DNA from: an uncultured Lachnospiraceae bacterium
Lineage (GTDB): Bacteria; Bacillota; Clostridia; Lachnospirales; Lachnospiraceae
Assembly (NCBI GenBank): GCA_947627245.1
Contig: CANQVH010000002.1
Coordinates: 62,001-126,000, forward strand
Length of the DNA: 64,000 bases
Direction: 5' to 3'
Shown: piece after piece, positions 1 to 64,000 of the stretch
Layout of the letters: every line of letters begins with the position of its first letter
How positions within the stretch are numbered: position 1 is the first letter of the stretch
Made by a program: the position numbers and the translations under genes
Notes under the pieces: generated by a model
What the model was told of the DNA's origin: nothing
Databases searched by the model: none
What the model saw: the letters and a program-made list of their open reading frames with translations, nothing else

Positions 1-2
1 CG

Positions 3-227
3 GAGCTGACGGCGAGCTGGGAGAAGGGACTTACCTACGTCGCCGAGGGCACGATCACGAGCGACGAGTATATGATGAAGCTGGAAAATTTTATCCGCAA
101 ATGTACGGACGGCGTGCTGAATCTCAACAACCAGTACGCGTTGCGGCCGCTGTTTGACGCGGCGGCGAAATATTACAAAAAATCAGGAGGCGGACATGGA
201 AACGTGCAAAATAGAAAATCTGTTTGA
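3..227 (+). CDS. topB: C-terminal fragment of a topoisomerase III-like protein (partial)
   Basis: The window opens inside this gene. Seventy-four codons remain and end at TGA 225-227. The peptide begins ELTASWEKGLTYVAEGTIT and continues with a helical segment containing FIRKCTDGV and ALRPLFDAAAKYY. A SWEK helix followed by a Gly/Thr turn and a Glu-Tyr-Met stretch is what I know from the C-terminal end of type IA topoisomerase III catalytic cores. The usual zinc-finger extension is absent. The gene overlaps the start of the next by 32 bases, so the two are probably co-transcribed. Base use is strongly GC-rich, like parE and parC downstream. The assignment rests on a short tail and is moderate; another type IA topoisomerase is the main alternative. 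Confidence 0.5.
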   Translation, partial: ELTASWEKGLTYVAEGTITSDEYMMKLENFIRKCTDGVLNLNNQYALRPLFDAAAKYYKKSGGGHGNVQNRKSV

Positions 228-861
228 TCTGAATGAGACGATCGCCGCGGATCTGTTCAAGGGCGCGATCTATCCGTGGGCGGTGCTGCCGAAGATCGGC
301 GCGTTTATCGTGGAGCTCGGAGCGACGCTTCCGGCGGACGAATACGACCGCGTGGAGGAGGACGTCTGGATCGCGAAGTCGGCGAAGGTGGCGAAGACGG
401 CTTCCATCACCGGTCCGGCGATCATCGGGAAGAACGCCGAGGTGCGGCACTGCGCGTTCATCCGCGGCAACGCGATCGTCGGCGAGGGCGCTGTGGTCGG
501 CAACTCCACGGAGCTGAAGAATGTAGTGCTGTTCAACAAGGTGCAGGTGCCGCATTACAACTATGTCGGGGATTCGATCCTTGGCTACAAGGCGCACATG
601 GGTGCGGGCTCGATCACTTCAAATGTGAAGTCGGACAAGAAGCTCGTCGTCGTGAAGGACGGGAAGGAACGCATTGAGACCGGGCTGAAAAAGTTCGGGG
701 CGATGATCGGGGACGAGGTCGAGGTCGGCTGCGGCTCGATCCTGAATCCGGGAACGGTCGTCGGGCCGCGCACGAACATTTATCCGCTGTCGTCGGTGCG
801 CGAGGTGATTCCGGCGGATTCGATCTACAAGAAGCGCGGGGAAGTCGCGGAGAAGTACTGA
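196..861 (+). CDS. Left-handed beta-helix acyltransferase / UDP-GlcNAc pyrophosphorylase-like protein
   Basis: The 221-residue product consists mostly of imperfect hexapeptide repeats (residues about 60-120 and 155-200, for example ASITGPAIIG, NAIVGEGAVVG, GCGSILNPGTVVG), the signature of left-handed parallel beta-helix transferases. Clostridia encode short proteins of this kind, annotated as UDP-N-acetylglucosamine pyrophosphorylase-like, that lack the nucleotidyltransferase domain of full-length GlmU. I see no Rossmann-like G-x-G-T-R motif here either. The start is ATG 196 because AGGAGG lies just upstream; a TTG further upstream in the same frame has no ribosome site. The substrate is unknown, and an acyl or sugar-nucleotide acceptor is inferred from the family. 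The gene overlaps the preceding topoisomerase gene. Confidence 0.75.
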   Translation: METCKIENLFDLNETIAADLFKGAIYPWAVLPKIGAFIVELGATLPADEYDRVEEDVWIAKSAKVAKTASITGPAIIGKNAEVRHCAFIRGNAIVGEGAVVGNSTELKNVVLFNKVQVPHYNYVGDSILGYKAHMGAGSITSNVKSDKKLVVVKDGKERIETGLKKFGAMIGDEVEVGCGSILNPGTVVGPRTNIYPLSSVREVIPADSIYKKRGEVAEKY

Positions 862-1029
862 TTTCAGATGTGCTGGCGACGGCGGCCAATCTGTATAGGG
901 TGTAGAGGAAAAAGGAAAGTAAAGATGTTATTTTAACAGATGGGGCAGTTTGAGGATCAGAGCACAGGCGGAGCATTTTCAGTCGGGGCTGTGAAAGGAT
1001 AGAGACAGGATTGAGAAGGGAACGGTAAA

Positions 1030-2952
1030 ATGGCGAAGAGCAACACATACGACGCGAGCAGTATTTCGGTGCTGGAGGGGCTCGAGGCGGTCAGGAAGCG
1101 CCCGGGTATGTATATCGGAAGCGTTTCGCGCAAGGGTTTGAATCATCTGATCTATGAGATCGTGGACAACGCGGTGGACGAGCATCTGGCGGGATTTTGT
1201 GATCGGATCGACGTGTATCTTGAGAAGGACGGCTCGGCGACGGTCGAGGACAACGGACGCGGCATTCCGGTCGGGATGCATGAGAAGGGCATGCCGGCAG
1301 AGCGGCTGGTCTTCACGACGCTGCATGCGGGCGGAAAATTTGACGACACGTCCTACAAAACGAGCGGCGGTCTGCACGGCGTGGGTTCCTCGGTCGTGAA
1401 CGCGCTGTCGACATGGCTGGACGTACAGGTCATGCTGGGCGGCAAGATCCATCACGACCGCTATGAGCGCGGCGTGCCGACGCAGAAGCTTGTAAACGGA
1501 CTGCTTCCGGTCATCGGGAGGACGCAGAAGACCGGTACGCGGGTGTGTTTCCTGCCGGACCCGGAGATTTTCGAGAAGACGCGTTTTTCGGCGACGGAGC
1601 TCAAGAGCCGTCTGCACGAGACCGCTTATCTGAACCCGCAGCTCACGATCTATTTTGAGGATCGGCGCGGGGAGGGCGTCGAGCAGGTCACGTTCCATGA
1701 GCCGGACGGGATCGTCGGCTTCGTGCGCGAGCTGAACCAGACGTCCGAGGCGGTCTGCGAGCCTGTCTACTTCAAGGGCGAGGCGGACGGAATTCAGGTC
1801 GAAGCGGCGTTTCAGTATGTGAACGAGTTCCATGAAAACGTGCTCGGCTTCTGCAACAATATCTACAACGCCGAGGGCGGTATGCATCTGACCGGCTTCA
1901 AGACGACGTTCACGACGGTGCTGAACGCTTACGCCAGACAGATCGGTGTGCTCAAGGAGAAGGACGTCAATTTCACAGGAGCAGACATCCGCAACGGCAT
2001 GACGGCGGTCGTCTCGATCAAGCATCCGGATCCGCGGTTCGAGGGACAGACGAAGACGAAGCTTGACAATCAGGACGCGGCGCGCGCGGTCGGCAAGGTG
2101 ACCGGAGAGGAGATCGTCCTGTATTTTGACAAACATCTGGACGCACTCAAGAGCATTCTTTCCTGTGCGGAGAAGGCGGCGAAGATCCGCAAGACCGAGG
2201 AGCGCGCGAAGACGAACCTGCTCTCGAAACAGAAATATTCTTTTGACAGCAACGGCAAGCTCGCGAACTGTGAGAGCCGCGACAGCAGCAAGTGTGAGAT
2301 CTTCATCGTGGAGGGCGACTCGGCCGGGGGCTCCGCCAAGACGGCGCGCGACCGCAATTATCAGGCGATCCTGCCGATCCGCGGCAAGATCCTGAACGTC
2401 GAGAAGGCGAGTATCGACAAGGTGCTCGCGAACGCCGAGATCAAGACGATGATCAACGCGTTCGGCTGCGGTTTCTCGGAGGGCTACGGGAACGATTTTG
2501 ATATCACGAAGCTGCGCTACGACAAGATTGTGATTATGGCGGATGCCGATGTCGACGGCGCGCACATCAGCACGCTGCTTCTGACGCTGTTTTACCGCTT
2601 CATGCCGGAGCTGATTTACGAGGGGCACGTCTACATCGCGATGCCGCCGCTGTACAAGGTGATTCCGGCGAAGGGCAAGGAGCAGTACCTTTACGACGAC
2701 AAGGCGCTCGAACAGTACCGGAAGACGCACAAGGGCTCTTTCACGCTTCAGCGCTACAAGGGACTCGGCGAGATGGACGCCCAACAGCTCTGGGAGACGA
2801 CATTGAATCCGGAGACGCGCATCATGCAGCGCGTGGAGATCGAGGACGCGCGCATCGCTTCGGGCATCACGCAGATGCTGATGGGGACAGAGGTGCCGCC
2901 GCGCAAGGCGTTTATCTATGAGCATGCGCAGGATGCGCTGCTGGATATCTGA
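1030..2952 (+). CDS. parE: DNA topoisomerase IV subunit B (type IIA topoisomerase ATPase subunit)
   Basis: The 640-residue protein has every landmark of a GyrB/ParE subunit. The GHKL ATPase has EIVDNAVDE, VEDNGRGIP and a glycine-rich lid SGGLHGVGSSVVNALS (residues about 35-130). A transducer domain follows, then a TOPRIM domain with EGDSAGGSAK and DADVDGAH (about 430-510), and a C-terminal segment with GLGEMDAQQLWETT. It hydrolyses ATP to drive strand passage together with the ParC subunit encoded just downstream. Length and arrangement fit both GyrB and ParE; ParE is favoured because the partner lacks a GyrA box. The start is ATG 1030, preceded by a GAAGGGAA-type ribosome site. Codon use is strongly GC-rich, unlike the genes after 7 kb. 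Confidence 0.9.
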   Translation: MAKSNTYDASSISVLEGLEAVRKRPGMYIGSVSRKGLNHLIYEIVDNAVDEHLAGFCDRIDVYLEKDGSATVEDNGRGIPVGMHEKGMPAERLVFTTLHAGGKFDDTSYKTSGGLHGVGSSVVNALSTWLDVQVMLGGKIHHDRYERGVPTQKLVNGLLPVIGRTQKTGTRVCFLPDPEIFEKTRFSATELKSRLHETAYLNPQLTIYFEDRRGEGVEQVTFHEPDGIVGFVRELNQTSEAVCEPVYFKGEADGIQVEAAFQYVNEFHENVLGFCNNIYNAEGGMHLTGFKTTFTTVLNAYARQIGVLKEKDVNFTGADIRNGMTAVVSIKHPDPRFEGQTKTKLDNQDAARAVGKVTGEEIVLYFDKHLDALKSILSCAEKAAKIRKTEERAKTNLLSKQKYSFDSNGKLANCESRDSSKCEIFIVEGDSAGGSAKTARDRNYQAILPIRGKILNVEKASIDKVLANAEIKTMINAFGCGFSEGYGNDFDITKLRYDKIVIMADADVDGAHISTLLLTLFYRFMPELIYEGHVYIAMPPLYKVIPAKGKEQYLYDDKALEQYRKTHKGSFTLQRYKGLGEMDAQQLWETTLNPETRIMQRVEIEDARIASGITQMLMGTEVPPRKAFIYEHAQDALLDI

Positions 2953-2976
2953 ATCGGCAACAGCGGATGCCGCAGA

Positions 2977-3033
2977 GGCAGGGACATCTCCGGGTGGACA
3001 CCCCTATAGGTCCTTCCCGGAGACGTCCCTGCC
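2977..3033. repeat. Long imperfect hairpin between parE and parC
   Basis: An 18-base arm GGCAGGGACATCTCCGGG (2977-2994) is matched by its reverse complement with one mismatch at 3016-3033, around a 21-base loop. No T-run follows on the plus strand, so a simple intrinsic terminator is unlikely. It could be a REP/MITE-like dispersed palindrome, an RNA-processing site or a weak attenuator separating the two topoisomerase IV genes. The rest of the 199-base gap shows nothing else I can support apart from the parC ribosome site. Confidence 0.6.
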
Positions 3034-3151
3034 GGCTATGGTTGTGTGGATAAACGGCATTTTCGGATATGTGCCGAAAGCAGAGAAAATATACTGTGGG
3101 ATGTATGGTAATAAAAATGGTTGCAGATCATTGATTTAGGAGAGTTTAAGA

Positions 3152-5389
3152 ATGGACGGACAGATTATAAGAGCCGAGTATTCGGATATCATGCAGAAGT
3201 CGTATATCGACTACGCGATGAGCGTCATTATATCGCGTGCGCTGCCGGACGTGCGGGACGGGCTGAAGCCGGTGCAGAGGCGGACACTCTACGACATGTA
3301 TGAGCTCGGGATTCGTTACGACAGACCTTACAGAAAGTGCGCGCGTATCGTCGGCGACACGATGGGTAAATTCCATCCGCACGGGGACAGCTCGATCTAT
3401 GAGGCGCTCGTCGTGATGGCGCAGGATTTCAAGAAGGGTATGACGCTCGTGGACGGCCACGGCAATTTCGGCTCGATCGAGGGAGACGGGGCGGCCGCGA
3501 TGCGCTACACGGAGGCGCGGCTCGAGAAGGTAACGCAGGACGCGTTTCTTGCCGATCTGGACAAGGACGTCGTGGACTTTGGCCCGAACTTCGACGAGAC
3601 GGAGCGTGAGCCGATGGTGCTGCCGGTGCGCATTCCAAATCTGCTCGTGAACGGGGCGGACGGCATCGCGGTCGGTATGGTGACTTCAATCCCGCCGCAC
3701 AATCTGGCGGAGGTGATCGACGCGGTCAAGGCGATGATCCGCAACAACAAGATCACGACGGAGGGATTGATGAAGTACGTCAAGGGTCCGGATTTCCCGA
3801 CCGGCGGCATCATCGTGAATCAGGACGAGCTTCCGTCGATCTATGAGACCGGGCAGGGCAAGCTCCGCATCCGCGGCCGGGTGGAGGTCGAGAAGGCGAA
3901 GGGCGGCAAGGAGCGTCTTGTGATCACGGAAATCCCGTACACGATGATTGGCGCGAACATCGGAAAATTCCTGAACGATATCGCGGCGCTCATCGAGACG
4001 AAGAAGACGACGGACATCGTCGATATCTCGAACCAGTCCTCGAAGGAGGGCATCCGCATCGTGCTGGAGCTCAAAAAGGGCGCGGACATTGAGCGGCTGC
4101 AGAACCTGCTGTACAAGAAAACGCGGCTTGAGGACACGTTCGGCGTGAACATGCTCGCGGTCGCGGACGGCAGACCGGAGACGCTGGGACTGCGGCAGAT
4201 TTTGGAGTATCATGTGGATTTCCAGTTTGAGTTGGCGACGCGGAAATACCAGAATCTGCTTGAGAAGGAAGAGAAGAAGAAGGAGATTCAGGAGGGCCTG
4301 ATCCGTGCCTGTGACGTGATCGATCTGATCATCGAGATCCTGCGCGGCAGCAAGAGCCGCGATCAGGTGAAGGCCTGCCTCGTGGACGGCGTTACGACCG
4401 GGATCAAATTCAAAAGCGAGAAGTCGAAGAAGCTGGCGGCGGAGCTCAAATTCACCGAGGCGCAGGCGAACGCGATTCTTGATATGCGTCTGTACCGTCT
4501 GATCGGCCTCGAGGTCGAGGTGTTGATGAAGGAGCATGAGACGACGCTTGCGAATATCGCGCGCTATCAGGACATCCTCAACAATTATGATTCGATGGCT
4601 GCGGTCATCATCAAGGAGCTGGACGCGTTCAAGCGGGAGTTCTGCAGGCCGAGGAGGACGGCGATCGAGAATGCGGAGGAGATCGTGCTCGAGGAGCAGC
4701 CGATTGAGGAAATGCCGGTCGTGTTCCTGATGGACCGCTTCGGCTATGTGCGCACGATTGACGAGGCGACCTACGAGCGAAATAAGGACGCGGCGGACAC
4801 GGAGCAGCGCTTCGTGATCCACTGTCTGAATACGGATCGTGTCTGCGTCTTCACAGACGTTGGCAAGGCGCATCTGCTGAAGGTGCTCGACGTGCCGTTC
4901 GGCAAGTTCCGCGACAAGGGCACGCCGGTCGACAATCTTTGCAATTACGACAGCGCCGAAGAGAATTTCGTCTCGGTGATGGCTCTGAATGATATCAAAG
5001 ACACGGTGCTCACGTTTGTCACGAAGCAGGCGATGGTGAAGCAGGTCGAGGGCTGCGAATTCGACGTGGTGTCCAAGCGGACGATCGCGGCGACGAAGCT
5101 GCAGGACGGCGACGCGGTGCTCGCGGTACATGCGGCGCACGAGCAGGCGCATCTTGTGCTGGGGACGAAGGCCGGATATTTCCTGCGCTTCCCGGTCTCC
5201 GAGATCCCGCTCAAGAAGAAGACGGCGATCGGTGTGCGCGGCATGAAGCTCGGCGCGGGCGACGAGCTTGCCGGGGCTTACTGGCTTGAGGGCGGAGAGT
5301 GTCCGGAGGTGACGTTCGGCGACAAGCCGGTGCACATCAACCGCCTGCGCATCGGCTCGCGCGATTCGAAGGGGAGCAAGGCGCGGTAG
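3152..5389 (+). CDS. parC: DNA topoisomerase IV subunit A
   Basis: The 745-residue protein is the breakage-reunion subunit that partners ParE. The N-terminal winged-helix core has SRALPDVRDGLKPVQRR (residues about 30-46), PHGDSSIYEALV and the catalytic tyrosine in AAMRYTEARL (about residue 118). A coiled-coil tower and DNA gate lie at about 340-500 (AILDMRLYRL). The C-terminal beta-pinwheel from about 500 is short and contains no QRRGGKG GyrA box, the feature required for gyrase-type wrapping, so ParC is preferred over GyrA. The translation start has a TAGGAG ribosome site. The gene pairs with parE but is separated from it by 199 bases that include a hairpin. Confidence 0.88.
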   Translation: MDGQIIRAEYSDIMQKSYIDYAMSVIISRALPDVRDGLKPVQRRTLYDMYELGIRYDRPYRKCARIVGDTMGKFHPHGDSSIYEALVVMAQDFKKGMTLVDGHGNFGSIEGDGAAAMRYTEARLEKVTQDAFLADLDKDVVDFGPNFDETEREPMVLPVRIPNLLVNGADGIAVGMVTSIPPHNLAEVIDAVKAMIRNNKITTEGLMKYVKGPDFPTGGIIVNQDELPSIYETGQGKLRIRGRVEVEKAKGGKERLVITEIPYTMIGANIGKFLNDIAALIETKKTTDIVDISNQSSKEGIRIVLELKKGADIERLQNLLYKKTRLEDTFGVNMLAVADGRPETLGLRQILEYHVDFQFELATRKYQNLLEKEEKKKEIQEGLIRACDVIDLIIEILRGSKSRDQVKACLVDGVTTGIKFKSEKSKKLAAELKFTEAQANAILDMRLYRLIGLEVEVLMKEHETTLANIARYQDILNNYDSMAAVIIKELDAFKREFCRPRRTAIENAEEIVLEEQPIEEMPVVFLMDRFGYVRTIDEATYERNKDAADTEQRFVIHCLNTDRVCVFTDVGKAHLLKVLDVPFGKFRDKGTPVDNLCNYDSAEENFVSVMALNDIKDTVLTFVTKQAMVKQVEGCEFDVVSKRTIAATKLQDGDAVLAVHAAHEQAHLVLGTKAGYFLRFPVSEIPLKKKTAIGVRGMKLGAGDELAGAYWLEGGECPEVTFGDKPVHINRLRIGSRDSKGSKAR

Positions 5390-5417
5390 GCGTAAAATAC
5401 GATTGCGGCAAGCGCCT

Positions 5418-6359
5418 TTACTCAAAAGTTTTCCAGCAGTTTTTCTTCAGAAAACGGCTGATCGTGGAGATATTTTCTCCCTCATAAAAGCGAATCAGCA
5501 GTTTCTTGAACTCAGAGACATGGATTTCGGGAATGACCAGAAATCCTTGACCGTGAGCGATCAGATAGTGATTTGCGTATATGACGGACGCGCGTTTGTT
5601 TCCGTCAATGAAAATCTGCGTCTTCATGCAGTACATGCATAATTCGACGGCGATATCAATCTCTTTTTTTCCGGAACTCAGGATTTCCTGTATGTGTTCC
5701 TTTACCACAGATTCAATTGGAACAGGCGGGAGGTAAGAGCTGCCGCCTATTGTGACCGGAACGCCGCGGATTCTGCCGCCATCGCTGAAAAAACCTTCAT
5801 TGACCAGTTTCGCGATATGGCAGAGCATGTAATAATCGGATTTGCCCTGAATTACATCCCGATCCAGTATGAATTCCCACGCGTGTTTCAGATTCAGGAT
5901 TTTCTGGATATCAGACGCGGTCATTCCTGAGACGATTCCGTTATCGATAATGTCTTCCGTTTGCGGGAAGGACGTTGCGACTCCCTCAAGAACAGCCTGA
6001 TCATAGATGTTGGCTTTCATGTTGGCGCGGGCAAAATCGAGATTACGCACGACGCGGGCCGGAAGTTCTTTGTCCTCGTAGCCGAGTTTTGCAAGCGAAT
6101 TCTCCAGCTTTCGTATATTTTTACGCAATTCCTTTGCCTCTCGGGCATTTTTGAGAAGCAGTTGATACAGTTCGTCTGAATAAATGTCGACATAGGTGGA
6201 GGTGACTCTGCTCCCAATCCTTTTTCTTACATACAGATATTTGCCGGAACTCTGCTCCTTGACTTCCGGCGTACCGTCGTAGGGTAAAAGATTCAGGCGT
6301 GCCTGAAAATCTGCCTTTTGGTGTAACAATTCCTGAATTTCAAAAAAAGTATTATCCAT
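5418..6359 (-). CDS. Fic-family protein with a non-canonical active-site motif
   Basis: The 313-residue protein has a Fic core at the C-terminal side. Fic enzymes transfer nucleotidyl or phosphate groups using the motif H-x-F-x-(D/E)-G-N-(G/K)-R. Here the motif reads QIFIDGNKR (residues 248-256), so the catalytic histidine is glutamine while the anion-binding loop is intact. A helical N-terminal region with basic heptads (about 65-95, KELRKNIRKLEN) precedes it. The gene is convergent with parC with a 28-base gap and is driven by its own promoter embedded in an inverted repeat. It lies just outside the tRNA-like fragment that I take as the element edge. Loss of the histidine suggests altered or lost AMPylation activity. 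Confidence 0.8.
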   Translation of the reverse strand: MDNTFFEIQELLHQKADFQARLNLLPYDGTPEVKEQSSGKYLYVRKRIGSRVTSTYVDIYSDELYQLLLKNAREAKELRKNIRKLENSLAKLGYEDKELPARVVRNLDFARANMKANIYDQAVLEGVATSFPQTEDIIDNGIVSGMTASDIQKILNLKHAWEFILDRDVIQGKSDYYMLCHIAKLVNEGFFSDGGRIRGVPVTIGGSSYLPPVPIESVVKEHIQEILSSGKKEIDIAVELCMYCMKTQIFIDGNKRASVIYANHYLIAHGQGFLVIPEIHVSEFKKLLIRFYEGENISTISRFLKKNCWKTFE

Positions 6360-6373
6360 GATAAATCCTTTCT

Positions 6374-6421
6374 AGGGAACAAATATAGATTTATTATATT
6401 GAAATGTTCCCTAAAATGCAA
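6374..6421 (-). promoter_or_regulatory. Fic gene promoter flanked by inverted operator half-sites
   Basis: Read on the minus strand, TTGCAT (6421-6416) is followed after exactly 17 bases by TATAAT (6398-6393), a good housekeeping promoter. The half-sites AGGGAACA and TGTTCCCT (6405-6412 and 6374-6381) flank the -10 as a perfect 8-base inverted repeat separated by 23 bases. This geometry is typical of repressor or autorepressor control. The binding protein is not identifiable. Confidence 0.65.
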
Positions 6422-6594
6422 GGGTGGATCTTGAAAATTTGTAATGTAAAATTCTGGTATGGAAATTAATTTCTTGTAATTTATTCGATATGGAGTTATC
6501 ATTTTTATAATTTGCAAAGGATATCCTGTACGATGTATGGGGAATAATTGGACGAAGAAACGGAAAAAATGAACTGCTTGACAAAAAGAAAAAA

Positions 6595-6622
6595 GCGGAT
6601 AACGGGAATCGAACCCATTTCC
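6595..6622 (-). other. tRNA 3'-end-like fragment, candidate attachment site
   Basis: On the minus strand the 28 bases contain a T-arm (ATGGG-TTCGATT-CCCGT, five pairs including one T-G) followed by TATCCGC, the 3' half of an acceptor stem. The upstream 70 bases do not supply a matching 5' GCGGATA half or an anticodon arm, so this is not a complete tRNA gene. A 3' tRNA fragment at a composition boundary is what integrases leave when they duplicate a tRNA end as an att core. Confidence 0.6.
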
Positions 6623-6676
6623 GAAACGTCAAAAATGCCGTATTTACGGGGTTTTCCGGCATTCGGCTTTGGTTAC

Positions 6677-6709
6677 TTTTGATTACCTTTTTGCGAAAAG
6701 TAATCAAAA
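6677..6709. repeat. Perfect inverted repeat near the element edge
   Basis: TTTTGATTAC (6677-6686) and GTAATCAAAA (6700-6709) are perfect reverse complements separated by 13 bases. The repeat sits 55 bases inside the tRNA-like fragment. It could be an integrase or excisionase arm site or a weak hairpin; nothing in the sequence decides. Confidence 0.5.
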
Positions 6710-6816
6710 ACAAAAAACTCAAGAAAGGAGAAATCTTGCACGTATGATTTTTTTCTTTGAGGATCTTTGTCCTTTATTTGCGCTTTGACTGTGAGACGAC
6801 AATTATGAAAATGAGT

Positions 6817-6847
6817 AAAAAAGCCCCGGGTTCGGCGGGGCTTTTTT
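6817..6847. terminator. Bidirectional intrinsic terminator
   Basis: A GC-rich stem (GCCCCG / CGGGGC, loop GGTTCGG-like) is flanked by an A-run on the left and a T-run on the right, so it can stop transcription in both directions. It lies downstream of the minus-strand gene ending at 6925 and insulates the element from the junction. Confidence 0.85.
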
Positions 6848-6924
6848 GGGTGAAATCTTATTTGTGCTTGCATAACACAAAATTAGTAGCATTATGCTGT
6901 TGATTTGGCCGCTGCCAGAATTTG

Positions 6925-7701
6925 CTATCCTTTTGCTAAACACTCTGCAATATCAGGAAGAACCTGTTTTAAGGCTTCCTCCTCAAGACGGATAGCCTCT
7001 TCCATATCCGCATGTTTAAGCCTTGCATTTGCCTGCATAGTGTACTCCATAAGCTTTGCTGGGGGGATTTCCTGACGGCAGCCGTAGCAGGAGAGAAGGT
7101 AGTTCATGATTTTTTCTACTGCGAGATCGTGTGCGCGTTCCTGCGGACTGCGGAACTTCAGTTTAGAAAGATTGCAGTTTAATTCATTATAACGAACAAC
7201 AACAGACTCTATCGGAATATCATCATGATATTTTGAACTTATACTTTCCCAAAAAGCAGCCTTTTCCTTTTTTGCGGTCAGGTCGTCTTCCGTGATATAG
7301 TATTTCTCAAGCGTTTTAAGTTTATCAAGCTTTTTCTCATAAAGCTCATTCAATGTATTGGTTTTAAAGTAAATTACAGGTTTCCCGTCAATTTGACTAA
7401 CCAAAACCTGAATTCCCATATAAAGATTAAACTCTGTATGATCTGCATTCTGCTCGGCTTTTACGACCTTCATGTTTACTTCATTGAATGCTATGTCAAC
7501 CGGAGACTTATCGTTCGGACAGGTATACCGCCCAAGCGCAACCTCATCCATGATGCGCTCAATCTGCCATTTTACGAGGTTTTCATAGGCTTTGTTTGCT
7601 GTTTGCTGGATGGATTCTTTAATGTTATACACGGCTGCTTCCAGTTCGTTAACAGAGGATACGTCTTTCACGATGTACCCTTTCATTAAAATCTTTGACA
7701 T
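6925..7701 (-). CDS. Uncharacterised 258-residue protein
   Basis: I do not recognise this protein. It is soluble, Lys/Glu-rich and largely helical, with no signal peptide or membrane segment. A short cluster CYGCRQE near residue 205 contains its few cysteines. The start is set at ATG 7701 (MSKILMKGY) because AGGAGG lies seven bases upstream. An ATG further upstream at 7728 overlaps the -10 element of the promoter and would sit at or before the transcription start. It is the first minus-strand gene inside the element and carries one of the best examples of the element promoter motif. It is transcribed divergently from the sigma operon, with 387 bases between. Role unknown; presumably element biology. 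Confidence 0.7.
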   Translation of the reverse strand: MSKILMKGYIVKDVSSVNELEAAVYNIKESIQQTANKAYENLVKWQIERIMDEVALGRYTCPNDKSPVDIAFNEVNMKVVKAEQNADHTEFNLYMGIQVLVSQIDGKPVIYFKTNTLNELYEKKLDKLKTLEKYYITEDDLTAKKEKAAFWESISSKYHDDIPIESVVVRYNELNCNLSKLKFRSPQERAHDLAVEKIMNYLLSCYGCRQEIPPAKLMEYTMQANARLKHADMEEAIRLEEEALKQVLPDIAECLAKG

Positions 7702-7727
7702 AATACAACCTCCTGTTTGATTTTTCA

Positions 7728-7756
7728 TAATATGTAATATTCAAAAAAGACAGTCA
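7728..7756 (-). promoter_or_regulatory. Element-type promoter (TGACT-16-ACATATTA)
   Basis: On the minus strand TGACT (7756-7752) is followed after exactly 16 bases by ACATATTA (7735-7728). It closely matches the promoter at 15440-15468, including the preceding A-run. It reads into the 258-residue gene. Confidence 0.75.
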
Positions 7757-7963
7757 TTTTTTTGTTTCCTGTATGAACTTAATCCGTGAATTTTACCCTG
7801 TATAAAAGTTTTTTCGCGTTGTATAAAATAGACAAAAATAAGAGACGAAAATTGCACAAATTTTACAAAGGAAAAATTTATTCATTTTCAATAATTATAC
7901 GTTTTTTTTAATTTCAAAAACTTGTTTGTTCTGCTGATTTTACGAGGAAAGCCCTTAATTTGC

Positions 7964-7991
7964 TTGATTTCTGGAAAAGTCATAATATAAT
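7964..7991 (+). promoter_or_regulatory. Housekeeping-type promoter of the sigma operon
   Basis: TTGATT (7964-7969), a 16-base spacer and a perfect TATAAT (7986-7991) precede the 8089/8396 operon by about 100 bases. The element ACATATTA motif is absent here, so the sigma gene appears to be read by the host vegetative polymerase. The remaining leader to 8088 shows no other signal. Confidence 0.7.
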
Positions 7992-8088
7992 ATACTTATA
8001 AACAGCCGATACGTAACGCATTATTTTGCATATCACATGCACAATCAATGTATGACCATTTGAAGCGAAACTTTTATGAACGAAGGAG

Positions 8089-8391
8089 GTGGTCTTCATT
8101 TATAAAGATCACTTCGCATCCGGAACTGATATTCCTATTACAAAGGAATACGGACTCAATAGAGAATTAATGAATTCTTTAGCTTTATTTATATATATGA
8201 AGGATTACCAACCAGAACAAGCTCCTCTACAGGTATTCAATGAGTGGGCGGCCGCATGCGGAATCAAGGTCTCACAGGCGGAAACCCTTGCAGGGATAAT
8301 CGAACACATTAGGAAAGTATTGGCCGTTGAAAGGAAAGATCTTGAAAAAGCATTGCAACTTGATAATCTTTTGATGAAAGAGGAGGAATGA
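8089..8391 (+). CDS. Small protein upstream of the sigma factor; unusual start
   Basis: About 100 residues, acidic and helical, with no recognised domain. The start is unclear. AAGGAGG lies at 8083-8089, so the GTG at 8089 overlaps it and cannot be used with that site. The codon at normal distance is ATT 8098, and the first in-frame ATG (about 8170) has no ribosome site. Either ATT initiates, a rare and usually autoregulated choice, or initiation is non-canonical. An out-of-frame nine-codon ATG reading frame (8076) also overlaps the site. The stop lies four bases before the sigma gene, so the two are co-transcribed. It may be a regulator or anti-sigma partner, but that is guilt by association only. 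Confidence 0.55.
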   Translation: MVFIYKDHFASGTDIPITKEYGLNRELMNSLALFIYMKDYQPEQAPLQVFNEWAAACGIKVSQAETLAGIIEHIRKVLAVERKDLEKALQLDNLLMKEEE

Positions 8392-8395
8392 AAAA

Positions 8396-9592
8396 ATGAA
8401 GAACCTTACTGTAAAAGCATTGCTTTGCTGCTTAAAAGAAAAAGAAGATTATGAGCTTTACCCGTTTGCAAAAGAAAAAGTGACCGAGACATATGGGAAC
8501 GATATCGCGGGCCTTATCTGTGAAGCGATGAATCCCGACAACAAGGAGTCCCATAAAATGTTGAAAATCAAGCATGAGCTGATTGACAGCATGAATCTCT
8601 CCGGGCACACAGAGGCAGATATCTACGGGCTGTTATCCGATATCGATAGCGTCATCAAAGAAAAAAGAATGCCGATATCGACAATAATGGAAATGTTCCA
8701 TTCTGAAGATGAATTTCTTATCAAGAAATCAAAGGAATATGTCGTGATCAGCTACGGGCGGTATGTCCACAGCCTGATCAACCGGCTGTACAGCACATAC
8801 GCGGAGAAGATGGAGGAAGAACTCTATCAGTGTGGGGTGATTGGGTTGTTGAACGCCCTCCCGGTGTACGATGAAAAAAAAGGCGCCTTTACCACGTTAT
8901 GCAAACCTTTTGTTATGCATGAGATCACGACCCAGATTAACTATTATCATAATGATACGACGCTTCATTATAATACGCTTCAGAAGAAGATCAATGAAGC
9001 TATATCGAAACTCAATAATGACGGGCTTGATCCTACCGTGCAGCGCATAAGCATTATCACTGAAATCCGACCGGAGATCGTAGAGCGTGAGCTCAGGTGC
9101 ATGGAATGCACAAAATTCTATTATCTTGACGCCGAGCAGGACGATAAGGATAATAATGATAAGGCCTGTGAGTACGAAGAGACCCCGGAGGCAATTTACG
9201 AGCGCAAGGAGCGTACGGAATGCATCTTTGCATCGATTAAAAGGCTGCCTGCCGACATCCGTGACGTAATGATCCTCAGATATGAGGGCGCAAAAACTAA
9301 CGAGGAAATCGCGGAAACGCTTCATATTAAGATTGGAAAAGTAAAGTCTTATTACCAGAGGGGACTCCGTATGATGCGTCAGGATACGCGGCTCCGCAGG
9401 CTATGTCCGGAATATCTATCCGACGCCGAGCGTGAGCTTCTGAAGTATTCGATGCCAATCTCTTCAAAGAGAAGCGTGGATAAGGAGATTGGTGATTTGC
9501 TGAGCGCAATGGAAACTATTACGGGAGAAAACGATGCTGATATGATTCTGGACAACTTTGATACGGTCCTTGAGTCTCTCAGGGTATCATAA
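8396..9592 (+). CDS. Element-encoded sigma-70-family RNA polymerase sigma factor
   Basis: The 398-residue protein has region 2-like sequence at about 110-190 (SYGRYVHSLINRLY, ELYQCGVIGLLNALPVYD, GAFTTLCKPFVMHEITTQI), matching the helical core-binding and -10-recognition region. A middle segment with PTVQRISIITEI resembles region 3. Region 4 lies at about 285-340 (RLPADIRDVMILRYEGAKTN followed by a helix-turn-helix EEIAETLHIKIGKVKSYYQR). A roughly 100-residue N-terminal extension and an 80-residue C-terminal tail are unlike vegetative SigA. It should direct polymerase to a specific promoter set. The obvious candidate is the ACATATTA motif found upstream of most element transcription units but not upstream of this gene. 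Ribosome site GAGGAGG, nine-base spacing. Confidence 0.85.
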   Translation: MKNLTVKALLCCLKEKEDYELYPFAKEKVTETYGNDIAGLICEAMNPDNKESHKMLKIKHELIDSMNLSGHTEADIYGLLSDIDSVIKEKRMPISTIMEMFHSEDEFLIKKSKEYVVISYGRYVHSLINRLYSTYAEKMEEELYQCGVIGLLNALPVYDEKKGAFTTLCKPFVMHEITTQINYYHNDTTLHYNTLQKKINEAISKLNNDGLDPTVQRISIITEIRPEIVERELRCMECTKFYYLDAEQDDKDNNDKACEYEETPEAIYERKERTECIFASIKRLPADIRDVMILRYEGAKTNEEIAETLHIKIGKVKSYYQRGLRMMRQDTRLRRLCPEYLSDAERELLKYSMPISSKRSVDKEIGDLLSAMETITGENDADMILDNFDTVLESLRVS

Positions 9593-9593
9593 A

Positions 9594-9623
9594 AAGACCC
9601 CGGCTGATGCCGGGATCTTTTTT
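9594..9623. terminator. Bidirectional terminator between convergent genes
   Basis: A CCCCGGC-TGAT-GCCGGG stem is flanked by AAAAA and a run of eight T. It separates the sigma gene from the convergent nucleotidase/kinase fusion gene. Confidence 0.85.
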
Positions 9624-10703
9624 TTACGCCATATCGCTCATTATTGTATTTGCCGCTGATGCTATTCCCATATCTATATTTATTATGGAATCTGCAAGCA
9701 GCATATTTTTCTGTTCCAAGGACAATGCCATAATCCTGTCTGCAAGCTGGTCCTTAGAAAGACCTTTCTTTTCGAGGATTGAAACAACACAGGAACGCAT
9801 ATTTCTGTTGATATAATAAATGTGGCAACGTCCCGGATAGCGGTTATAGACTGCCATACATCCAGAAATATCCATAACAACAACGGCATGCCTTCCTGCC
9901 CTTAGTATACGTTCAATATCTGCAGATTTTGTTCCATAGCACTCACCATTATAATGAGTATGCTCCAGAAATTCATGATTATCAACACAAAAACCAAAGT
10001 AATTCATCTCTATCACATTGCTGTGGGCTCTGGCAGAACGACTGGTGGTATAGGTCCGGACTTTTTCGAATAAAGGATTTTGGCATATAGCATCTGCCAA
10101 TTCCTGTTTTCTGCTGCCGCTTGGGCCAACGATGCAAACCACTTTTGGGATAAGGCTGATTTCCGATTTGTCCCCATTCAGAAAATCAATGATCGTAAGG
10201 AATTCGGAATAATTCGATACACGGCAAAGTCCTGTGGCTGAACCATTCCAAGGCTGACGGAACAAAACCGGAAGAGTGCAGTTTGAAGCAAGCAGATTAT
10301 CTATACGGTCGTCAAGCATAATATCTGCATTCAGTAGATCTTTTCTCTGTCCCATGATAATATTAGAAGGATCAAGATCCGGAAAAAGTTCCATAAGCCT
10401 TGCTATGCGATATCCCATGAATTCAGGATATACGGCTGTCATGATAAAAACCTCAGCTTTTTCCTTGACGGCCGAAAAGAATTCTTCGGCGCCCGGCAGC
10501 GCGGGTTGAGTACGATAAAAGCTTTCTTCGTTAAAGAACTGCATTCTTTCGTCCACAGCGCTTCCAAGGATCCCCCATCCAGTAATATCCTGTTTGCTGT
10601 ATCTTTTACCATCCTTTGCTGATAAGAGCGAAAGAGCATAACCATTGCAGTCAAGCAGGACATCATCAGCATCTAATATGATTTTCAGTTTACGATACGC
10701 CAT
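9624..10703 (-). CDS. 5'(3')-deoxyribonucleotidase / guanylate kinase-like fusion protein
   Basis: The 359-residue protein joins two nucleotide-metabolism folds. Residues 1-190 form a HAD phosphatase of the 5'-nucleotidase type: DADDVLLDCNG (nucleophile Asp), MTAVYPEFMGYRIARL, then ADIMLDDRIDNL with the metal-binding acidic pair. Residues about 205-359 resemble guanylate kinase: VCIVGPSGSRKQEL, TYTTSRSARAHS in place of TTR-x-x-R-x-G, YFGFCVDNHEFLEHTHYNG, GECYGTKSADIERILRAGR, and VVVMDISG. The P-loop is degraded (GSRKQ instead of GxGKST), so kinase activity is doubtful and a nucleotide-sensing role is possible. ATG 10703 follows AGGAGT. It may adjust the dNTP or GMP pool during element replication. 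The minus-strand promoter motif lies about 37 bases upstream. Confidence 0.75.
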   Translation of the reverse strand: MAYRKLKIILDADDVLLDCNGYALSLLSAKDGKRYSKQDITGWGILGSAVDERMQFFNEESFYRTQPALPGAEEFFSAVKEKAEVFIMTAVYPEFMGYRIARLMELFPDLDPSNIIMGQRKDLLNADIMLDDRIDNLLASNCTLPVLFRQPWNGSATGLCRVSNYSEFLTIIDFLNGDKSEISLIPKVVCIVGPSGSRKQELADAICQNPLFEKVRTYTTSRSARAHSNVIEMNYFGFCVDNHEFLEHTHYNGECYGTKSADIERILRAGRHAVVVMDISGCMAVYNRYPGRCHIYYINRNMRSCVVSILEKKGLSKDQLADRIMALSLEQKNMLLADSIINIDMGIASAANTIMSDMA

Positions 10704-10739
10704 TTTAGACTCCTTTCTTCTTTTAATATTTGCTGATTT

Positions 10740-10747
10740 TAATATGT
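10740..10747 (-). promoter_or_regulatory. ACATATTA motif upstream of the nucleotidase/kinase gene
   Basis: The octamer ACATATTA reads on the minus strand 37 bases before the start. No TGAC-type element lies at the 16-base position (GTTTT instead), so this is the -10-like half only. Confidence 0.5.
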
Positions 10748-10767
10748 ATTCTGCATGATTGCTAAAA

Positions 10768-10798
10768 CCAAAAAGGCACCCACCGGGCACCTTTTTGG
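10768..10798. terminator. Terminator-like hairpin
   Basis: CCAAAAAGG...CCTTTTTGG arms enclose ACCC/GGG with small mismatches. On the minus strand the T-run follows the stem, fitting a stop for the 54-residue gene to the right. A second inverted repeat, GATCAGGA/TCCTGATC (10816-10850), lies between this hairpin and that gene. The 10704-10861 gap holds no gene. Confidence 0.65.
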
Positions 10799-10861
10799 AA
10801 ATCGAGGTATTAACAGATCAGGAAAAATATCTGATGAAAATATCCTGATCGTAAGCAGGTA

Positions 10862-11026
10862 TCAGAACCCCTCTGGATAATGTTCTGCAAGATATTCTAA
10901 TACCTCGTCAAGAGAAAACTGTTCTTTGATTGCGTCACTTGTATGGTGCAACCAAATTTCCTCGATCGGTTTACAAAGGAAGTTTGAGAGATCCTTTGTG
11001 CTTTCTGCTGCTTGTTGTAACGACAT
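10862..11026 (-). CDS. Small 54-residue acidic protein
   Basis: A short gene supported by a perfect GAAAGGAGG ribosome site before ATG 11026 and by an element-type promoter immediately upstream. The product starts MSLQQAAESTKDLSNFLCKP and ends EYLAEHYPEGF. It is acidic and probably all helix, with one cysteine and no membrane segment. No family is recognised. Inverted repeats that could act as terminators follow it. It is transcribed divergently from the membrane protein at 11164. Small acidic proteins of this kind in mobile elements are often anti-repressors or anti-defence proteins, but nothing in the sequence shows that. Confidence 0.6.
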   Translation of the reverse strand: MSLQQAAESTKDLSNFLCKPIEEIWLHHTSDAIKEQFSLDEVLEYLAEHYPEGF

Positions 11027-11049
11027 ACGACGCCTCCTTTCTTTACCCT

Positions 11050-11078
11050 AAATATGTTCAAAATAAATTCTCATGGAT
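11050..11078 (-). promoter_or_regulatory. Element-type promoter (ATCCA-16-ACATATTT)
   Basis: On the minus strand ATCCA (11078-11074), 16 bases, ACATATTT (11057-11050). It reads into the 54-residue gene. The same ATCCA-16 arrangement occurs at 59461-59489. Confidence 0.6.
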
Positions 11079-11120
11079 AGAGTTCATACAAGGTTTTCTC
11101 ATTTCGGCAATATTGGATTT

Positions 11121-11128
11121 ACATATTA
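11121..11128 (+). promoter_or_regulatory. ACATATTA motif, plus strand
   Basis: Perfect octamer 36 bases before ATG 11164. The 16-base-upstream position (CATTT) is not a good partner element. It forms a divergent arrangement with the minus-strand promoter at 11050-11078. Confidence 0.5.
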
Positions 11129-11163
11129 AGTACGAATTACAGTTATGAGAGGAGGAGACAAAC

Positions 11164-11478
11164 ATGTCCAGTATATTGAACATTTTTGAACAGATTGGTC
11201 TGGTTTTCGCAGGGTTCTGGTCTGAGGTATGCGTGCCTTTCTGGAATTCGCTCGTTGGATGGGTAAAAGGTTATCTTCCGTGGGTCGGAAAGTTTGCAGA
11301 TTTCTGCTTTGAGTTATTCCGTTTCCGCTATAAAGCAAGGGTCTATTCCTATGCAGTACTGCTACCCATTGTCCTTTTAGTCATTTTGATTACTGCGGTT
11401 AGAAAAAAAAGGAGGAAAAAGCGGCATGAAAGATGCGCTAAAACAAAAGCTGCTGTTAATACAGCAGGAGGAGAGTAA
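11164..11478 (+). CDS. Small membrane protein
   Basis: A 104-residue protein. Aromatic-rich amphipathic residues fill positions 1-55 (FWSEVCVPFWNSLVGWVKG). One clear membrane helix follows at about 62-82 (YSYAVLLPIVLLVILITAV), then a strongly basic tail KKRRKKRHERCAKTK. By the positive-inside rule the tail is cytoplasmic. The ribosome site GAGGAGG is well placed. The last 53 bases overlap the next gene, suggesting translational coupling. No family is recognised; the layout would suit a small anchor or holin-like protein, but I do not assign one. Confidence 0.7.
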   Translation: MSSILNIFEQIGLVFAGFWSEVCVPFWNSLVGWVKGYLPWVGKFADFCFELFRFRYKARVYSYAVLLPIVLLVILITAVRKKRRKKRHERCAKTKAAVNTAGGE

Positions 11479-11893
11479 ACCAGAGCCACAAAGAAACGTG
11501 CCTATGCTCGAATCTTTGAAAAGGGATGCTCTGGAAGAAGCCTTGGTTGAAATTGCCCAAGTAGGAACATGCGGAATGAAAGCGTTCCGTGCTGATCTGG
11601 AATGGGTATCAAGGCTTGTGGAGGGTGAGCTCCTTAATGCGGATATCATAGCCTCTGTAAAAAGCATACTGTTCAGCGGAAATGATACAGCTTATGATCA
11701 TTTTGTCATGGAAGTTGCGGGCAGGATGCAGAAAGCATATTCTAAGTACTTTCGAGCACAAACTCAGGCAGGGGATGTGATATACAGCCCTATCCTAAAC
11801 ATGTTTTGGAACCAGAAGCTTCAACTCTGGGAGCATGTTGACGAGAATGGATGGCATTCTTATAATGCCTACATGCCATATGCAGTTGCATAG
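11426..11893 (+). CDS. Uncharacterised 155-residue protein
   Basis: A soluble, mainly helical protein beginning with a Lys/Gln-rich segment (MKDALKQKLLLIQQEESK). A hydrophobic central part contains DLEWVSRLVEGELLNADII, and the Trp/Tyr-rich end reads LQLWEHVDENGWHSYNAYMP. No catalytic motif is evident. GGAGG lies ten bases before ATG 11426, inside the preceding gene, so the two overlap and are probably coupled. A terminator follows at 11917. Function unknown; co-transcription with a small membrane protein is the only context. Confidence 0.65.
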   Translation: MKDALKQKLLLIQQEESKPEPQRNVPMLESLKRDALEEALVEIAQVGTCGMKAFRADLEWVSRLVEGELLNADIIASVKSILFSGNDTAYDHFVMEVAGRMQKAYSKYFRAQTQAGDVIYSPILNMFWNQKLQLWEHVDENGWHSYNAYMPYAVA

Positions 11894-11916
11894 ACTGGAC
11901 TTAACTGTGAAAGAAA

Positions 11917-11948
11917 GACGGCAGAGAAATCTGCTGCCTTTCTTTTTT
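11917..11948 (+). terminator. Intrinsic terminator
   Basis: A GGCAG-AGAAAT-CTGCTGCC type stem is extended by AAAG/CTTT pairing and followed by TTTCTTTTTT, directly after the gene ending at 11893. Confidence 0.75.
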
Positions 11949-11970
11949 CAATCAGGGAGATATCTGGAAT

Positions 11971-11978
11971 ACATATTG
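11971..11978 (+). promoter_or_regulatory. ACATATTG motif before the RecD2-like gene
   Basis: The octamer lies 79 bases before the helicase start, with AATCA at the 16-base position sharing the conserved fourth-position C. A five-codon ATG frame with its own GGAAGGAG (from 12014) lies in the leader and might be a tiny leader peptide; I do not annotate it as a gene. Confidence 0.45.
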
Positions 11979-12056
11979 GAATCGAAATAATATGCAGACG
12001 GAAGGAGTGAAACATGAAGCATATGAAATAATACTGTTATTAAGGGAGGAACTATT

Positions 12057-14216
12057 ATGGAGGTCTATGGGACTTATCTATACAGCCGTTTTTTTAATGC
12101 TGATAGCGGCTCCGCAGCTTTTGCATTTCTGCCAGAGCAGGGAACTTGCGAGGAATATAAGAATGAAAACGGGATCATCTCTGTATCCGGCAATTTCTGT
12201 CTTCAGCAGAAAGGGCTTCCAATGTGCTTGGAGGGTGACTGGAGAACAACCGAATACGGTCAGGAATTTCAGTTTAATAAGGTGAAGCTGACATCCAAAA
12301 GTATGGAAGATACAAAAAACTTCCTGTCAAACTCTGGAGTGGTGATCACACCTGTCAATATCCAAAAAATACTAAAAGTAACCGGTGCCGATATCTTTGC
12401 CGCAGCGGAGAACACTGACATTGAGGAAACTATATGTGAGAGCACAAATGCTGATTGTGTTTCCGTAGTACAAGTGTTTGCCAAGATCAGGAACCTGCAG
12501 CGTGAACTTGAGTTGTTCTATTATCTTGATAAATACGGCGGGACATTTTCGCATTGTACGAAGATCTTAAAGAAGTATCCGCAGAACGCAATAGAGGTAA
12601 TCCGGAGCGACCCGTACAGCATTGTCGCAAATGCGGGCATTCCCTTTTCACTGGCTGACCGTATCGGGCTTGATAACGGCATAGAGCCGTTGTCCGACAC
12701 AAGAATCAAGGCTATCCTGCTATGGTGCATTCATAAGGAATCCAATTCAGGGAATGTTTTTATGACGTTTGACGGATTATGCAAGTCCGTGTCAAAGCTT
12801 CCCGGTACCAAAATCCCCAATACTGCTGTTGCAGCAGCCCTAAAGGATCATCCGTATATATTGAAGGAAGAAACGGAGCAGGACGTCTATTATGAAGCGT
12901 ATCTTATGCAGGACGAAAAGCTTGCTGCTAAGGAGTTTGCTAGGATCATGCTGACAAGGTTCGACCTTCCTTTCCATCCGGAATATATTGAAAGGATAGA
13001 AGAGGAACAGGGACGGCCCTTCGGGACACAGCAGAAGGAAGCATTTCAACTTCTGCGAAGTACGGGCTTCAAGCTCCTCGTCGGGGATCCTGGAACCGGA
13101 AAAACGACAACTGTGAACGGTCTGCTCCGTTATCTGGAGATGCTGTGGGAGGACCAGTATGGACGGAAACCGCTCTTTGCGTTGTGTGCCCCAGCAGGAC
13201 GGGCAGCGCAAAGAATGAAAGAGGCTACAAACCGTCATGCTTCCACAATCCATAAACTGATTGAATATCAACCATATGGGGATAAGGCATATTACAAGAA
13301 CGGGGAGGATCCCATCGACGCAGATGTCATCGTCATTGACGAGGTGTCTATGCTTGGATTATCGACGTTCAGCAAGCTGATTGCAGCCATTAAGAATGGA
13401 TCGCTGGTTCTTCTTGTTGGGGACGTGAACCAGTTACAAAGCGTTGAACCCGGATGTGTCCTTCAGGACATCATCAACTGTGGGATTGTCGACATGTGCC
13501 ACTTGACAGAACTGTTTAGACAGGCAGCCGAGTCTGGAATCAACATCAATGCCAAGAAGATCATCGAGGGGGACGAGAACCTTGTCGTCAAAAAGGATTT
13601 TCAACTGATCCAAAGCGAACCGGAACAAACCAAAGAACGGCTGATATCAGTCATAAAAGATCTGATCCGGGAAACTGGCGATCCAAATAAGATCCAAGTG
13701 CTTGCCCCAGTCAAAAAGGGAAGCTGTGGGGTGAATGAGGGAAACAGAACCCTGCAGGAAATTTTTAATTCTGCAAAAGGAGGTATCTGGTACGGCTATA
13801 ATAAAAACTACAAACTGAACGACAGAGTCATTATGATGTCAAACAATTATTCCCTCGGGTATTATAACGGTGATGTCGGGTATATCCGGTTCATAACCGA
13901 TTCTTCGATGAGGATTGAAATTGGTGACGAAACAATAACTTTGCCACGCGAACAGTTTGGAGATATGGATCTTGCGTATAATTGTACTGTGCATAAATCA
14001 CAAGGAAGTGAATACGACTATCTTGTTATCGTACTGCAGGAAGAAGCTAAGGGCATGCTGGACAGAAACCTGTTCTACACTGCGGTTACGCGAGGGAAGA
14101 AAAAGGTGATAGTGCTGTATGAGAAAGACGCTATCCATGTTGCTGTTACCCGGAAACGATCTGGAACCAGAAAAAGCCTGCTTGTCAAAAGGATATGGCA
14201 GGAGCTTCATATATGA
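12057..14216 (+). CDS. RecD2/TraA-type superfamily 1B DNA helicase
   Basis: The 719-residue protein has the RecD2 layout. An N-terminal OB-like segment and a helical region with helix-hairpin-helix-like sequence fill residues 1-300. Walker A is VGDPGTGKTTT near 341, followed by CAPAGRAAQRM (motif Ia), DEVSMLGL (Walker B, near 427), GDVNQLQSVEPG (motif III), and the C-terminal UvrD-like end with TVHKSQGSEYD (near 644) and FYTAVTRGKKKV. RecD2 enzymes unwind DNA 5' to 3', and related helicases form the motor half of TraA-type relaxases. I see no relaxase (HUH) domain. GGGAGG precedes ATG 12057. Its companions are the YopX-like small protein and SSB, so a role in element replication or transfer is likely. 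Confidence 0.88.
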   Translation: MEVYGTYLYSRFFNADSGSAAFAFLPEQGTCEEYKNENGIISVSGNFCLQQKGLPMCLEGDWRTTEYGQEFQFNKVKLTSKSMEDTKNFLSNSGVVITPVNIQKILKVTGADIFAAAENTDIEETICESTNADCVSVVQVFAKIRNLQRELELFYYLDKYGGTFSHCTKILKKYPQNAIEVIRSDPYSIVANAGIPFSLADRIGLDNGIEPLSDTRIKAILLWCIHKESNSGNVFMTFDGLCKSVSKLPGTKIPNTAVAAALKDHPYILKEETEQDVYYEAYLMQDEKLAAKEFARIMLTRFDLPFHPEYIERIEEEQGRPFGTQQKEAFQLLRSTGFKLLVGDPGTGKTTTVNGLLRYLEMLWEDQYGRKPLFALCAPAGRAAQRMKEATNRHASTIHKLIEYQPYGDKAYYKNGEDPIDADVIVIDEVSMLGLSTFSKLIAAIKNGSLVLLVGDVNQLQSVEPGCVLQDIINCGIVDMCHLTELFRQAAESGININAKKIIEGDENLVVKKDFQLIQSEPEQTKERLISVIKDLIRETGDPNKIQVLAPVKKGSCGVNEGNRTLQEIFNSAKGGIWYGYNKNYKLNDRVIMMSNNYSLGYYNGDVGYIRFITDSSMRIEIGDETITLPREQFGDMDLAYNCTVHKSQGSEYDYLVIVLQEEAKGMLDRNLFYTAVTRGKKKVIVLYEKDAIHVAVTRKRSGTRKSLLVKRIWQELHI

Positions 14217-14238
14217 AAAAGGCCTTCGGGCCTTTTTT
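14216..14238 (+). terminator. Intrinsic terminator after the helicase gene
   Basis: AAAAAGGCC-TTCG-GGCCTTTTTT, a UUCG tetraloop stem starting within the stop codon region of the helicase gene. Confidence 0.9.
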
Positions 14239-14275
14239 CTCATGTATAAAAATGATCCTAATTGTTACAGAAATT

Positions 14276-14283
14276 ACATATTG
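14276..14283 (+). promoter_or_regulatory. ACATATTG motif
   Basis: The octamer lies 18 bases before ATG 14302, so the mRNA leader would be very short but still includes the AGGAGG. ATCCT stands at the 16-base position. Confidence 0.5.
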
Positions 14284-14301
14284 GCTTCAGGAGGTGAAAT
14301 T

Positions 14302-14529
14302 ATGAAAAATGCAATAAGAACCGGGCTCTTAGACATGGATGGGCACGAGATATTAGTTGGAAGCATGGTGAGATCGGACAGGGGATATGTCGGAAAGGTA
14401 ATGTTTGGGGTTTATGCGAACGAGCATTATGGGGTTTATATTGAATGGACCGATACCCCGGGTGTGGATAAGTGCTATCTGAGACAAAATGTCCTGTTTT
14501 GGGCAAAACATATACGGACTATCAGCTAA
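14302..14529 (+). CDS. Small YopX-like / SH3-like barrel protein
   Basis: A 75-residue protein. ATG 14302 is chosen because AGGAGG is ideally spaced and an element-type motif sits just before it. The frame is open further upstream but runs through the previous terminator. The sequence GLLDMDGHEILVGSMVRSD resembles the opening strand pattern (DGxEIxxGDxV) of YopX-like proteins common in Firmicutes phages and plasmids, followed by VYIEWTDTPGVDK. The family function is unknown, and the match is by pattern only. It is monocistronic between two promoter motifs, next to ssb. Confidence 0.6.
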   Translation: MKNAIRTGLLDMDGHEILVGSMVRSDRGYVGKVMFGVYANEHYGVYIEWTDTPGVDKCYLRQNVLFWAKHIRTIS

Positions 14530-14555
14530 TTTCCGTTAGGGCCTATACCGGAATT

Positions 14556-14563
14556 ACATATTA
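14556..14563 (+). promoter_or_regulatory. ACATATTA motif before ssb
   Basis: Perfect octamer 62 bases before the ssb start. No good partner element at minus 16 (GTTAG). A short inverted repeat (CCGGAGTTATGACACTCCGG-like) lies in the leader around 14589-14609. Confidence 0.5.
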
Positions 14564-14624
14564 TGGCTGTCAAAAAAAATAATGAAGACCGGAGTTATGA
14601 CACTCCGGCAAAAGGAGGAAAAAT

Positions 14625-15383
14625 ATGAACTCTTGTAATTTTACAGGAAACTTGACTAAGGATGTTGTTGTTGGAACCACACAGAAGGGAAAAAAATATG
14701 CCCGTTTTAGCTTCGCTGTGAAGAAAATCGGCGGTGATACAGACGACTTTTTCCGGGCAGTTGCTTGGGGCAAGGTTGCCGAGTTCATCGAGAAAGGACT
14801 GGCAGATGGCAGGTTCCTGAGCGGATGTGAGATCGAAGTGCAAGGGGAAATCCATAATGTATCCGGTGAATGGACAGATGAGAACGGGGAGAAAAAGACG
14901 GCCCGTTACGATGAACTTACTGTTGAGAAGATCTTCAGTAAGAAGAAGAACGGATCCGCACCGCAGCAGAACGGATACCAGAATGTACCCCAGCAGCAGG
15001 GAGCGTACCAGCCTATGCCCCAGCCGCAGCAGGGTGCATATCAGGCACAGGCGCCGCAACAGAGTGCATATCAGGCACCGCCTCAGCCGCAGCAGGGCGC
15101 ATATCAGGCGCCGCCTCAGCCGCAGCAGGGCGCATATCAGGCGCCGCCTCAGCCACAGCAGGGCGCATATCAGGCACCACCTCAGCCGCGGCAGGGTGCA
15201 TATCAGGCACAGGCGCCGCAACAGGACGCATATCAGGCACAGGCAGTTCAGACTGGAAGTTTCCAGCAGGTTCCTGCGAATAATGGGCAGCAGGGCGGTT
15301 TTAAGGCTGCTCTTGTCAATGCTCCGAAAGGGCAAGGTTCTTATGGTGGATATCCGGAGGGAGCGGCTGGATACGGGAACTAA
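14625..15383 (+). CDS. ssb: Single-stranded DNA-binding protein with a Q/P-rich repeat tail
   Basis: Residues 1-107 form a typical SSB OB fold (NSCNFTGNLTKDVVVGTTQ, YARFSFAVKK, FFRAVAWGKVAEFIEKGL, LSGCEIEVQGEI). The tail is unusual: from about residue 115 there are tandem 11-residue repeats of the type YQAPPQPQQGA, then a Gly-rich end. The last residues are AAGYGN, with no acidic DDDIPF-type tip, which normally docks SSB partner proteins. Recruitment must therefore work differently or be absent. Length is 252 residues against 150-180 for usual SSBs. Ribosome site AAAAGGAGG. It lies downstream of the RecD2-like helicase gene with its own promoter motif and terminator. Confidence 0.9.
   Translation: MNSCNFTGNLTKDVVVGTTQKGKKYARFSFAVKKIGGDTDDFFRAVAWGKVAEFIEKGLADGRFLSGCEIEVQGEIHNVSGEWTDENGEKKTARYDELTVEKIFSKKKNGSAPQQNGYQNVPQQQGAYQPMPQPQQGAYQAQAPQQSAYQAPPQPQQGAYQAPPQPQQGAYQAPPQPQQGAYQAPPQPRQGAYQAQAPQQDAYQAQAVQTGSFQQVPANNGQQGGFKAALVNAPKGQGSYGGYPEGAAGYGN
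15001..15245 (+). repeat. 33-base coding tandem repeats in ssb
   Basis: Near-identical 33-base units (CAGCCGCAGCAGGGCGCATA core) repeat in frame through the ssb tail. Similarity at the DNA level, not only in protein, points to recent slippage or recombination. Copy number should vary among related elements. Confidence 0.8.
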
Positions 15384-15396
15384 TACCGGAGTAATG

Positions 15397-15423
15397 AAAA
15401 GGGGAGATATTCTCCCCTTTTTC
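15397..15423 (+). terminator. Intrinsic terminator after ssb
   Basis: AAAAGGGGAG-ATATT-CTCCCCTTTTTT, perfect 10-base stem. Confidence 0.9.
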
Positions 15424-15439
15424 GTGTCCTTCAAAAAAA

Positions 15440-15468
15440 TGACTGTTTTTCTAAAAAAATACATATTA
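15440..15468 (+). promoter_or_regulatory. Element-type promoter (TGACT-16-ACATATTA)
   Basis: TGACT (15440-15444), 16 bases, ACATATTA (15461-15468). One of the clearest examples. The preceding bases CAAAAAAA match those of the minus-strand promoter at 7728-7756. Predicted leader to ATG 15570 is about 95 bases. Confidence 0.75.
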
Positions 15469-15530
15469 TAGCCGTCCTAAACGAAATGCAGTTAATTTCC
15501 AAGACTAAAGCCATTGGAAACATAATCATG

Positions 15531-15569
15531 AAAGGAGGAAAAGCTGTAAAAAAGACAGCTACTAAAAGG
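15531..15569 (+). promoter_or_regulatory. Hairpin-bridged ribosome binding site (lipoprotein gene)
   Basis: AAAGGAGG (15531-15538) lies 31 bases from ATG 15570. Between them AGCTGT-AAAAAAG-ACAGCT (15542-15560) forms a perfect 6-base stem. Subtracting the stem-loop leaves 12 bases, an effective near-normal spacing. No start codon exists at ordinary distance. Confidence 0.65.
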
Positions 15570-17258
15570 ATGAAGAAAAGAACGGTACAGTTAGGAACTT
15601 TACTTCCGTTAACAGTCCTGATCATTTCAGCCAGCTTATCTGGATGTGCTCCGCATAAGGATACGAAAGAAACAGGACAGTTTGCGACAGACAGTGTTGT
15701 GCGCGAAACAGAGGCTGGTACAGAGCAGCATACAGAAACAGAGCCAATTACGGAAGCAGCTCTCTCGTTGAGGGATATCCAGGTCTCCATCAAAACTGCA
15801 GGACGCAGTGGAAACATGGAGTACCAGATTCTGGATCCGGATGGAGAAGAATCCGGAACATGCAAATTCTATGATTCAAAGGAAGCTTTTATGGCAGAAG
15901 ACGGCAACGGATGCTTTGCTTATTCTGACAAAAACGAAACAATGGCGCTTGATCGCGGAGCATGGTATGCAGAAGACGTGAAATACATGAATGTCTGGGA
16001 TACTGTGTATTCTGAAGACAGCAAACTTATGGACGATACGGTAATTGATGGAACCGAATGCTATCACATCTCGTCAGAATCGGATGATGAGCCGGGAGGG
16101 CTTATCAGTATATGCAATGCTCATGGATACCGCAATGTGATCAATGGCACCTGCCGGTATGACTTCTATATTTCAAAAGAAACTATGGAAATCGTACGCA
16201 TGGATGTTGAGATGAGTTATTTGGGAGATAAAAACGGATCGAGTGAAACAGGGAGTTTTACAGCAAGCTTTACCACCAGTGAGCTGAAGGATCAAGAAAT
16301 TGAACGTCCGGAAGTAGAAATCGTATCTGATACAGAGGAATATACTGCAGGCACTCTGGGGGATAACCTGTATAGCAATGACCAGTTTGGGATTCGTATT
16401 GCGGGAAAGGATCTTTTCACCTTCAATGCAGAAAGAACGTCCGAACTGGAGGAAAGCTATAAGTCGATGAACAGCCGCTATATGGAGGAAGCTTATGGTG
16501 AAGGCAATGGAGTTATTGTAAATATTTCATCAATTGCATCCGGAGCAGACACCAAAGAAAATATCATGGCAAAATACCTACAGGACAGCAATGCTTCCGG
16601 AATTCAGGCGGCTCCGGTCATAACGGTTGGGACAAATGAATATGCTGCTTCCACCGCAGATATTAACGGAACAATGACAAAGACATATTGTACCTCCTGT
16701 GATGGAAGATGCCTGGTAATTACGATATATTACAGTGAGTTGTCGGCTCCTGAAGTTTTTGAAGGGAACCTGTTCGGACCGGAAGATGACCCTAACTGGA
16801 CACCGCAGGACTGGACATTGCTGGGGAAATATACCGTAACAACTCCAGACGGATACAATGTCGTGAATGAGGACAGTAGCGACATATTTGTCTGCATGAA
16901 GGACGATTCCAACGAGGTTAATGTATTTGCAATCGAGGGCACTACCGTAGATAACGAGGCGCAATCCGAATCCGCATCAACAGACACTACATCAAAAAAT
17001 GTACAGAATCAAAGCGACATTGTGCTGGATGACGGATCTTCTATGAAATACCTTGAAATTTACAATGTAGAAGCGGAAGCCAGTTACTACACGTATATCG
17101 GATTGCTACAGAAAGATACCGCAGTCATCAAAATCTATGTGGTAAGTACAGCTCAGGCTGACTTTACAGGCATCTTTCACGATTTTGCCAATCGTGTGAT
17201 GTCTAATAGCAACACCGGCATACTGGAATCTGAGACCGGAATGCCGGAACAAAACTAA
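15570..17258 (+). CDS. Large exported lipoprotein
   Basis: The 562-residue product begins with a textbook lipoprotein signal peptide, MKKRTVQLGTLLPLTVLII followed by the lipobox LSGC (Cys about residue 26), so the mature protein is lipid-anchored outside the membrane. Upstream ATGs at 15486 and 15528 are in frame but would sit at the transcription start or overlap the Shine-Dalgarno sequence. A short Thr/Glu-rich linker follows (ETEAGTEQHTETEPITEA), then about 480 residues without a recognised domain, apparently two similar beta-rich halves. Thr/Glu repeats are shared with neighbouring exported proteins. It is followed after 15 bases by another exported protein gene. Role unknown, probably part of the surface complex. 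Confidence 0.75.
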   Translation: MKKRTVQLGTLLPLTVLIISASLSGCAPHKDTKETGQFATDSVVRETEAGTEQHTETEPITEAALSLRDIQVSIKTAGRSGNMEYQILDPDGEESGTCKFYDSKEAFMAEDGNGCFAYSDKNETMALDRGAWYAEDVKYMNVWDTVYSEDSKLMDDTVIDGTECYHISSESDDEPGGLISICNAHGYRNVINGTCRYDFYISKETMEIVRMDVEMSYLGDKNGSSETGSFTASFTTSELKDQEIERPEVEIVSDTEEYTAGTLGDNLYSNDQFGIRIAGKDLFTFNAERTSELEESYKSMNSRYMEEAYGEGNGVIVNISSIASGADTKENIMAKYLQDSNASGIQAAPVITVGTNEYAASTADINGTMTKTYCTSCDGRCLVITIYYSELSAPEVFEGNLFGPEDDPNWTPQDWTLLGKYTVTTPDGYNVVNEDSSDIFVCMKDDSNEVNVFAIEGTTVDNEAQSESASTDTTSKNVQNQSDIVLDDGSSMKYLEIYNVEAEASYYTYIGLLQKDTAVIKIYVVSTAQADFTGIFHDFANRVMSNSNTGILESETGMPEQN

Positions 17259-17273
17259 ACGGAGGTAGAAGAA

Positions 17274-18248
17274 ATGAAAAGAAAACAGTTATCGTTAATC
17301 TTGGCAGCAACTCTCTCTGCGGCATGCTCTATGTCTACTATTGCAGCGGATAGCGACAATATTATTGAGAATTTGGTAGTAGAGAGCGTTGACACGGGCG
17401 TAGATGCGTCAGAGGACGCAGCCGATATAGCCAGTATCGACGAGGCGCCTGAAAGCGAAGCGGCGGAAGAGGCAGAAACGGAAGCAGCGGAAGCTGCAGA
17501 AACGGAAGCGGCGGATGTAGAGGAAGAGGCGGAAAGTGAATCGGAGACGGAAGGGGACTTCGTCGAAGGATCCGCCGTCTTAAGTGATTATGATTATAAG
17601 CATGGCGAGCTTACAGAAGAGGGCTGGTCAAATGAATTTCTGAACATGATCTATATGCCTGGCAGAAATATCAGCATGGGTACCGCCGAGAACGATCAGC
17701 TTGCATCCTATTATGAACGTAACGGCGAGGATAAACAGGTTGCAGCAAATGAAATGGTTGCCGTTGACGATAAAGAAGGTTACGTTCAACTGATGGTTGA
17801 GGTAAACCCGAATCACGAGGATGCTGAGGATATCTTGGGACGTTTCAGCGAGAATGAGAAGCTTACGCTGGCCAGCGACCAGTCGGAGATGGAGATCGCA
17901 GGAAAGACTTTCCTTACCTGTACGGGTGTCGTAGACAAGGACCGCTTCCTGCTTGGTGTATGTACCGATGAGGACGATTTTGTTATCGCCGTAAAGGTTA
18001 AGTATGCAAATACTGTGGCGAGAAGGGCACTTCTGGACGGCTTTGACGTGGCAGAGGAGATCGAGGCTGCAGAAACTGAGGCGGAAACGGAAGTTAAGAC
18101 TGATGAGGAAGCCGAGGAAGCAGCAACTGAAAGTATCTTGGAAGAAGCGGCAGAGAGTGAGACGGAAGAAGGGCTTATCATGCCGGCAGAATTTGAAGAC
18201 GGGGAAATCTTTGAGGCAGATGAGACTGAAATCAGCGCTGTCGAGTAA
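17274..18248 (+). CDS. Exported highly acidic protein
   Basis: A 324-residue protein with signal peptide MKRKQLSLILAATLSAACS and likely cleavage after TIAA. The mature protein starts with a long Glu/Ala-rich segment (AAEEAETEAAEAAETEAAD, residues about 60-105). A compact domain at about 105-260 follows (HGELTEEGWSNEFLNMIYMPG), and then a second acidic Glu/Ala tail. There is no sorting signal or C-terminal membrane helix. The acidic repeats are low complexity and probably extended. Ribosome site GGAGG. It is co-transcribed with the lipoprotein gene 15 bases upstream, and a terminator follows. Function not recognised. Confidence 0.75.
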   Translation: MKRKQLSLILAATLSAACSMSTIAADSDNIIENLVVESVDTGVDASEDAADIASIDEAPESEAAEEAETEAAEAAETEAADVEEEAESESETEGDFVEGSAVLSDYDYKHGELTEEGWSNEFLNMIYMPGRNISMGTAENDQLASYYERNGEDKQVAANEMVAVDDKEGYVQLMVEVNPNHEDAEDILGRFSENEKLTLASDQSEMEIAGKTFLTCTGVVDKDRFLLGVCTDEDDFVIAVKVKYANTVARRALLDGFDVAEEIEAAETEAETEVKTDEEAEEAATESILEEAAESETEEGLIMPAEFEDGEIFEADETEISAVE

Positions 18249-18281
18249 ACAAAGGAACGCAGTAAAAAGAAGATTTATCAC

Positions 18282-18309
18282 AAAAGCCCGGCTTTTGGGT
18301 CGGGCTTTT
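18282..18309 (+). terminator. Intrinsic terminator
   Basis: AAAAGCCCG (18282-18290) and CGGGCTTTT (18301-18309) form a perfect 9-base stem after the exported acidic protein gene. The next gene starts only 21 bases later, so some readthrough is likely. Confidence 0.8.
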
Positions 18310-18329
18310 CAAGTGGGAGGAAATTCATT

Positions 18330-19124
18330 ATGGAAAACAATTATATTGCTTTCAGCGGTGTCTCAAATGTCGGGAACAAAATGAAAATCAATGAAGATTA
18401 TATTTCGTTTGATGATAACCAATTTGGTGATGATATCGTTTACTTTTCCATAGCTGACGGCTCTGGATCCAAAGAAAGTATGTTCCGCCCCGCAGCAATC
18501 GTTTCGAACCAAGCATTGAAATATATGGCAAGGTTTTTCAAGAAAGATGAAAAGCTATTCAAAGGGAATATTCGGACACTTATGGAAGAGTCCGTCTTAT
18601 CAGCGAATGATGTCCTCTGCGGCTTCAAGCTTGGAGCTGAGGAATCACGAATGGAATTCGCATCGTCTTTTACCTGTGCAACCCTTGAGAGAAATGGAGT
18701 CCTTACTTTTGCACATGCCGGAAATACGAGGCTTTACCTGATACGTGACCAGCGTACGGTTCAACTCACGACGGACCATACTATCGGGCAGAAGCTCGTT
18801 GATAAACAGGCTATAACAGAAGAGGAATACTATACCGCAATCGAACGTCTTCAGCTTTATAACGAGCTGGGGATGGTAGCAGACCCCTCGGTCCAGACCG
18901 CAAGGGTCAAACTCAAAAAAAATGACGTTGTCATTATGACAACTGACGGGATACATTACAACTTTCGGAAAGAAGCTTTTCTGGAAATTCTGCTCTCTAC
19001 ACAGACAATGGATGAAGCTGCACAGGAAATGGTAAAGACTGCGCTTGACTTAAAAACGTACCCGGATAATATCAGCGTCATTATTGCGTGGTACCTTGGA
19101 TCAGGGATGGAGGAGTCGCAATGA
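18330..19124 (+). CDS. PP2C-family (PPM) serine/threonine phosphatase
   Basis: The 264-residue protein spans a whole PP2C domain. N-terminal NEDYISF and the metal-binding ADGSGSKES (about residue 46) are followed by FASSFTCATL, HAGNTRLYLIR, TTDHTIGQ, TTDGIHYNF and DNISVIIAW (near the end). The conserved acidic residues that bind the two Mn/Mg ions are present. It should dephosphorylate Ser/Thr proteins in the cytoplasm. No partner kinase or STAS/anti-sigma gene is visible in the window, so it may act on host kinases or on the element sigma system. It overlaps the next exported protein gene by ATGA, indicating translational coupling. No separate promoter motif is seen. Confidence 0.85.
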   Translation: MENNYIAFSGVSNVGNKMKINEDYISFDDNQFGDDIVYFSIADGSGSKESMFRPAAIVSNQALKYMARFFKKDEKLFKGNIRTLMEESVLSANDVLCGFKLGAEESRMEFASSFTCATLERNGVLTFAHAGNTRLYLIRDQRTVQLTTDHTIGQKLVDKQAITEEEYYTAIERLQLYNELGMVADPSVQTARVKLKKNDVVIMTTDGIHYNFRKEAFLEILLSTQTMDEAAQEMVKTALDLKTYPDNISVIIAWYLGSGMEESQ

Positions 19125-19516
19125 AAAAATTCATTCTTATGGTGATTCTTGTACTGGCACTGTCACTGCCCCTAATAGCAACTGCTGAACCAGTGAATAC
19201 TTTCGACGGACAGTCTGCCCTTTTTGGGCTTAATGCTGGGCAATACATATGTGAATACGATGGGTGCAGGTTAATCTATTGTACCGGGCAGGATGCCTAT
19301 ACATATACAAGCACGAATATCCGGGCAATGCCTGATGCTTCCTCAGACAAGAAAAGTACGAAGGAAAGCGGAACGAGGGTAAAAATATGGGGATACACAG
19401 ATAACGGATGGTGTCTCGTCTATTATATATCTGACGACGGACAGGCGTGTTCCGGGTATATCAGATCTGACCTGTTGGATCTTCAGACGCCACAGAACGA
19501 AGAACAGCCTATATAA
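19121..19516 (+). CDS. Exported SH3-like domain protein
   Basis: 131 residues with a signal peptide (KKFILMVILVLALSLPLIA, cleavage near TAEP). The compact mature domain reads like a bacterial SH3 domain: YTSTNIRAMPDASSDKKST, GTRVKIWGYTDNGWCLVYYI, SGYIRSDLLDL. SH3b domains bind cell-wall peptides. Four cysteines (CEYDGCRLIYC and CLVYY/ACSG) could form disulphides. ATG 19121 overlaps the phosphatase stop (ATGA) and has GGAGG; a longer upstream frame is ignored. The gene after it encodes an NlpC/P60 hydrolase, so a shared wall-related task is likely. Confidence 0.75.
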   Translation: MKKFILMVILVLALSLPLIATAEPVNTFDGQSALFGLNAGQYICEYDGCRLIYCTGQDAYTYTSTNIRAMPDASSDKKSTKESGTRVKIWGYTDNGWCLVYYISDDGQACSGYIRSDLLDLQTPQNEEQPI

Positions 19517-19529
19517 CAAGGAGGTATTT

Positions 19530-21161
19530 ATGCATTTAAGAAGCACAAGGAAATTGATCAATTTATGGGCATGCATAATGGCCGCTGGCATGCTTGCTGC
19601 CAATAATCCAGCCATGGCTGAAGAAAACGTGCCTGTTCAGGCACCCAAGACGGAAGCAGCTACGGCACCCCAGACCGAGGTCTCTCCGGAGACTCAGCCT
19701 GCACCGGAAACACAGCCAGCAACAGAAATACTGCCTGAGCAGGAAACGCAACCTGTGCCAGCACCGCAGCCTGAGCCGCAACCGGAATCCTCTGTGGAAA
19801 TAAACTCTGAACCACAGACTCAGGTTCAGCCTCAGCCGGAGACACAGCCGCAGTCCCAAACGGCGGAACCACAGTCGGAAACACAACAGGAGCCACAGAC
19901 ATCTGCGTCCGAGCCCCAGCCGCCGGTGCAAGAGGAAACGCAGGAGGCTGTCCGTGAGGCTGAGACCCAGACTGAAGCGGCATCGGAAGAAAAGACATCG
20001 AACAATGCCGATAAGGAAACGGCTGATAATAATTTTCCCCAAAGCGAAGCAGGCGGTACTGGGGAGCAGCAGACACAAGCCCCGAATTCTCCATATTCCA
20101 GCAATGCTGAACTTCTATCTCGCCAGCATATCGAGTCTGTTTCTAAGTTTTACCGCCCAATGTTCACGCACATTGATGCCGAAAAAGCAATCCTTAAAGC
20201 CGGTTCCATAATATACGAAGAAAAGGATATTATGGCAAGACATGTTGGTATCGCTAAAGAGACGTGTTCGGCTTCGATTATTGCCGATAAGGGAGACGCA
20301 TGGATATATGTGGAATCCGGGAGTGTGAGGGGCTTTGTAAAAAAGGATGATCTTGTCTATGGGAAAGCTTCCATGCTTATCCTCAGCAGAGGAACAAGAA
20401 ACCTTATGCAGCAGGCATTTGAACTGGTGCCCTATTATGAAAATGGTGCTTTCCTGTATTCTATGGATACTTCACAACAGGTGGAGGCGGAGAAAATTTG
20501 TGCTTTAGCAGCCAGCGACACAATGGTGTATGACGGCAAGGACTTTGCCTCAGCTACAGAAGTAGGAAAACTCCCACAAAACGCTATTGCATATATCCTT
20601 TCGGATGAAAATGGGAAAGTGTTTATTGAGTCGGGTACTGTAAGGGGTTTTGTTGACAAAAGCATGCTGATTACTGGGCATATGGCAGATGCTGCGGAGA
20701 AAGTCCTCGATGGGGCAATCCCTGTTGCGGAGCAGTTGGTGAAACCGGGAGATAATAAGGCTTATTATTATACACTTTCTTATGTTGAAGAGCCGGACCC
20801 GAACATGAAGCTGAGAGCCTCGATCGTTGACTTTGCCCTGCAGTTTGTCGGGAACCCCTATGTGTGGGGAGGTACCAGCCTTACAAGTGGGGCAGACTGC
20901 TCTGGATTTGTTCAGAGCATATATGCAAATTTCGGGTATAGCCTCCCAAGGGTCGCCTGCGATCAGGCAGTATATGGGAAACAAATCACGCTCGATTCGG
21001 CCCAGCCGGGAGACCTGATCTTTTATGCGAGAAATGGTTATGTGTACCATGTCAGCATGTATATTGGCGATGGACGTGTGGTACAGGCACACAGTAAGTC
21101 TACTGGGATTATCACCAGTGAAATTGGGGGAGATGCGGTTTGGGCAACAACACTGTTGTAA
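19530..21161 (+). CDS. Exported NlpC/P60 peptidoglycan endopeptidase with a wall-spanning repeat region
   Basis: The 543-residue protein has a signal peptide (cleavage near PAMAEE) and a 150-residue Pro/Glu/Gln/Thr repeat region (PETQPAPETQPATEI pattern). A central pair of SH3-like segments follows (GDAWIYVESGSVRGFVKKDD and KVFIESGTVRGFVDKS). The C-terminal NlpC/P60 domain has the catalytic Cys in ADCSGFVQSIY (about 456), His in YHVSMYIGDG (about 506) and a third polar residue in VVQAHS (about 519). Such enzymes cut gamma-D-Glu-diaminopimelate peptide bonds. The repeat region would let the enzyme reach across the wall. AAGGAGG precedes the start 13 bases after the SH3 protein gene. Confidence 0.88.
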   Translation: MHLRSTRKLINLWACIMAAGMLAANNPAMAEENVPVQAPKTEAATAPQTEVSPETQPAPETQPATEILPEQETQPVPAPQPEPQPESSVEINSEPQTQVQPQPETQPQSQTAEPQSETQQEPQTSASEPQPPVQEETQEAVREAETQTEAASEEKTSNNADKETADNNFPQSEAGGTGEQQTQAPNSPYSSNAELLSRQHIESVSKFYRPMFTHIDAEKAILKAGSIIYEEKDIMARHVGIAKETCSASIIADKGDAWIYVESGSVRGFVKKDDLVYGKASMLILSRGTRNLMQQAFELVPYYENGAFLYSMDTSQQVEAEKICALAASDTMVYDGKDFASATEVGKLPQNAIAYILSDENGKVFIESGTVRGFVDKSMLITGHMADAAEKVLDGAIPVAEQLVKPGDNKAYYYTLSYVEEPDPNMKLRASIVDFALQFVGNPYVWGGTSLTSGADCSGFVQSIYANFGYSLPRVACDQAVYGKQITLDSAQPGDLIFYARNGYVYHVSMYIGDGRVVQAHSKSTGIITSEIGGDAVWATTLL

Positions 21162-21203
21162 TCACTCCCTGTATAAAAATGCTCCGGAAAGCCTGCTTTG
21201 ACG

Positions 21204-21211
21204 ACATATTA
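21204..21211 (+). promoter_or_regulatory. ACATATTA motif
   Basis: Perfect octamer 43 bases before ATG 21255. TTGACG abuts it directly and the 16-base position carries TCCGG, so only the -10-like half is convincing. Confidence 0.5.
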
Positions 21212-21254
21212 GGAATGCCGTTTAAAATTAATATAAAAGGAGGGCATATCTATT

Positions 21255-23222
21255 ATGAGCTATCAGGATGTCTTTGACGATATTGATAAGAAAAATATCT
21301 CAGGACTGCTACAGAAGGACAACGGGGAACTACCGCTTATGTCTATCGCAAAGCTTCACGGAGCTGATCCTATGCAACCGATGGATCCTAAAATTTACAG
21401 AGATATGTTTGCAAAAAAAATGTGGACTTGCACTGCCTGTTACGCCAATTTTGCTGAGGTATCAAGATTCAAACGCGTACTGGATGATCTCGTCCTTTTA
21501 AGCGAACCAGATATTTATCCAGGCTATGTGCGTTGTGTGGCGTCTCTTACGGATGAAGCAAAAAAGTTTGCAAAATTCAAAGCTTCCTGCAAGAAATTAT
21601 GGCAGATTAAAAGCAGCGAGGACATATATCTTTCCGTGCTTTCTTATACGCTTGCCAAGAATTGTGATGCCAGACAGTTAATCAAGACGCTGTTTGATAA
21701 AAATGCAGATGTTGCAAAACACATGAAGGGTAAATATACATCGCGGGATTTCATCAAATATGACATGAATGCAGAAGAATTTTACTATTACAAAATGGCA
21801 TTTTCTCTTTGTGTTGAGTCAAAAACAGACCCTTCCATGAAAAAGCAGATCCGAACTATCATAAAAAACATCATGCCGGGTGTTAATAATTATGTTATAG
21901 GGATGGGTTCTTATTTAAAAGAAGATTCTTTTGCTGATGCATTTTTTGGACCGTTTCTGTTTCTGTTTATGGACATTTTCCGTAACCGCGGAGACTTGAA
22001 CTTGATACTCAGGCTGATACTTTCTATATATGAATTGATAGAATATTACGGTTATCCGGTTCATGATACGGAACCGATGTTTATTGCCAGCCTATTTTTA
22101 GCTATCAATAGCAGCGGTGGAGAAATCGCTTCTACAGGTGCAAATATTATTCTTTCGAAATGCAAGGATGCAGTAAAATCTGCCTGTAGCATAAGAACTG
22201 AAAATGATTTTATTGCATTCCTTGACCTGACTGCATTTTTTATAAGCTCGGATGATAATAATGGCTATGTTGACAGAGGTGCTACGGATGTAATCGGATG
22301 GCTAAAGGGGCTGCCTAAGAAGCGGATTAAAAGTATTGTGGAAGACTTCATTGTTTCAAAATTAATCCTTTTATCTTCAGATATTGAGGGACAAAAAAGT
22401 CTTACGGATTTATCCTCTACAGTCATGCTGTCCGTCGAACATGCATTTAAAACCGCCTACGTGAACTGGTTTAATGCGTTCTCCAATACCTTGATTGGAA
22501 CTAAACATGAGGAAGACGACGTTTTCGTGGAGGATACACTGACAATTTTTTTCAACCTGTTCATTGACCAGGCCCGTTTTGAACTTCATTTGTCGGAAAT
22601 TCAGGAACTGACCAATCCTGAGGATGATACAGTTGTCAATCAGAACGATGACAATATATACAGGCAGAAGTACATCGAACTGGAAACAGAGTGCAACGAA
22701 CTTCGCAGGAAGGAATTCAATATTAAAGCCCTTAGGTCAGAAAATGCGGAATTAAAAAAACAGCTTGCTGAACTCAGGCTTCAAACAATGCAGCATACGG
22801 ATGAGAAAGAAAAAAATAAGAAAGAACTGGTCGGACTGCGGAATCTGGTATATGAAATGTCCGAGAACTTGGACAAGGGGTTTGAGCAGGATAAGAGCAT
22901 CAACTTGGATGAGATAGGAGAATATCTGAACAAAAACGTCAGAGGCATTATTATCGGAGGGCATGTCAATGTACATAATAAACTGGATAAATATATACCG
23001 AAATGGAAAAAATACGCCCCTGATGCAAAGATAACCTTGGACGCATTAAAGAACAACGATGTTGTTGTAATCTTTTCGGATTACCTTAGCCATAGGTCGT
23101 ATTTTGGGGTCATTGACTGGATCAGGGAGTCTGACTGCAAGTTGTTGTATATACATAATGTCAATATGGAATATGTCCTGAATAAAATCTATCAAACATG
23201 CAAGGAGGAGCAGCCGTCATGA
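21255..23222 (+). CDS. Large helical protein with a C-terminal DUF2325-like domain
   Basis: A 655-residue protein. Residues 1-460 are helical and not recognised. A coiled coil follows at about 465-545 (YIELETECNELRRKEF, LRSENAELKKQLAELRLQ). The last 100 residues match the DUF2325 pattern: GIIIGGHVNVHNKLDKYIP, VVVIFSDYLSHRSYFGVID, CKLLYIHNVNMEYVLNKIY. DUF2325 is a small Rossmann-like domain of unknown function found in Firmicutes. A cytoplasmic location is likely. The stop overlaps the sortase start (ATGA), so both are translated together, which hints at a link to surface assembly. AAAAGGAGG precedes the start. Confidence 0.7.
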   Translation: MSYQDVFDDIDKKNISGLLQKDNGELPLMSIAKLHGADPMQPMDPKIYRDMFAKKMWTCTACYANFAEVSRFKRVLDDLVLLSEPDIYPGYVRCVASLTDEAKKFAKFKASCKKLWQIKSSEDIYLSVLSYTLAKNCDARQLIKTLFDKNADVAKHMKGKYTSRDFIKYDMNAEEFYYYKMAFSLCVESKTDPSMKKQIRTIIKNIMPGVNNYVIGMGSYLKEDSFADAFFGPFLFLFMDIFRNRGDLNLILRLILSIYELIEYYGYPVHDTEPMFIASLFLAINSSGGEIASTGANIILSKCKDAVKSACSIRTENDFIAFLDLTAFFISSDDNNGYVDRGATDVIGWLKGLPKKRIKSIVEDFIVSKLILLSSDIEGQKSLTDLSSTVMLSVEHAFKTAYVNWFNAFSNTLIGTKHEEDDVFVEDTLTIFFNLFIDQARFELHLSEIQELTNPEDDTVVNQNDDNIYRQKYIELETECNELRRKEFNIKALRSENAELKKQLAELRLQTMQHTDEKEKNKKELVGLRNLVYEMSENLDKGFEQDKSINLDEIGEYLNKNVRGIIIGGHVNVHNKLDKYIPKWKKYAPDAKITLDALKNNDVVVIFSDYLSHRSYFGVIDWIRESDCKLLYIHNVNMEYVLNKIYQTCKEEQPS

Positions 23223-24097
23223 AAAAAATTACAGGTGTCTTTATGATCGTTATCGCCATTGTCTTGGTAGGTTATGCTGCAGAAAAATACCTGCCAAGGC
23301 TCATGGATTATAAGAAGAGCAGGGAAACATACGAGGATCTGAACGATAAATATACGTCTGACCCGGAGCTTGAATCTGAGCAGGATCCAAAATGGCAAGA
23401 TACGGCAGGGATACTGCAGCAGGGGAGTATGGAAGGAGCAGGACTAGAGAGCCTGTATCCGCAGGCAGTTTTGGATACATTGGCAGACATAGTACCAGGA
23501 GACCCGGGGGACTATATATATAAAAATATCGATGGGGAAGGGCTCTTAAATGAAAATCCCGATTATCTAGGCTGGATATATGTCCCGAAAACCGACATTT
23601 CCTATCCTGTGGTATACAGTGAAGATAACGCAGATTATCTGCATACTAATTTCTTCAATGAGTATAGTTTCGCAGGAACTATTTTCATGGATTACAGATG
23701 TAAGAAGGGTGTTTTGAACCATCATACGGTCCTCTATGGGCATAACATGCGTGACGGGTCAATGTTTGCACAGCTAAATAAATATAAGGAACAGGATTTT
23801 ACTGATGAACACCCGGTGTTCTGGTTCATAACCCCGGAGTATTCTTTCCTGTACCAAGTCTTCTCGGTATGCAGTCCAAACCCATACGATAAGGCCCAAT
23901 ACGGAGTAGATCTTTCCGAATACAAAAACAATGAAGATTTTGACGATGCAATACAAAAGATGCTTGAGCAGAGCGTGATTGAAACAGACATTGAACCGAA
24001 TGGACGTGACTATATTATGTCTCTATCTACCTGTACGGGAAATAGTTCGGTCAGGTGTCTGGTACATGGGAAACTTTTAGGAGCAAAAAGGAATTAG
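23219..24097 (+). CDS. srtB: Class B sortase
   Basis: The 292-residue protein has an N-terminal membrane anchor (KKITGVFMIVIAIVLVGYA) and a sortase B catalytic domain: YPVVYSEDNADYLHTNFF, TVLYGHNMRDGSMFAQLNKY (His about 174), FWFITPEYSFLYQVFSV, and LSTCTGNSSVRCLVHGKL with the catalytic Cys (about 271) and downstream Arg. Sortases cleave a C-terminal sorting motif and transpeptidate the substrate to the wall or to pilins. ATG 23219 overlaps the previous stop and has GGAGG. No protein in the window carries a recognisable sorting signal with a C-terminal membrane helix, so the substrate lies elsewhere or is unusual. Confidence 0.9.
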   Translation: MKKITGVFMIVIAIVLVGYAAEKYLPRLMDYKKSRETYEDLNDKYTSDPELESEQDPKWQDTAGILQQGSMEGAGLESLYPQAVLDTLADIVPGDPGDYIYKNIDGEGLLNENPDYLGWIYVPKTDISYPVVYSEDNADYLHTNFFNEYSFAGTIFMDYRCKKGVLNHHTVLYGHNMRDGSMFAQLNKYKEQDFTDEHPVFWFITPEYSFLYQVFSVCSPNPYDKAQYGVDLSEYKNNEDFDDAIQKMLEQSVIETDIEPNGRDYIMSLSTCTGNSSVRCLVHGKLLGAKRN

Positions 24098-24100
24098 AAT

Positions 24101-24129
24101 AACAGCCCGGATTCCCGGGCTGCTTTTTT
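24101..24129. terminator. Terminator between convergent operons
   Basis: CAGCCCGG-ATTC-CCGGGCTG followed by CTTTTTTT. It separates the sortase gene from the convergent minus-strand partition operon. Confidence 0.85.
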
Positions 24130-24136
24130 ATGGGTT

Positions 24137-24475
24137 TCATTTTTTCAAGGATGGCGTTTCGTCTGATAAAATGCCTGACTCAAAGGAATCTGCTTCAGAG
24201 GAAACCTCTGCATTCCCCTTCTCTATATCCTTGATTTTCTGATCAATTTCGGAATTATAGGAGGAAGCTTTTTCTTCAACCGCGTCAAAACCTTCCCGGA
24301 TCGTATTGTTGAGCTCCTCGTTTTGGGCTGAGACAGGTTTGCGTTCGTCTGACTTTGGAACAAAATCCGAATCTCGGTCGGCAGCGGTTGTATATTCCGG
24401 GATATCAGCATGATATTCATTACAGCCTCCAAGCATAAGAGCGGCAGTAAGGGCCAGCACCGCATACCTTTTCAT
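24137..24475 (-). CDS. Small lipoprotein at the end of the partition operon
   Basis: 112 residues with a lipoprotein signal peptide (MKRYAVLALTAALMLGGC, lipobox LGGC, Cys 18). The mature part is hydrophilic, Glu/Ser/Lys-rich and probably coiled (AEVSSEADSFESG), with no recognised domain. The start codon overlaps the stop of the preceding gene (TAATG), and GGAGG is well placed. It is unusual to find an exported lipoprotein as the last gene of a ParM-type operon. It may link to surface functions or simply be co-transcribed. Confidence 0.7.
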   Translation of the reverse strand: MKRYAVLALTAALMLGGCNEYHADIPEYTTAADRDSDFVPKSDERKPVSAQNEELNNTIREGFDAVEEKASSYNSEIDQKIKDIEKGNAEVSSEADSFESGILSDETPSLKK

Positions 24476-24756
24476 TAAAGCACCTCCATTTCTTCCTCTA
24501 ATACAGGTGATTCCTTTTTCGGTGTTACCTCAAAACCTGCCGTTACCATAGCATGCTTTACAAGATGATCATCACGAAGAGAGACCCCTTCGCTGGTCGA
24601 ACTCAGCATTTCAGTTACATATTCTGTTCCTTTTCCAGTGTCTGCTACAGCAAACGTCATAAATACTGGAATATTATATTTACTGCACAGAAGAAGGATT
24701 TCCTTTACATACCCCTTAATCTCTGAATCATATTCTTCGCGTCTTGAATAGCTCAT
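24475..24756 (-). CDS. Small protein with a hairpin-bridged ribosome site
   Basis: 93 residues from ATG 24756 (MSYSRREEYDSE). A longer reading from 24804 would translate straight through the Shine-Dalgarno AAAGGAGG and a stem-loop, so the shorter start is preferred. The central part, EILLLCSKYNIPVFMTFAVAD, followed by LKH-type basic residues, reads like a small alpha/beta domain. The acidic end contains LEEEMEVL. No family is named with confidence. It sits between the ParR-like and lipoprotein genes and overlaps the latter by a base-level TAATG junction. Confidence 0.6.
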   Translation of the reverse strand: MSYSRREEYDSEIKGYVKEILLLCSKYNIPVFMTFAVADTGKGTEYVTEMLSSTSEGVSLRDDHLVKHAMVTAGFEVTPKKESPVLEEEMEVL

Positions 24757-24799
24757 TTCGTAACTATTGGCAGGACAACCAGTCCTGTCTTCCTCCTTT
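24757..24799 (-). promoter_or_regulatory. Hairpin-bridged ribosome binding site (93-residue gene)
   Basis: Minus strand: AAAGGAGG (24799-24792), then CAGGAC-TGGTT-GTCCTG (24787-24771, perfect 6-base stem, extendable by one G-C past a mismatch), then ATG 24756. Distance is 35 bases, effective distance about 14-18 without the stem-loop, the longest of the six cases. Confidence 0.5.
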
Positions 24800-24810
24800 C
24801 TCATATCATC

Positions 24811-25416
24811 TTACATATTCAAAAACATTTCAAGCAGATCCCGGTTCTTTTCTTCCTCAGCAGCACTGGGGACAAAATCCGTATGCGCGTCTTCCATTTG
24901 AACTGGCATAGATGCCGGCGTTTCCTTTTCCTGAATAGGATCCGTAGGCTGCACGGAGGCTGTCTGGGCCGGCTTCGCAGGCTTTTGGGCAATTTCCTTT
25001 TTCGCTGGAAAGGGAGCCTTTGATTCTCCATTGGCTGAGGTCTTATCATCGTCCGGAATATTGCTGCCCGGCATGCTTTTAAAACCAAGGGAAGATAAGA
25101 CAAACTTGGATGGATACTCAGTAAAGCTTGCCCTCAGCAATGCTTTAACGAGGGACGCATTCGCACCGTGTTTTTTAACAAAGGCGATAGCTGAAGGGTT
25201 CTTTTCTTGTGAGAGCGTGATATTTACTTTGTCTGATTGCGGAAGACCGTTCAATACATCCTGACCGATATCTGACAGAGTATAGGAGTAATGAAGGCCC
25301 TCCATATAGGAATCGATACATTTGATAACACATGCGCAGAAATTTCTTTTTTCATAACACCGCATCAGCATCAAATCTGTATCCTCTGGGAAGTACAGCC
25401 GTAATGTAAGCTGCAT
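24811..25416 (-). CDS. ParR-like DNA-binding partner of the ParM filament (putative)
   Basis: The 201-residue protein sits six bases downstream of the ParM-like gene, where plasmid partition operons encode ParR. The N-terminal 110 residues contain two strand-helix-helix units: LTLRLYFPEDTDLMLMRCYE with a helix after it, and VNITLSQEKNPSAIAFVKKH followed by NASLVKALLRAS. These fit ribbon-helix-helix-type DNA binders. The C-terminal 90 residues are a Pro/Ala/Glu-rich linker ending in a short acidic helix NRDLLEMFLNM. In ParR that position is the peptide that binds ParM ends. Assignment is by context and layout, not by family sequence. Confidence 0.6.
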   Translation of the reverse strand: MQLTLRLYFPEDTDLMLMRCYEKRNFCACVIKCIDSYMEGLHYSYTLSDIGQDVLNGLPQSDKVNITLSQEKNPSAIAFVKKHGANASLVKALLRASFTEYPSKFVLSSLGFKSMPGSNIPDDDKTSANGESKAPFPAKKEIAQKPAKPAQTASVQPTDPIQEKETPASMPVQMEDAHTDFVPSAAEEEKNRDLLEMFLNM

Positions 25417-25421
25417 TCAGG

Positions 25422-26603
25422 TTACCTCCTGTCCAAATACGATACCTTGCCTACAAGGAAATAGTAGTATCCCCTTACATTTGAGTAGATGTTTGTCAAG
25501 TTCGGATCGTTGCGGTCAGCAGAAAGGATCCGAAGGCTGTCCATATCCTTAAACTGGTCCTCAATCGCGGCTTTCCATGCATCGCCAGTCCCGCCGGTAA
25601 TGATCAGGTTGTCATGCTCCTGAAGGTAGTCGTATATGGAGAACAGCTTTTGAACAGCCTCATCACATACTTCTCTCGTGTTCTTGTCTAAAAGAGCTTC
25701 GAACTCGCTTGTGAGCTTTGTGCTCTGTATACGGCCCTGACTGCGGCGGAAGGAGGAAACATATCCTTTCTTTAGCGCCTTTTGCATGCCGGATACGGTA
25801 AGGCGCGTCCCGTATGTGTTGTTTGTATCATCCACGGTACGCCGGAACACTTCGTACATGCCAAGCGTGTCGAAGGTATTACCAGTTCCTTTTACGATTC
25901 CGGCGGAAATATCAAAAAGATCAAGCGTCTTAAACCCGGGATCGACCACAAGCGTGTTGGACTTCAGGATGTCCTCTCCGTCCGGACAGAACGAACCATT
26001 ATTCATTGTTATGGCTGAGAATAGAGCACCTTTCGGCTGGTCCATGACGAAAATATTGCTGCTTTTGATGGTGAACCGGAACCTCTGGAACGGGCTTTTG
26101 CCGATCCTAAGTTCGAATTCATAGTCACCTGCAAGTGCTTCCGTGATAAGACTGGCATCGTTAAACTCCTTGTACTTGGGCGGAAGGCCTGTCTGAACAA
26201 GGATAGGTTCCCCTTTATACTTCCGGAAATGATTCCCGGACAGTCCGATCCCGAGACCTACCTTCATAAGCGCTTTAAATGAGGGAGAGAAATAACGGTT
26301 CCTTTCGTACATTTCCGACTCATAATTCATGGCGTTTTCCGGAGACATGATATCAAAGGCTTTTTCTCCGACAATCCAAAGTCCATCCTTGTCCTTGAGC
26401 AGTATATCATGGTCGGATGCATTTACAAGGGACTCAAACGTATCTACCTGTACTGCACAGTTAGGAAAGCAGAATACCTTGTTTGGGGCGAACCCTTTTA
26501 CACCGGAAAAACCATAATCGATACCAATCGTCCATGCAGTCTGGACATTTTTGTTTACCCGGTGGTTGATTTCGGTTCTTGTAACATAATCAGATAAGTT
26601 CAT
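25422..26603 (-). CDS. parM: ParM-like actin-family ATPase for DNA segregation
   Basis: The 393-residue protein has the actin/Hsp70 nucleotide-binding motifs. Phosphate-1 is IGIDYGFSGVKGFA (about residue 27), phosphate-2 is LVVDPGFKTLDLFDI (about 215), and the adenosine motif is LIITGGTGDAW (about 345). A ParM/Alp-type fold polymerises to push replicon copies apart, working with a ParR adaptor and a centromere. ATG 26603 (MNLSDYV) is taken as the start. An in-frame ATG at 26642 overlaps the Shine-Dalgarno and would translate the leader hairpin. The first gene of a four-gene minus-strand operon read from its own element-type promoter. The centromere is probably in the 26604-26861 divergent region. 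Confidence 0.85.
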   Translation of the reverse strand: MNLSDYVTRTEINHRVNKNVQTAWTIGIDYGFSGVKGFAPNKVFCFPNCAVQVDTFESLVNASDHDILLKDKDGLWIVGEKAFDIMSPENAMNYESEMYERNRYFSPSFKALMKVGLGIGLSGNHFRKYKGEPILVQTGLPPKYKEFNDASLITEALAGDYEFELRIGKSPFQRFRFTIKSSNIFVMDQPKGALFSAITMNNGSFCPDGEDILKSNTLVVDPGFKTLDLFDISAGIVKGTGNTFDTLGMYEVFRRTVDDTNNTYGTRLTVSGMQKALKKGYVSSFRRSQGRIQSTKLTSEFEALLDKNTREVCDEAVQKLFSIYDYLQEHDNLIITGGTGDAWKAAIEDQFKDMDSLRILSADRNDPNLTNIYSNVRGYYYFLVGKVSYLDRR

Positions 26604-26639
26604 ATTTTTTCTTATCCCTGACAGGGATAAACCTCCTTT
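26604..26639 (-). promoter_or_regulatory. Hairpin-bridged ribosome binding site (parM)
   Basis: Minus strand: AAAGGAGG (26639-26632), one T, then the palindrome TTATCCCTGTCAGGGATAA (26630-26612, stem at least 7), then GAAAAAAT and ATG 26603. Real distance is 28 bases; effective distance without the stem-loop is 9. The palindrome could also be a protein operator. Confidence 0.7.
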
Positions 26640-26676
26640 CATTTTGTGGATATTGTTCCCAGTGCTTTACAAGTCA

Positions 26677-26705
26677 TAATATGTAAAATCGTTTTTTTTC
26701 TGGCT
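26677..26705 (-). promoter_or_regulatory. Element-type promoter (AGCCA-16-ACATATTA) for parM
   Basis: Minus strand AGCCA (26705-26701), 16 bases rich in A, ACATATTA (26684-26677). The predicted leader is about 67 bases and includes the bridged ribosome site. Confidence 0.65.
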
Positions 26706-26782
26706 CTTTTTTATACAGCGCACAAAATCGATCCGGTTAAGGAGCAGAATATTCTGTCTGGGGCATGGAAAAGGGTTAAATC

Positions 26783-26811
26783 TGACTAAAATTTTGATAT
26801 TTTACATATTC
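26783..26811 (+). promoter_or_regulatory. Element-type promoter (TGACT-16-ACATATTC)
   Basis: TGACT (26783-26787), 16 bases, ACATATTC (26804-26811). It reads into the 26862 lipoprotein gene and is divergent from the parM promoter 100 bases away. Confidence 0.7.
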
Positions 26812-26861
26812 AAGGCAATGACATGCTACAAAACCTATTTCTAAAAGGGGAGGACGACGGA

Positions 26862-27371
26862 ATGGCTTATCTTACTCACTTACGGCGAAGAGGTGTAATG
26901 TTTGTCTCCGCAGCATTAATATTCGCATGTGCCTTGTGCGGATGTGGAAAGATAGAACATCCGACAACAGAGGATGGATATGCTACGGATTATGCTATGT
27001 CTGCAACAGAATATACCCTGTTTTTGCAGAAGCAGATACTCGTACTCAATAATGTGCTGTTCACACGCAGCCTGATGGCGGACGATGTGGCTGAGGGCAA
27101 ATATGATGCGAAAAAGGAGCTTGAAAGCGCTGAAAAAAGCATTGAACAGGTTGAAACCTTGAAGGATGAGATCACGGCTGCGATGCCGGCCTCCGGATAT
27201 GAAACTGACCGGCAAGATGCAATTGATATCGCAGAAGATGCAAGAATCGTCCTTGATGATTATATTGAAAATCTGAAAAATGGAAATTCTTCCGGAATTA
27301 TGCAGAATGCCGAACAGATGCGCGAATGTGCTGTGGCTGTCAGCGGCAATGCGAACCAATACTATGAATAA
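26862..27371 (+). CDS. Small exported lipoprotein
   Basis: 169 residues from ATG 26862, which follows GGGAGG. A basic start MAYLTHLRRRG precedes a hydrophobic stretch and the lipobox LCGC (Cys about 29). The mature part is helical with regular hydrophobic spacing (KKELESAEKSIEQVETLKDE and IAEDARIVLDDYIENLKNG), similar in style to four-helix periplasmic-type bundles. No family is recognised. It opens the long plus-strand operon that runs to the HerA/VirB4-like ATPase, and has a strong element-type promoter. Confidence 0.7.
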   Translation: MAYLTHLRRRGVMFVSAALIFACALCGCGKIEHPTTEDGYATDYAMSATEYTLFLQKQILVLNNVLFTRSLMADDVAEGKYDAKKELESAEKSIEQVETLKDEITAAMPASGYETDRQDAIDIAEDARIVLDDYIENLKNGNSSGIMQNAEQMRECAVAVSGNANQYYE

Positions 27372-27385
27372 AGAGGTGAAAAGTT

Positions 27386-28429
27386 ATGGCAAGAGAAAAT
27401 CAGGTGTTGTTAAACGGGCAGATCAGGAGCATAAAGCGAATGAAAAAGGATGACGAAATCGTACAGATCGTGATCGGGCTGCTTGTCATGCGGCGCCCAG
27501 TCCTTAAGATGGGGAACCGGACCGGTGATATCAAGTACGACACAGTAATTATAGTGATCCGCGACAGCAACCAGATCCAGTATCTTGAGGATATGAATGC
27601 GGCAGAAGGTGACATGCTTGAAGTCTCGGGTGTTTATAGCACCTTAAACGTAATCAAGAGTTATTATTGCAAGAAATGCAGCACGAAGAATTCTTTTACT
27701 GGTACAATGGCCTATGTTCACCCGAAGTGCATCAGGCTTTCCGAAATCCATCCCAAATGCTATGAAACAGTAGTACTTTCAGAACTTGAAAGGCATTTTA
27801 CAAAAGAAGAAATCAATAGCATTCTTAATTCCCGCAAGACTACTAAAGGCGAAATCATCAAGATTAAGGATCTTGGGGCAGATGAACACGGAAATGTCAG
27901 GGTCCTCCTTACGGTGCGGGATAAAATCAAGGACTCCGATGTTATCAGATGGCTCCGCCAAATGAGTGAGATCAGCAACCGCATCTACTTGATTGGAAAT
28001 GTTTGCGCGGAACCCGTATATAACCCGATCGACAACGGAGGAAGGGTGTGTACCTACCAGATTGGTGTTAACAGGAAACTCTATATCAAGGAAGACGATC
28101 CGGACAGCAAGGCAGACTATCCATGGATCAAGTCTCTTGGAGATCAGGCTGACAAAGACGCACAGGCAATCCATAAAGGTTCCCTTCTCTGGATTGATGG
28201 GTCTATACAAGCCCGCGATGGATACGAAATTGAAAAAACGTGTGAATTCTGTGGAGAAACCTGCCACGTAAAGGGCAGCACGATGGAAGTTGTTCCTCAT
28301 TATGTAGAATACCTTGCCGGATGTGATCCTGTGTCGGAGGAGGATGAAGACGAGGATTATATCGAACTCGAAGATGGGGAGGAACAGAATGACAATTATG
28401 CAGAGGAGAATACCTCGGAGGAGAGATAG
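27386..28429 (+). CDS. Tandem OB-fold, zinc-binding ssDNA-binding-like protein
   Basis: The 347-residue protein appears to contain two SSB-like OB folds. The first has NQVLLNGQIRSIK, VQIVIGLLVMRRP and DTVIIVIRDS (residues 5-60). The second has NRIYLIGNVCAEPVY with TYQIGVNRKLY and LLWIDGSIQARDGYE (about 197-280). Each is followed by a cysteine cluster, CKKC (about 95) and CEFCGETC (about 288), typical of zinc knuckles. The last 35 residues are strongly acidic (SEEDEDEDYIELEDGEE), like an SSB partner-docking tail. A role in protecting or guiding single-stranded DNA during replication or transfer is inferred. It is followed by the 28432 gene with no gap. Confidence 0.6.
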   Translation: MARENQVLLNGQIRSIKRMKKDDEIVQIVIGLLVMRRPVLKMGNRTGDIKYDTVIIVIRDSNQIQYLEDMNAAEGDMLEVSGVYSTLNVIKSYYCKKCSTKNSFTGTMAYVHPKCIRLSEIHPKCYETVVLSELERHFTKEEINSILNSRKTTKGEIIKIKDLGADEHGNVRVLLTVRDKIKDSDVIRWLRQMSEISNRIYLIGNVCAEPVYNPIDNGGRVCTYQIGVNRKLYIKEDDPDSKADYPWIKSLGDQADKDAQAIHKGSLLWIDGSIQARDGYEIEKTCEFCGETCHVKGSTMEVVPHYVEYLAGCDPVSEEDEDEDYIELEDGEEQNDNYAEENTSEER

Positions 28430-28431
28430 TG

Positions 28432-29379
28432 ATGCCCGGAATTTTGGAAGAAAGGCTTTCTTCAAAAGGAAAAACTGAAAAAAACACATATCATTCCAGC
28501 GGTCCTAGCCCGAAAGAAAGCAGCAGGACTTCTATTTCCCAAGGAACCTCAGAAGATATTTCCAATATCAGAAGAAAAGCAGAAGACCAAGGGACAAAAA
28601 AAGTCCGAGCAGCAATGAAGAGAAATGTGGATGGATCTGAAAAAAATACATATAAAAGGGAAGACCTTGACTCTGAGGCTTTATCACAGGAAGACGCAGA
28701 ATTCATCAGCGATCTGGAATCCATCATGTCAGAGGAAGCTATTCAGGACGATCAGAAAAGAGAACGGTTATGGCGCAAAATCGGTATTATAGTCATGTCC
28801 CTGCTCTGCGTATACATGACAATGCTGATCTATGGCGCTGCAACTACGGAATACAGATACAATACGGCTGGAGAAATAGAGCCTGTCGTCTTGACTGTGG
28901 AAGATATACAGGCGAAAAATGAGTTTTCGTCCATGCTTGCTATGTACCTTCAAACGCGGGAGCTGTATGAAACCATACTTACGCTCGATTACCGAATGGC
29001 ATCCGGAGTGGAGGACAGTATGGGCATCGCACCCGAATATGAAGCTGCCCTTGACACCGTATCTACGCTTGCGGTACAGGTCGATGCTTCAAACATCAGT
29101 TCAAGGTATAACCAGATCAAAAGCATGCTGCTTACATGGATCCAGACCCATTGTGCCGCATACTGTCAGTTTATGAGTGCTGCAATCACACAAAATGACA
29201 ACAATGCAGCGGCGGAGGCAATCGCTGCGAGGCAGGTTGTGAACGATTACTTCCAGACAATAACGATGAATATTGTCACGCTTGGGGATGACATCGGACT
29301 GTTTGATCTGACGGAAATAAAGGAATGGTCCCCGGATAATTATATCCAGACAACATATGAAGGGCTGGAGGCAAACTGA
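28432..29379 (+). CDS. Bitopic membrane protein with a long external domain
   Basis: 315 residues. The first 110 are hydrophilic, Ser/Lys/Glu-rich and probably disordered in the cytoplasm. One membrane helix follows at about 120-140 (IGIIVMSLLCVYMTMLIYGA), then a 170-residue extracytoplasmic helical domain (LYETILTLDYRMASGVED, YNQIKSMLLTWIQTH). The ATG at 28432 lies directly after the previous stop, with GGAGGAG upstream. The helical external part resembles the mature part of the 26862 lipoprotein in style. Similar topology is seen in T4SS VirB8- or VirB10-like proteins, but no specific motif supports that. Confidence 0.65.
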   Translation: MPGILEERLSSKGKTEKNTYHSSGPSPKESSRTSISQGTSEDISNIRRKAEDQGTKKVRAAMKRNVDGSEKNTYKREDLDSEALSQEDAEFISDLESIMSEEAIQDDQKRERLWRKIGIIVMSLLCVYMTMLIYGAATTEYRYNTAGEIEPVVLTVEDIQAKNEFSSMLAMYLQTRELYETILTLDYRMASGVEDSMGIAPEYEAALDTVSTLAVQVDASNISSRYNQIKSMLLTWIQTHCAAYCQFMSAAITQNDNNAAAEAIAARQVVNDYFQTITMNIVTLGDDIGLFDLTEIKEWSPDNYIQTTYEGLEAN

Positions 29380-29405
29380 TTTTATTTGAGAACCGTCCGG
29401 TTATT

Positions 29406-29413
29406 ACATATTA
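29406..29413 (+). promoter_or_regulatory. ACATATTA motif
   Basis: Perfect octamer 17 bases before ATG 29430, in the only sizeable gap of this operon. The partner position carries TTTGA, two bases off the common phase. Confidence 0.5.
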
Positions 29414-29429
29414 GAAGTGAGGTGGTATT

Positions 29430-30965
29430 ATGCCAGACAATTATGCCGTGTTATACGGTAAATATCAAAGGGCGCTTGTGTCTATCAGGGAGCTGGAACA
29501 GGAACGTGCCCGTTATGAAGAGGAAGCAAGAAGAATAAAGGAGAGCCATACTGTCCTTGATAAAAGTATGCAAGAGCTTTGCGTCACGATCATAAAAAAG
29601 AAGCATGTTCCGCATCCGAAAAATGGGGACAGCAAGAATGATGACGAAAAAATGTGGCGAAACATGCCCCCGCTTGACTTAATCCGGAAAGCTCAAGAAG
29701 AGATTGATAACTATTTTCCTACGGTGGAAAAAGAGGTCAATGAGCTGTTCGAAGCAATGGAGCGGAAAACCCAAATAATCCACAAACTTGAGGATGATAT
29801 AAAAAAGCTTAAATCATCCATTGATGATGCGAACCGCGTCAAAGAAGAGGCGATCAAAAAGATCTCAGAGCAGACGGACAATGCGGATGACCGTAAAAAT
29901 ATCGTAAAACTCCTGCGTGCAGGCACTGCAACGGAACCGGTTGACATTAATATGGATTCCGGAGAAACGATTGAATTCAGCAGCGAGCCCAAGGATGCGC
30001 TTGAAGATGAAGTCGGGGAAGCAATCGAAGTGATCATTCAGGAAGGGGACATCCAAAAGCAGCTTCCAAAGAATACCAGAGTCAAGCTCAACACGGAGGC
30101 CAAAGAAGCTATCAAGAAAAAAGCAATAGAGAAATTACAGGAAAAGGCTGAATCAGCAGGAACTATTGCGGAAAAACTTACAGATGTCCAGAAGGATCTC
30201 ATCGTAGTATTTGGCGACACTGGAATATCTGAAGCTACTGCACTCTTAGAAGAAACAAAGAAGAGGTATCCGAATATCCCTACCAACGCCCGTGTAAGTA
30301 CAGCATTATACGACCTGATGAAAGCAGAGGACGATGAAAGGGTAATCAGGGCAACTATGTGCTCTGTACCGGGTCTGCCCCATTTTAAGGTTTACAAACT
30401 GACAAGCGTTGGACAGGACGTTTATACTTATCTGACCGGAAAAGACGCTGTAGAAGCGGAAATGGATAAAATCAGGAAGAACCATACCACACTCGAACAT
30501 GGATACGGAATCCGCCAGACAGCTAACATCCTGCAGAAATCCGCTTATATTGGTGAAAACGACGAGATTATTTATCTTACTAGAGCAAAGGAACATTCCG
30601 TTAAAATAGGCGAAAACATTTCATACATCCCTGATATCGTCATTAAGCAGACACGTAATGGGAAAGAGAAGCTATTCTATATTGAATACGAGACCGGTAA
30701 GTGCCCCGATGTCGCATTCTTCGAAAAGTGCAACAAGATCGCAAGTTTTTCCAAGTTTATCAATATCATTGTGCCAAGCAATGAAGCAAAAGCAGAAACG
30801 GTATCGAAAATTGAAAAGTGGAGAGATAAGGTGATGGATGGCACGTATGAGATTAAGTATCCTGTCAGGTTCAAGCTCAGTACTTATTTCGAGCTTAAAG
30901 AAGGGTGCAAAAGTACAAGCATTCCATGGCTGTGGGAAAAGACGGTTTCCCCTCCAAAAAAATAG
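29430..30965 (+). CDS. Coiled-coil protein with a possible PD-(D/E)XK-like C-terminal domain
   Basis: A 511-residue soluble protein. Residues 1-160 are coiled coil (YQRALVSIRELEQERARYE, MERKTQIIHKLEDDIKKLK). The middle is helical and Lys/Glu-rich (KEAIKKKAIEKLQEKAES). The C-terminal 150 residues look folded: TLEHGYGIRQTANILQKSA, then SYIPDIVIKQTRNGKEKLFY continuing IEYETGK, then a Lys-rich strand. A Pro-Asp followed 15-20 residues later by E-Y-E in strands is the layout of PD-(D/E)XK nuclease folds and of replication-relaxation-type proteins. This is pattern-level evidence only. It is in the operon with membrane proteins and the HerA/VirB4-like ATPase. Confidence 0.55.
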   Translation: MPDNYAVLYGKYQRALVSIRELEQERARYEEEARRIKESHTVLDKSMQELCVTIIKKKHVPHPKNGDSKNDDEKMWRNMPPLDLIRKAQEEIDNYFPTVEKEVNELFEAMERKTQIIHKLEDDIKKLKSSIDDANRVKEEAIKKISEQTDNADDRKNIVKLLRAGTATEPVDINMDSGETIEFSSEPKDALEDEVGEAIEVIIQEGDIQKQLPKNTRVKLNTEAKEAIKKKAIEKLQEKAESAGTIAEKLTDVQKDLIVVFGDTGISEATALLEETKKRYPNIPTNARVSTALYDLMKAEDDERVIRATMCSVPGLPHFKVYKLTSVGQDVYTYLTGKDAVEAEMDKIRKNHTTLEHGYGIRQTANILQKSAYIGENDEIIYLTRAKEHSVKIGENISYIPDIVIKQTRNGKEKLFYIEYETGKCPDVAFFEKCNKIASFSKFINIIVPSNEAKAETVSKIEKWRDKVMDGTYEIKYPVRFKLSTYFELKEGCKSTSIPWLWEKTVSPPKK

Positions 30966-30976
30966 GAGGTGTTTCT

Positions 30977-31162
30977 ATGAATTATCATCAGATTATAGAG
31001 TCATTTGCTGCTTTTAACGCCAATTCAGTTAACAGCCTGCTTTATACGGTAAAATCCAACCTTTGGCTTATACTGACGATTGTTGGCGCGTTTGTCATTA
31101 CAATCCTGAATATCCGTGAGGAAATCGAGGATTACGTAACTGAAGAACAGAACATCATCTAA
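30977..31162 (+). CDS. Small single-pass membrane protein
   Basis: 61 residues with one membrane helix (SNLWLILTIVGAFVITILNI) flanked by a polar N-terminal helix and an acidic C-terminus (REEIEDYVTEEQNII). ATG 30977 follows AGGAGG. It lies 11 bases after the coiled-coil gene and 14 before another membrane protein. Its size and position would suit a small subunit of an envelope complex, comparable in place to VirB2/VirB3-type proteins, but there is no sequence evidence for either. Confidence 0.65.
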   Translation: MNYHQIIESFAAFNANSVNSLLYTVKSNLWLILTIVGAFVITILNIREEIEDYVTEEQNII

Positions 31163-31176
31163 CGGGAGGCGGGACA

Positions 31177-31701
31177 ATGCAGGACAGGGAAAATTATACG
31201 TATGTTAAACGGGCGAGCAGGAAAGACCGCTCAAAACTTGCATGGGCCGCTGTGTTCCCGACAGCCGTCTTCTTTTTGTCGATCATCGGAATCAGCACGT
31301 TTAAGAACTTTGGCAAAATCCTTATGGCACCTCTTATTGGTGCCATGTGGATCGTTGGGGCTGTATGTGCATTGTACATGCCGTCACAGAGGAAAAGCAT
31401 CATTACTGAGACGCTTACCTTCATTGCATCTTACAATGCAACGCTCCTTGGGCTTAGGGAGCTGATCGCGATCACGTCAGGCGTTTCCTCACAAATGCTT
31501 ATGGCGACGTTCGGACAGCCCATGGCAACTGCATCGGCAAACACGATACCTGGATATCTCCAGACTATGCTATACATCTCTGCTGTCATGATCCCTTTTG
31601 GATATATCGGGATGCAGGGAAAACGGATACTGCAGTTCCGCAGGAATGCAAACAAGCAGAAAGTCATGGCTCAGTTGAGGAATATCCGTGATCCAAAATA
31701 A
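31177..31701 (+). CDS. Multi-pass membrane protein upstream of the HerA/VirB4-like ATPase
   Basis: 174 residues. A basic N-terminus (YVKRASRKDRSK) is followed by two close membrane helices (AWAAVFPTAVFFLSIIGI and ILMAPLIGAMWIVGAVCAL), a central Thr/Ala/Leu-rich amphipathic part, and one more helix (MLYISAVMIPFGYIGM). A basic C-terminus follows (KRILQFRRNANKQK). A pair of N-terminal helices directly before a VirB4-like ATPase gene recalls PrgI/VirB3-type proteins, yet the protein is longer and has a third helix. It could form the membrane platform of the ATPase. GGGAGG precedes the start. Confidence 0.65.
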   Translation: MQDRENYTYVKRASRKDRSKLAWAAVFPTAVFFLSIIGISTFKNFGKILMAPLIGAMWIVGAVCALYMPSQRKSIITETLTFIASYNATLLGLRELIAITSGVSSQMLMATFGQPMATASANTIPGYLQTMLYISAVMIPFGYIGMQGKRILQFRRNANKQKVMAQLRNIRDPK

Positions 31702-31723
31702 ATCAATACAGGAGGTGATATAA

Positions 31724-34700
31724 ATGCTTACATTGCACAAAATGAAAAAAGTCCTGAATACAAGCAAGCCTTCCACCCCGGAAAATGATTTCAAAATCCT
31801 TGACTCGTGGACAGAAGTTGAAGAAGGCTCGACATCAAAGGATGCAAAGCTGAAATACCTCTGCTACAAGATTGAGACGATCGATCCGGAGTCAGGCGAT
31901 AAGAACGTGATTTACAAAGCAGTGAAATTTGCGCGGGTAATGCGCCTTCCGAAGTCAGCAAAGCAAAGCACTTCTTTCATGGACATGCAGTCACAGGTGC
32001 TTGCGGCCGTTTATGAACAGGGTTATAACCTTGTTACGGTCATCGCAAATGTCATCCGCCCGACTGCAGAAGGACTCATGTACCTTTACGGTGTACAGGG
32101 CGTCGCAGACAATATTGACGAAGCAAAGAAAAGGGCGAGCTCAGATTTCTCCGGATTTATTGGAAGCATGATGGGCACATTCCGCGTACTCCACATCCGT
32201 ACCGTTACCGTGGAGGAAGGGGCATGGCTTGCCGAAAAGATGCGCAGTATGAAGTTTATGACGGCCGTCCGCGGGATCCCGAAGGCCAACACCGAGGGTG
32301 AGGATATGGGCAACAAGGGCGTCGGCGGTACGAATCTCAACCCGGATTCGCAGGGTACGCTGGAAGAATTGATCACGGCAATGGCTGACCAAGAGTATGT
32401 GATTGAGGTACTTTCAACGCCTGTCTACATGAGGACTCTCATGTCATGGTCCTCCCAGACGCAGAAACAGATGACCGAATGGTATGGGCAGTTGCAGGGT
32501 ACAAAGTCGCTTTCATTCAATCTTTCCATCCCTATGACATATATGACCTCGACAGGGTCCAGCCAAGGATGGAGCAAGAATTATACGGATTCAAGGAACG
32601 TATCCTATACACAGGGCGAATCATACAATACTGGTTACAGTGAAAACGTAGGGAGCTCGATACAACAGTCGTTGGGTCAGTCGTTCGGCATTTCGAGGGG
32701 GCATTCCCTCACGGACTCGGTCGGTGAGAATTCCTCCGTAAGCAACGGTGTCACAAGGGGGCACACCGTGGGTGAGACTAATGGGATCACCCATGGACAG
32801 ACATACGGGGAAACGATCGGTCATACGACAGGTATCACCAGAGGATATACGCAGGGAGTGACGAAGGGGACCTCGTCTGGATTCACGATTGGTGAAAACC
32901 AGGGAAATAACTACGGGAAATCAGTAGGAGAAAGTCTGGGCGAAAGTACGAACAAGTCTTTTAGTTCAGGGGCGTCATCTTCCCAGTCGGTCAGCCAAGG
33001 CAGCGGGAAAAGCTATTCTGAAAATTTTGGACAAAGCAGCAACAAGAGCCTCGGACAGAGCAGCAACACAAGCTATGGGGAGTCGCAGAATATCTCCCAT
33101 TCGCAGGGAACAAGCCAAAATAGGTCCTTCTCTGCGGGAGAAAGCCACAGTACCGGAACATCGAGCAGCATATCCGGGAGCCATGGGGGAAGCGAAAGCT
33201 CAAGCAGCAGCGACGGCGGGTCCACATCTTGGTCAAATGGCACATCGTCGAACCTTGGTTTTTCATCTGGTGAAGGGAAATCAGATGGAGGTACACAATC
33301 GCTCACATTGTTTGCATATAACCACGGCGGGAACCATTCGACAACGACAAATGCAGGGGCCAGCTATGGATTAAGCAAGTCGAGCTCCGAAGGTGGGAGC
33401 ACCACTTGGAGTGACAGCCATTCAACCGGCACATCGTGGAGCAATTCCTCTTCGTACGGGTCATCAACCAATGATGGATATTCCGAATCGCAGTCGCAGG
33501 GGTATGGTGCCTCTGAGTCCTTCAGCAGTGGAAGCGGAAGCTCATACAGCGAAGGGCATGGGACCTCATACAGTGAAGGCTTTGGAAATTCCTACAGTAA
33601 AGGTGAGAACCTGTCTTATTCCAACAGCAACAGCAGCAGCGTGGGACAGACAAGCGGCGTTTCGGATGGCTACGGGTCCAGCAAAAGCTCAAACCTGTCG
33701 GAAAATACAGGACAGTCTTATTCGATGTCCATAAGCAAGAATCAGGGAACGAGCTTTTCCTCGTCCATGTCGCAGTCAGTGAGCCAAAGCGAAAGCGTGT
33801 CAAATTCAAAGAGCAGCAGCGTGAGCCAGAGCAATTCGTATTCTCAGTCTGTGAGCGACAGCAGCAGCACGTCGCAGTCCGTATCCAATGGACAGAGCAA
33901 ATCCAGATCCGTTGGCGAATCGGACAGCCAGTCCTATACACAGTCCCTTTCCAACGGGCTTGGGAAGAGCTGGGGACAGTCTACAAGCGTAGGAAAAGGG
34001 CAGAGCTATGGCACAAGCGAGGGGGAGAGCCAGGGGACCAGCATGGGAAGCTCCGGCACTTTCACGACCGGGACGTCCGGATCAATGGGCCTTGGCCCTT
34101 CCATCGGGTACAGCAAGTCCTATCAGTGGATGGATCAGCAGGTTAAGGATATTCTCGAACTGCTTGAATACCAGAACGAAAGGCTTAAAAAGGCGCTCAG
34201 GGGCAATGGCGCTTTCTACACGTATGTCTATATTGCATGCGACAATATGGATGCACTTGCCACTGCACAGGCTGCCGCAAAATCTACTTGGCAGAATACA
34301 TATGCAATGACACAGCCCATACAGGTGCTCGACCTTACGGATGAAGAACAGCAGCACCTGCTATATCATTTCCGGGCGTTTTCGGCTGATGTGACCCGAG
34401 AGGTTGTATCAGGGGTTAGCGATTATAAGTACGCTACCGTGCTTTTGCCGGATGAGTATGTGGCATATACGCACTTGCCGCGTGTGTCTGAGGGCGGCAT
34501 TGATACCAATGTTGATGACGTACCGAAATTCCGTGTACCGGGACTGATGCGTGGTGGGATCTACATGGGCACGCAGCTAAATGCTGAACGGTATACGTTC
34601 CTGAACGGGTACCGGACGCAGTTCGATTACCGCCTCAGCATAGACGAGCTGATGCACGGGATCTGTACAGGACAGTCAAGATCCGGCAAAACGGTTGCGG

Positions 34701-35962
34701 CTATGCGGTTCATCCGCGAGCTTGCTAATGCGAGGCGTACCGCTACAAATAAGCGCCTGCGTATTGTGATTATGGACCCGAAACAGGACTGGCGTGGCAT
34801 TGCACGCTTTGTCGAACCGGAACGGTTCCGGTTCTACTCGATGGGCAACACACATTTCCATCCGATCAACCTGAACCCTTGCAAGATCCCGTACGGGGTG
34901 GAACCGCAGCACTGGATCGACGGTATCATCAACATTTACTGCCGTGCATATGGGCTGCTAGAACGTGGTAAGCAGATGCTCTCAGATGTATTCTATGCGC
35001 TTTACAATGAGCAAAAAATATTTGATGAAAAGGAAGCCAATAAACATGGCGGACCGGAAAGCGATGAATGGAAGAGGGAGGTTTCAAGACGTTCCGGTAC
35101 GGTTACATTCCATAAAGTGTATAAGAAGATGGAACAGACACTGGGATCCTTTAATGGCAAGGACAAAAAGGCCGGAAATGATACTCTGGATGCATATTCG
35201 AGGCTGCTGGAGCGTCTGTCCTGTTTTGCAAGGCCATACTCTATTGAGTACCGGCTGTTCTCCGCAGAAACAGACTTTGAGGATGTAGAATCAAAGGGTA
35301 TCGGATATGGTATAGATGAGCTGATCGGTGCTGATGATGTTACTGTGTTTGAATCATTCGGGCTGGAGTCCACGTTTGCGAACTTTATCTTCGGAATCAT
35401 CACCTCCGGATTTTACAAGGTTGCGAAATCCTTTGAACGGGGCTATCTGAACCCGGCACAGTTCGAGACCGTGCTGGTCATAGAGGAAGCAAACAAGGTC
35501 CTTACGGGCAACGATACAGCGGGCAGCGGCGGGCAGCAGTCGGTGAGCCTGTCCGGACAGTCGGAATTTGAGGAGATCCTCGACCAGTCTGCAGGTTACG
35601 GACTGTTCATCTTTGCCATCACACAGAAGCCGTCCATGATGCCCTCCAGTATCATTGCGAACTGCGGGCTGCTGTTCATGGGCAGGCTTACACAGCCGGA
35701 GGATGTAAACCTCGGCGTGCGTATGATCGGCAGGGAAGAGCGCATCGAGGATAGGGATATCGTGAAGTGGCTCCCGAAGTCTCCGACCGGATGGTTCATC
35801 TGCCGTTCGAGCCGTGGCTATAATTTCCTTGACGCAGAGCCTGTACTGGTACAGATCGAGCCGCTCAACAATGCCACGATCTCCAATGCGGAGCTTAATG
35901 AAATCCTTGTCCGAAAGAGGATTGCGGAATACGTGAAAGGATCAGAGCAGAAATATGCGTAG
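31724..35962 (+). CDS. HerA/VirB4-type ATPase with a giant Ser/Gly/Thr-rich insertion
   Basis: A 1412-residue protein. Residues 1-280 form an alpha/beta N-terminal domain (FARVMRLPKS, GYNLVTVIANVIRPTAEGLM). About 280-800 is low complexity, with Ser, Gly, Thr, Gln and Asn alternating. A second folded part starts at 800 (DQQVKDILELLEYQNERL). The P-loop ATPase has Walker A GQSRSGKT near 985, MDPKQDW, and Walker B VLVIEEANK near 1250. ITQKPSMMPSSIIANC follows, then FMGRLTQPEDV, which are typical of HerA/VirB4/TraC DNA or protein pumps. It is probably a hexameric motor under the membrane. It directly precedes the Tad operon. AGGAGGTGA precedes the start. The insertion splits the N-terminal domain. 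Confidence 0.85.
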   Translation: MLTLHKMKKVLNTSKPSTPENDFKILDSWTEVEEGSTSKDAKLKYLCYKIETIDPESGDKNVIYKAVKFARVMRLPKSAKQSTSFMDMQSQVLAAVYEQGYNLVTVIANVIRPTAEGLMYLYGVQGVADNIDEAKKRASSDFSGFIGSMMGTFRVLHIRTVTVEEGAWLAEKMRSMKFMTAVRGIPKANTEGEDMGNKGVGGTNLNPDSQGTLEELITAMADQEYVIEVLSTPVYMRTLMSWSSQTQKQMTEWYGQLQGTKSLSFNLSIPMTYMTSTGSSQGWSKNYTDSRNVSYTQGESYNTGYSENVGSSIQQSLGQSFGISRGHSLTDSVGENSSVSNGVTRGHTVGETNGITHGQTYGETIGHTTGITRGYTQGVTKGTSSGFTIGENQGNNYGKSVGESLGESTNKSFSSGASSSQSVSQGSGKSYSENFGQSSNKSLGQSSNTSYGESQNISHSQGTSQNRSFSAGESHSTGTSSSISGSHGGSESSSSSDGGSTSWSNGTSSNLGFSSGEGKSDGGTQSLTLFAYNHGGNHSTTTNAGASYGLSKSSSEGGSTTWSDSHSTGTSWSNSSSYGSSTNDGYSESQSQGYGASESFSSGSGSSYSEGHGTSYSEGFGNSYSKGENLSYSNSNSSSVGQTSGVSDGYGSSKSSNLSENTGQSYSMSISKNQGTSFSSSMSQSVSQSESVSNSKSSSVSQSNSYSQSVSDSSSTSQSVSNGQSKSRSVGESDSQSYTQSLSNGLGKSWGQSTSVGKGQSYGTSEGESQGTSMGSSGTFTTGTSGSMGLGPSIGYSKSYQWMDQQVKDILELLEYQNERLKKALRGNGAFYTYVYIACDNMDALATAQAAAKSTWQNTYAMTQPIQVLDLTDEEQQHLLYHFRAFSADVTREVVSGVSDYKYATVLLPDEYVAYTHLPRVSEGGIDTNVDDVPKFRVPGLMRGGIYMGTQLNAERYTFLNGYRTQFDYRLSIDELMHGICTGQSRSGKTVAAMRFIRELANARRTATNKRLRIVIMDPKQDWRGIARFVEPERFRFYSMGNTHFHPINLNPCKIPYGVEPQHWIDGIINIYCRAYGLLERGKQMLSDVFYALYNEQKIFDEKEANKHGGPESDEWKREVSRRSGTVTFHKVYKKMEQTLGSFNGKDKKAGNDTLDAYSRLLERLSCFARPYSIEYRLFSAETDFEDVESKGIGYGIDELIGADDVTVFESFGLESTFANFIFGIITSGFYKVAKSFERGYLNPAQFETVLVIEEANKVLTGNDTAGSGGQQSVSLSGQSEFEEILDQSAGYGLFIFAITQKPSMMPSSIIANCGLLFMGRLTQPEDVNLGVRMIGREERIEDRDIVKWLPKSPTGWFICRSSRGYNFLDAEPVLVQIEPLNNATISNAELNEILVRKRIAEYVKGSEQKYA
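32560..34110 (+). repeat. Low-complexity Ser/Gly/Thr coding insertion
   Basis: About 1.5 kb encodes short degenerate units such as GHTVGETNGITHGQT and SQSVSQSESVSNS with S, T or G at almost every second residue. Ser codons are mixed (AGC, TCG, TCA, TCC, TCT), so selection acts on the protein pattern and the array is not a recent DNA slippage product. Confidence 0.8.
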
Positions 35963-36001
35963 AAAGGAGGCCCTCCTGCTTGCAGGAGGGCAGTTTAAAA
36001 A
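35963..36001 (+). promoter_or_regulatory. Hairpin-bridged ribosome binding site (152-residue gene)
   Basis: AAAGGAGG (35963-35970) is followed at once by CCCTCCTGCTTGCAGGAGGG (35971-35990, at least 7 paired bases), then 11 bases and ATG 36002. Real distance is 31, effective 11. The 3' arm itself contains AGGAGG, so an alternative reading is sequestration of a second ribosome site. Confidence 0.65.
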
Positions 36002-36460
36002 ATGATTAAAATATCTAAGAATGATTATATCAACGAGACATTGGTCGAAGCCGTTTGTACTTACCATAAAAGTAAACCGCTTGTAAGACTCGCTTCTGAG
36101 TCGTTAAGCCACAATACAGGAAGGATGATCCGAGGAAGGTACGGATGTAAAAGCCTGTTTGTCATGAATGACGGATATGTGTTCCTCTGCCCCTACACCC
36201 CTGAGACATACATGACAAAACTTGATGCGTCAGAATACCTCCAGATCGAACGAAAGAAGTATTATATAAAGACCTGTATGATCAGGGAGATATGTACGAA
36301 GCTGTCAATAGGACAACGAAGAGATGTTATAAAAGCAAAGAAAAACGGCTCTTATATCAATCTGTCTGGCAATAAAAAGGTCAAAAATTATATATTTACC
36401 ACCTCAGGGCGTATATACGGAGCCCAGTATATCGCAAGCATAAATGGACCGGAGCAGTAG
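36002..36460 (+). CDS. Uncharacterised basic protein between the ATPase and the Tad operon
   Basis: 152 residues, basic (many Lys/Arg, for example GQRRDVIKAKKNGSY), with no signal peptide or membrane segment. The sequence alternates short strands (SLFVMNDGYVFLCPY, KNYIFTTSGRIYGAQYIAS), suggesting a small beta-rich nucleic-acid-binding fold; no family is recognised. Translation depends on a hairpin-bridged or hairpin-sequestered ribosome site, pointing to post-transcriptional control. A terminator overlaps the end of the gene and separates it from the Tad operon promoter. Confidence 0.65.
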   Translation: MIKISKNDYINETLVEAVCTYHKSKPLVRLASESLSHNTGRMIRGRYGCKSLFVMNDGYVFLCPYTPETYMTKLDASEYLQIERKKYYIKTCMIREICTKLSIGQRRDVIKAKKNGSYINLSGNKKVKNYIFTTSGRIYGAQYIASINGPEQ

Positions 36461-36474
36461 CCGGTCCATATTTT
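36444..36474 (+). terminator. Intrinsic terminator overlapping a stop codon
   Basis: ATGGACCGG (36444-36452) and CCGGTCCAT (36461-36469), then ATTTTAT. The stem begins inside the last codons of the 152-residue gene. Confidence 0.75.
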
Positions 36475-36475
36475 A

Positions 36476-36504
36476 TGCCGTTTTTTTTCCAAAAATACAT
36501 ATTA
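36476..36504 (+). promoter_or_regulatory. Element-type promoter (TGCCG-16-ACATATTA) of the Tad operon
   Basis: TGCCG (36476-36480), 16 bases (eight T then CCAAAAAT), ACATATTA (36497-36504), 26 bases before ATG 36531. Confidence 0.7.
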
Positions 36505-36530
36505 GGGGAAATTAAAAGGAGGAAACTGTT

Positions 36531-37379
36531 ATGAATAAAAGCCCAACATCAAAAAACAGGATTATCGCGATATTTATAGCATGCACGGTTATTTTTACAG
36601 TATTGGCCTGCTTTATGATATATCGCTACATGTCCCCGATGCGAGGAACAATCTATGTTTTCAATAACGCTTACTCGGCAGGGGAACAGATCAGTGCAGA
36701 CATGCTCACGCCGCTGCAGGTCGATACGACCATCATAGCCGCAGGGAAAAGCTCCGATGTTGGATCGCAGTTTGTTACGCCTGCGGAATATGCAGATATC
36801 GTCAGGTCTGGGGACTCGCTCAGGATCGATGTAGGAAAAGGGATGCCACTTACCACCAGCATGCTTTCCGTGTCCGGGGGATCTTCAGTCGAAATGAATA
36901 TGACCTCTGATGCGATTGCCGTAACAATTCAGGTTGACAAGTATACCGGAATAACAAATGATCTGAAAGAAGGCGCCCGCGTCAATGTATATGCAAACAT
37001 CAATTCGGGGATACATCTGATCCAACAAAATAAAAGAGTCCTAGAGGTCTATAAGAATGACGGAGCCCTTTCCGGGATATCTCTCGAAGAAAACATCTAT
37101 GAATCGATGGAACTGATCTACGCAGCTACAAACGGGAAAATTTACCTTGGACTAGTTGATGGAACAGGATATCAGGCATCCGAGGGAGATGACCCGTCCT
37201 ATAACGGAGACGATCTCAGAAATCCTACAGAAGACGAATGGTCTGATTTTGTCAGCTCTTTTAATGAAGAACAGCAGGACATTACAGATGAGGATATCAC
37301 TGAAACACCGGCTGAGACAGAGCTTGAGACCGAAGCGGTTCCGGAAACTGAAAGCACTGACATGGTCTTTACACCGTAA
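36531..37379 (+). CDS. cpaB: CpaB/RcpC-like Tad pilus assembly protein
   Basis: 282 residues with an N-terminal membrane anchor (IIAIFIACTVIFTVLACFMIY). A SAF-type domain follows: GTIYVFNNAYSAGEQISADM and a beta segment with SLRIDVGKGMPLTTSMLS. A second domain begins AIAVTIQVDKYTGITNDLKE and continues to NVYANI, matching the RcpC/CpaB pattern. The C-terminus is a Thr/Glu-rich tail like those of the other exported proteins here. In Tad systems CpaB is an extracytoplasmic pilus-channel component. It is the first gene of the Tad operon and is immediately followed by tadZ, tadA, tadB and tadC homologues, which makes the assignment secure despite low sequence identity. Confidence 0.8.
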   Translation: MNKSPTSKNRIIAIFIACTVIFTVLACFMIYRYMSPMRGTIYVFNNAYSAGEQISADMLTPLQVDTTIIAAGKSSDVGSQFVTPAEYADIVRSGDSLRIDVGKGMPLTTSMLSVSGGSSVEMNMTSDAIAVTIQVDKYTGITNDLKEGARVNVYANINSGIHLIQQNKRVLEVYKNDGALSGISLEENIYESMELIYAATNGKIYLGLVDGTGYQASEGDDPSYNGDDLRNPTEDEWSDFVSSFNEEQQDITDEDITETPAETELETEAVPETESTDMVFTP

Positions 37380-37399
37380 CTGTACCGAAATATATAAGG

Positions 37400-37432
37400 A
37401 AGGAGGATCCGGCATACACCCGGGAAATTCAT
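37400..37432 (+). promoter_or_regulatory. Hairpin-bridged ribosome binding site (tadZ)
   Basis: AAGGAGG (37400-37406), then TCCGG-CATACAC-CCGGG (37408-37424, four G-C pairs plus a G-U), then eight bases and ATG 37433. Real distance is 26, effective 9. The weakest stem of the six. Confidence 0.5.
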
Positions 37433-38977
37433 ATGAAAAGGATCATTTTCGGAAGCACGAGAAACGAACTTATTCAAGACATGAAGATTGGACTTGTTCT
37501 GGATAATTATGACGAGGACTATGAGCTCAGGCTGGTAACGTCGCCTGATGACATCGCCCGGGAAGTAGCTGATAGCCGTCCGGATTTGATAGTCCTCGAT
37601 TACAGCATGCTCTCCATGAGAGATGCTTGGAAGTTTGACGACATCCCGGTCGCTTATTCCGCAAAAGACAGGGAAGAACTGAACCTCGGTTCGGTGTATG
37701 GGATTAAAACCATTGGGATTGCGTCATCAGCATCAGATATTCTCAACAAGCTTAGGAAAGAGCCGTATGATATCGAAAGACATGATATTTCCAAGACCGG
37801 TCATGGGCATCAAACCCATGCTGTACCAGAAAAAAACGCGGATGCAGCGGTGAAAACGGAAAACAGTAAAAACCCGCCTGAAAGAAATACGGAAGGACTC
37901 GAAGAACTGGAAGAGCTTGAGGATGTCGATGATTTTGATGACCTGTTCGACTTGGATATCTCTTCAGGAGCAGAAGCGGAAACGCCAGAGGAGCCAGACA
38001 CCGGTTGGGCCGATGATGAACAGCCGGATTCTGGGAAAGAACCCATGCAAAGAAAGAATGCCAAGCCGACCGAGGATGATGTGATCGAGCAGGAATTCAG
38101 GAAGGATATTTCGCCAAATAAAGGTAAAACGAAGGTAGTAACGGTATATTCAGCCAAGGGCGGGGTTGGAAAGACTACCATAGCAACCGAACTGGCTGTA
38201 TATCTGTCGCTTGTATCCGCCGGCAGGGATAAACTGCGAGTTTGCCTGATTGATTACAACATAGACTTCGGGGATGTGAAAGGTACCCTTGCGCTTAAGG
38301 ATGAAGGGCCAAACCTTACATATTGGGCAGATGAGGTTCAGGAGTACCTCTCCAAAGGGAAAAAGCCAGAGGAGATTGTATATGACCGGAATGGAATTGA
38401 AGAGTGGTTGCGTATATACAAGGACACCGGACTGTATGTGCTTCCGGCACCGCTTACAAACGAGGATAGTATGGGAATTGAAACAGAAGCCCTTGATATT
38501 ATCCTTACGAATCTTATCAGGAATGGTGAGTTTGACTTCATCGTATGCGATACCGGCAATAATACAAGGGATTCGACTATGATCGCTTTGGAACATGCAG
38601 ACACGATACTGCTTGTTATGACCCAAAATGTCAATACGGCTTTCTGCGATAAGGCCTTCCTTGAAACAATGAAATCTATTGACTTCGATATGTCGAACAC
38701 GAAACTCGTGATCAACTATATTATGCCAAAAAAGTCAACGGGAATATCTGTTCAGGAAATCGTCGAGTTTTTCCCTTATGAATGCGTCGGGAAGCTCAGG
38801 TTTAACACAGATGTTATCACTGCCACGAACCTTGGTCTGCCGCTCGCGGTCAACGAGCCTGACAGCGATTTCATTTCACAGATGAGAAGCATCGTCGCAT
38901 TCCTTCTAAAAGGAAGCGAATTTGAGGTTAATAAGAAACCGAAAAAGCGTCTTTTCGGGTTCTTAGGAAAGAGGTGA
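37433..38977 (+). CDS. tadZ: TadZ/CpaE-like pilus localisation ATPase
   Basis: A 514-residue protein. Residues 1-120 form an atypical receiver-like domain (RPDLIVLDYSMLSMRDAW). A Glu/Asp-rich linker spans 140-220. The ParA/MinD-type ATPase has a deviant Walker A, VYSAKGGVGKTTIATELAVY (about 241), then CLIDYNIDFGDVKGTLAL, and Walker B-like FIVCDTGNNTRDSTMIALE. CpaE/TadZ proteins place the Tad machine at its cell-envelope site. The ATG is set by the frame and by the bridged ribosome site, with no alternative start near AAGGAGG. It lies between the cpaB and tadA homologues. Confidence 0.85.
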   Translation: MKRIIFGSTRNELIQDMKIGLVLDNYDEDYELRLVTSPDDIAREVADSRPDLIVLDYSMLSMRDAWKFDDIPVAYSAKDREELNLGSVYGIKTIGIASSASDILNKLRKEPYDIERHDISKTGHGHQTHAVPEKNADAAVKTENSKNPPERNTEGLEELEELEDVDDFDDLFDLDISSGAEAETPEEPDTGWADDEQPDSGKEPMQRKNAKPTEDDVIEQEFRKDISPNKGKTKVVTVYSAKGGVGKTTIATELAVYLSLVSAGRDKLRVCLIDYNIDFGDVKGTLALKDEGPNLTYWADEVQEYLSKGKKPEEIVYDRNGIEEWLRIYKDTGLYVLPAPLTNEDSMGIETEALDIILTNLIRNGEFDFIVCDTGNNTRDSTMIALEHADTILLVMTQNVNTAFCDKAFLETMKSIDFDMSNTKLVINYIMPKKSTGISVQEIVEFFPYECVGKLRFNTDVITATNLGLPLAVNEPDSDFISQMRSIVAFLLKGSEFEVNKKPKKRLFGFLGKR

Positions 38978-38984
38978 GACAGGA

Positions 38985-40334
38985 ATGTCAATCATTGAAC
39001 AGAAAATGCACAGTAAACGGACGGAAATTGCAACCATAGATGCAAAAGTCCAGAAAGAACAGATTACGCCGACCAAAACGGAAAAACGGAACATCAGCGA
39101 GATCATCCAGACAATCTCCGACAAATACCGTACTGAACTGACGGATAAATCAATCGACAAGAATGCTTTGAATGAACGGATCAAGGAGACTATACAAAAG
39201 GAAGTCGAGGGGCTGCCCATTTCCTACGAGCAGAAGAGACGGCTGGAGAAGCTGGCCATAACAAGCATCATTGGGCTGGGGCCGATCCAGCAGTACCTTG
39301 ACGATCCGGATATCACGGAAATCATTGTGCAGCGCTATGACAATATCTGCGTCGAGAAAAAGGGCAAAGTATATACGGTAAAAGCCACTTTTGCCGATGA
39401 GGAGAGCTTGCGCAACGTAATCAATCGGATACTGCAGCCGGTCAATAGGGAATGTAATATCAGTGCTCCAATCGTGGATGCGCATCTTGCAGATGGTTCA
39501 CGTATCTGTGCGACGATCCCTCCGGTCTCACCGAAAGGTGCTACGCTTACGATCCGTAAGTTCAATAACGATATGATGACAGCCCAGAGATACTTGGAGT
39601 TAAGGTCCATATCGGAAAATATGCTGGAGTTCCTGAAGCTGTGCGTGGTTGGGAAGGTGTCGATATATATATCAGGCGGAACAGGAACAGGAAAGACGAC
39701 CTTCCTGAACATGCTTTCATCGTTCCTGCCGAACGACGAACTGATCATAACGATTGAAGACACTTTGGAGCTGCAGCTTAAACAGAAGAACGTGAGATCC
39801 CTTGAAACAAGGCCAGTCACGAGCGGGACCATGGAATCCATCGATATGTCAGCGCTTGTAAAAGCCTCCCTGCGTATGCGTCCGTCAAGGATCATCGTAG
39901 GAGAGACGCGTGATGGGGCAGTCGTGAGCCTGCTGTCAGCTATGTCTACCGGACATGAGGGGTCCATGAGCACAGGACATGCCAACAGTCCGGAGAACCT
40001 CGTAAACGTGCGCATTCCGACTATGATGGAAATGGATAAGTCCACCTCGTTCACAGAGCGGGCACAGGCGCTTATGATCGCCGAAGCAATCCAGTTGATC
40101 GTACAGCTCCGAAGGCTGCCGAACGGACGCAGGGTAGTGTCTCAGATATGCGAGGTGGAGGGAACTGACAACAAAGGCAAGGTTATAATAAAAACTATTT
40201 ATGCCTACAACCATAAGACTGACAGTTTTGAATATACGGGCAATTTTCCGCAGAAGATCGTCGACCATGTATCTTACTACGGCGTAAGCATGGACGAGAG
40301 TCTGTTTCCTGCCGTGGAAGGAGGCAAAACATGA
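38985..40334 (+). CDS. tadA: TadA/CpaF secretion ATPase
   Basis: The 449-residue protein has a helical N-terminal domain and a type II/IV secretion ATPase core. Motifs are Walker A ISGGTGTGKTTFLNMLSSFL (about 228), the Asp box ITIEDTLELQL, Walker B RPSRIIVGETRDGAVV, and the His box STGHEGSMSTGHANSPENLV. Earlier, MTAQRYLELRSISENMLEFL is typical of CpaF. It powers Flp pilus extension (and retraction) as a hexamer at the membrane. GAGGTGA precedes the start, and its end overlaps tadB by four bases (ATGA). Confidence 0.93.
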   Translation: MSIIEQKMHSKRTEIATIDAKVQKEQITPTKTEKRNISEIIQTISDKYRTELTDKSIDKNALNERIKETIQKEVEGLPISYEQKRRLEKLAITSIIGLGPIQQYLDDPDITEIIVQRYDNICVEKKGKVYTVKATFADEESLRNVINRILQPVNRECNISAPIVDAHLADGSRICATIPPVSPKGATLTIRKFNNDMMTAQRYLELRSISENMLEFLKLCVVGKVSIYISGGTGTGKTTFLNMLSSFLPNDELIITIEDTLELQLKQKNVRSLETRPVTSGTMESIDMSALVKASLRMRPSRIIVGETRDGAVVSLLSAMSTGHEGSMSTGHANSPENLVNVRIPTMMEMDKSTSFTERAQALMIAEAIQLIVQLRRLPNGRRVVSQICEVEGTDNKGKVIIKTIYAYNHKTDSFEYTGNFPQKIVDHVSYYGVSMDESLFPAVEGGKT

Positions 40335-41215
40335 AATTCCTTCATATATACCTGCTTATTTTTGCAGCATTCAGCAGCTTTTTTTCAATCTTCATTACGA
40401 AATCGATGGAAAAAAGCACGGTTCTTGAGAATGACAATCCGGATTTTATCCATCGGTATATTGCAAGGGTCGGGCGTGACCTTGAGCGTGGGCATGTTGG
40501 CATCAGCGTGGCACAGTATTTCACAATGAAAATCGGCTGCCCAGCACTGTTGGCCTTCGTTTCCTATTTCATCTCCGATAACCGGACCCTCATGCTTATT
40601 TTCATTCTGTCGGGATTTTTTATGCCGGACATGCTCCTCACGCTGAAGAGAGAGTCCGAAAATAAGAAGTTTGAAGACCGGTTCGTCAGGGCACTTGCAC
40701 AGATGGCGGCATCCCTGCACTCCGGGCTTACAGTGGAAAAGGCGATTGACTCAGTTGTAAACTGTGAGCTTCTTGATGACAGTATACGGGATGACTTCCG
40801 GCTTTTGTCGTCAAAACTCAAGCTGGGCACGCCCCTCGCAGATGCTTTTTTTGACTATGCAAAACTTACGGACAGCAAAGACGCGTACGATGTCGCAACC
40901 GCTATTGTTATTATGAATGAACTGGGCGGTGATGCTGGAGTCGCGATTGAGAAACTGCAGAAAAACATTGAAAACCGACTCCTTTACCGGCGGAAAAGGG
41001 AGAGCATGATGACAGAATCAAAGCTGATTGCAACTTTTGCTGATATTGTCCCGCTTGTCATCCTTGCCGGAACATATATTTTGATGCCGGATACCATAGC
41101 AGCTTATTTCGAAACGCCCACTATGACGATTGCTTTTATAACCATCATCGTGATCATGCTTATCGGATCCGTTGTTGTCCACAAGATGCTCGGCAATAAA
41201 GTGGATGCAAGTTAA
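40331..41215 (+). CDS. tadB: TadB-like inner-membrane platform protein
   Basis: A 294-residue protein with an N-terminal membrane pair (LHIYLLIFAAFSSFFSIFIT and the region with CPALLAFVSYFIS), a cytoplasmic GspF-type helical bundle (LAQMAASLHSGLTVEKAID, LKLGTPLADAFFDYAK, VIMNELGGDAGVAIEKL), and two C-terminal membrane helices (IVPLVILAGTYIL, IAFITIIVIMLIGSVVV). This is the standard TadB layout. It forms the rotor platform for TadA. The start overlaps the tadA stop and GGAGG is present. Confidence 0.88.
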   Translation: MKFLHIYLLIFAAFSSFFSIFITKSMEKSTVLENDNPDFIHRYIARVGRDLERGHVGISVAQYFTMKIGCPALLAFVSYFISDNRTLMLIFILSGFFMPDMLLTLKRESENKKFEDRFVRALAQMAASLHSGLTVEKAIDSVVNCELLDDSIRDDFRLLSSKLKLGTPLADAFFDYAKLTDSKDAYDVATAIVIMNELGGDAGVAIEKLQKNIENRLLYRRKRESMMTESKLIATFADIVPLVILAGTYILMPDTIAAYFETPTMTIAFITIIVIMLIGSVVVHKMLGNKVDAS

Positions 41216-41229
41216 GGGAGGTGATCCAT

Positions 41230-42108
41230 ATGCGATCTGATACCATTATTGCATTTTGTCTTGCTGCATTAGCGATCCTGTTCCTGATGCTGACCCTGTC
41301 CTCGCTTGCCTATGAGATGCTTACAAAAAAAAGGACACTTGGCGGTTCAGAAGAAACAGACGACTGGCTGTTTAAAAACTTCCATGAAGCCATATTTACT
41401 ACCTTCTATAAAGATGCGAAATCGGAGAAGCTTGGCGGGATCGATGGAAAAGAATATGCCAGATACTGCAGGCTGCTGCATAGAAAAAATGATTTCCATT
41501 CTGCTGTGGCTAAAAGGATAGAAGGAATTATACTGTTCCTTATCTGTCTCTGTCTTGCATGGATAACATCATCCAACATACTGCTTACAGTTGTTTTTGC
41601 TGCCGTTGGACTGGCCGCTGTCGCCGTATTATATATCATGCCGTACAGTGACCTGAAAAACAAGGCTGACGAAAGGCTGTTCAGAATAAAGGATGATCTG
41701 CCAAGATACCTGTCCCTGCTTGAAAAAGCAATGGATATGCCGATTGACAAGGCAATGCTATTGACCGCATCCAAGTTCAAATCGCCGTTGTCAGAGGATA
41801 TCATGGACAGCATAAACAAGGTATCGCTTGGAGCGGACGGATGGCAGTCTACATTGGTAGACCTTGCACATACGTACGATATAGACGTCTTCAGCGACCT
41901 CATTCTTGAGATCATCAATGCTTATGAACAGGGAATAAACATACGGCCGCTGATTACAAGGAAGTCTTACGAAGTGGAGCAGGACCGGCTATATGCCGTG
42001 GAAGCCCACGACGCTAAGATAAAGACACTTATTTACCTGCCTATCATCGGGCTCAAGATCCTGCCGCTTATGGCGATGATCTGCCTGCCCATGCTGGGCG
42101 GACTATAA
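41230..42108 (+). CDS. tadC: TadC-like inner-membrane platform protein
   Basis: A 292-residue protein. A GTG at 41221 lies within the ribosome site GGGAGGTGA, so ATG 41230 is taken as the start. The protein has the same GspF-type organisation as TadB: an N-terminal helix (IIAFCLAALAILFLMLTLSS), a central pair (IILFLICLCLAWITSSNILL), a helical domain (DLPRYLSLLEKAMDMPIDKA, LILEIINAYEQGINIRPLIT) and a C-terminal membrane segment (IYLPIIGLKILPLMAMICL). It completes the TadB/TadC platform and lies 14 bases after tadB. Confidence 0.88.
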   Translation: MRSDTIIAFCLAALAILFLMLTLSSLAYEMLTKKRTLGGSEETDDWLFKNFHEAIFTTFYKDAKSEKLGGIDGKEYARYCRLLHRKNDFHSAVAKRIEGIILFLICLCLAWITSSNILLTVVFAAVGLAAVAVLYIMPYSDLKNKADERLFRIKDDLPRYLSLLEKAMDMPIDKAMLLTASKFKSPLSEDIMDSINKVSLGADGWQSTLVDLAHTYDIDVFSDLILEIINAYEQGINIRPLITRKSYEVEQDRLYAVEAHDAKIKTLIYLPIIGLKILPLMAMICLPMLGGL

Positions 42109-42126
42109 AAAGAAAGGAGAGTTGCT

Positions 42127-42324
42127 ATGAAAAAGTTCTTTAACAGTTTCATTAAGGAAGAAGACGGGATCGAAACGATTGAATTCATTGGGCTGGTTGC
42201 GGTTGCAGCGGTAATGATTGGTGTGATCATTGCTATAGCTGGGAAAATGGGTGATGCAGCAGATACTGCCCAAGGTCAACTGACCCAGCAATTAACCGAA
42301 TTAGGCAAAATTGGGCAAACTTGA
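42127..42324 (+). CDS. flp: Flp-type prepilin 1
   Basis: 65 residues with the class III (Flp) prepilin signature: a short charged leader MKKFFNSFIKEEDG, predicted cleavage after Gly, mature start IETIEF with Glu at position 5, then a hydrophobic helix IGLVAVAAVMIGVIIAIA and a short polar tail rich in Gln/Thr. It should be processed by the adjacent prepilin peptidase and assembled by TadA/B/C into thin pili. GAAAGGAGAG precedes the start. Confidence 0.88.
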   Translation: MKKFFNSFIKEEDGIETIEFIGLVAVAAVMIGVIIAIAGKMGDAADTAQGQLTQQLTELGKIGQT

Positions 42325-42374
42325 TCAGGCTGCTTTGATTGTTTTATTAGAAGTATCCGATAAGGAGGCGGGAT

Positions 42375-42530
42375 ATGCATTACGTGAAAGCATTTTTTCT
42401 AAACGATGAGGGCGTGGAGACAATGGAGTGGCTTGCCATTGTAGTTGTAGCAGCAGTCCTGATCGGGATTGCTGTTGCCTGTGGGGATAAGATCAAAACA
42501 AAATTGTCAAATGCCGTCTCGTACATTTAA
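42375..42530 (+). CDS. Flp-type prepilin 2
   Basis: A 51-residue gene with AAGGAGG eight bases before ATG 42375. The leader MHYVKAFFLNDEG is followed by the mature start VETMEWLAIVVVAAVLIGIA, again with Glu at position 5 after the Gly cleavage site, and a short Lys-rich tail. The cleavage region and helix match pilin 1 while the tails differ, so this is a second pilin or a minor pilin. A terminator follows directly, ending the first Tad transcription unit. Confidence 0.85.
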   Translation: MHYVKAFFLNDEGVETMEWLAIVVVAAVLIGIAVACGDKIKTKLSNAVSYI

Positions 42531-42532
42531 AA

Positions 42533-42565
42533 GAAGCCCGGATGCTGCTGTATCCGGGCTTTTTC
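42533..42565 (+). terminator. Intrinsic terminator after the pilin genes
   Basis: AGCCCGGAT / ATCCGGGCT perfect 9-base stem with TTTTT. It splits the Tad cluster into two transcription units. Confidence 0.88.
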
Positions 42566-42594
42566 TGACCTTTTTCTTTGAAAAAGACATATTA
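42566..42594 (+). promoter_or_regulatory. Element-type promoter (TGACC-16-ACATATTA)
   Basis: TGACC (42566-42570), 16 bases, ACATATTA (42587-42594). It starts the second Tad unit directly after the terminator. Confidence 0.72.
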
Positions 42595-42619
42595 GGACAA
42601 ATACAAAGGAGGGTTTTTC

Positions 42620-43084
42620 ATGATCAATTATTCTCTGATCTTTGTAACCATTGTCTTATCAGTTGCCGCCACCACGGACATGATCTGTCTGAAAGTACCG
42701 AACAAACTTACATTCCCTGCAATGGCATTGGGGCTGCTTCTGTGCAGGTTCCCATTCACTTCAGAATCGAGACTCCGGCTGCTTTGGTGTATTGTGTTTT
42801 TCATTATCGGGTATTTTCGGATCATGGGAATGGGAGACCTGAAACTGTGTATGTCTGTCATCTGTCTGCGGGGAATCGGTGAAACATGGAAGATGATGCT
42901 GTTTGCAGCTTGTGCAATGTTTTTTTATTGTCTTGTATCTGAGCCGAACCAGACAAAACTCTATGTGAAAAGCCTGTTCCGGTCATTTGTATATCATACA
43001 AAGCCCATAAGTGACTCTGACTCAGTCTATCCGTTCGCTTTGTTTCTGGCGATTGGATACGGATTCAACTTTATCATAAGCTAG
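42620..43084 (+). CDS. tadV: Prepilin peptidase (A24 family, TadV/CpaA-like), copy 1
   Basis: A 154-residue integral membrane protein with the two aspartates of A24 peptidases: Asp in AATTDMICLKVPNKLTFP (about residue 20) and Asp in the GxGD motif IMGMGDLKLCMS (about 74). Hydrophobic helices surround both. It cleaves the Flp leaders after Gly. The active site and length fit TadV rather than the larger bifunctional PilD. GGAGG precedes the start and tadE-like genes follow. A second enzyme of the same type is at 49705. Confidence 0.88.
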   Translation: MINYSLIFVTIVLSVAATTDMICLKVPNKLTFPAMALGLLLCRFPFTSESRLRLLWCIVFFIIGYFRIMGMGDLKLCMSVICLRGIGETWKMMLFAACAMFFYCLVSEPNQTKLYVKSLFRSFVYHTKPISDSDSVYPFALFLAIGYGFNFIIS

Positions 43085-43096
43085 GAGGACCTCCAT

Positions 43097-43543
43097 ATGT
43101 CATTCTGGAAAAAAGGAAGCGGCGAAGTGTTTGGTTTCCTGTGCGTATCTCCCATCATGGTTGTGCTTATTATGCTTCTCATTTGTATCGTACAGATGGG
43201 AGCACTTAAGGAAAAACTGGAATATACTGCTTACGTGGCGTGCCGGGCAGCAGTAGTATCGGATACTCTTTCCGATGCAAGGAAAGCTGCAAAAGAGGTT
43301 GCCGAGGCTGACCTTCGAAGCTATTCGGCGGATTACGTAGGGAATATCACGGTCAAGCTTGAGTATCCTTCTGGGGTTGACCACAAATGGGAAAAGGGAA
43401 ATTACATCCAGTGTACGGTTGCAGTCAAGGCAGACCCTGCAGGGGCAGGGCTAAAGCTTGGACGCGTGAAAAGCCGGATTGTCATGGCAATCGAGAAACC
43501 GGACAAAGCACAGGGGAGGGACTTTGATGACGAAGAGAATTGA
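43097..43543 (+). CDS. TadE-like pseudopilin 1
   Basis: A 148-residue protein with a short basic start MSFWKKGSGEVFGF and a single N-terminal membrane helix (FLCVSPIMVVLIMLLICIVQ). The extracytoplasmic domain contains KLEYTAYVACRAAVVS, a motif of regularly spaced Ala/Cys typical for TadE/TadF proteins, then a beta-rich end. Such pseudopilins are processed like pilins and initiate pilus assembly. AGGAGG precedes the start. It overlaps the next, similar gene by 17 bases. The two products share the KKGxGE start, FLC, KL/RLEYTAY and KWEKG patterns, evidence of duplication. Confidence 0.8.
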   Translation: MSFWKKGSGEVFGFLCVSPIMVVLIMLLICIVQMGALKEKLEYTAYVACRAAVVSDTLSDARKAAKEVAEADLRSYSADYVGNITVKLEYPSGVDHKWEKGNYIQCTVAVKADPAGAGLKLGRVKSRIVMAIEKPDKAQGRDFDDEEN

Positions 43544-44012
43544 TTGGAAAAAGGGCGGGGGAGAAATAGTCGGGTTCCTTTGTATCACTCCGATTATCAT
43601 ATTTATGCTTGCGGTCCTCATTACCACGGTCCAGCTCGGGAGCCTGAAGGAACGTCTTGAGTATACGGCATACAAGGCATGCAGACAGGCCGTTGTATGT
43701 AAGGACGAGGATGATGACGGTAATTATATGGATGATGCAAAAAAAATAGCAAAAAAGACCGCAAAAGCAGAGCTGAAGAACTCGCCCGAAACGATTGTTG
43801 CCAGCTCGATTAAAACAAAATTAGAGCTGGTTCAGGTAGAAGGGGAAGACGACGTGAAATGGGAAAAGGGAAGGTATGTAAAATGTACGGTTTCTGTAAA
43901 AGCAAAAGCGCCACTGGCATTCATGAGCGGCAAAAAATATGCGTCGATCGTGATGATGATAGAATCCCCAGCCAATGAAGGTGGGGACTATCCTTGGTTC
44001 CGGGACATGTGA
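43527..44012 (+). CDS. TadE-like pseudopilin 2
   Basis: 161 residues from ATG 43527 (GGGAGGG upstream), with the frame overlapping the preceding gene. MTKRIDWKKGGGEIVGFLC is followed by the membrane helix ITPIIIFMLAVLITTVQLG, then LKERLEYTAYKACRQAVV and a Lys/Asp-rich domain with VKWEKGRYVKCTVSVKAK. It is a clear paralogue of the previous protein. The pair corresponds to the TadE/TadF position of other Tad loci. Confidence 0.8.
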   Translation: MTKRIDWKKGGGEIVGFLCITPIIIFMLAVLITTVQLGSLKERLEYTAYKACRQAVVCKDEDDDGNYMDDAKKIAKKTAKAELKNSPETIVASSIKTKLELVQVEGEDDVKWEKGRYVKCTVSVKAKAPLAFMSGKKYASIVMMIESPANEGGDYPWFRDM

Positions 44013-44028
44013 GAAAGGGGCTTTATTT

Positions 44029-45564
44029 ATGAGAATAAATTGGAAAAAAGGGAGCTCCACGGTGGTAGTGTACATCGCGTTCATGTGGATAATTGTACTT
44101 GCAGCAGTTCTGTTTATCGAGTATTTCAACATGTTTTCCCATATTGGGAAAGCCCAGTTGTATGCAGACCTTGTTGCTGATGGTTCGGCGTTCATTGGGA
44201 ATAACGGCTGGGGACTTGATAAGGATGAAGCAAAGGACGCAAAAAAGAAGCTGACCAATTATAATAAAACTTATTTTGATGATACGACCGTATCAATCGG
44301 GTTCAGCCATACTGCAGAGGATAATGCCACTGATGATACCCTAGACGATACCGTAGATGCAAAAGCTAAACTCAAAACCAGCATGGTGACTGAGGACACG
44401 AAGATAACGAAAACAAAAAAGGCAAGTACACAGATTACATATTCTGGCGGTATGAGGATTGTGTTGGAGGCATGGAAGCATACCTATAATTTCCTCCATT
44501 CCGAAAACGGTCAGACATGGTATCTGTGGGGAGGCGGACATTCAGAGGATGGAAACTGGGAGCAGTTTGCAGATTGTTCAGGTTTTGTATGCGGGGTATA
44601 CAGAAAATGCGGGTACAATGTGCCGCCTATGGTTACCGGTGAACTGGAGCGTATGGGAACACTTGTAGGAACCGGATATAGCGCGCTGGAGGATGCAAGG
44701 CCCGGCGATATCATCCTCTATTGGAGTAATTCGTTCGGTTCATCTACGCATGTCGGGATTTATGCCGGCAAGCATAACGGCACGCATTACCAGGTACACT
44801 GCAGCGGAAATTCTGGTATGACTTTTGCAACCATAGCTGGACGTGGACCATCCAGCGGGGCAATTCTTGCTCCCGTAAGCTCTGGAAGGCCGAAGATCAT
44901 GATACGCAGGCTCGTAAACGACGAGGCAAAAGCATACGAGACACCGTATGTTGTAATCCCAGGGTTGTCAAGGAACCAGACAATTATATACCTTACCCTG
45001 TCGTCCCTCGGGTACAGCAACGAAGTGATTGCTGCGATCATGGGGAACTTTGCTGCTGAAGGCATGAGCAGCCCAATCGTGCGGGAAGGATCCACTAGCG
45101 AGACTAACCCTTGGAACACGACATATGCCGAACAGCTTAAGAATCATCAAATATCTAAGATTGCATTTGTAAAGGAAGGCTGGGATCGTTTTGAATATAA
45201 CGGACACCCGAGAAGCGAAGGATACGGGATTGCACAATGGACAACCACTGAAGTTGATAATGTAATGGAACAAAGAAAGGCAAAATTATGGGACTTCTCA
45301 AACGGGCAGGTGTACGATCTGTCCTTCCAGATTGGCTTTGTCGCATATGAACTTGAGCAATGCAATGTATGGGAGAATGTTAAGGCCTCCGCCGCACCGG
45401 AACAATACAAAAACGCAAGCTATGCTGATTTCCTGAACTGCAAAGATCCGGGTGAAGGTGCAAAAATGTTCCTGACGCATTTTGAAGGCGTCTGGGACGG
45501 AACAGATGAAAAGCGTGCCAACTATGCAAAACAGATATACAGTGCAATACGGAATTTTGAATAA
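44029..45564 (+). CDS. TadE-like pseudopilin fused to NlpC/P60 and lysozyme-like domains
   Basis: A 511-residue protein starting MRINWKKGSSTVVVYIAFMW, the same basic leader and membrane helix as the two TadE-like proteins. A 100-residue TadE-like part follows. Then comes an NlpC/P60 endopeptidase domain: FADCSGFVCGVYRKCGY with Cys about 182, ARPGDIILYW, STHVGIYAGKHNG with His about 240, and YQVHCSGN. The C-terminal domain (about 325-511) resembles phage tail lysozymes: QTIIYLTLSSLGYSNEVIAA, MGNFAAEGMSS (candidate catalytic Glu about 344), GYGIAQWTT. Conjugation systems use CwlT/VirB1-type proteins with the same two activities. Here they are tethered to a pilus-type anchor. Start ATG 44029, AAGGGG upstream; a terminator ends the operon. 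Confidence 0.85.
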   Translation: MRINWKKGSSTVVVYIAFMWIIVLAAVLFIEYFNMFSHIGKAQLYADLVADGSAFIGNNGWGLDKDEAKDAKKKLTNYNKTYFDDTTVSIGFSHTAEDNATDDTLDDTVDAKAKLKTSMVTEDTKITKTKKASTQITYSGGMRIVLEAWKHTYNFLHSENGQTWYLWGGGHSEDGNWEQFADCSGFVCGVYRKCGYNVPPMVTGELERMGTLVGTGYSALEDARPGDIILYWSNSFGSSTHVGIYAGKHNGTHYQVHCSGNSGMTFATIAGRGPSSGAILAPVSSGRPKIMIRRLVNDEAKAYETPYVVIPGLSRNQTIIYLTLSSLGYSNEVIAAIMGNFAAEGMSSPIVREGSTSETNPWNTTYAEQLKNHQISKIAFVKEGWDRFEYNGHPRSEGYGIAQWTTTEVDNVMEQRKAKLWDFSNGQVYDLSFQIGFVAYELEQCNVWENVKASAAPEQYKNASYADFLNCKDPGEGAKMFLTHFEGVWDGTDEKRANYAKQIYSAIRNFE

Positions 45565-45586
45565 AAGGCCGATAAGGCCTTTTTTT
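45563..45586 (+). terminator. Intrinsic terminator ending the Tad cluster
   Basis: AAAGGCC-GATAA-GGCCTTT followed by TTTT, overlapping the stop codon of the hydrolase fusion. Confidence 0.85.
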
Positions 45587-45608
45587 CATTGGGCTGATTA
45601 TCAGGATT

Positions 45609-45616
45609 ACATATTG
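45609..45616 (+). promoter_or_regulatory. ACATATTG motif
   Basis: The octamer lies 36 bases before ATG 45652. The partner position carries ATTGG, a poor match. Confidence 0.5.
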
Positions 45617-45651
45617 AAAATGAAACAGAATCAGGAAGAAAGGAGTTTACA

Positions 45652-45873
45652 ATGAAACATTTAACCCTTTTATTCTGCAAGGTTTTATCCGGCGTTTGCC
45701 AGCAGGGCTTTATTACCGCTAACCGGAAGAACATGCTTCTTAAAGCATGGCAGGAAGCCATGGCATCTCTGGATAAAAAAATGCTGAGGAACTTGCTGTA
45801 TGAGCTGTCGTCCATCAACATCAATAAAGTATGGAAGGCTGAACTCAACAGCGCATTAGAAGAATTGAATTAA
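45652..45873 (+). CDS. Small helical protein
   Basis: 73 residues, basic and all-helical by composition (NRKNMLLKAWQEAMASLDKK, LRNLLYELSSININKVWKAE). No signal peptide: the N-terminal hydrophobic part (LTLLFCKVLSGVC) is too short and lacks a basic start. GAAAGGAG precedes the ATG. It is first in a four-gene operon of unknown proteins. No family is recognised. Confidence 0.6.
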   Translation: MKHLTLLFCKVLSGVCQQGFITANRKNMLLKAWQEAMASLDKKMLRNLLYELSSININKVWKAELNSALEELN

Positions 45874-45887
45874 AAGGAGGAACAAAT

Positions 45888-47120
45888 ATGAACGGTATGT
45901 ACACCAAGGACTGCCTTCTGGACTCATGGGAGGTAAATGGAAGCAAGGATAAAAACGAGTTGTACAAGCTGCTGGAGGATCTGTCAGATGCAACCGATGT
46001 AATCAGACTCAGGTCGGATAACATCCAGATGTTCACCGTGAGGGATATTTCAGAGAAATCTCTGAACGGCTATCTCCACACAGCCAACGGGACTGCAAAC
46101 ACATGCATCCCGATGTTAAGCATAGTTGATGAGCATGGGGCAACCGAGGATCTCCTTAGGGAGACATGCAAGGAAAGCTACATGCTCATTAGGCTTGGGA
46201 ACGAGTATTTCTTCACGACAAAACATGTCCTGAAAACCCTGTCCCAGAGGGCGGGAAGCGCCATGGGCGATTTCGCCCTGAGAAATGAACTGAAAATCCG
46301 TTTCCCACGCGATTCCGGCTACGTCGCTTATATGAGCGTCGTACCAAGCGAATGCAGCATCATGTACAGGAAATCCGGAAATGCAAAAAAGATTTATGCT
46401 GTCTTCTCGGACCGTTACAAGATGCTAGAGCAGTATCCTTTGATCAGGCAGATGATCGAAGGATTCGAAAAGGAAATGGGGGCTTCTGACTTGGTATACT
46501 ACAGCGTGAATAATTTCATGACTGAAGTGTACATTGAGTTTCCAGAAAAGGCAAAGGACTTCCAGCGGGTATATGCGCTTCCGAGCGAAGTGGTTCCGGG
46601 AATCCTGATCAGGATTTCCGACTCGGGAGACTCATCGTTTTTCATTAACGGTACCACACGTCTGAACAGGACCGTGATCTATGTCCCGGAGTCCGAATAT
46701 TCGAGAAAGCACACAGAGAATGCGAGTATAGAGGATATCTTTCGTTTTGTAGGGAATTCCGTTTTCGCGGCGTATACAAAAATGCCGGAACGGTTCATGG
46801 AACTGCTCCAGATACCAATCAATGATCCGGTTAAGTATATTCGCGCTGTGGGAAAATCCATCGATCTCAGGAAGATCACCGGGGCAGCAGCAGAAACAAA
46901 GCTGATTGAAAGCCTTGTTGAATCTGTCAATCCGTCTATGCAGTATACTGCATATGACATCGCAACCATGTACATCGAAGCGGGCGCTGACCTTGAATGG
47001 GTAGATGTACAAGATAAGAATGGAGGACAGTCGCGCAGAAAGCGTAATTCGGACGCTTTATCAAAGCTCAAGAATTGCCTGACAAAAGCTGCCTTCTTCA
47101 ATTTCGAAAAGGTGTCATGA
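45888..47120 (+). CDS. Uncharacterised 410-residue protein
   Basis: A soluble alpha/beta protein. Features visible are LLEDLSDATDVIRLRSDNIQ near the start, FFTTKHVLKTLSQRAGSAMG (about 110), RVYALPSEVVPGILIRISDS with NGTTRLNRTVIYVP (about 230-265), and a basic end QSRRKRNSDALSKLKNCLTK. The middle region, which places a ligand-like loop between strands, is reminiscent of DUF932-type plasmid and phage proteins, but I cannot confirm it. AAAAGGAGG precedes the start. It overlaps the following gene by ATGA, so translation is coupled. Confidence 0.65.
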   Translation: MNGMYTKDCLLDSWEVNGSKDKNELYKLLEDLSDATDVIRLRSDNIQMFTVRDISEKSLNGYLHTANGTANTCIPMLSIVDEHGATEDLLRETCKESYMLIRLGNEYFFTTKHVLKTLSQRAGSAMGDFALRNELKIRFPRDSGYVAYMSVVPSECSIMYRKSGNAKKIYAVFSDRYKMLEQYPLIRQMIEGFEKEMGASDLVYYSVNNFMTEVYIEFPEKAKDFQRVYALPSEVVPGILIRISDSGDSSFFINGTTRLNRTVIYVPESEYSRKHTENASIEDIFRFVGNSVFAAYTKMPERFMELLQIPINDPVKYIRAVGKSIDLRKITGAAAETKLIESLVESVNPSMQYTAYDIATMYIEAGADLEWVDVQDKNGGQSRRKRNSDALSKLKNCLTKAAFFNFEKVS

Positions 47121-47668
47121 AACGAAAAATCAATGGCGTCCTTCTTATGGAGGGCGTCATAAAGAAAGTAAACTTTCTGTCCAAAAACGAGAAGGCGGTT
47201 GTAACATTTGAGGATGGAACAGAAGTAGAATTCCGGAATGCAAAAAAGAACCGAGCGGATCACGTCCGAAAGCTGCAGCTTGCATCTGGTGAACATGTAA
47301 TCGCCATTGGCGCCCATAGCGACAAGAATCCGTTATATGTTTTTGGCTATGATATTCAAAGAAAAGGAAAGCTTTCGAATGAAGGCTATTCCGTTATGCT
47401 GGGGAGGGTGAAAAACCTTGTCAAAATGAAATCGGCATGCATGCTTTACATGGAAGAGAATAAAAAACAGGCAATCATTAAAACTGATCCAAATATGTCC
47501 AGATGCATTGAGGTGGGTGATGAAATCGCCTGCATCTGTTTCCAGAATTTGTATCAGGAATGTGCCAGCCCATGCGAGAACTGGGATATCTCTAAATGCG
47601 AATGCTGCCAGAAAAAGAAATCTGACATGCGTTTTACAGCCCTTGATATAGAAAGGAGAATCTCTTGA
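47117..47668 (+). CDS. OB-like protein with a cysteine-rich C-terminus
   Basis: 183 residues from ATG 47117, which overlaps the previous stop. The N-terminal 130 residues contain two similar strand-rich units (LLMEGVIKKVNFLSKNEKAV, then GYSVMLGRVKNLVKMKSACM), in the manner of tandem OB folds. The C-terminal part is rich in cysteine (CICFQ, ECASPCENWDISKCECCQKKK across about 150-172), a probable zinc site. It is the third protein in the window combining OB-like strands with cysteine clusters. A single-stranded nucleic-acid-binding role is a reasonable guess only. Confidence 0.6.
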   Translation: MKRKINGVLLMEGVIKKVNFLSKNEKAVVTFEDGTEVEFRNAKKNRADHVRKLQLASGEHVIAIGAHSDKNPLYVFGYDIQRKGKLSNEGYSVMLGRVKNLVKMKSACMLYMEENKKQAIIKTDPNMSRCIEVGDEIACICFQNLYQECASPCENWDISKCECCQKKKSDMRFTALDIERRIS

Positions 47669-48720
47669 TGGAAGGAAATAAGATCAAGTTAAAAAGCTGC
47701 AGGCTCAATAAGGAGCTGGAAGTTGAAGTATATCAGAAGGACGATGTCCTCATCATCAGGCATACATCACTCGAAGAGATATACTGGAAGATGGATGACG
47801 CGGAAAGACCAAGGATGACGATAGATACACTCGATCTGAGAAAGCTTCCCGGTATACCTGCGATGTTTGCCGTAAAATGCAGACTCAATGACCCGGTAGG
47901 CGGCTACTGTATTGAGCAGATTGGAGAGATGCTTTGTTCAAATTGGCAGTACGCTTCACAGATCACACGGGATTTCCCGCTGACCATATGCAAGAATCAA
48001 GCTTTCGACCGGGCATTTGTCCGGTATCTGCAGCTTGATATCAGCGGATTCAAGGCAATCTCGCTATATTCGGACTCGGAAATCGCAATTACGCCCGATC
48101 TTACTCCATGCGCAAATGTGCAGGAGCAGGAAGGTATCGATGCCCAGCAGGCAGAAGTAACAGCAAATCCCGTTGTGGACACACAAGAAGTGAAAACGCA
48201 ACAGGCCGCCAATAAGGTGAGTCCCATGCCGGACACACAAGACACGGACAACCTGCCTGACAACGCTTATGGTATCTGGGCTGGCATGAATGCCGGATAC
48301 GAAGATACAGGGTTTGTGCAGACACCTGCCTATAGACTGGACAATGCGCAGGCTTCTGCGGCTTCCGATGGCGTCGCATCGCCATTCCCTTGGAATTCAC
48401 AGAATCCGATGCCTCAGCATCAGGTAATGCCGGACAATATTCAGATGCCTGAGTATCAGACTGGAGAACCGGCTGCAAACCTTCAAATACCCGGCAGTGC
48501 TCCAAGGGTGTTGGCTGTGTATGAGGTAGGCTTTGACATTGGGACGGGGAAAACTACCGTAGTCACAAATGCAGGACAGGTTTTCTATGACCCGTTCACC
48601 GGGGCATGGACGTCTGCCGACGTCTATCTCTATGACGTGGACCTGAACGACCTTTACGGCAAGGCTTCATCCCTTATCGGAAAGGATCTTAAGGATTACA
48701 ACGGTCCTTCGTTGCCGTAA
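47668..48720 (+). CDS. Uncharacterised protein with a Gln/Pro-rich linker
   Basis: 350 residues from ATG 47668, which overlaps the preceding stop (TGATG) and follows GAAAGGAG. Residues 1-145 form a compact strand-rich domain (EVEVYQKDDVLIIRHTSLEE, ITRDFPLTICKNQAFD). About 150-270 is a Gln/Pro/Ala-rich disordered linker (QAEVTANPVVDTQEVKTQQA, QHQVMPDNIQMPEYQ). A final 75-residue domain begins YEVGFDIGTGKTTVVTNAG. The DIGTGKTT string looks like a P-loop or actin phosphate-1 motif, but it sits in a short domain without the remaining motifs, so ATP binding is doubtful. It is last in the operon, followed by a terminator. Confidence 0.6.
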   Translation: MEGNKIKLKSCRLNKELEVEVYQKDDVLIIRHTSLEEIYWKMDDAERPRMTIDTLDLRKLPGIPAMFAVKCRLNDPVGGYCIEQIGEMLCSNWQYASQITRDFPLTICKNQAFDRAFVRYLQLDISGFKAISLYSDSEIAITPDLTPCANVQEQEGIDAQQAEVTANPVVDTQEVKTQQAANKVSPMPDTQDTDNLPDNAYGIWAGMNAGYEDTGFVQTPAYRLDNAQASAASDGVASPFPWNSQNPMPQHQVMPDNIQMPEYQTGEPAANLQIPGSAPRVLAVYEVGFDIGTGKTTVVTNAGQVFYDPFTGAWTSADVYLYDVDLNDLYGKASSLIGKDLKDYNGPSLP

Positions 48721-48733
48721 TGTTTCATGAAAG

Positions 48734-48758
48734 AAAAGGGCCATTTGGCCTTTTTCTT
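48734..48758 (+). terminator. Intrinsic terminator
   Basis: AAAAGG(G)CCA-TT-TGGCCTTTTT stem with one bulged G and a T-rich tail. Confidence 0.75.
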
Positions 48759-48786
48759 TTCTAATATAGGATCTGGTATGAAAATA

Positions 48787-48815
48787 TGCCAAAAATCTGT
48801 TGATTTTACATTTTA
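48787..48815 (+). promoter_or_regulatory. Element-type promoter (TGCCA-16-ACATTTTA)
   Basis: TGCCA (48787-48791), 16 bases, ACATTTTA (48808-48815), a one-base variant of the octamer with the partner element in phase. It reads into the exonuclease gene. Confidence 0.6.
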
Positions 48816-48836
48816 TAAACGAAGGAGGGTTGTGAC

Positions 48837-49703
48837 ATGCCCATTTGGAGGAACTTAGAGCAGAACAAGAAACTGTTTAACCTTGCCGCCAGCAGCAGGC
48901 CGTTTATTGTGTTTGACACAGAAACGACAGGACTACGAAAAGAAGACGAAATCGTTGAATTTGCAGCGTGCAAGTGTATGTACAAAGAAGGTGCATTTTA
49001 TATCACAAACACGATGCACATGTATATTAAACCATCCAAACCGATTCCGGAAGAGGTGACTGAGATCAATGGGCTTACAAATGAGTTTCTCGGTGATAAG
49101 CCCACGGAGCTTGAGATTTTTCCCATAATAAAAAACTTTCTTGGAAAGAACCCGGTGCTTGGTGCGTACAATTCGGGTTTTGATGTGCGTATGACGAAAG
49201 CAATGTATGCACGATGCGGGGAAGTTCTGGAACTGGGAGGGGAAATTGACTTCCTTAAGATTGCCAGAGATATTTTCTGCGAACAGAAGATGAAGGACCA
49301 CAAACTCTCAACGATTGCCAATACCTACGGGGTTGATGAAGGGATTGAATTCCATTCTGCAATGGACGATGTGAGAGTACTCATCCGCGTCATTAATGCG
49401 ATGATGAATGACATTAAGGAAAACGGGATCATAAAAACGCAGCTCATACCTGTGACTGTCCACAAATTGAACTATTACGAGGGGTACCGGGGCAATTCAA
49501 GAATATATGCGATCACATCCGCAGGACCCATTTATTATGACCTGAGAAACGATAAGTGGATGCCAAACGATGATCGTGTCTGCATGGAGAGCCTTGATAT
49601 GGACAGCATTGAAAAACAGGTATTCCGGCTTGCAGGGGCATCGGATTACAAAGAACTCAGGAAGCTCTGCCGAGAAGGAGCCCTTATTATGAAAGGAGCC
49701 TAA
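48837..49703 (+). CDS. DnaQ-like 3'-5' exonuclease
   Basis: The 288-residue protein has the three DEDDh exonuclease motifs in its first 190 residues: Exo I FIVFDTETTGLRKEDEIVEF (about 22), Exo II VLGAYNSGFDVRMTKAMYA (about 107), and Exo III KLSTIANTYGVDEGIEFHSA continuing MDD (about 165-178). These resemble the proofreading epsilon subunit. The C-terminal 90 residues are an unrecognised strand-rich domain (RIYAITSAGPIYYDLRNDKW). The enzyme may proofread or trim DNA during element replication. AAGGAGG precedes the start. The prepilin peptidase gene follows after one base, an odd pairing. Confidence 0.88.
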   Translation: MPIWRNLEQNKKLFNLAASSRPFIVFDTETTGLRKEDEIVEFAACKCMYKEGAFYITNTMHMYIKPSKPIPEEVTEINGLTNEFLGDKPTELEIFPIIKNFLGKNPVLGAYNSGFDVRMTKAMYARCGEVLELGGEIDFLKIARDIFCEQKMKDHKLSTIANTYGVDEGIEFHSAMDDVRVLIRVINAMMNDIKENGIIKTQLIPVTVHKLNYYEGYRGNSRIYAITSAGPIYYDLRNDKWMPNDDRVCMESLDMDSIEKQVFRLAGASDYKELRKLCREGALIMKGA

Positions 49704-49704
49704 C

Positions 49705-50157
49705 ATGGTTATGCTGATACTGATACTGCTTGTGGCTTTTGGCATTGCCACTGCCACCGATATAGTTTCGGGCGAAATCCCAATATGGCTGTTTCCCGGA
49801 GCATTGGCTTTGAGCCTGCTTTGGTTTCTCTATAGCGGAAACCTGCCCGGATACGACAACTTTATTGGTGCAGCCGCACTTTTTATGCCTATTCTAGTGT
49901 TGTGCCTTGCAGGGAAGATGGGCGGCGGTGACCTGATTATGTTCAGCGTAATTGGCTTTATACTTGGACTCTATGAATTGCCTGCGTACATGTTCTGGAT
50001 AGGCTTTGTTTCGCTCGTTGTGGTTGTGTTTGTAAAGGGCATCCATCTGATGCAGCATAAGAAAGGACGGGTCATGGATAAAGAGATGCCGATTGCACCT
50101 ATAGCCATGGCTGCCTATGTATTATTTATGATAAGGGGGTACTTATGTATTCAATAG
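49705..50157 (+). CDS. Prepilin peptidase (A24 family), copy 2
   Basis: A 150-residue membrane protein with Asp in ATATDIVSGEIPIWLFPG (about 19) and the GGGD motif in MGGGDLIMFSVIGFILG (about 73), five to six hydrophobic helices, and a short basic loop KGIHLMQHKKGRVMD. It is a second A24 peptidase 7 kb from tadV and is clearly divergent from it. It may process the second pilin or the TadE-like proteins. It is encoded with the DnaQ-like gene, overlaps the next gene by 13 bases and has GAAAGGAG upstream. Confidence 0.85.
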   Translation: MVMLILILLVAFGIATATDIVSGEIPIWLFPGALALSLLWFLYSGNLPGYDNFIGAAALFMPILVLCLAGKMGGGDLIMFSVIGFILGLYELPAYMFWIGFVSLVVVVFVKGIHLMQHKKGRVMDKEMPIAPIAMAAYVLFMIRGYLCIQ

Positions 50158-50501
50158 CTGGTTCATGGAAAAACATCATTCCTATATGCGGGAACCATAA
50201 AGGGGAAAGGATTGAAATGTCGGTTAATTCCGGGCCGCATTCCATGTTTTACTCCTGCCCGAAGTATTACCCGCAAAACAGGACAAGTACAGAAAGAGCC
50301 TGCAGCAACAGGATCAATCTGATCGAGTACGAAGCAATGGTAGACCATATTCATGGACTCATTGCTGAAGCAGAGCTTTCCGGAGGGAAGGTGGATCTCA
50401 CAAATCATACATGGTCCAAAAAGGGGATCAATTACCGTGTCATCGAGCATAAGGGCGATAAGGTATATGTAGAGATCCTGAACCATAAAGCACTTAAGTA
50501 A
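50145..50501 (+). CDS. Small Cys/His-containing protein
   Basis: 118 residues. The first half contains spaced cysteines and histidines (IPICGNHKGERIEM, FYSCPKYYPQ, RACSNRINLIEYE), compatible with one zinc ribbon. The second half is helix then strands (EYEAMVDHIHGLIAEAELSG, GINYRVIEHKGDKVYVEIL). It could be a small nucleic-acid or protein adaptor. Overlap with the peptidase gene and GGGGG upstream support translation. A terminator follows. Confidence 0.65.
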   Translation: MYSIAGSWKNIIPICGNHKGERIEMSVNSGPHSMFYSCPKYYPQNRTSTERACSNRINLIEYEAMVDHIHGLIAEAELSGGKVDLTNHTWSKKGINYRVIEHKGDKVYVEILNHKALK

Positions 50502-50512
50502 TGTTTCAGGGG

Positions 50513-50541
50513 AAATGCCGGTTTTGCCGGCATTTTTCCTT
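50513..50541 (+). terminator. Intrinsic terminator
   Basis: AAATGCCGG-TTTTG-CCGGCATTT followed by TTCC. Confidence 0.8.
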
Positions 50542-50550
50542 GATTGGAAA

Positions 50551-50746
50551 GGTGAACTACTCGGCCATTGAATGACCGAGCATCAGGCCGTGAGGCCCTC
50601 ATTCTTACTGCGTACGCGGGTGGCATATTATGGGATGTTGCGCCAGCCGGAGCCGGCGTTTCGCATCCGCCCCGTAGTGGTACAGTCTAGCCCCGGCGTC
50701 CCTACCGGTTGGTGTTAACAAAAACGCCGGGAATCCGGCGTTTTTG
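50551..50746 (+). ncRNA. Structured non-coding region, candidate ncRNA or IS605/HEARO-like remnant
   Basis: About 200 bases between two terminators contain no gene but many stems: CTCGGCCATT/AATGACCGAG (50560-50580), GGCC-GTGA-GGCC, and CGCCAGC-CGGA-GCCGGCG enclosed by GGATG/CATCC. The final AAAAACGCCGG-GAAT-CCGGCGTTTTT (50720-50746) can end transcription both ways. It is much more GC-rich than its surroundings. The opening GTGAACTACTCGG plus hairpin recalls right ends of IS200/IS605-type elements and the HEARO RNAs linked to IscB/HNH genes, which sit next to GTGA or ATGA. No tnpB or iscB gene is present. No clear promoter is seen, so transcription direction is not certain. Confidence 0.45.
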
Positions 50747-50772
50747 TTGTTTGGGACTTATAAGGAGCAGGT

Positions 50773-52170
50773 TCATTGCTCATATAGGACATTCCCATCC
50801 TCTGCGCCTGCAGTTATACTGAGAGGATCCCCGTCTGCTGTGATAGTCAGGTAATAATCTGTCCCGGCAGAATCATTGACGAGTATCACAATCATGGAAC
50901 TGTCGCTTCGGTAAACCTCGGCATAAACCGGATCCCCAGCTCCAGTACTATACCATATATCAGTAACCGCTTTCGCTTTCTCCTCTGAAATGCCTGCTAT
51001 ATTCATCAGTGCTTCAGTAAAGGTTGATACACTGTCTTGGGATAGGGAAGCATATGTTTCTGGCTCATAGCCGACATCTGAAAAGGCTTCATCTATGGAT
51101 GGCATTTCTGGCATGGAAAGTTCTGTTTCCTGTTCCGTTTCTTGGACAGCCGGTTCGGAAAATACCCTTGTCATATTCAGTGCTTCCCGGAACACCGGAA
51201 CCAGTTCCTCGCCCATATTCGTAGGAAATTCATAGGTAACGACATAGTGATACATTCCATTTGCATAATAATACTGCATTAGGCCCATCTGCGTGTTGTC
51301 GCTGATGTAGGTAGCTTCTCCGTATATGCTGTTGCCTGACTGCTCAAATCCAGTTAATGCAAAATTTGCTTTGTTGTTTGTAAGAAAATTTGCATAATCA
51401 AGCTCAGAAATATCGGATATTGAAGAGCTGTCCTCCAAAACATTCACTGTCAAAACCGCATTATATGATTCGTCGTAGGCGTAGAACGCTTCGTCCGTAG
51501 ACCCGACTACCCAGCCGTTGGGGACGGCAAATTCAAAGTCGCCATACGGCTGGTAATTTATATACAGGTCTTCTGGGACGGGATCCTCACATTCCCACTG
51601 GACGCTGCCGAGGCTTTGCTGGATCTCTGCTTCGAGTTTTGTGTAATTGCTGTCATTTACTGTAACAAGGATCTTTACCACATGCTGCCGGTCCCAATAT
51701 ACATGCTCAATATAATCAGTTATGCCGGACATCCCTTGGCTTTGGTAGATCACGTAATAACTTGACGTTGACATGAAATCAAAATCCGAAACACTAAACC
51801 CGTTTGCGCCATACGTTTCTGTGAGGGACTCCAGCGAGGCATTGTTGACCATGGGATAGTAGGTAAGGACCTGAACTTGGATCGAAGAAGCTGATGCGCT
51901 ATGGATAAAGGTATCATATCCATCCTTTGTTACTTTTTGCCACCCTTCGGGGATGAGCATTTGCAGGCTGATATCATCCCTAGTATATAGAAATGAGGGA
52001 ACCGACTTAGCCTCGGTTTCCTTTGGGACAGTATACGTGGAGTTCCCTCCTTTGTATACGTTCAGTGTCTCGTTATCCTTGTTCATTGCATTCCCAAGAA
52101 ACAATACCAGCAGTATCCCTATCGTGATCAACGGCCAGAAGCGTCCAAATATTTTCCTTAATAACCGCAT
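50773..52170 (-). CDS. Membrane-anchored exported protein
   Basis: 465 residues. A basic N-terminus MRLLRKIFGRFWP leads into one membrane helix (LITIGILLVLFLGNAM), and the rest is extracytoplasmic. Two similar beta-rich halves can be seen, each with a hydrophobic strand followed by G-W (SLQMLIPEGWQKVTKDGYDT and FEFAVPNGWVVGSTDEAF). These are followed by a Glu/Thr-rich linker (PAVQETEQETELSMPEMPS) and a final 90-residue domain. The opening pattern resembles PsbP-like or DUF-type lipoprotein domains of Gram-positives, without a firm match. It is transcribed alone on the minus strand from a promoter region shared with the divergent giant gene. Confidence 0.7.
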   Translation of the reverse strand: MRLLRKIFGRFWPLITIGILLVLFLGNAMNKDNETLNVYKGGNSTYTVPKETEAKSVPSFLYTRDDISLQMLIPEGWQKVTKDGYDTFIHSASASSIQVQVLTYYPMVNNASLESLTETYGANGFSVSDFDFMSTSSYYVIYQSQGMSGITDYIEHVYWDRQHVVKILVTVNDSNYTKLEAEIQQSLGSVQWECEDPVPEDLYINYQPYGDFEFAVPNGWVVGSTDEAFYAYDESYNAVLTVNVLEDSSSISDISELDYANFLTNNKANFALTGFEQSGNSIYGEATYISDNTQMGLMQYYYANGMYHYVVTYEFPTNMGEELVPVFREALNMTRVFSEPAVQETEQETELSMPEMPSIDEAFSDVGYEPETYASLSQDSVSTFTEALMNIAGISEEKAKAVTDIWYSTGAGDPVYAEVYRSDSSMIVILVNDSAGTDYYLTITADGDPLSITAGAEDGNVLYEQ

Positions 52171-52201
52171 TTTAATTTACCTCTTTTCCTTATCTTTTTC
52201 A

Positions 52202-52209
52202 CAATATGT
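52202..52209 (-). promoter_or_regulatory. ACATATTG motif, minus strand
   Basis: Minus-strand octamer 32 bases before ATG 52170, with TCCCC at the partner position. It lies within 37 bases of the divergent plus-strand motif, so the two promoters overlap physically. Confidence 0.5.
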
Positions 52210-52238
52210 GTTTTTTGCTTGAAAAGGGGATGAAAATG

Positions 52239-52246
52239 ACATATTA
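52239..52246 (+). promoter_or_regulatory. ACATATTA motif, plus strand
   Basis: Perfect octamer 30 bases before ATG 52277. CTTGA occupies the partner position. The spacer overlaps the upstream element of the divergent promoter. Confidence 0.55.
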
Positions 52247-52276
52247 GACGCAAATAGTTTACAGGAGGTATTGGAA

Positions 52277-55200
52277 ATGGCGGATAACAATATTAATCCT
52301 TACGTGGACAGGATCAAATATGAGACCCATGCAACTGTAGATTCTGTAATTTCATCGTTCCTTGGGAATAGTGATAATAGCAGTTTTTTATCTGAACAAA
52401 TCAGACTGCCAAACAATTTAAACATCAGCACTGTCGGCGAAGCAATAGAAAAAGGCGCCATATCAGCTAAGGATATGGGCTCTTTTGTTGCTGACTATGC
52501 TTACATGAACGCTTCCAGTTTAAATAGCGACGCCCAGGCATTTTCTGATTTTAGGGGAGTAATCACAGAACTGCGGGATAATCTTCCTGGAGATTTTAAG
52601 GATGAGTTTGCTGGGCAAATAAGGACATTGGCACATGAAGAAAATCATGATCCGGATTTTGATTCCGTTGGTACTATGTGTGTTTGGGTTGCTGATAACA
52701 TGACGGAGGAATTTTTTAACAATATTGAAGCAACCGTTTATTCTCTTTGTTCACCGGTTATAGATGAATCGGAATCAACGATCCCTTCTTTTATAAGCTC
52801 TGTAGAACATATCTTAACTTTTGATGGTAAATCTGATATTGAGCCGGCTATCCAAACTGTTACTCAGGCAGTTTATGATGCTGCCATGGTTTTAGAAACC
52901 AGATACCCGGGATCTTATGAAAAAACGCTGGATACTTTAAATGAGCATAATGTATTTGATATCGGCAATGGTAAACAGGTTACTCTTGATTTCAAAGAGA
53001 CGCTTGGTGAAAGAAAAGATAGCAGCGTTACATCAGATGTGATTGGAAAAGCTGTGTATGAAGCTGACAAATATAATCATAATGATTCCTCAAATTTAGT
53101 TCCAAGCATAATCAGCAATAATTTGAAACCGATCAACGATGCGATTTCGAATGCAGGATCCGGGCCTTCCATACAGGAAGAAATTAAGAATGGAATTATT
53201 AAGGGCATTGTAACCATTGCGAATATAAATGATTTATATTCGATTCCACCAAAAGAGTTAGGACAGGCAATTGATCGCTCAAGTATCGCAGATTTGTGCG
53301 GATTAAAAGAAGGGGAGGCTGAAAATGCTGTGGACCATGCTGATATTATGTCACTGGTTGGAGAAAGCATTGAAAACAATCCTTTTGATATTGTTTACAA
53401 TATAAAAGACACCCCGCATTCGGTAGATACCGGAATTGATAAGGAAACACCAGAAACAGGGAAAAAAGATAAAGCAGAGTCCTCCGGAGCTGCTGAGATT
53501 GAAGAACCCGAATCCAGAGCGAAAGAGATTGCCTCCCAAAATGAATCTGTAGAAAGTAAAGCCCATGAAGTTCGTGATCAGCAGAAAATGGATACTCCTC
53601 GTTCTGGCATTGATGCCATCTGTGATAGACTGGATGGATATTCATTTGATGATAAGGATCTGAACCAGAACATTTTAACAGTAGATGTAAAAAATGACCT
53701 TACAGCCCTCAAAAACGTCATTTCCAATAACGGAGAAGCCGTAAACGCCCTGTTTAGCATTTATATGGGCAGCTTAGATAATACCAAAACAATTGACAAA
53801 GGTGAATTTCAGACTATTGTCAAAGGACTCTCTTATTCAATGGCTAATGCTGTGAATTCTGAAGCCGGAAACACGATCATCGACAGGGATTGGGAGGCAA
53901 TCAAGGAAGAATCTAAAAAGGATAATTCTCCAGATAACCTTAATAACACTGTTAAGGATTATATTAATAATATCACAACTGTAGTGAGGGAAATGTCCGC
54001 ATATTTTCCTACAGGGGACGAATGGAAACCCATCATTGAAAAATGCATGAATACCATTTCTGCCAATATGGAGAAAATCCCGGATGATATCAAGAAGCAA
54101 GAGGCAGAATCCGGAAATGATTGGGCTTTGTTCTCAAAAAGCACGGACGCTGAAGGGAACGTCTCATTTCGGTTAAACAATGACCTTGCCGTAAGGGATT
54201 CAGGCGTTCTTGCTGACAGGTTCGGTTTTTCTGTTGAAGGACAGGTTGTTGCCAGAGCAGAGGGCTTTGACAGCGTCGGACAGGCTGCGGATGCACTCGA
54301 ATCACGCATCGGGGTTTTTAACTCCATGCATGATATTGATAAGGGAATCCCGAAGTTTTATAGTGGGGATATCGACCACCTTAAAGACGCAATGACCCGG
54401 TATTCAGAAAACAAACTCGACGAAAAAACGATGCCAATGGAAATGAAGGAGGCAATGAGTAAATACGCCGAGGCTACACAAAAACTGTACGGGATTACCC
54501 TTATAGATACTGATAAAATACAAGATGTTATTGACGGAGCTTTAGGAAATAAGGATCTACTGAATGAGTTTTCTGGTAAAGTTGATATCTCTCCTGATAA
54601 AGAGGGAGGATTCAGCCGCGCAAGTAACATGATCGAAACCGGGCAGCGTCAGGAAACCATTAGGACTGGCAAGGGAGATGACACGGTTGCCAGTAAATTT
54701 GCCGTTGAAACTGCTGCTGCTGAAGCGCACGGCCGGTCCATAATATGGAACCCGACTTCAAACGATAAAATTAATAAATTTATTGAGATCAGGAACGAAT
54801 GCATTAAAGACAGCGCTATTTTCCCGGTCTACCGGATGAACCCAATCTACTGTTATTCAGAAATGCGTGCAGTGCTTTCTGCCGCAGCAAAAGGGGAGGC
54901 TATTAACGGCAAAGTCCCCGGGGTTTTTGAATGCTATTATGTGATAAACCAGTTTGCTCATTTAAACATCTTCGACTTTATCATCATCTCTGTGATCGAT
55001 GCGATTGTTAAAGCTATAGTGGGCGATCTAAACGACAAGGTGGCAAATGACTCCGAAAGCCCAACAGATACAGATGCCTCAAGCAAAATGAAGGAACAAG
55101 GCGGCGAAGAAGCCATCTTGGCTCCTGCTGCAGAAGTAAGCAAGGAAGAGAATGCGGAAGAACCTGCAGATGCTGCTAAGAAGGAAACAGGGCAGGCGGA

Positions 55201-56338
55201 TGTTGAAGCAAACAAGGGAACAGAAATTGGGATGGCCCCAGAAGGAACTGTAGCAAAAATAGAAGTGACTCCAGATGTAACAACAGAAGCAACAGCAGGA
55301 ACCGAAACGACAGGGCAGGAACCGGAAATGCCTCCATTAGAGGGTGTGGGATCACAGCAAAATGAAGGCTCCCAAGAAAATTCAACTGTTACACCCAGCA
55401 ATGCGGCAGGAACCGGTGCGACCTCTGAAATCCCCGAGTCAGTACAGGGTGAAAATATGGGCCCTGCTACCGAGATACAAGAAGGAGTTGGCATCACGGC
55501 TGCAGAAGAACCTATGGCTCCCCCTATTACTGAGACAATCGAGGCAGCTATTTCCGATTACTTTTTTAATGATATGTCGAGTGTCGATGACATGTTGAAC
55601 ACAGTGATCGGCACCAATAGCGATGGAACAGATTTTACTATTAAAGATGCGATTGACGGCGAAATCCTTTCTGAGCGGGATTTTGCGGGGCTAATCGCTT
55701 CCTCGATAAACAATGTTGCAGATAAACTGGCCGATAATGATACTGCATTAAGTTCAGTATCGAACCTGATTAATGACATGGGAGACCGCTTTGATTCAAA
55801 TTACTTTGGAGGTGAAGTTCTCGAACGTCAATTTGATCCATTAACTTCAGACGAAGCCGAAGATATTGAAGAGAAAATTTCACAGTCACTGCTTAATGAT
55901 AACCAAGATGGGGTGTCCACAGAAAAGAGTGACGAAGGAGAACATCCTACCGCCAGTGAAATTAAGGGAATAGAAGATGGTGTTATTACCGACAGCCAAG
56001 AAATAATCGAAGCAGAAGTGCCAGATGTAGCTAAGACAGAAGGTGATAATATTGAAGTAAAAAATCCTCCGGATCTTGAAGCAGAGACGGGACAAAGGAT
56101 TGAAGCGGAAGAGGCGGACCGGGGCTTTACTTATGATCAGGCAGCCAATAACGCCGAACCGCCGGTTGATTCCCCTCCGGCAGAAACGCCAAAACCATAC
56201 TCCGGAGGTGTTGATGGTTCTGATAATCCCAGTAAACTGCCACAGCCAGATGCTTTATCGGATATCATCAAGGAAAACATTGACGGTGATGATGGGGCTG
56301 GTGATGGGGCTGATGATGACGGAGATCCAATAGAATGA
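52277..56338 (+). CDS. Giant uncharacterised acidic protein
   Basis: 1353 residues, no signal peptide, and acidic overall. Residues 1-400 are helical (FLSEQIRLPNNLNISTVGEA, SYEKTLDTLNEHNVFD). A charged linker follows at about 400-445. A second helical part at 445-950 contains SFRLNNDLAVRDSGVLADRF (about 640) and AEAHGRSIIWNPTSNDKINK (about 820). One hydrophobic stretch near 910 (LNIFDFIIISVIDAIVKAIV) could be a buried or membrane helix. From about 940 on come Glu/Ala/Pro-rich linkers interrupted by one more helical block. The very end is Gly/Asp-rich (DGDDGAGDGADDDGDP). Codons are A/T-rich compared with its neighbours. CAGGAGG precedes ATG 52277. No family is recognised. Its size and repeats of hydrophobic helices would suit a scaffold or an exported effector. 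Confidence 0.7.
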   Translation: MADNNINPYVDRIKYETHATVDSVISSFLGNSDNSSFLSEQIRLPNNLNISTVGEAIEKGAISAKDMGSFVADYAYMNASSLNSDAQAFSDFRGVITELRDNLPGDFKDEFAGQIRTLAHEENHDPDFDSVGTMCVWVADNMTEEFFNNIEATVYSLCSPVIDESESTIPSFISSVEHILTFDGKSDIEPAIQTVTQAVYDAAMVLETRYPGSYEKTLDTLNEHNVFDIGNGKQVTLDFKETLGERKDSSVTSDVIGKAVYEADKYNHNDSSNLVPSIISNNLKPINDAISNAGSGPSIQEEIKNGIIKGIVTIANINDLYSIPPKELGQAIDRSSIADLCGLKEGEAENAVDHADIMSLVGESIENNPFDIVYNIKDTPHSVDTGIDKETPETGKKDKAESSGAAEIEEPESRAKEIASQNESVESKAHEVRDQQKMDTPRSGIDAICDRLDGYSFDDKDLNQNILTVDVKNDLTALKNVISNNGEAVNALFSIYMGSLDNTKTIDKGEFQTIVKGLSYSMANAVNSEAGNTIIDRDWEAIKEESKKDNSPDNLNNTVKDYINNITTVVREMSAYFPTGDEWKPIIEKCMNTISANMEKIPDDIKKQEAESGNDWALFSKSTDAEGNVSFRLNNDLAVRDSGVLADRFGFSVEGQVVARAEGFDSVGQAADALESRIGVFNSMHDIDKGIPKFYSGDIDHLKDAMTRYSENKLDEKTMPMEMKEAMSKYAEATQKLYGITLIDTDKIQDVIDGALGNKDLLNEFSGKVDISPDKEGGFSRASNMIETGQRQETIRTGKGDDTVASKFAVETAAAEAHGRSIIWNPTSNDKINKFIEIRNECIKDSAIFPVYRMNPIYCYSEMRAVLSAAAKGEAINGKVPGVFECYYVINQFAHLNIFDFIIISVIDAIVKAIVGDLNDKVANDSESPTDTDASSKMKEQGGEEAILAPAAEVSKEENAEEPADAAKKETGQADVEANKGTEIGMAPEGTVAKIEVTPDVTTEATAGTETTGQEPEMPPLEGVGSQQNEGSQENSTVTPSNAAGTGATSEIPESVQGENMGPATEIQEGVGITAAEEPMAPPITETIEAAISDYFFNDMSSVDDMLNTVIGTNSDGTDFTIKDAIDGEILSERDFAGLIASSINNVADKLADNDTALSSVSNLINDMGDRFDSNYFGGEVLERQFDPLTSDEAEDIEEKISQSLLNDNQDGVSTEKSDEGEHPTASEIKGIEDGVITDSQEIIEAEVPDVAKTEGDNIEVKNPPDLEAETGQRIEAEEADRGFTYDQAANNAEPPVDSPPAETPKPYSGGVDGSDNPSKLPQPDALSDIIKENIDGDDGAGDGADDDGDPIE

Positions 56339-56364
56339 TGTAAGCAGCGGAAGGGGTGATTGGA

Positions 56365-56751
56365 ATGAACCAGACATATGTTATCTGTATATTATTCGCG
56401 GCAGCTCTCGCGGGTGTTATCGCAGGGTTCTACATTGGCATGAGTGTTTCTGTCTGGCTTTACGAATCAAAACAGAAAAAACTACGCCGGATGAGTCAAA
56501 AGAATAACAGCCCACATGAGAAAAATAAGAAACCGGACGTGCCTGCCAAGCCGGCTGAACCATTGCAAGAGCTTAATCCTGCTGAAATGGAAGAGAACCC
56601 GGACAACCCTGCTGCAGAAGAGATCAGCCACAGTTATATGGGCTTTATCTGTGATAACGAAGAGCAGGATGCGGTTTCAAAGATACGTGCAGCAAGGAAG
56701 ACACAAGATGATAAATATATGAGCCGGGCAAACAAAAGAAAAAAAGCATAA
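56365..56751 (+). CDS. Small N-terminally anchored membrane protein
   Basis: 128 residues with a single N-terminal membrane helix (VICILFAAALAGVIAGFYIG) followed by a basic stretch (ESKQKKLRRMSQKN) and a Pro/Glu-rich cytoplasmic tail with EEISHSYMGFICDNEEQ. The positive-inside rule places the tail in the cytoplasm. ATG 56365 follows GGAAGGGG. It lies 26 bases after the giant gene and is co-transcribed with it, so it may anchor it. A strong terminator follows. Confidence 0.65.
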   Translation: MNQTYVICILFAAALAGVIAGFYIGMSVSVWLYESKQKKLRRMSQKNNSPHEKNKKPDVPAKPAEPLQELNPAEMEENPDNPAAEEISHSYMGFICDNEEQDAVSKIRAARKTQDDKYMSRANKRKKA

Positions 56752-56755
56752 AAAT

Positions 56756-56793
56756 ATCCTGTAACATGGCAAGCATGTTACAGGATGTCTTTT
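56756..56793. terminator. Strong terminator between convergent genes
   Basis: ATCCTGTAACATG-GCAAG-CATGTTACAGGAT, a perfect 13-base stem, followed by GTCTTTTTCTTT. Confidence 0.88.
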
Positions 56794-56805
56794 TCTTTGT
56801 GACTT

Positions 56806-57450
56806 TTACTCCCTGATGAGTGTCACGCCACTCGCCACGATCGACGTAAGCACGATGTTACGGCCTGTATTATCGTTCTCGCGCTCGCGCTTTGTACGAA
56901 TTGAACCTGATACGTAGGCGAAATCCCCTTCCTTTGGCTCCAGCGCCATGAAACGGTCAAAGTAAGTGAAGTTCACAAGGCTTGCCCGTCCTTCGCCATC
57001 CATATTCGGAATGCTGATCGTCGGAATGTAGAACTTCTTGCCCGGATCCGCATTGCGGTACACACGGACTACTTTTCCGCCAAGCACTACCGTGTTCATA
57101 TCACGGCGTGGAGCGAAAGGCTCGATCATATCTGCACACAGATCAAGTGCCCACACCCCTTTAAAGAGGCCGGATTCCTGACGGCGCATATTCCTGCTGA
57201 GGCCGCCTACGTGTCCGATGATGGAAATGCGGTCATTTACACTGAGCGATTTACTCAGTTCCTCAGCCTTGTCCCCATATACATGGAATCTCGGAATGTC
57301 ATGATGCCAGCTATTGCTTTCCGGTGTGCTCCCAAGCTTTGGTGCGCTTGTCAGCAGCAGAATGCTCAGTTCCTTGGAGTTTTCCTCGTAATGAAGATAC
57401 AAGATCTTTCCACTGCACTGAATAAAATTCATGTAGTTTTTATCTGCCAT
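56806..57450 (-). CDS. Tandem SSB-like OB-fold protein
   Basis: 214 residues from ATG 57450 (MADKNYMNF). A longer frame from 57516 would read through the Shine-Dalgarno and leader hairpin. Two SSB-like units are visible. The first has NFIQCSGKILYLHYEEN, PRFHVYGDKAEELSKSL and ISIIGHVGGL. The second has NTVVLGGKVVRVYRNADPGK, VNFTYFDRFMALEPKEGDFA and YVSGSIRTKRERE. The pattern V-x-G-x-(V/I) followed by a strand, then F-x-A-x-x-x-x-x-G-D-x-x-x-V-x-G, is the core of bacterial SSBs. No acidic tail. It likely protects single-stranded DNA. A monocistronic minus-strand gene convergent with the giant-gene operon and divergent from recJ. Confidence 0.7.
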   Translation of the reverse strand: MADKNYMNFIQCSGKILYLHYEENSKELSILLLTSAPKLGSTPESNSWHHDIPRFHVYGDKAEELSKSLSVNDRISIIGHVGGLSRNMRRQESGLFKGVWALDLCADMIEPFAPRRDMNTVVLGGKVVRVYRNADPGKKFYIPTISIPNMDGEGRASLVNFTYFDRFMALEPKEGDFAYVSGSIRTKRERENDNTGRNIVLTSIVASGVTLIRE

Positions 57451-57483
57451 AGCTTTGCGGGTGCATATAGCACCTCCTCCTTT
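57451..57483 (-). promoter_or_regulatory. Hairpin-bridged ribosome binding site (SSB-like gene)
   Basis: Minus strand: AAAGGAGG (57483-57476), one A, GGTGC-TATAT-GCACC (57474-57460, perfect stem), then nine bases and ATG 57450. Real distance is 25, effective 10. An ATG in another frame inside the hairpin reads only eight codons. Confidence 0.65.
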
Positions 57484-57505
57484 CTTAGTTTTTTTCCGGC
57501 GGGCA

Positions 57506-57534
57506 TAATATGTCATTTTGAAAAAATTTTGTCA
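57506..57534 (-). promoter_or_regulatory. Element-type promoter (TGACA-16-ACATATTA)
   Basis: Minus strand TGACA (57534-57530), 16 bases, ACATATTA (57513-57506). It gives a leader of about 50 bases with the bridged ribosome site. Confidence 0.75.
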
Positions 57535-57590
57535 GAAATAACGGTTGGATACTGGAGCCTGCTTTTCATGAATGGAGCTTGCTCCAAATG

Positions 57591-57598
57591 ACATATTG
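57591..57598 (+). promoter_or_regulatory. ACATATTG motif before recJ
   Basis: The octamer lies 38 bases before ATG 57636. The partner position (GAATG) is one base out of phase with TGAAT. An inverted repeat GGAGCTTGCTCC (57574-57585) occupies the spacer. Confidence 0.5.
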
Positions 57599-57635
57599 AA
57601 AATGAACTTGTTAATTTTGAAGAAAGGAGAATGCT

Positions 57636-59360
57636 ATGCAGTGGAAAAGCAGGAACTTTAATAGTGTCCATGAAGCAGTAAACGCCAATAGCAATGGGAA
57701 TGCAGATGCGTTCCTTAATCCGGATGGGATATATTGTCCAATCCAGAATGCAGAAGCTATGGCTTCATGGCTCACCAATTATGCAAGGCAGGGTGTCCCA
57801 ATCACAATCATGGGTGATTACGACGTAGACGGGGTGTCTGCGTCGGCAGGACTTTTCCTTGCTTTGACTGCATCTGGAGCAAAGCCGGACAATATCAGGA
57901 TCAGACTTCCCAGACGCATGTCGGAAGGATACGGGCTGAAGGATACTATTGTTGACGAGGTCCAGTCCGGTGTTATCGTTACGGTCGATAATGGGATCGC
58001 AGCGCTTGACGCAGTCAGGAAAGCAAAAGAAAAAGGAATTATTGTGCTGGTGATTGACCACCATCTTCCGGTTATGGACAATGGTAAAACTGTACTGCCA
58101 TGTGCAGACCTGATTGTTGATCCACACGTCGATGACGCGCTTATCGCAAGGAATGGCATGGATGGAACTGCGTACAGGGATTACTGTGGAGCAGGCCTTG
58201 TTTATAAAATCGCCCAGTATATGATCCCGCATACCCTCGAACTTGACTGGATATCCACATTGGCCGCAATCGCTACAATAGCGGATGTGGTACCTCTGGA
58301 CGGGGATAACCGGAACATATACCATGAAGGGATCCGCAACATCCAATGCGGCAGGATCCCTGTCGGGCTCCAAGCCATATTGGATCTGCTGAAAACCGGG
58401 AACATGGTGACGGAGTCGGATATTGGGTTCCGGATAGGACCCATGCTCAATGCGCCCGGCCGCATCTATGATGATGGCGCAAGCATTGCCCTTGCTGCCA
58501 TATTGTCCGAAAACCCGTTCGATGCCCAGCTAAAGGCACAGCAACTATTAACGATCAATGATGACCGTAAGCTCATGAAGGAAGCTGCTGTGAAACGCGC
58601 AGAGGAATATATTGTGCGAAATTCCCTCTATGGGACAAACCCGATCATTATTGTTGACCCTCAGACACCGGAAGGGATCGTTGGGCTTGTCGCAGGGGAA
58701 GTACAGGAGAAATATAATGCGACAGCGATCGTGTTCACCTGTACAGGGACAGTGCTCAAAGGTTCCGCAAGGGCAATCGAAGCGGATAACATCAAAGAAG
58801 CACTTGACAGGGTGCATGATGCCGCCCCTGATCTGTTTATTGCGTATGGTGGTCATAAACAGGCTGCTGGGGTATCAATCCGTGCAGATGCCCTCGCCGA
58901 ATTCTATGAACGCATGAAACAGGCAGTGAGCAGATGGAAGCCGAACCGGGATTACATCGAATATGATATTGAGATTGAGCCCGCGGGGATTATGGAGACC
59001 AATGCTATACTGCAGAAATACGCCCCGTTTGGGAACGGAAATAAACCTGTTGTATTCTGCATCAGGAACTTCAGACCCGTGCCAATCATGAACAGTTTTT
59101 ACAAGGAAGTAGGAAAAGGCTCCGTCAAATTTTCCGGAGCCGGATGTGAAGCCATTGGTTTTTCCCTCCTTAATAAATATAAGGAAGAAGGATATCCGTC
59201 CTGTATCGACATAGTAGGTACGCTGGGATACCACTATTTCAATGGCAGCGCGACAACTCAGATAGAAATCTTGGATTTGAAGCCATCTGAGGTTCCTATA
59301 CATAAGTCGAATTTGTTCAATTCCATTGCGGGGGTGCTGAAAGCCAATAACCTTGGCTGA
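57636..59360 (+). CDS. recJ: RecJ-type single-stranded DNA 5'-3' exonuclease
   Basis: The 574-residue protein carries the RecJ/DHH motif series: ITIMGDYDVDGVSASAGL (about 55), GVIVTVDNGIAAL (about 111), VLVIDHHLPV with the DHH triad (about 134), TIADVVPLDG (about 213), and IGPMLNAPGRIYDDGASIAL (about 267). The DHHA1 part has GGHKQAAGVSI (about 408). A C-terminal OB-type domain follows. RecJ degrades single-stranded DNA 5' to 3' with Mn ions and acts with RecQ or helicases in repair. It is an element-encoded copy beside an SSB-like gene. GAAAGGAG precedes the start and a terminator follows. Confidence 0.93.
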   Translation: MQWKSRNFNSVHEAVNANSNGNADAFLNPDGIYCPIQNAEAMASWLTNYARQGVPITIMGDYDVDGVSASAGLFLALTASGAKPDNIRIRLPRRMSEGYGLKDTIVDEVQSGVIVTVDNGIAALDAVRKAKEKGIIVLVIDHHLPVMDNGKTVLPCADLIVDPHVDDALIARNGMDGTAYRDYCGAGLVYKIAQYMIPHTLELDWISTLAAIATIADVVPLDGDNRNIYHEGIRNIQCGRIPVGLQAILDLLKTGNMVTESDIGFRIGPMLNAPGRIYDDGASIALAAILSENPFDAQLKAQQLLTINDDRKLMKEAAVKRAEEYIVRNSLYGTNPIIIVDPQTPEGIVGLVAGEVQEKYNATAIVFTCTGTVLKGSARAIEADNIKEALDRVHDAAPDLFIAYGGHKQAAGVSIRADALAEFYERMKQAVSRWKPNRDYIEYDIEIEPAGIMETNAILQKYAPFGNGNKPVVFCIRNFRPVPIMNSFYKEVGKGSVKFSGAGCEAIGFSLLNKYKEEGYPSCIDIVGTLGYHYFNGSATTQIEILDLKPSEVPIHKSNLFNSIAGVLKANNLG

Positions 59361-59394
59361 AAAGAAAGGAAGGCATGGGCCTTCTTTTCTTTTT
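59361..59394 (+). terminator. Intrinsic terminator after recJ
   Basis: GAAGGC-ATGG-GCCTTC followed by TTTTCTTTTT, extended by further A/T pairing. Confidence 0.82.
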
Positions 59395-59460
59395 ATGACT
59401 ATTCTGGACATATGAACAATGCATTGTCATGACCGTTCAGACGTGCTGTCAGTTAAAAAC

Positions 59461-59489
59461 ATCCAAAATTTTTTATATCTGACATATTG
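59461..59489 (+). promoter_or_regulatory. Element-type promoter (ATCCA-16-ACATATTG)
   Basis: ATCCA (59461-59465), 16 bases rich in A/T, ACATATTG (59482-59489). The leader to 59605 is about 115 bases. It contains a 25-codon ATG frame (59502) without a ribosome site, which I do not call a gene. Nothing else is seen in the 59395-59604 gap. Confidence 0.6.
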
Positions 59490-59604
59490 AACGCAGAATT
59501 ATGAAGACAGAAATGTGCATGCATGAACTGACGCCTGCATTCAGAGCAATTATGACCATGATCGCAATCACACAGTAGAGTGCATAAAGATAAGGAGTAG
59601 ACAA

Positions 59605-61095
59605 ATGAAACGTATAATCCTTCTATTTATTATATTATTTGCTGCGTTTCTTGGAACGTGGACATACCGGCTTAATACTCCTGTCAACCGCCCGGATGAG
59701 TATGCGGAGGGCTATGATCCGGATGCAGGGGCATGGTGGAAATCAGGGGCTGTGGCTGTAGATGATGACTGGCGGCTTGACCCTGAGATACCGCTTAACT
59801 ACCTGCCGGTGCCCGGCGAAAATGAACTGTATATGGTCGTGGACGATGACGGAAAGATTATCGGGTATCGAAAACGGACCAAGCAGATTGATGGCAGTTG
59901 GCTGTGGGAAGATACAAACCCCGATATCCCAGACAATTATGAACCAGTCGAGGGTCTTGAAAATGTATATAAGGTCACTGCAGAAGACGGCACGGTAACA
60001 TATTTTAAGTATATCAGGAATGATGATGATACATTTGCTTTTGTCGAGGTCGACGAAAATGGGAATGTGATCGGGAAGAACCGTGATGCCACAACGATCG
60101 ATGGGGCACATGTCCATATCACCGGAAATATCTACTCCGAGGTAAATGAACATGGTGTCGTGATCGGCTATGACAGGCGTGTTGATAATGGGGACGGAAC
60201 CTTTTCATGGGTGGAAACGGACCTTCCAGAGCTTCCAGACATGTCTGCGATGCAGGGGGATATGGAACTTCCATCCGTTTCAGCGGGGGATACGCCAACC
60301 CTTGACACTTCTGATGTTGACGCTATGGCCCAGAAGATGGCAGAAGCAAATGCACAGGCGAATGCCGGCAGTACCGATGTGTATAACATCGACATAACCG
60401 AAAATGGCGGGAATACTGTGGACATCACCCCGGATACCCCAACGGTGATCAATAACGGGGATGGGACACATACGGAAGTGGAAGTCGTTAAAGAGACGAA
60501 GAATGTCGACGGCTGGACCACGACCTATGAGACTTATGTCAAGAAGACCTACGATGATGCCGGGAACCTTATCTCCACGATCAGTGAGGGTCCTTACGAG
60601 GTAAGCTCGTCCCAAAATATCACAAAGGAAACAGAACCTCCGCAGGCAGACAGGAGCCAGAAGAGGGAAGTGCTTTCTGAAGAATTCTCAAGGGTATCTG
60701 GCAGCTATACTTACCAAACCGATATTGAATCGGAAGTATTCGCTTTGGTGAATGCAAAACGTACAGAAAACGGGCTTCAAAGACTTACGTATTCTGAGGA
60801 TGCAGACCAGATGGCAAAGCTCAGGGCGGCCGATATGGCGGCATATGATATGTCAAGCGGGGATCTTCCGACATATGGATCCCTCGGAAGCATGGCGGCG
60901 GAATATTCCGTGAGTACCGCAGCTCCCGGTGAAAACCTGTGGAAATCAATACCAAGGTCTGCGGATGAGATACATACAAGGTTTCAGGCGATCGAGTCTT
61001 CACGCAATACGAGAATGAATGAAAAAGCAAGCAAATATGGGATAGGGATTGTGGAGCAGAATGGATATTACTATATATGCGAAGTGTTCCTCTGA
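59605..61095 (+). CDS. Exported CAP-domain (SCP/YkwD-like) protein with repeats
   Basis: 496 residues. N-terminal signal or anchor MKRIILLFIILFAAFLGTW. Residues 70-210 contain imperfect repeats of the type NELYMVVDDDGKIIGYRKR, then DGSWLWEDTNPDIPDNYEPV, recurring as VYKVTAEDGTVTYFKYI and YSEVNEHGVVIGYDRR. An Asp/Thr-rich linker follows (TPTVINNGDGTHTEVEVV), then a CAP domain at about 375-496: VFALVNAKRTENGLQRLTYS, AKLRAADMAAYD, APGENLWKSI, and NTRMNEKASKYGIGIVEQNG. CAP proteins in Firmicutes act at the cell surface; their chemistry is mostly unknown. AAGGAG precedes the start. It is monocistronic. Confidence 0.8.
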   Translation: MKRIILLFIILFAAFLGTWTYRLNTPVNRPDEYAEGYDPDAGAWWKSGAVAVDDDWRLDPEIPLNYLPVPGENELYMVVDDDGKIIGYRKRTKQIDGSWLWEDTNPDIPDNYEPVEGLENVYKVTAEDGTVTYFKYIRNDDDTFAFVEVDENGNVIGKNRDATTIDGAHVHITGNIYSEVNEHGVVIGYDRRVDNGDGTFSWVETDLPELPDMSAMQGDMELPSVSAGDTPTLDTSDVDAMAQKMAEANAQANAGSTDVYNIDITENGGNTVDITPDTPTVINNGDGTHTEVEVVKETKNVDGWTTTYETYVKKTYDDAGNLISTISEGPYEVSSSQNITKETEPPQADRSQKREVLSEEFSRVSGSYTYQTDIESEVFALVNAKRTENGLQRLTYSEDADQMAKLRAADMAAYDMSSGDLPTYGSLGSMAAEYSVSTAAPGENLWKSIPRSADEIHTRFQAIESSRNTRMNEKASKYGIGIVEQNGYYYICEVFL

Positions 61096-61179
61096 TCCGC
61101 CTTGTATGAAATCGCATCCTCCGGCCTTGATTTTTGACAAAGTAAATACAGTAATATTTTATAGACAGGAGAAACAGTT

Positions 61180-62511
61180 ATGAGGAATGATGTACAGCAG
61201 AACTTATCCGGTGATATCTTGGGGGACTATTTTGAGAATGATTTGAATGCGCCGGAAGCCGGAGGGTGCAGGAAGCTTTCGTTTAAAATGTTGGAGGAAA
61301 TGGGTAAAGTGGGCGTATCGAAGATGGAATTCAATACGCTTCTTTACCTCGCCCGCTGTCAGGATAGCTCGGGGAGAGCTTACTGCAACGTACATATGCT
61401 GATGAGCGAGATCGGGATCTCCGACTCCTATTTCCCGGGAATCCTGCACATACTCAAGGATAAAGGGCTGATCGATTTTAAACGAACCTCAAAGTGGAGG
61501 GAGAACAGGAATGGGATATATGAAGTAACCCTTCTGCATAATTTCTTTGACGCAGATTATTCTGATGCGAAATATATCCGGCTGGGGCATGGAATCTTCC
61601 AAACAGGGGAATTCTTAAACATGACCGTTGCTGAGAAATATATTATCCTGATGGCTATGTATGAAATAAGGCACCTGCCAAGCAAGGAAATAGAAAAAAA
61701 GATTAACGGGTACATTGAGCTGAATTACTGGCTCCTGTATAATAAATGTCTTAACTGGTCGGGACTTTCAAGAAGGACTATAACGGAAGCTTTTCGTAAG
61801 ATCAAGAAAACCTATAAGTGTAAGGTTAAACGCAGTTTTGGTCAAAATGGAAGCCCTGTGTTCAAGGGGCTGCTTATCAAATTCTCCAAATCCGACTTGC
61901 AAATGACTGACTCGGATAATTATTTGCACTATAATAACATTACGTGTGCCGCCTTTGAAGAAGAGGGCATCCATCTGACCGAAATATTAAAAAAACAGGG
62001 GTGTACCGGGCATGCGGCCGATCTGGTGATCAGGCATGCTGGGAAAACCAGAGAGCTGGTCGACGAGGCTAAGAAAAAATACCAAAAAGGGATGCTTATC
62101 CGCAAAGGGCAGCCCGCGTCTAAACATGGGCATGTAAATCAGGTGGCAACTGCGAAAATCAAAAAGTATTCAGCCCCTTTCCAAAAGATCGTGGGCAGGA
62201 CGATGTTTCCGGCAAAGAAATTTGGTGCTATGGACGAAACAGGGACTGTCTGCCGGTGGGACACACATTCAACAGGCAATGCGATCCTTAAAAATACCGG
62301 GATCCCGCTGTGGCTCAGATACCTTCTGTCTGAAGCTATTTCTGGGTTCCGCTGGATGTCTAATGTGGCCGGGCATATAAACATCAGCCGCGACCGGATT
62401 GATGTCAAGGGCACGGTTTCCGAATTTATGAATATGCTTCTCCGTAATAAAGCAGAGTCTTTCGGATATGCTGTGAGAAGGATCTGTATGATCGAAACTG
62501 CAACGGCATAA
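61180..62511 (+). CDS. Winged-helix protein, candidate replication initiator
   Basis: A 443-residue soluble basic protein. Residues about 45-110 form a winged helix: SKMEFNTLLYLARCQDSSGR, NVHMLMSEIGISDSYFPGIL, HILKDKGLIDFKRTSKWREN. A second helix-turn-helix-like part lies at about 195-220 (LNWSGLSRRTITEAFRKIKK). The C-terminus is basic with KIKKYSAPFQKIVGR. Plasmid and phage initiators or replisome organisers often have two winged helices. A GC-rich, iteron-containing gap lies immediately downstream, which supports that idea, but no catalytic Rep motif is seen. TTTGACA with an AT-rich -10 (61134-61163) may be its promoter; no ACATATTA motif. CAGGAG precedes ATG 61180. Confidence 0.6.
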   Translation: MRNDVQQNLSGDILGDYFENDLNAPEAGGCRKLSFKMLEEMGKVGVSKMEFNTLLYLARCQDSSGRAYCNVHMLMSEIGISDSYFPGILHILKDKGLIDFKRTSKWRENRNGIYEVTLLHNFFDADYSDAKYIRLGHGIFQTGEFLNMTVAEKYIILMAMYEIRHLPSKEIEKKINGYIELNYWLLYNKCLNWSGLSRRTITEAFRKIKKTYKCKVKRSFGQNGSPVFKGLLIKFSKSDLQMTDSDNYLHYNNITCAAFEEEGIHLTEILKKQGCTGHAADLVIRHAGKTRELVDEAKKKYQKGMLIRKGQPASKHGHVNQVATAKIKKYSAPFQKIVGRTMFPAKKFGAMDETGTVCRWDTHSTGNAILKNTGIPLWLRYLLSEAISGFRWMSNVAGHINISRDRIDVKGTVSEFMNMLLRNKAESFGYAVRRICMIETATA

Positions 62512-62540
62512 GGAGGAGCATACTGCGGGGCTGTTTTAGG

Positions 62541-62566
62541 GAGGCTTACTTCGGTAGGCCTTTTTG
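62541..62566 (+). terminator. Intrinsic terminator
   Basis: GGCTTAC-TTCG-GTAGGCC followed by TTTTT, shortly after the winged-helix gene. Confidence 0.8.
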
Positions 62567-62693
62567 TCGTACCATCATTTCTTATTTTTTTTACATTCAA
62601 ACACATCAAAAGACTTTCCCTTTCCGGATAACCAGCCGTTTTACCATGAAATCAGACAAATATACTTGCGCACAATTAAATGCGGGAAATCGT

Positions 62694-62819
62694 CAGGGCA
62701 ATTTTCCGCATAAACACCCTGTGTACAAGCAGTCCTCAGGATAATTGCTTGGCACGCCGCGGTTTTCTTCAGGGCAATTTTCGGGATATTTATTACCTGA
62801 ATACAGGACAATTTTCCCG
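62694..62819 (+). repeat. Iteron-like direct repeats, candidate replication origin
   Basis: Three direct copies of CAGG(G/A)CAATTTTC occur at 62694-62706, 62770-62782 and 62804-62816. A weaker copy, CAGGATAATTGC, is at 62737. Spacings of 43, 33 and 34 bases are near multiples of a helical turn for the last three. The first copy lies in the near-palindrome TGCGGGAAAT...ATTTTCCGCA (62681-62710). The gap 62567-63091 contains no gene. Iterons next to an initiator-like gene suggest oriV. Confidence 0.5.
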
Positions 62820-62959
62820 TACCATATATATTAAAGGAAGAATAAACCCCCATTAAAGAATCTAACGTAGCGGCGGACCGGACTTCCAGCACGGAACGCA
62901 GCGGCGGGCCAAACGGTACAGCTCTGGGGTCATCTCCAAGGATGGCGGCAAGCCGCCTT

Positions 62960-63011
62960 TGGTGGGGCAGAGCCCCACCCACCAGGAAGAGGATGCCTGC
63001 TTTGCGCCCTT
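62960..63011 (+). other. Candidate oriT (stem-loop plus TGCGCCCTT nick-like core)
   Basis: TGGTGGGGC-AGA-GCCCCACC(C)ACCA (62960-62984) is a strong stem. Nineteen bases later TGCGCCCTT (63003-63011) matches the nick core shared by RSF1010/R1162 and pSK41/pIP501-type origins (AGTGCGCCCTT). An inverted repeat just upstream of the nick is also the expected geometry. No relaxase gene is in the window, so this remains a candidate. GC-rich repeats around 62872-62915 (GCGGCGGACC and GCGGCGGGCC) add to the local structure. Confidence 0.4.
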
Positions 63012-63045
63012 TGCTTAAAAATCAGCTTCATGTACACCTGTTCTT

Positions 63046-63053
63046 ACATATTT
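63046..63053 (+). promoter_or_regulatory. ACATATTT motif
   Basis: A variant octamer 39 bases before the UvrD-like start. The partner position carries GCTTC, so only the -10-like half fits. Confidence 0.4.
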
Positions 63054-63091
63054 AAGCTATAAAGAAATGTTTTAGAAGAAAGGAGAAAATC

Positions 63092-64000
63092 ATGCAGTTA
63101 TCAGAAGCGCAAAAAACAGCAGTGGAAACAATAGAAGGACAGGTTATGCTGGTTAGCTGCCCTGGAAGTGGGAAAACAAGCACTGTTGTGAGAAGAGTAG
63201 CCTATATGGTTGATAAAGGCATACCTGCCCAACAGATCCTTGTGCTTACATTTTCAAAAGCAGCCGCTGATGAAATGGAAGCAAGGTATAAAAAAATCGC
63301 AAAGCCGGATAGCGGGAACCCGTGGTTTTCCACCATCCATTCGTTTTGCTACAGGGTGATTGCACCTGTTTATCATTACACATACGAGTCTATACTCAAA
63401 GAAACAGATGCTTGGATGATCATAAGAAAAGGGATAGAGGCCCTGAAAAAAGCAAGGGTGCTTAAATTCGAGATCCGGGATTATGCGGAATTTACTTCGT
63501 CCTGTTTAAACGAGATCTCTTTGATTAACAACAACGGGGTCGACTGGAATTGCTACAAAGCAATGAGCTGCCCTACTGAGGAATTCCGGATGATATACGA
63601 CTACTATGGTGAACAGAAGAAGCTTATGGGCAAGATCGACTATGACGATATGCTTATGATCTGTCTCAGCCTGTTCCAAAACAGCCCCCAGACACTTGAG
63701 CAGTACAGGGACAGGTTCCGTTATCTGATCGTCGACGAATATCAGGACACCAATTTCATGCAGCGCGACATCCTTTATCTTCTTGCAGGGGATCCGTCTG
63801 TGGCAAACCTGTGTGTGGTCGGTGACGATGACCAGTCAATCTATAAATTCCGCGGCGCCCGCCCGGAAATCATGCTTGATTTTGAGAAGTCGTTCCCTTT
63901 CTGTAAAAAGATCTACATGGATGTCAATTACCGGTCGGAACCGGAGATTATCCAAGCGGCATCAAAACTGATCGGGAACAACATGGTAAGGTTTAAGAAG
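63092..64000 (+). CDS. UvrD/PcrA-type helicase, N-terminal part (runs off the window)
   Basis: 303 codons are visible and remain open at the right edge. The superfamily 1A motifs are present in order: Q-motif LSEAQKTAVETIEGQVMLVS, Walker A CPGSGKTST (about 21-29), Ia ILVLTFSKAAADEM, Ib WFSTIHSFCYRVI, Walker B YLIVDEYQDTNFMQRDIL (about 213), motif III VGDDDQSIYKFRGARPEI, and motif IV YMDVNYRSEPEI. It should unwind DNA 3' to 5'. GAAAGGAG precedes ATG 63092. Located just beyond the origin and oriT-like region, it probably serves replication or transfer of the element. Confidence 0.9.
   Translation, partial: MQLSEAQKTAVETIEGQVMLVSCPGSGKTSTVVRRVAYMVDKGIPAQQILVLTFSKAAADEMEARYKKIAKPDSGNPWFSTIHSFCYRVIAPVYHYTYESILKETDAWMIIRKGIEALKKARVLKFEIRDYAEFTSSCLNEISLINNNGVDWNCYKAMSCPTEEFRMIYDYYGEQKKLMGKIDYDDMLMICLSLFQNSPQTLEQYRDRFRYLIVDEYQDTNFMQRDILYLLAGDPSVANLCVVGDDDQSIYKFRGARPEIMLDFEKSFPFCKKIYMDVNYRSEPEIIQAASKLIGNNMVRFKK

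Follow-up and report, generated by a model that had tools for sequence, protein, structure and literature searches.

Can a ribosome initiate at an AUG that stands 25 to 35 nt beyond its Shine–Dalgarno (SD) sequence when the spacer between them folds as a hairpin? Gene finders look for an SD that lies a few nucleotides upstream of the start codon. The question is raised by six genes in the window, i.e., the whole stretch of 64,000 nucleotides analysed here, for which the original prediction listed far SDs, their spacings and a stem in each spacer, all of which are present. The segment is part of a large plasmid-like element (megaplasmid) resembling pRUMAL01 of Ruminococcus albus 7 (NC_014824), with which it shares a collinear Tad-type module, a serine-rich ATPase at 54% identity and a ParM homologue. 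Two contigs, C9 and C1:80k-end, are probably part of the same plasmid as the window.

Six Genes With a Distant Shine–Dalgarno Sequence

Site 1 has its distal SD, AAAGGAGG, at 15531..15538 (+), 31 nt before AUG 15570. The 6-bp hairpin AGCUGU/ACAGCU (15542..15560, +; spacer fold energy -6.9 kcal/mol) leaves a residual spacing of 12 nt once it is bridged. The gene (15570..17258, +) encodes a putative lipoprotein, of which the signal MKKRTVQLGTLLPLTVLIISASLSGC, judged by eye, begins at AUG 15570 and holds what we take to be a lipobox; Pfam gave no match. At site 2, AAAGGAGG (24792..24799, -) precedes AUG 24756 by 35 nt, the 6-bp hairpin CAGGAC/GUCCUG (24771..24787, -; -9.6 kcal/mol) shortens the spacing to 18 nt, and the AUG lies in the loop of a further predicted hairpin. 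The gene (24475..24756, -; 93 aa) is the third in the parM cluster and has a G122 homologue that aligned from AUG 24756. Site 3 belongs to a ParM-like actin gene (ALP_N; 25422..26603, -), assigned by Pfam and homologues, with AAAGGAGG at 26632..26639 (-), 28 nt before AUG 26603, and the 8-bp hairpin UUAUCCCU/AGGGAUAA (26612..26630, -; -9.4 kcal/mol) leaving 9 nt.

The distal SD of site 4, AAAGGAGG (35963..35970, +), follows directly on the stop codon that ends the ATPase gene upstream and lies 31 nt before AUG 36002. Its 9-bp hairpin, GCCCUCCUG/CAGGAGGGC (35970..35991, +; -14.5 kcal/mol; residual 11 nt), contains TTG 35980 in the loop and a second AGGAGG (35984-35989) in the 3′ arm of the stem, 12 nt before the AUG; the gene (36002..36460, +; 152 aa) is RemA-like according to Pfam (PF04025). 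Site 5 has AAGGAGG (37400..37406, +) 26 nt before AUG 37433 of a TadZ/ParA-like ATPase gene (37433..38977, +; Pfam and homologues). Its weak hairpin UCCGG/CCGGG (37408..37424, +; -5.2 kcal/mol), with four Watson–Crick pairs and an outer G-U, leaves 9 nt. At site 6, AAAGGAGG (57476..57483, -) stands 25 nt before AUG 57450, and the 5-bp hairpin GGUGC/GCACC (57460..57474, -; -8.4 kcal/mol; residual 10 nt) carries AUG 57466 in its loop. From this loop ATG, a possible leader ORF of 8 codons (57440..57466, -), read directly, ends just inside the 57450 gene (56806..57450, -; 214 aa). The latter is weakly SSB-like, at 23.1 bits versus a Pfam cut-off of 26.

All six distal SDs stand too far from the AUG for ordinary initiation and pair with the anti-SD at -11.5 to -14.3 kcal/mol. 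In the normal zone, pairing amounts to 0 to -1.1 kcal/mol at sites 1, 2 and 6, to -4.7 at site 3 and to -4.3 at site 5, while the proximal SD of site 4 reaches -10.8 kcal/mol. Among 33 other genes of the element, hand-picked with overlapping or doubtful ORFs excluded, 31 have pairing of -7.2 kcal/mol or stronger in this zone. No ATG, GTG or TTG occurs 5–12 nt past the SD at sites 1, 3 and 5, and the sole TTG of site 2 sits 13 nt past it. The absence of another SD or start at normal distance holds at sites 1 and 2 and nearly does at sites 3 and 5, where proximal pairing is weak. The general claim that start codons are missing at normal distance is contradicted by ATG 57466 at site 6 and TTG 35980 at site 4, each 9 nt past the SD; at site 4, the second SD is a competing signal as well. 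In-frame ATGs are found upstream of the SD at sites 1, 2, 3 and 6. By eye, those at sites 1–3 lack a strong SD, and that of site 6 overlaps a promoter-like motif. This motif of the element occurs upstream at three of the six sites.

Folding and Frequency of the Bridging Stems

When each spacer was compared with 1000 letter shuffles, the fraction folding as well was 0.000, 0.025, 0.002, 0.001, 0.052 and 0.013 at sites 1 to 6. The stems lie at the places described and are still predicted upon refolding with SD and AUG held open. The folds of whole leaders are unremarkable (z -0.4 to -1.2) save that of site 4 (z -2.92), and the longer leader of site 3 prefers a different fold. It had been argued that the stems reflect RNA structure and not a protein site common to them. 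This is supported by the persistence of the hairpins with SD and AUG open, by the lack of a second stem copy beside an SD in the DNA examined, and by the location of the stems, at sites 1, 2, 3, 5 and 6, between a strong SD and a start otherwise without one. Uniformity of the six sites is not supported, given the second SD at site 4, the AUG at normal spacing at site 6, the residual 18 nt at site 2 and the marginal stem at site 5. Known Rfam elements (0 window matches at gathering scores) and terminators (by eye, no U run past the stems) were considered and rejected. The same applies to a dispersed repeat in the DNA examined; a few look-alikes of the short stems, with 1–2 mismatches, occur elsewhere in that DNA.

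A strict count was made with one row per ORF start, AGGAGG present only at 20–37 nt ("far-only" starts), and a bridging stem of at least 5 or at least 6 bp. From 6.4 to 64 kb of the window, 4 of 7 far-only starts (sites 1, 2, 3 and 6) are bridged by at least 5 bp, where 0.37 is expected (P 1.5e-4), and stems of at least 6 bp bridge 3 of the 7 (expected 0.105; P 8e-5). The unbridged starts are 11504, 25786 and site 5, which fails strict pairing because its outer pair is G-U; site 4 is outside the set because its stem holds AGGAGG 12 nt from the AUG. In 1.5 Mb of host stretches from the same genome, 14 of 87 far-only starts are bridged at the lower threshold and 3 of 87 at the higher one, so that the bridged fractions of window and host differ with Fisher values of 0.024 and 0.0047, respectively. 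A looser count that keeps site 4 yields 5/8 in the window (0.54 expected) and 16/122 in the host (11.4 expected). Far SDs per se are not commoner in the window than in the host (7:21 vs 87:410, p 0.31) unless a filter for the 5′ end of genes is used (frame open at most 110 nt upstream, which drops site 1), in which case the figures are 5:21 and 15:410 (p 0.0037). The host has a mild surplus of stems of at least 6 bp with weaker SDs (35 vs 21.7 expected), and letter shuffles may therefore understate chance. Moreover, the pattern was selected by a reader going through many windows; the combined p of 9.6e-9 is a post-selection figure and is not used. Taken on sequence, the repeated use of bridging hairpins here looks real. 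Further weak-SD candidates from an MFE-based list were judged unconvincing by eye.

Homologues and Bridged Starts in Related Elements

The alignments with the ParM homologues of pRUMAL01, pCY360, pB6464 and G122 begin at residue 1, encoded by AUG 26603. With the longer frame as query, the pRUMAL01 and pCY360 alignments extend a few residues upstream of this AUG, and they also pass the annotated starts of the pRUMAL01 and pCY360 genes themselves. At sites 2 and 3, homology is in favour of the downstream AUG. The hairpins have no counterpart in the orthologous leaders of parM (pRUMAL01, pCY360, G122), tadZ (pRUMAL01, pB6464) and the 24756 gene (G122), which have ordinary or weak SDs; these orthologues are distant. 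Because the orthologues found are without the hairpin, the arrangement seems young in this lineage. The plasmid DNA scanned covered 200 of 361 kb of pCY360, 41.7 of 436 kb of pB6464 and 418.2 of 420.7 kb of pRUMAL01.

No close relative was found in the searches of genomes, contigs, plasmids and phages. Scanning genome contigs with ParM and with the alignment of the 31724 ATPase gave no relatives, and neither did scans of viral contigs. The ATPase, used as whole protein in one search and as its C-terminal 622 aa in the others, matched its own genome alone among 295 genomes of the order, 391 of the class, 47 of the genus and 397 of the family. ParM matched its own genome and G122 among 200 genomes, a G122 gene matched G122 alone among 250, and the site 3 leader DNA matched its own genome alone among 21. 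The site 4 protein against plasmids and the ATPase against phages had no match.

Two bridged starts occur in pRUMAL01 as well, although its hairpins precede other genes and its parM and tadZ have ordinary SDs. Its PP2C gene RS17040 is bridged at the annotated start, with a 7-bp stem and a spacer at -12.4. In RS18010, the AUG past the hairpin yields a lipoprotein signal that the annotated start truncates, and the annotation appears to be wrong. G122:C2 has bridged starts at 80294 (10-bp stem) and 50240, and with GGAGG or AGGAG as SD, 8 of its 43 far-only starts are bridged against 2.29 expected. C9 and C1:80k-end, on the other hand, have 0/4 far-only AGGAGG starts bridged and, with weaker SDs, 3/41 (2.9 expected), one of them with a 6-bp stem.

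Possible Modes of Initiation

We favour, by a modest margin over its negation, the reading that several genes of this segment use split (accommodated) ribosome binding sites of the kind described for genes 25 and 38 of phage T4. The 30S subunit would pair with the strong SD 25–35 nt upstream of the AUG, and the spacer would fold as a short hairpin, shortening the effective SD–AUG distance to about 9–12 nt at sites 1, 3, 4, 5 and 6 and to 18 nt at site 2, so that the AUG would enter the P site. The geometry, the hairpin excess, the homology in favour of the downstream AUG of sites 2 and 3, and the fact that sites 1, 2, 3, 5 and 6 lack a strong nearer SD are computed; we infer that a folded spacer is acceptable to the ribosome and that the hairpin is needed for translation. 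Sites 1 and 3 are the clearest cases, and sites 4 and 6 may work by other means.

The comparison with T4 is apt (PMC3014915). In T4, the SD lies 22 nt (gene 38) or 27 nt (gene 25) from the start and is brought to 5 or 11 nt by structure, as documented by mutation, reporter and probing data for two genes of one phage (PMC3014915). Here, up to six unrelated genes of one plasmid segment, known from their sequence, are concerned, with spacings of 25–35 nt. Set beside the residual range of 5–11 nt in T4, the values here are 12, 18, 9, 11, 9 and 10 nt, that of site 2 being too long and the stem of site 5 weak. The gene 25 structure is described in close T-even phages and as missing in more distant relatives (PMC3014915). 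A limited literature search returned no account of hairpin-bridged SDs recurring on a plasmid.

Other readings have to be weighed, and their likelihoods need not sum to one, since they may apply to single sites. It is unlikely, at roughly the same level as mere coincidence, that a start codon lying in the loop at normal distance is the one served by the SD, and that the ribosome, on terminating this short frame, reinitiates at the gene AUG overlapping it. Site 6, with an ATG 9 nt past the SD and an 8-codon frame closing just inside the gene, fits this, and at site 4 the frame of the TTG at 9 nt overlaps the gene AUG. By eye, site 2 has a CTG at 9 nt of which the frame's TGA overlaps the gene ATG, and site 3 has a CTG 7 nt past the SD that shares the reading frame of the gene; CTG, however, initiates poorly. 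Against a leader ORF speak sites 1, 3 and 5, without ATG, GTG or TTG in the proper range, the distant TTG of site 2, and the loops of pRUMAL01 RS18010 and G122 80294, which by eye hold no start codon. Somewhat less likely again is masking of a proximal SD by a hairpin that is melted by the ribosome completing the upstream gene. Site 4 would suit such coupling, as its 3′ arm AGGAGGG lies 12 nt from the AUG with strong proximal pairing and the upstream stop abuts the distal SD, whereas the normal-zone pairing is negligible at sites 1, 2 and 6 and weak at sites 3 and 5.

Coincidence would mean that the stems arose by chance, some of the starts being misjudged or depending on weak sites. The many host look-alikes near the chance rate (14/87; 16/122 in the looser count), the weak stem of site 5, the in-frame upstream ATGs at four sites and the lack of excess on the probable plasmid contigs are all compatible with this, but 4 of 7 bridged starts far exceed 0.37, the homologues of the site 2 and site 3 genes begin at the downstream AUG, and the upstream ATGs either lack a strong SD (sites 1–3) or overlap the promoter-like motif (site 6). 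Least credible by far are inverted-repeat operators of a DNA-binding regulator, or mobile repeats: stems are palindromic by nature and three sites have the promoter-like motif upstream, yet the six sequences are unrelated, none recurs beside another SD in the DNA examined, and their place is set relative to SD and AUG instead of this motif.

If split sites are indeed used, a mechanism known from two T4 genes would extend to Clostridial megaplasmids, offering several natural sites for studying how the 30S subunit accommodates a folded spacer. Should such SDs recur on mobile elements, gene finders would misplace starts, as probably happened at RS18010, and initiation in bacteria would obey a softer distance rule than is taught. 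A further step, which we consider improbable, is a fold-to-translate switch, in which the partition, Tad-type secretion, RemA-like, SSB-like and lipoprotein genes would be translated only with the hairpin standing, and several of them could be set together by temperature, by the traffic of ribosomes or by an RNA-binding factor that the element encodes. For the shared layer of translational control originally proposed, there is no positive evidence, given the orthologous leaders without hairpin and the contigs without excess. Local structure at the translation start is also a feature of T4 e, soc, 49 and I-TevI, where inhibitory leader structures mask the SD and/or the AUG (PMC3014915; PMC2988022). 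Compared to these, the main SD is outside the stem here, while the stem of site 4 hides a second one.

Hairpins between distal Shine–Dalgarno sequences and start codons

Six genes of the pRUMAL01-like segment of the window (6.4-64 kb) carry a strong Shine–Dalgarno (SD) sequence far from the AUG, with a stem in the spacer, and the positions of SD, spacing and stem in the original prediction agree with ours at all six. Sites 1, 4 and 5 lie on the plus strand, with AUGs at 15570 (a putative lipoprotein gene), 36002 (RemA-like) and 37433 (TadZ-like); sites 2, 3 and 6 lie on the minus strand at 24756, 26603 (ParM-like) and 57450 (weakly SSB-like). From site 1 to site 6, the SD–AUG spacers measure 31, 35, 28, 31, 26 and 25 nt and their local hairpins are predicted at -6.9, -9.6, -9.4, -14.5, -5.2 and -8.4 kcal/mol, with fractions of 0.000, 0.025, 0.002, 0.001, 0.052 and 0.013 of 1000 shuffled spacers per site folding equally well. 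The hairpins persist in the prediction when SD and AUG are held unpaired, mimicking the ribosome-bound state. Folding of the leaders, a check proposed with the prediction, gives a less striking picture when whole leaders are taken with their context, site 4 alone standing out (z -2.92). At site 3, a longer leader favours an alternative fold over the spacer hairpin. At site 2, 18 nt are left after the hairpin, and a second predicted hairpin has the AUG in its loop.

Pairing with the anti-SD was computed with a 10-nt 16S tail, with 33 further genes of the element, chosen by hand, as comparison. In 31 of these, pairing in the normal zone reaches -7.2 kcal/mol or better (26823 and 7728 are the exceptions). 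At sites 1, 2, 3, 5 and 6 it amounts to 0 to -4.7 kcal/mol, and the distal pairing to -11.5 to -14.3 kcal/mol. Site 4 differs: another AGGAGG lies in the 3′ arm of its hairpin, 12 nt before the AUG, and pairs at -10.8 kcal/mol.

A strong distal SD combined with a folded spacer hairpin would shorten the SD–AUG distance, as in the split sites of phage T4. There, RNA structure reduces the spacing from 27 and 22 to 11 and 5 nt in genes 25 and 38, destabilising changes reduce initiation, and the gene 25 arrangement is confined to close relatives (PMC3014915). The likeness to genes 25 and 38 that had been proposed holds at the level of anatomy. Each site singly is of a known kind; the new point is the recurrence within one plasmid segment. 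Overall, we lean slightly towards hairpin bridging, with higher confidence at sites 1 and 3 and lower confidence at sites 2, 4, 5 and 6.

Start codons and competing explanations

For ParM (site 3), homologues in pRUMAL01 of Ruminococcus albus 7 (36%), pCY360 of Butyrivibrio (36%), pB6464 of Alkaliphilus (26%) and another genome, G122, align from residue 1, as does the G122 homologue of the 24756 gene (site 2). Alignments made with a longer ParM frame extend a few residues upstream, beyond the annotated pRUMAL01 and pCY360 starts; this extension was taken as noise. For the RemA-like gene, the family match begins at residue 1, and an in-frame stop shortly precedes the start. At site 5, no upstream in-frame ATG, GTG or TTG was found, and the alignment with homologues begins only at residue 219. 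At site 1, a protein begun at AUG 15570 would open with a compact lipoprotein signal, as judged by eye, with what we take to be a lipobox. At site 6, an upstream in-frame ATG (57516) overlaps a promoter-like motif.

The prediction that no start codon lies at normal distance fails at two sites, as site 6 has an ATG in the hairpin loop, 9 nt past the SD, and site 4 likewise a TTG. The loop ATG of site 6 opens an 8-codon frame ending just within the gene, which makes reinitiation after a leader peptide a fair rival there. At site 4, translational coupling through the second SD hidden in the stem is a fair rival, because the preceding gene's stop codon adjoins the distal SD.

Frequency of bridging stems in the window and elsewhere

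Because the six sites were picked by eye, every AGGAGG on both strands was scanned. A normal start was an ATG, GTG or TTG of a long frame 4-14 nt downstream; where none was present, an ATG with a bridging stem was sought 20-37 nt downstream, and the strict count takes each start once. Between 6.4 and 64 kb, this yields 21 normal starts and seven with AGGAGG solely at long distance (far-only: 11504, 15570, 25786, 37433, 57450, 26603 and 24756). Stems of at least 5 bp bridge four of the seven (sites 1, 2, 3 and 6), exceeding the 0.37 predicted from shuffled spacers (P 1.5e-4); stems of at least 6 bp bridge three (expected 0.105, P 8e-5). Site 5 is not counted as bridged because its outer pair is G-U, and site 4 leaves the far-only set because its stem holds the nearer AGGAGG. 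Other contigs, 1.5 Mb scanned in the same way, gave 14/87 and 3/87, respectively (Fisher versus the window 0.024 and 0.0047), and a looser count keeping site 4 gave 5/8 (expected 0.54) versus 16/122 (expected 11.4). Near gene 5′ ends, far SDs are commoner in the window (5:21 versus 15:410, p 0.0037), but without this filter they are not (7:21 versus 87:410, p 0.31).

With the weaker SDs GGAGG and AGGAG, bridged starts number 8/32 in the window (expected 2.2), 8/43 in the G122 contig G122:C2 (2.3), 3/41 in the scanned part of pRUMAL01 (1.4) and 86/826 in the host (70.3). Host stems of at least 6 bp with these SDs also exceed expectation (35 versus 21.7), a warning that letter shuffles understate chance, and all p values are optimistic because the model behind the prediction examines many windows.

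Elsewhere, pRUMAL01 and G122:C2 each have two convincing cases of the arrangement; for pCY360, where the scan covered 200 kb, we judged none convincing. The pRUMAL01 PP2C gene RS17040 has, at its annotated start, GGAGG at 25 nt and a 7-bp stem (spacer -12.4). RS18010 (L110:40702) has AGGAGG at 25 nt and the hairpin GCAAGGCG/CGCCCUGC with one mismatch, followed by an ATG from which the lipoprotein signal MKKIKLLSFILSACMLSAC would be read. Its annotated start lies inside this signal and appears to be 14 codons too late. The strict AGGAGG scan of pRUMAL01 found one of six far-only starts bridged. The G122:C2 cases are 80294 (AGGAG, 35 nt, 10-bp stem) and 50240 (AGGAGG, 23 nt). All of these precede different genes from those in the window.

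The proposed layer of translational control shared across the element found no support in these comparisons. No hairpin was found in the parM leaders of pRUMAL01, pCY360 and G122, the tadZ leaders of pRUMAL01 and pB6464, or the 24756-gene leader of G122. Contigs C9 and C1 (80k to end) have the promoter-like motif in common with the window, along with some genes similar to those of pRUMAL01 or pB6464, and therefore probably belong to the same plasmid; there, 0/4 far-only AGGAGG starts are bridged, and 3/41 with weaker SDs (expected 2.9), one by 6 bp (L030:11157). Elsewhere on contig C2, 1/3 is bridged, by a 5-bp stem (L019:908). No close relative turned up among the collections searched. Separately, a 7-bp hairpin stands immediately 5′ of the normal SD that serves the SSB gene at 14625 (14580-14620, plus strand), the mirror of the six sites.

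The element and its promoter-like motif

Beginning about 6 kb into the window, GC content falls from 55-58% to 38-52%. Gene order and similarity then track pRUMAL01 through SSB, an ATPase (54% identity), CpaB-like, TadZ, TadA, TadB/C, peptidase and exonuclease genes; pB6464 has a similar ATPase and Tad-type block, and pCY360 a related ParM and a DHH protein. The ATPase (31724-35962, plus strand; 1412 aa) contains a long insert rich in serine and glycine and matches nothing in Pfam. Its pRUMAL01 counterpart is annotated as 'serine-rich protein' and weaker plasmid matches as DUF87. The ATPase seems to be a marker of this plasmid family. Adjoining the lower-GC element, GyrB/ParE-like and topoisomerase A-like genes lie at 1030-5389 (plus strand, ~58% GC). 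The topoisomerase A-like gene matches one of pRUMAL01 at 32%, and toprim genes are likewise present on that plasmid.

The window contains 20 copies of the motif ACATATT[AG], within 7735-59482, against 0-2 for each of six scrambled controls. Sixteen copies precede a gene start on their own strand by at most 130 nt, and all 16 have only A/T at -27 to -25. The motif looks like an element-specific promoter; it is present at sites 1, 3 and 6. A sigma-70 region 4 protein encoded at 8396-9592 (plus strand) could read these promoters, and pRUMAL01 and pCY360 each have a sigma-70 gene as well.
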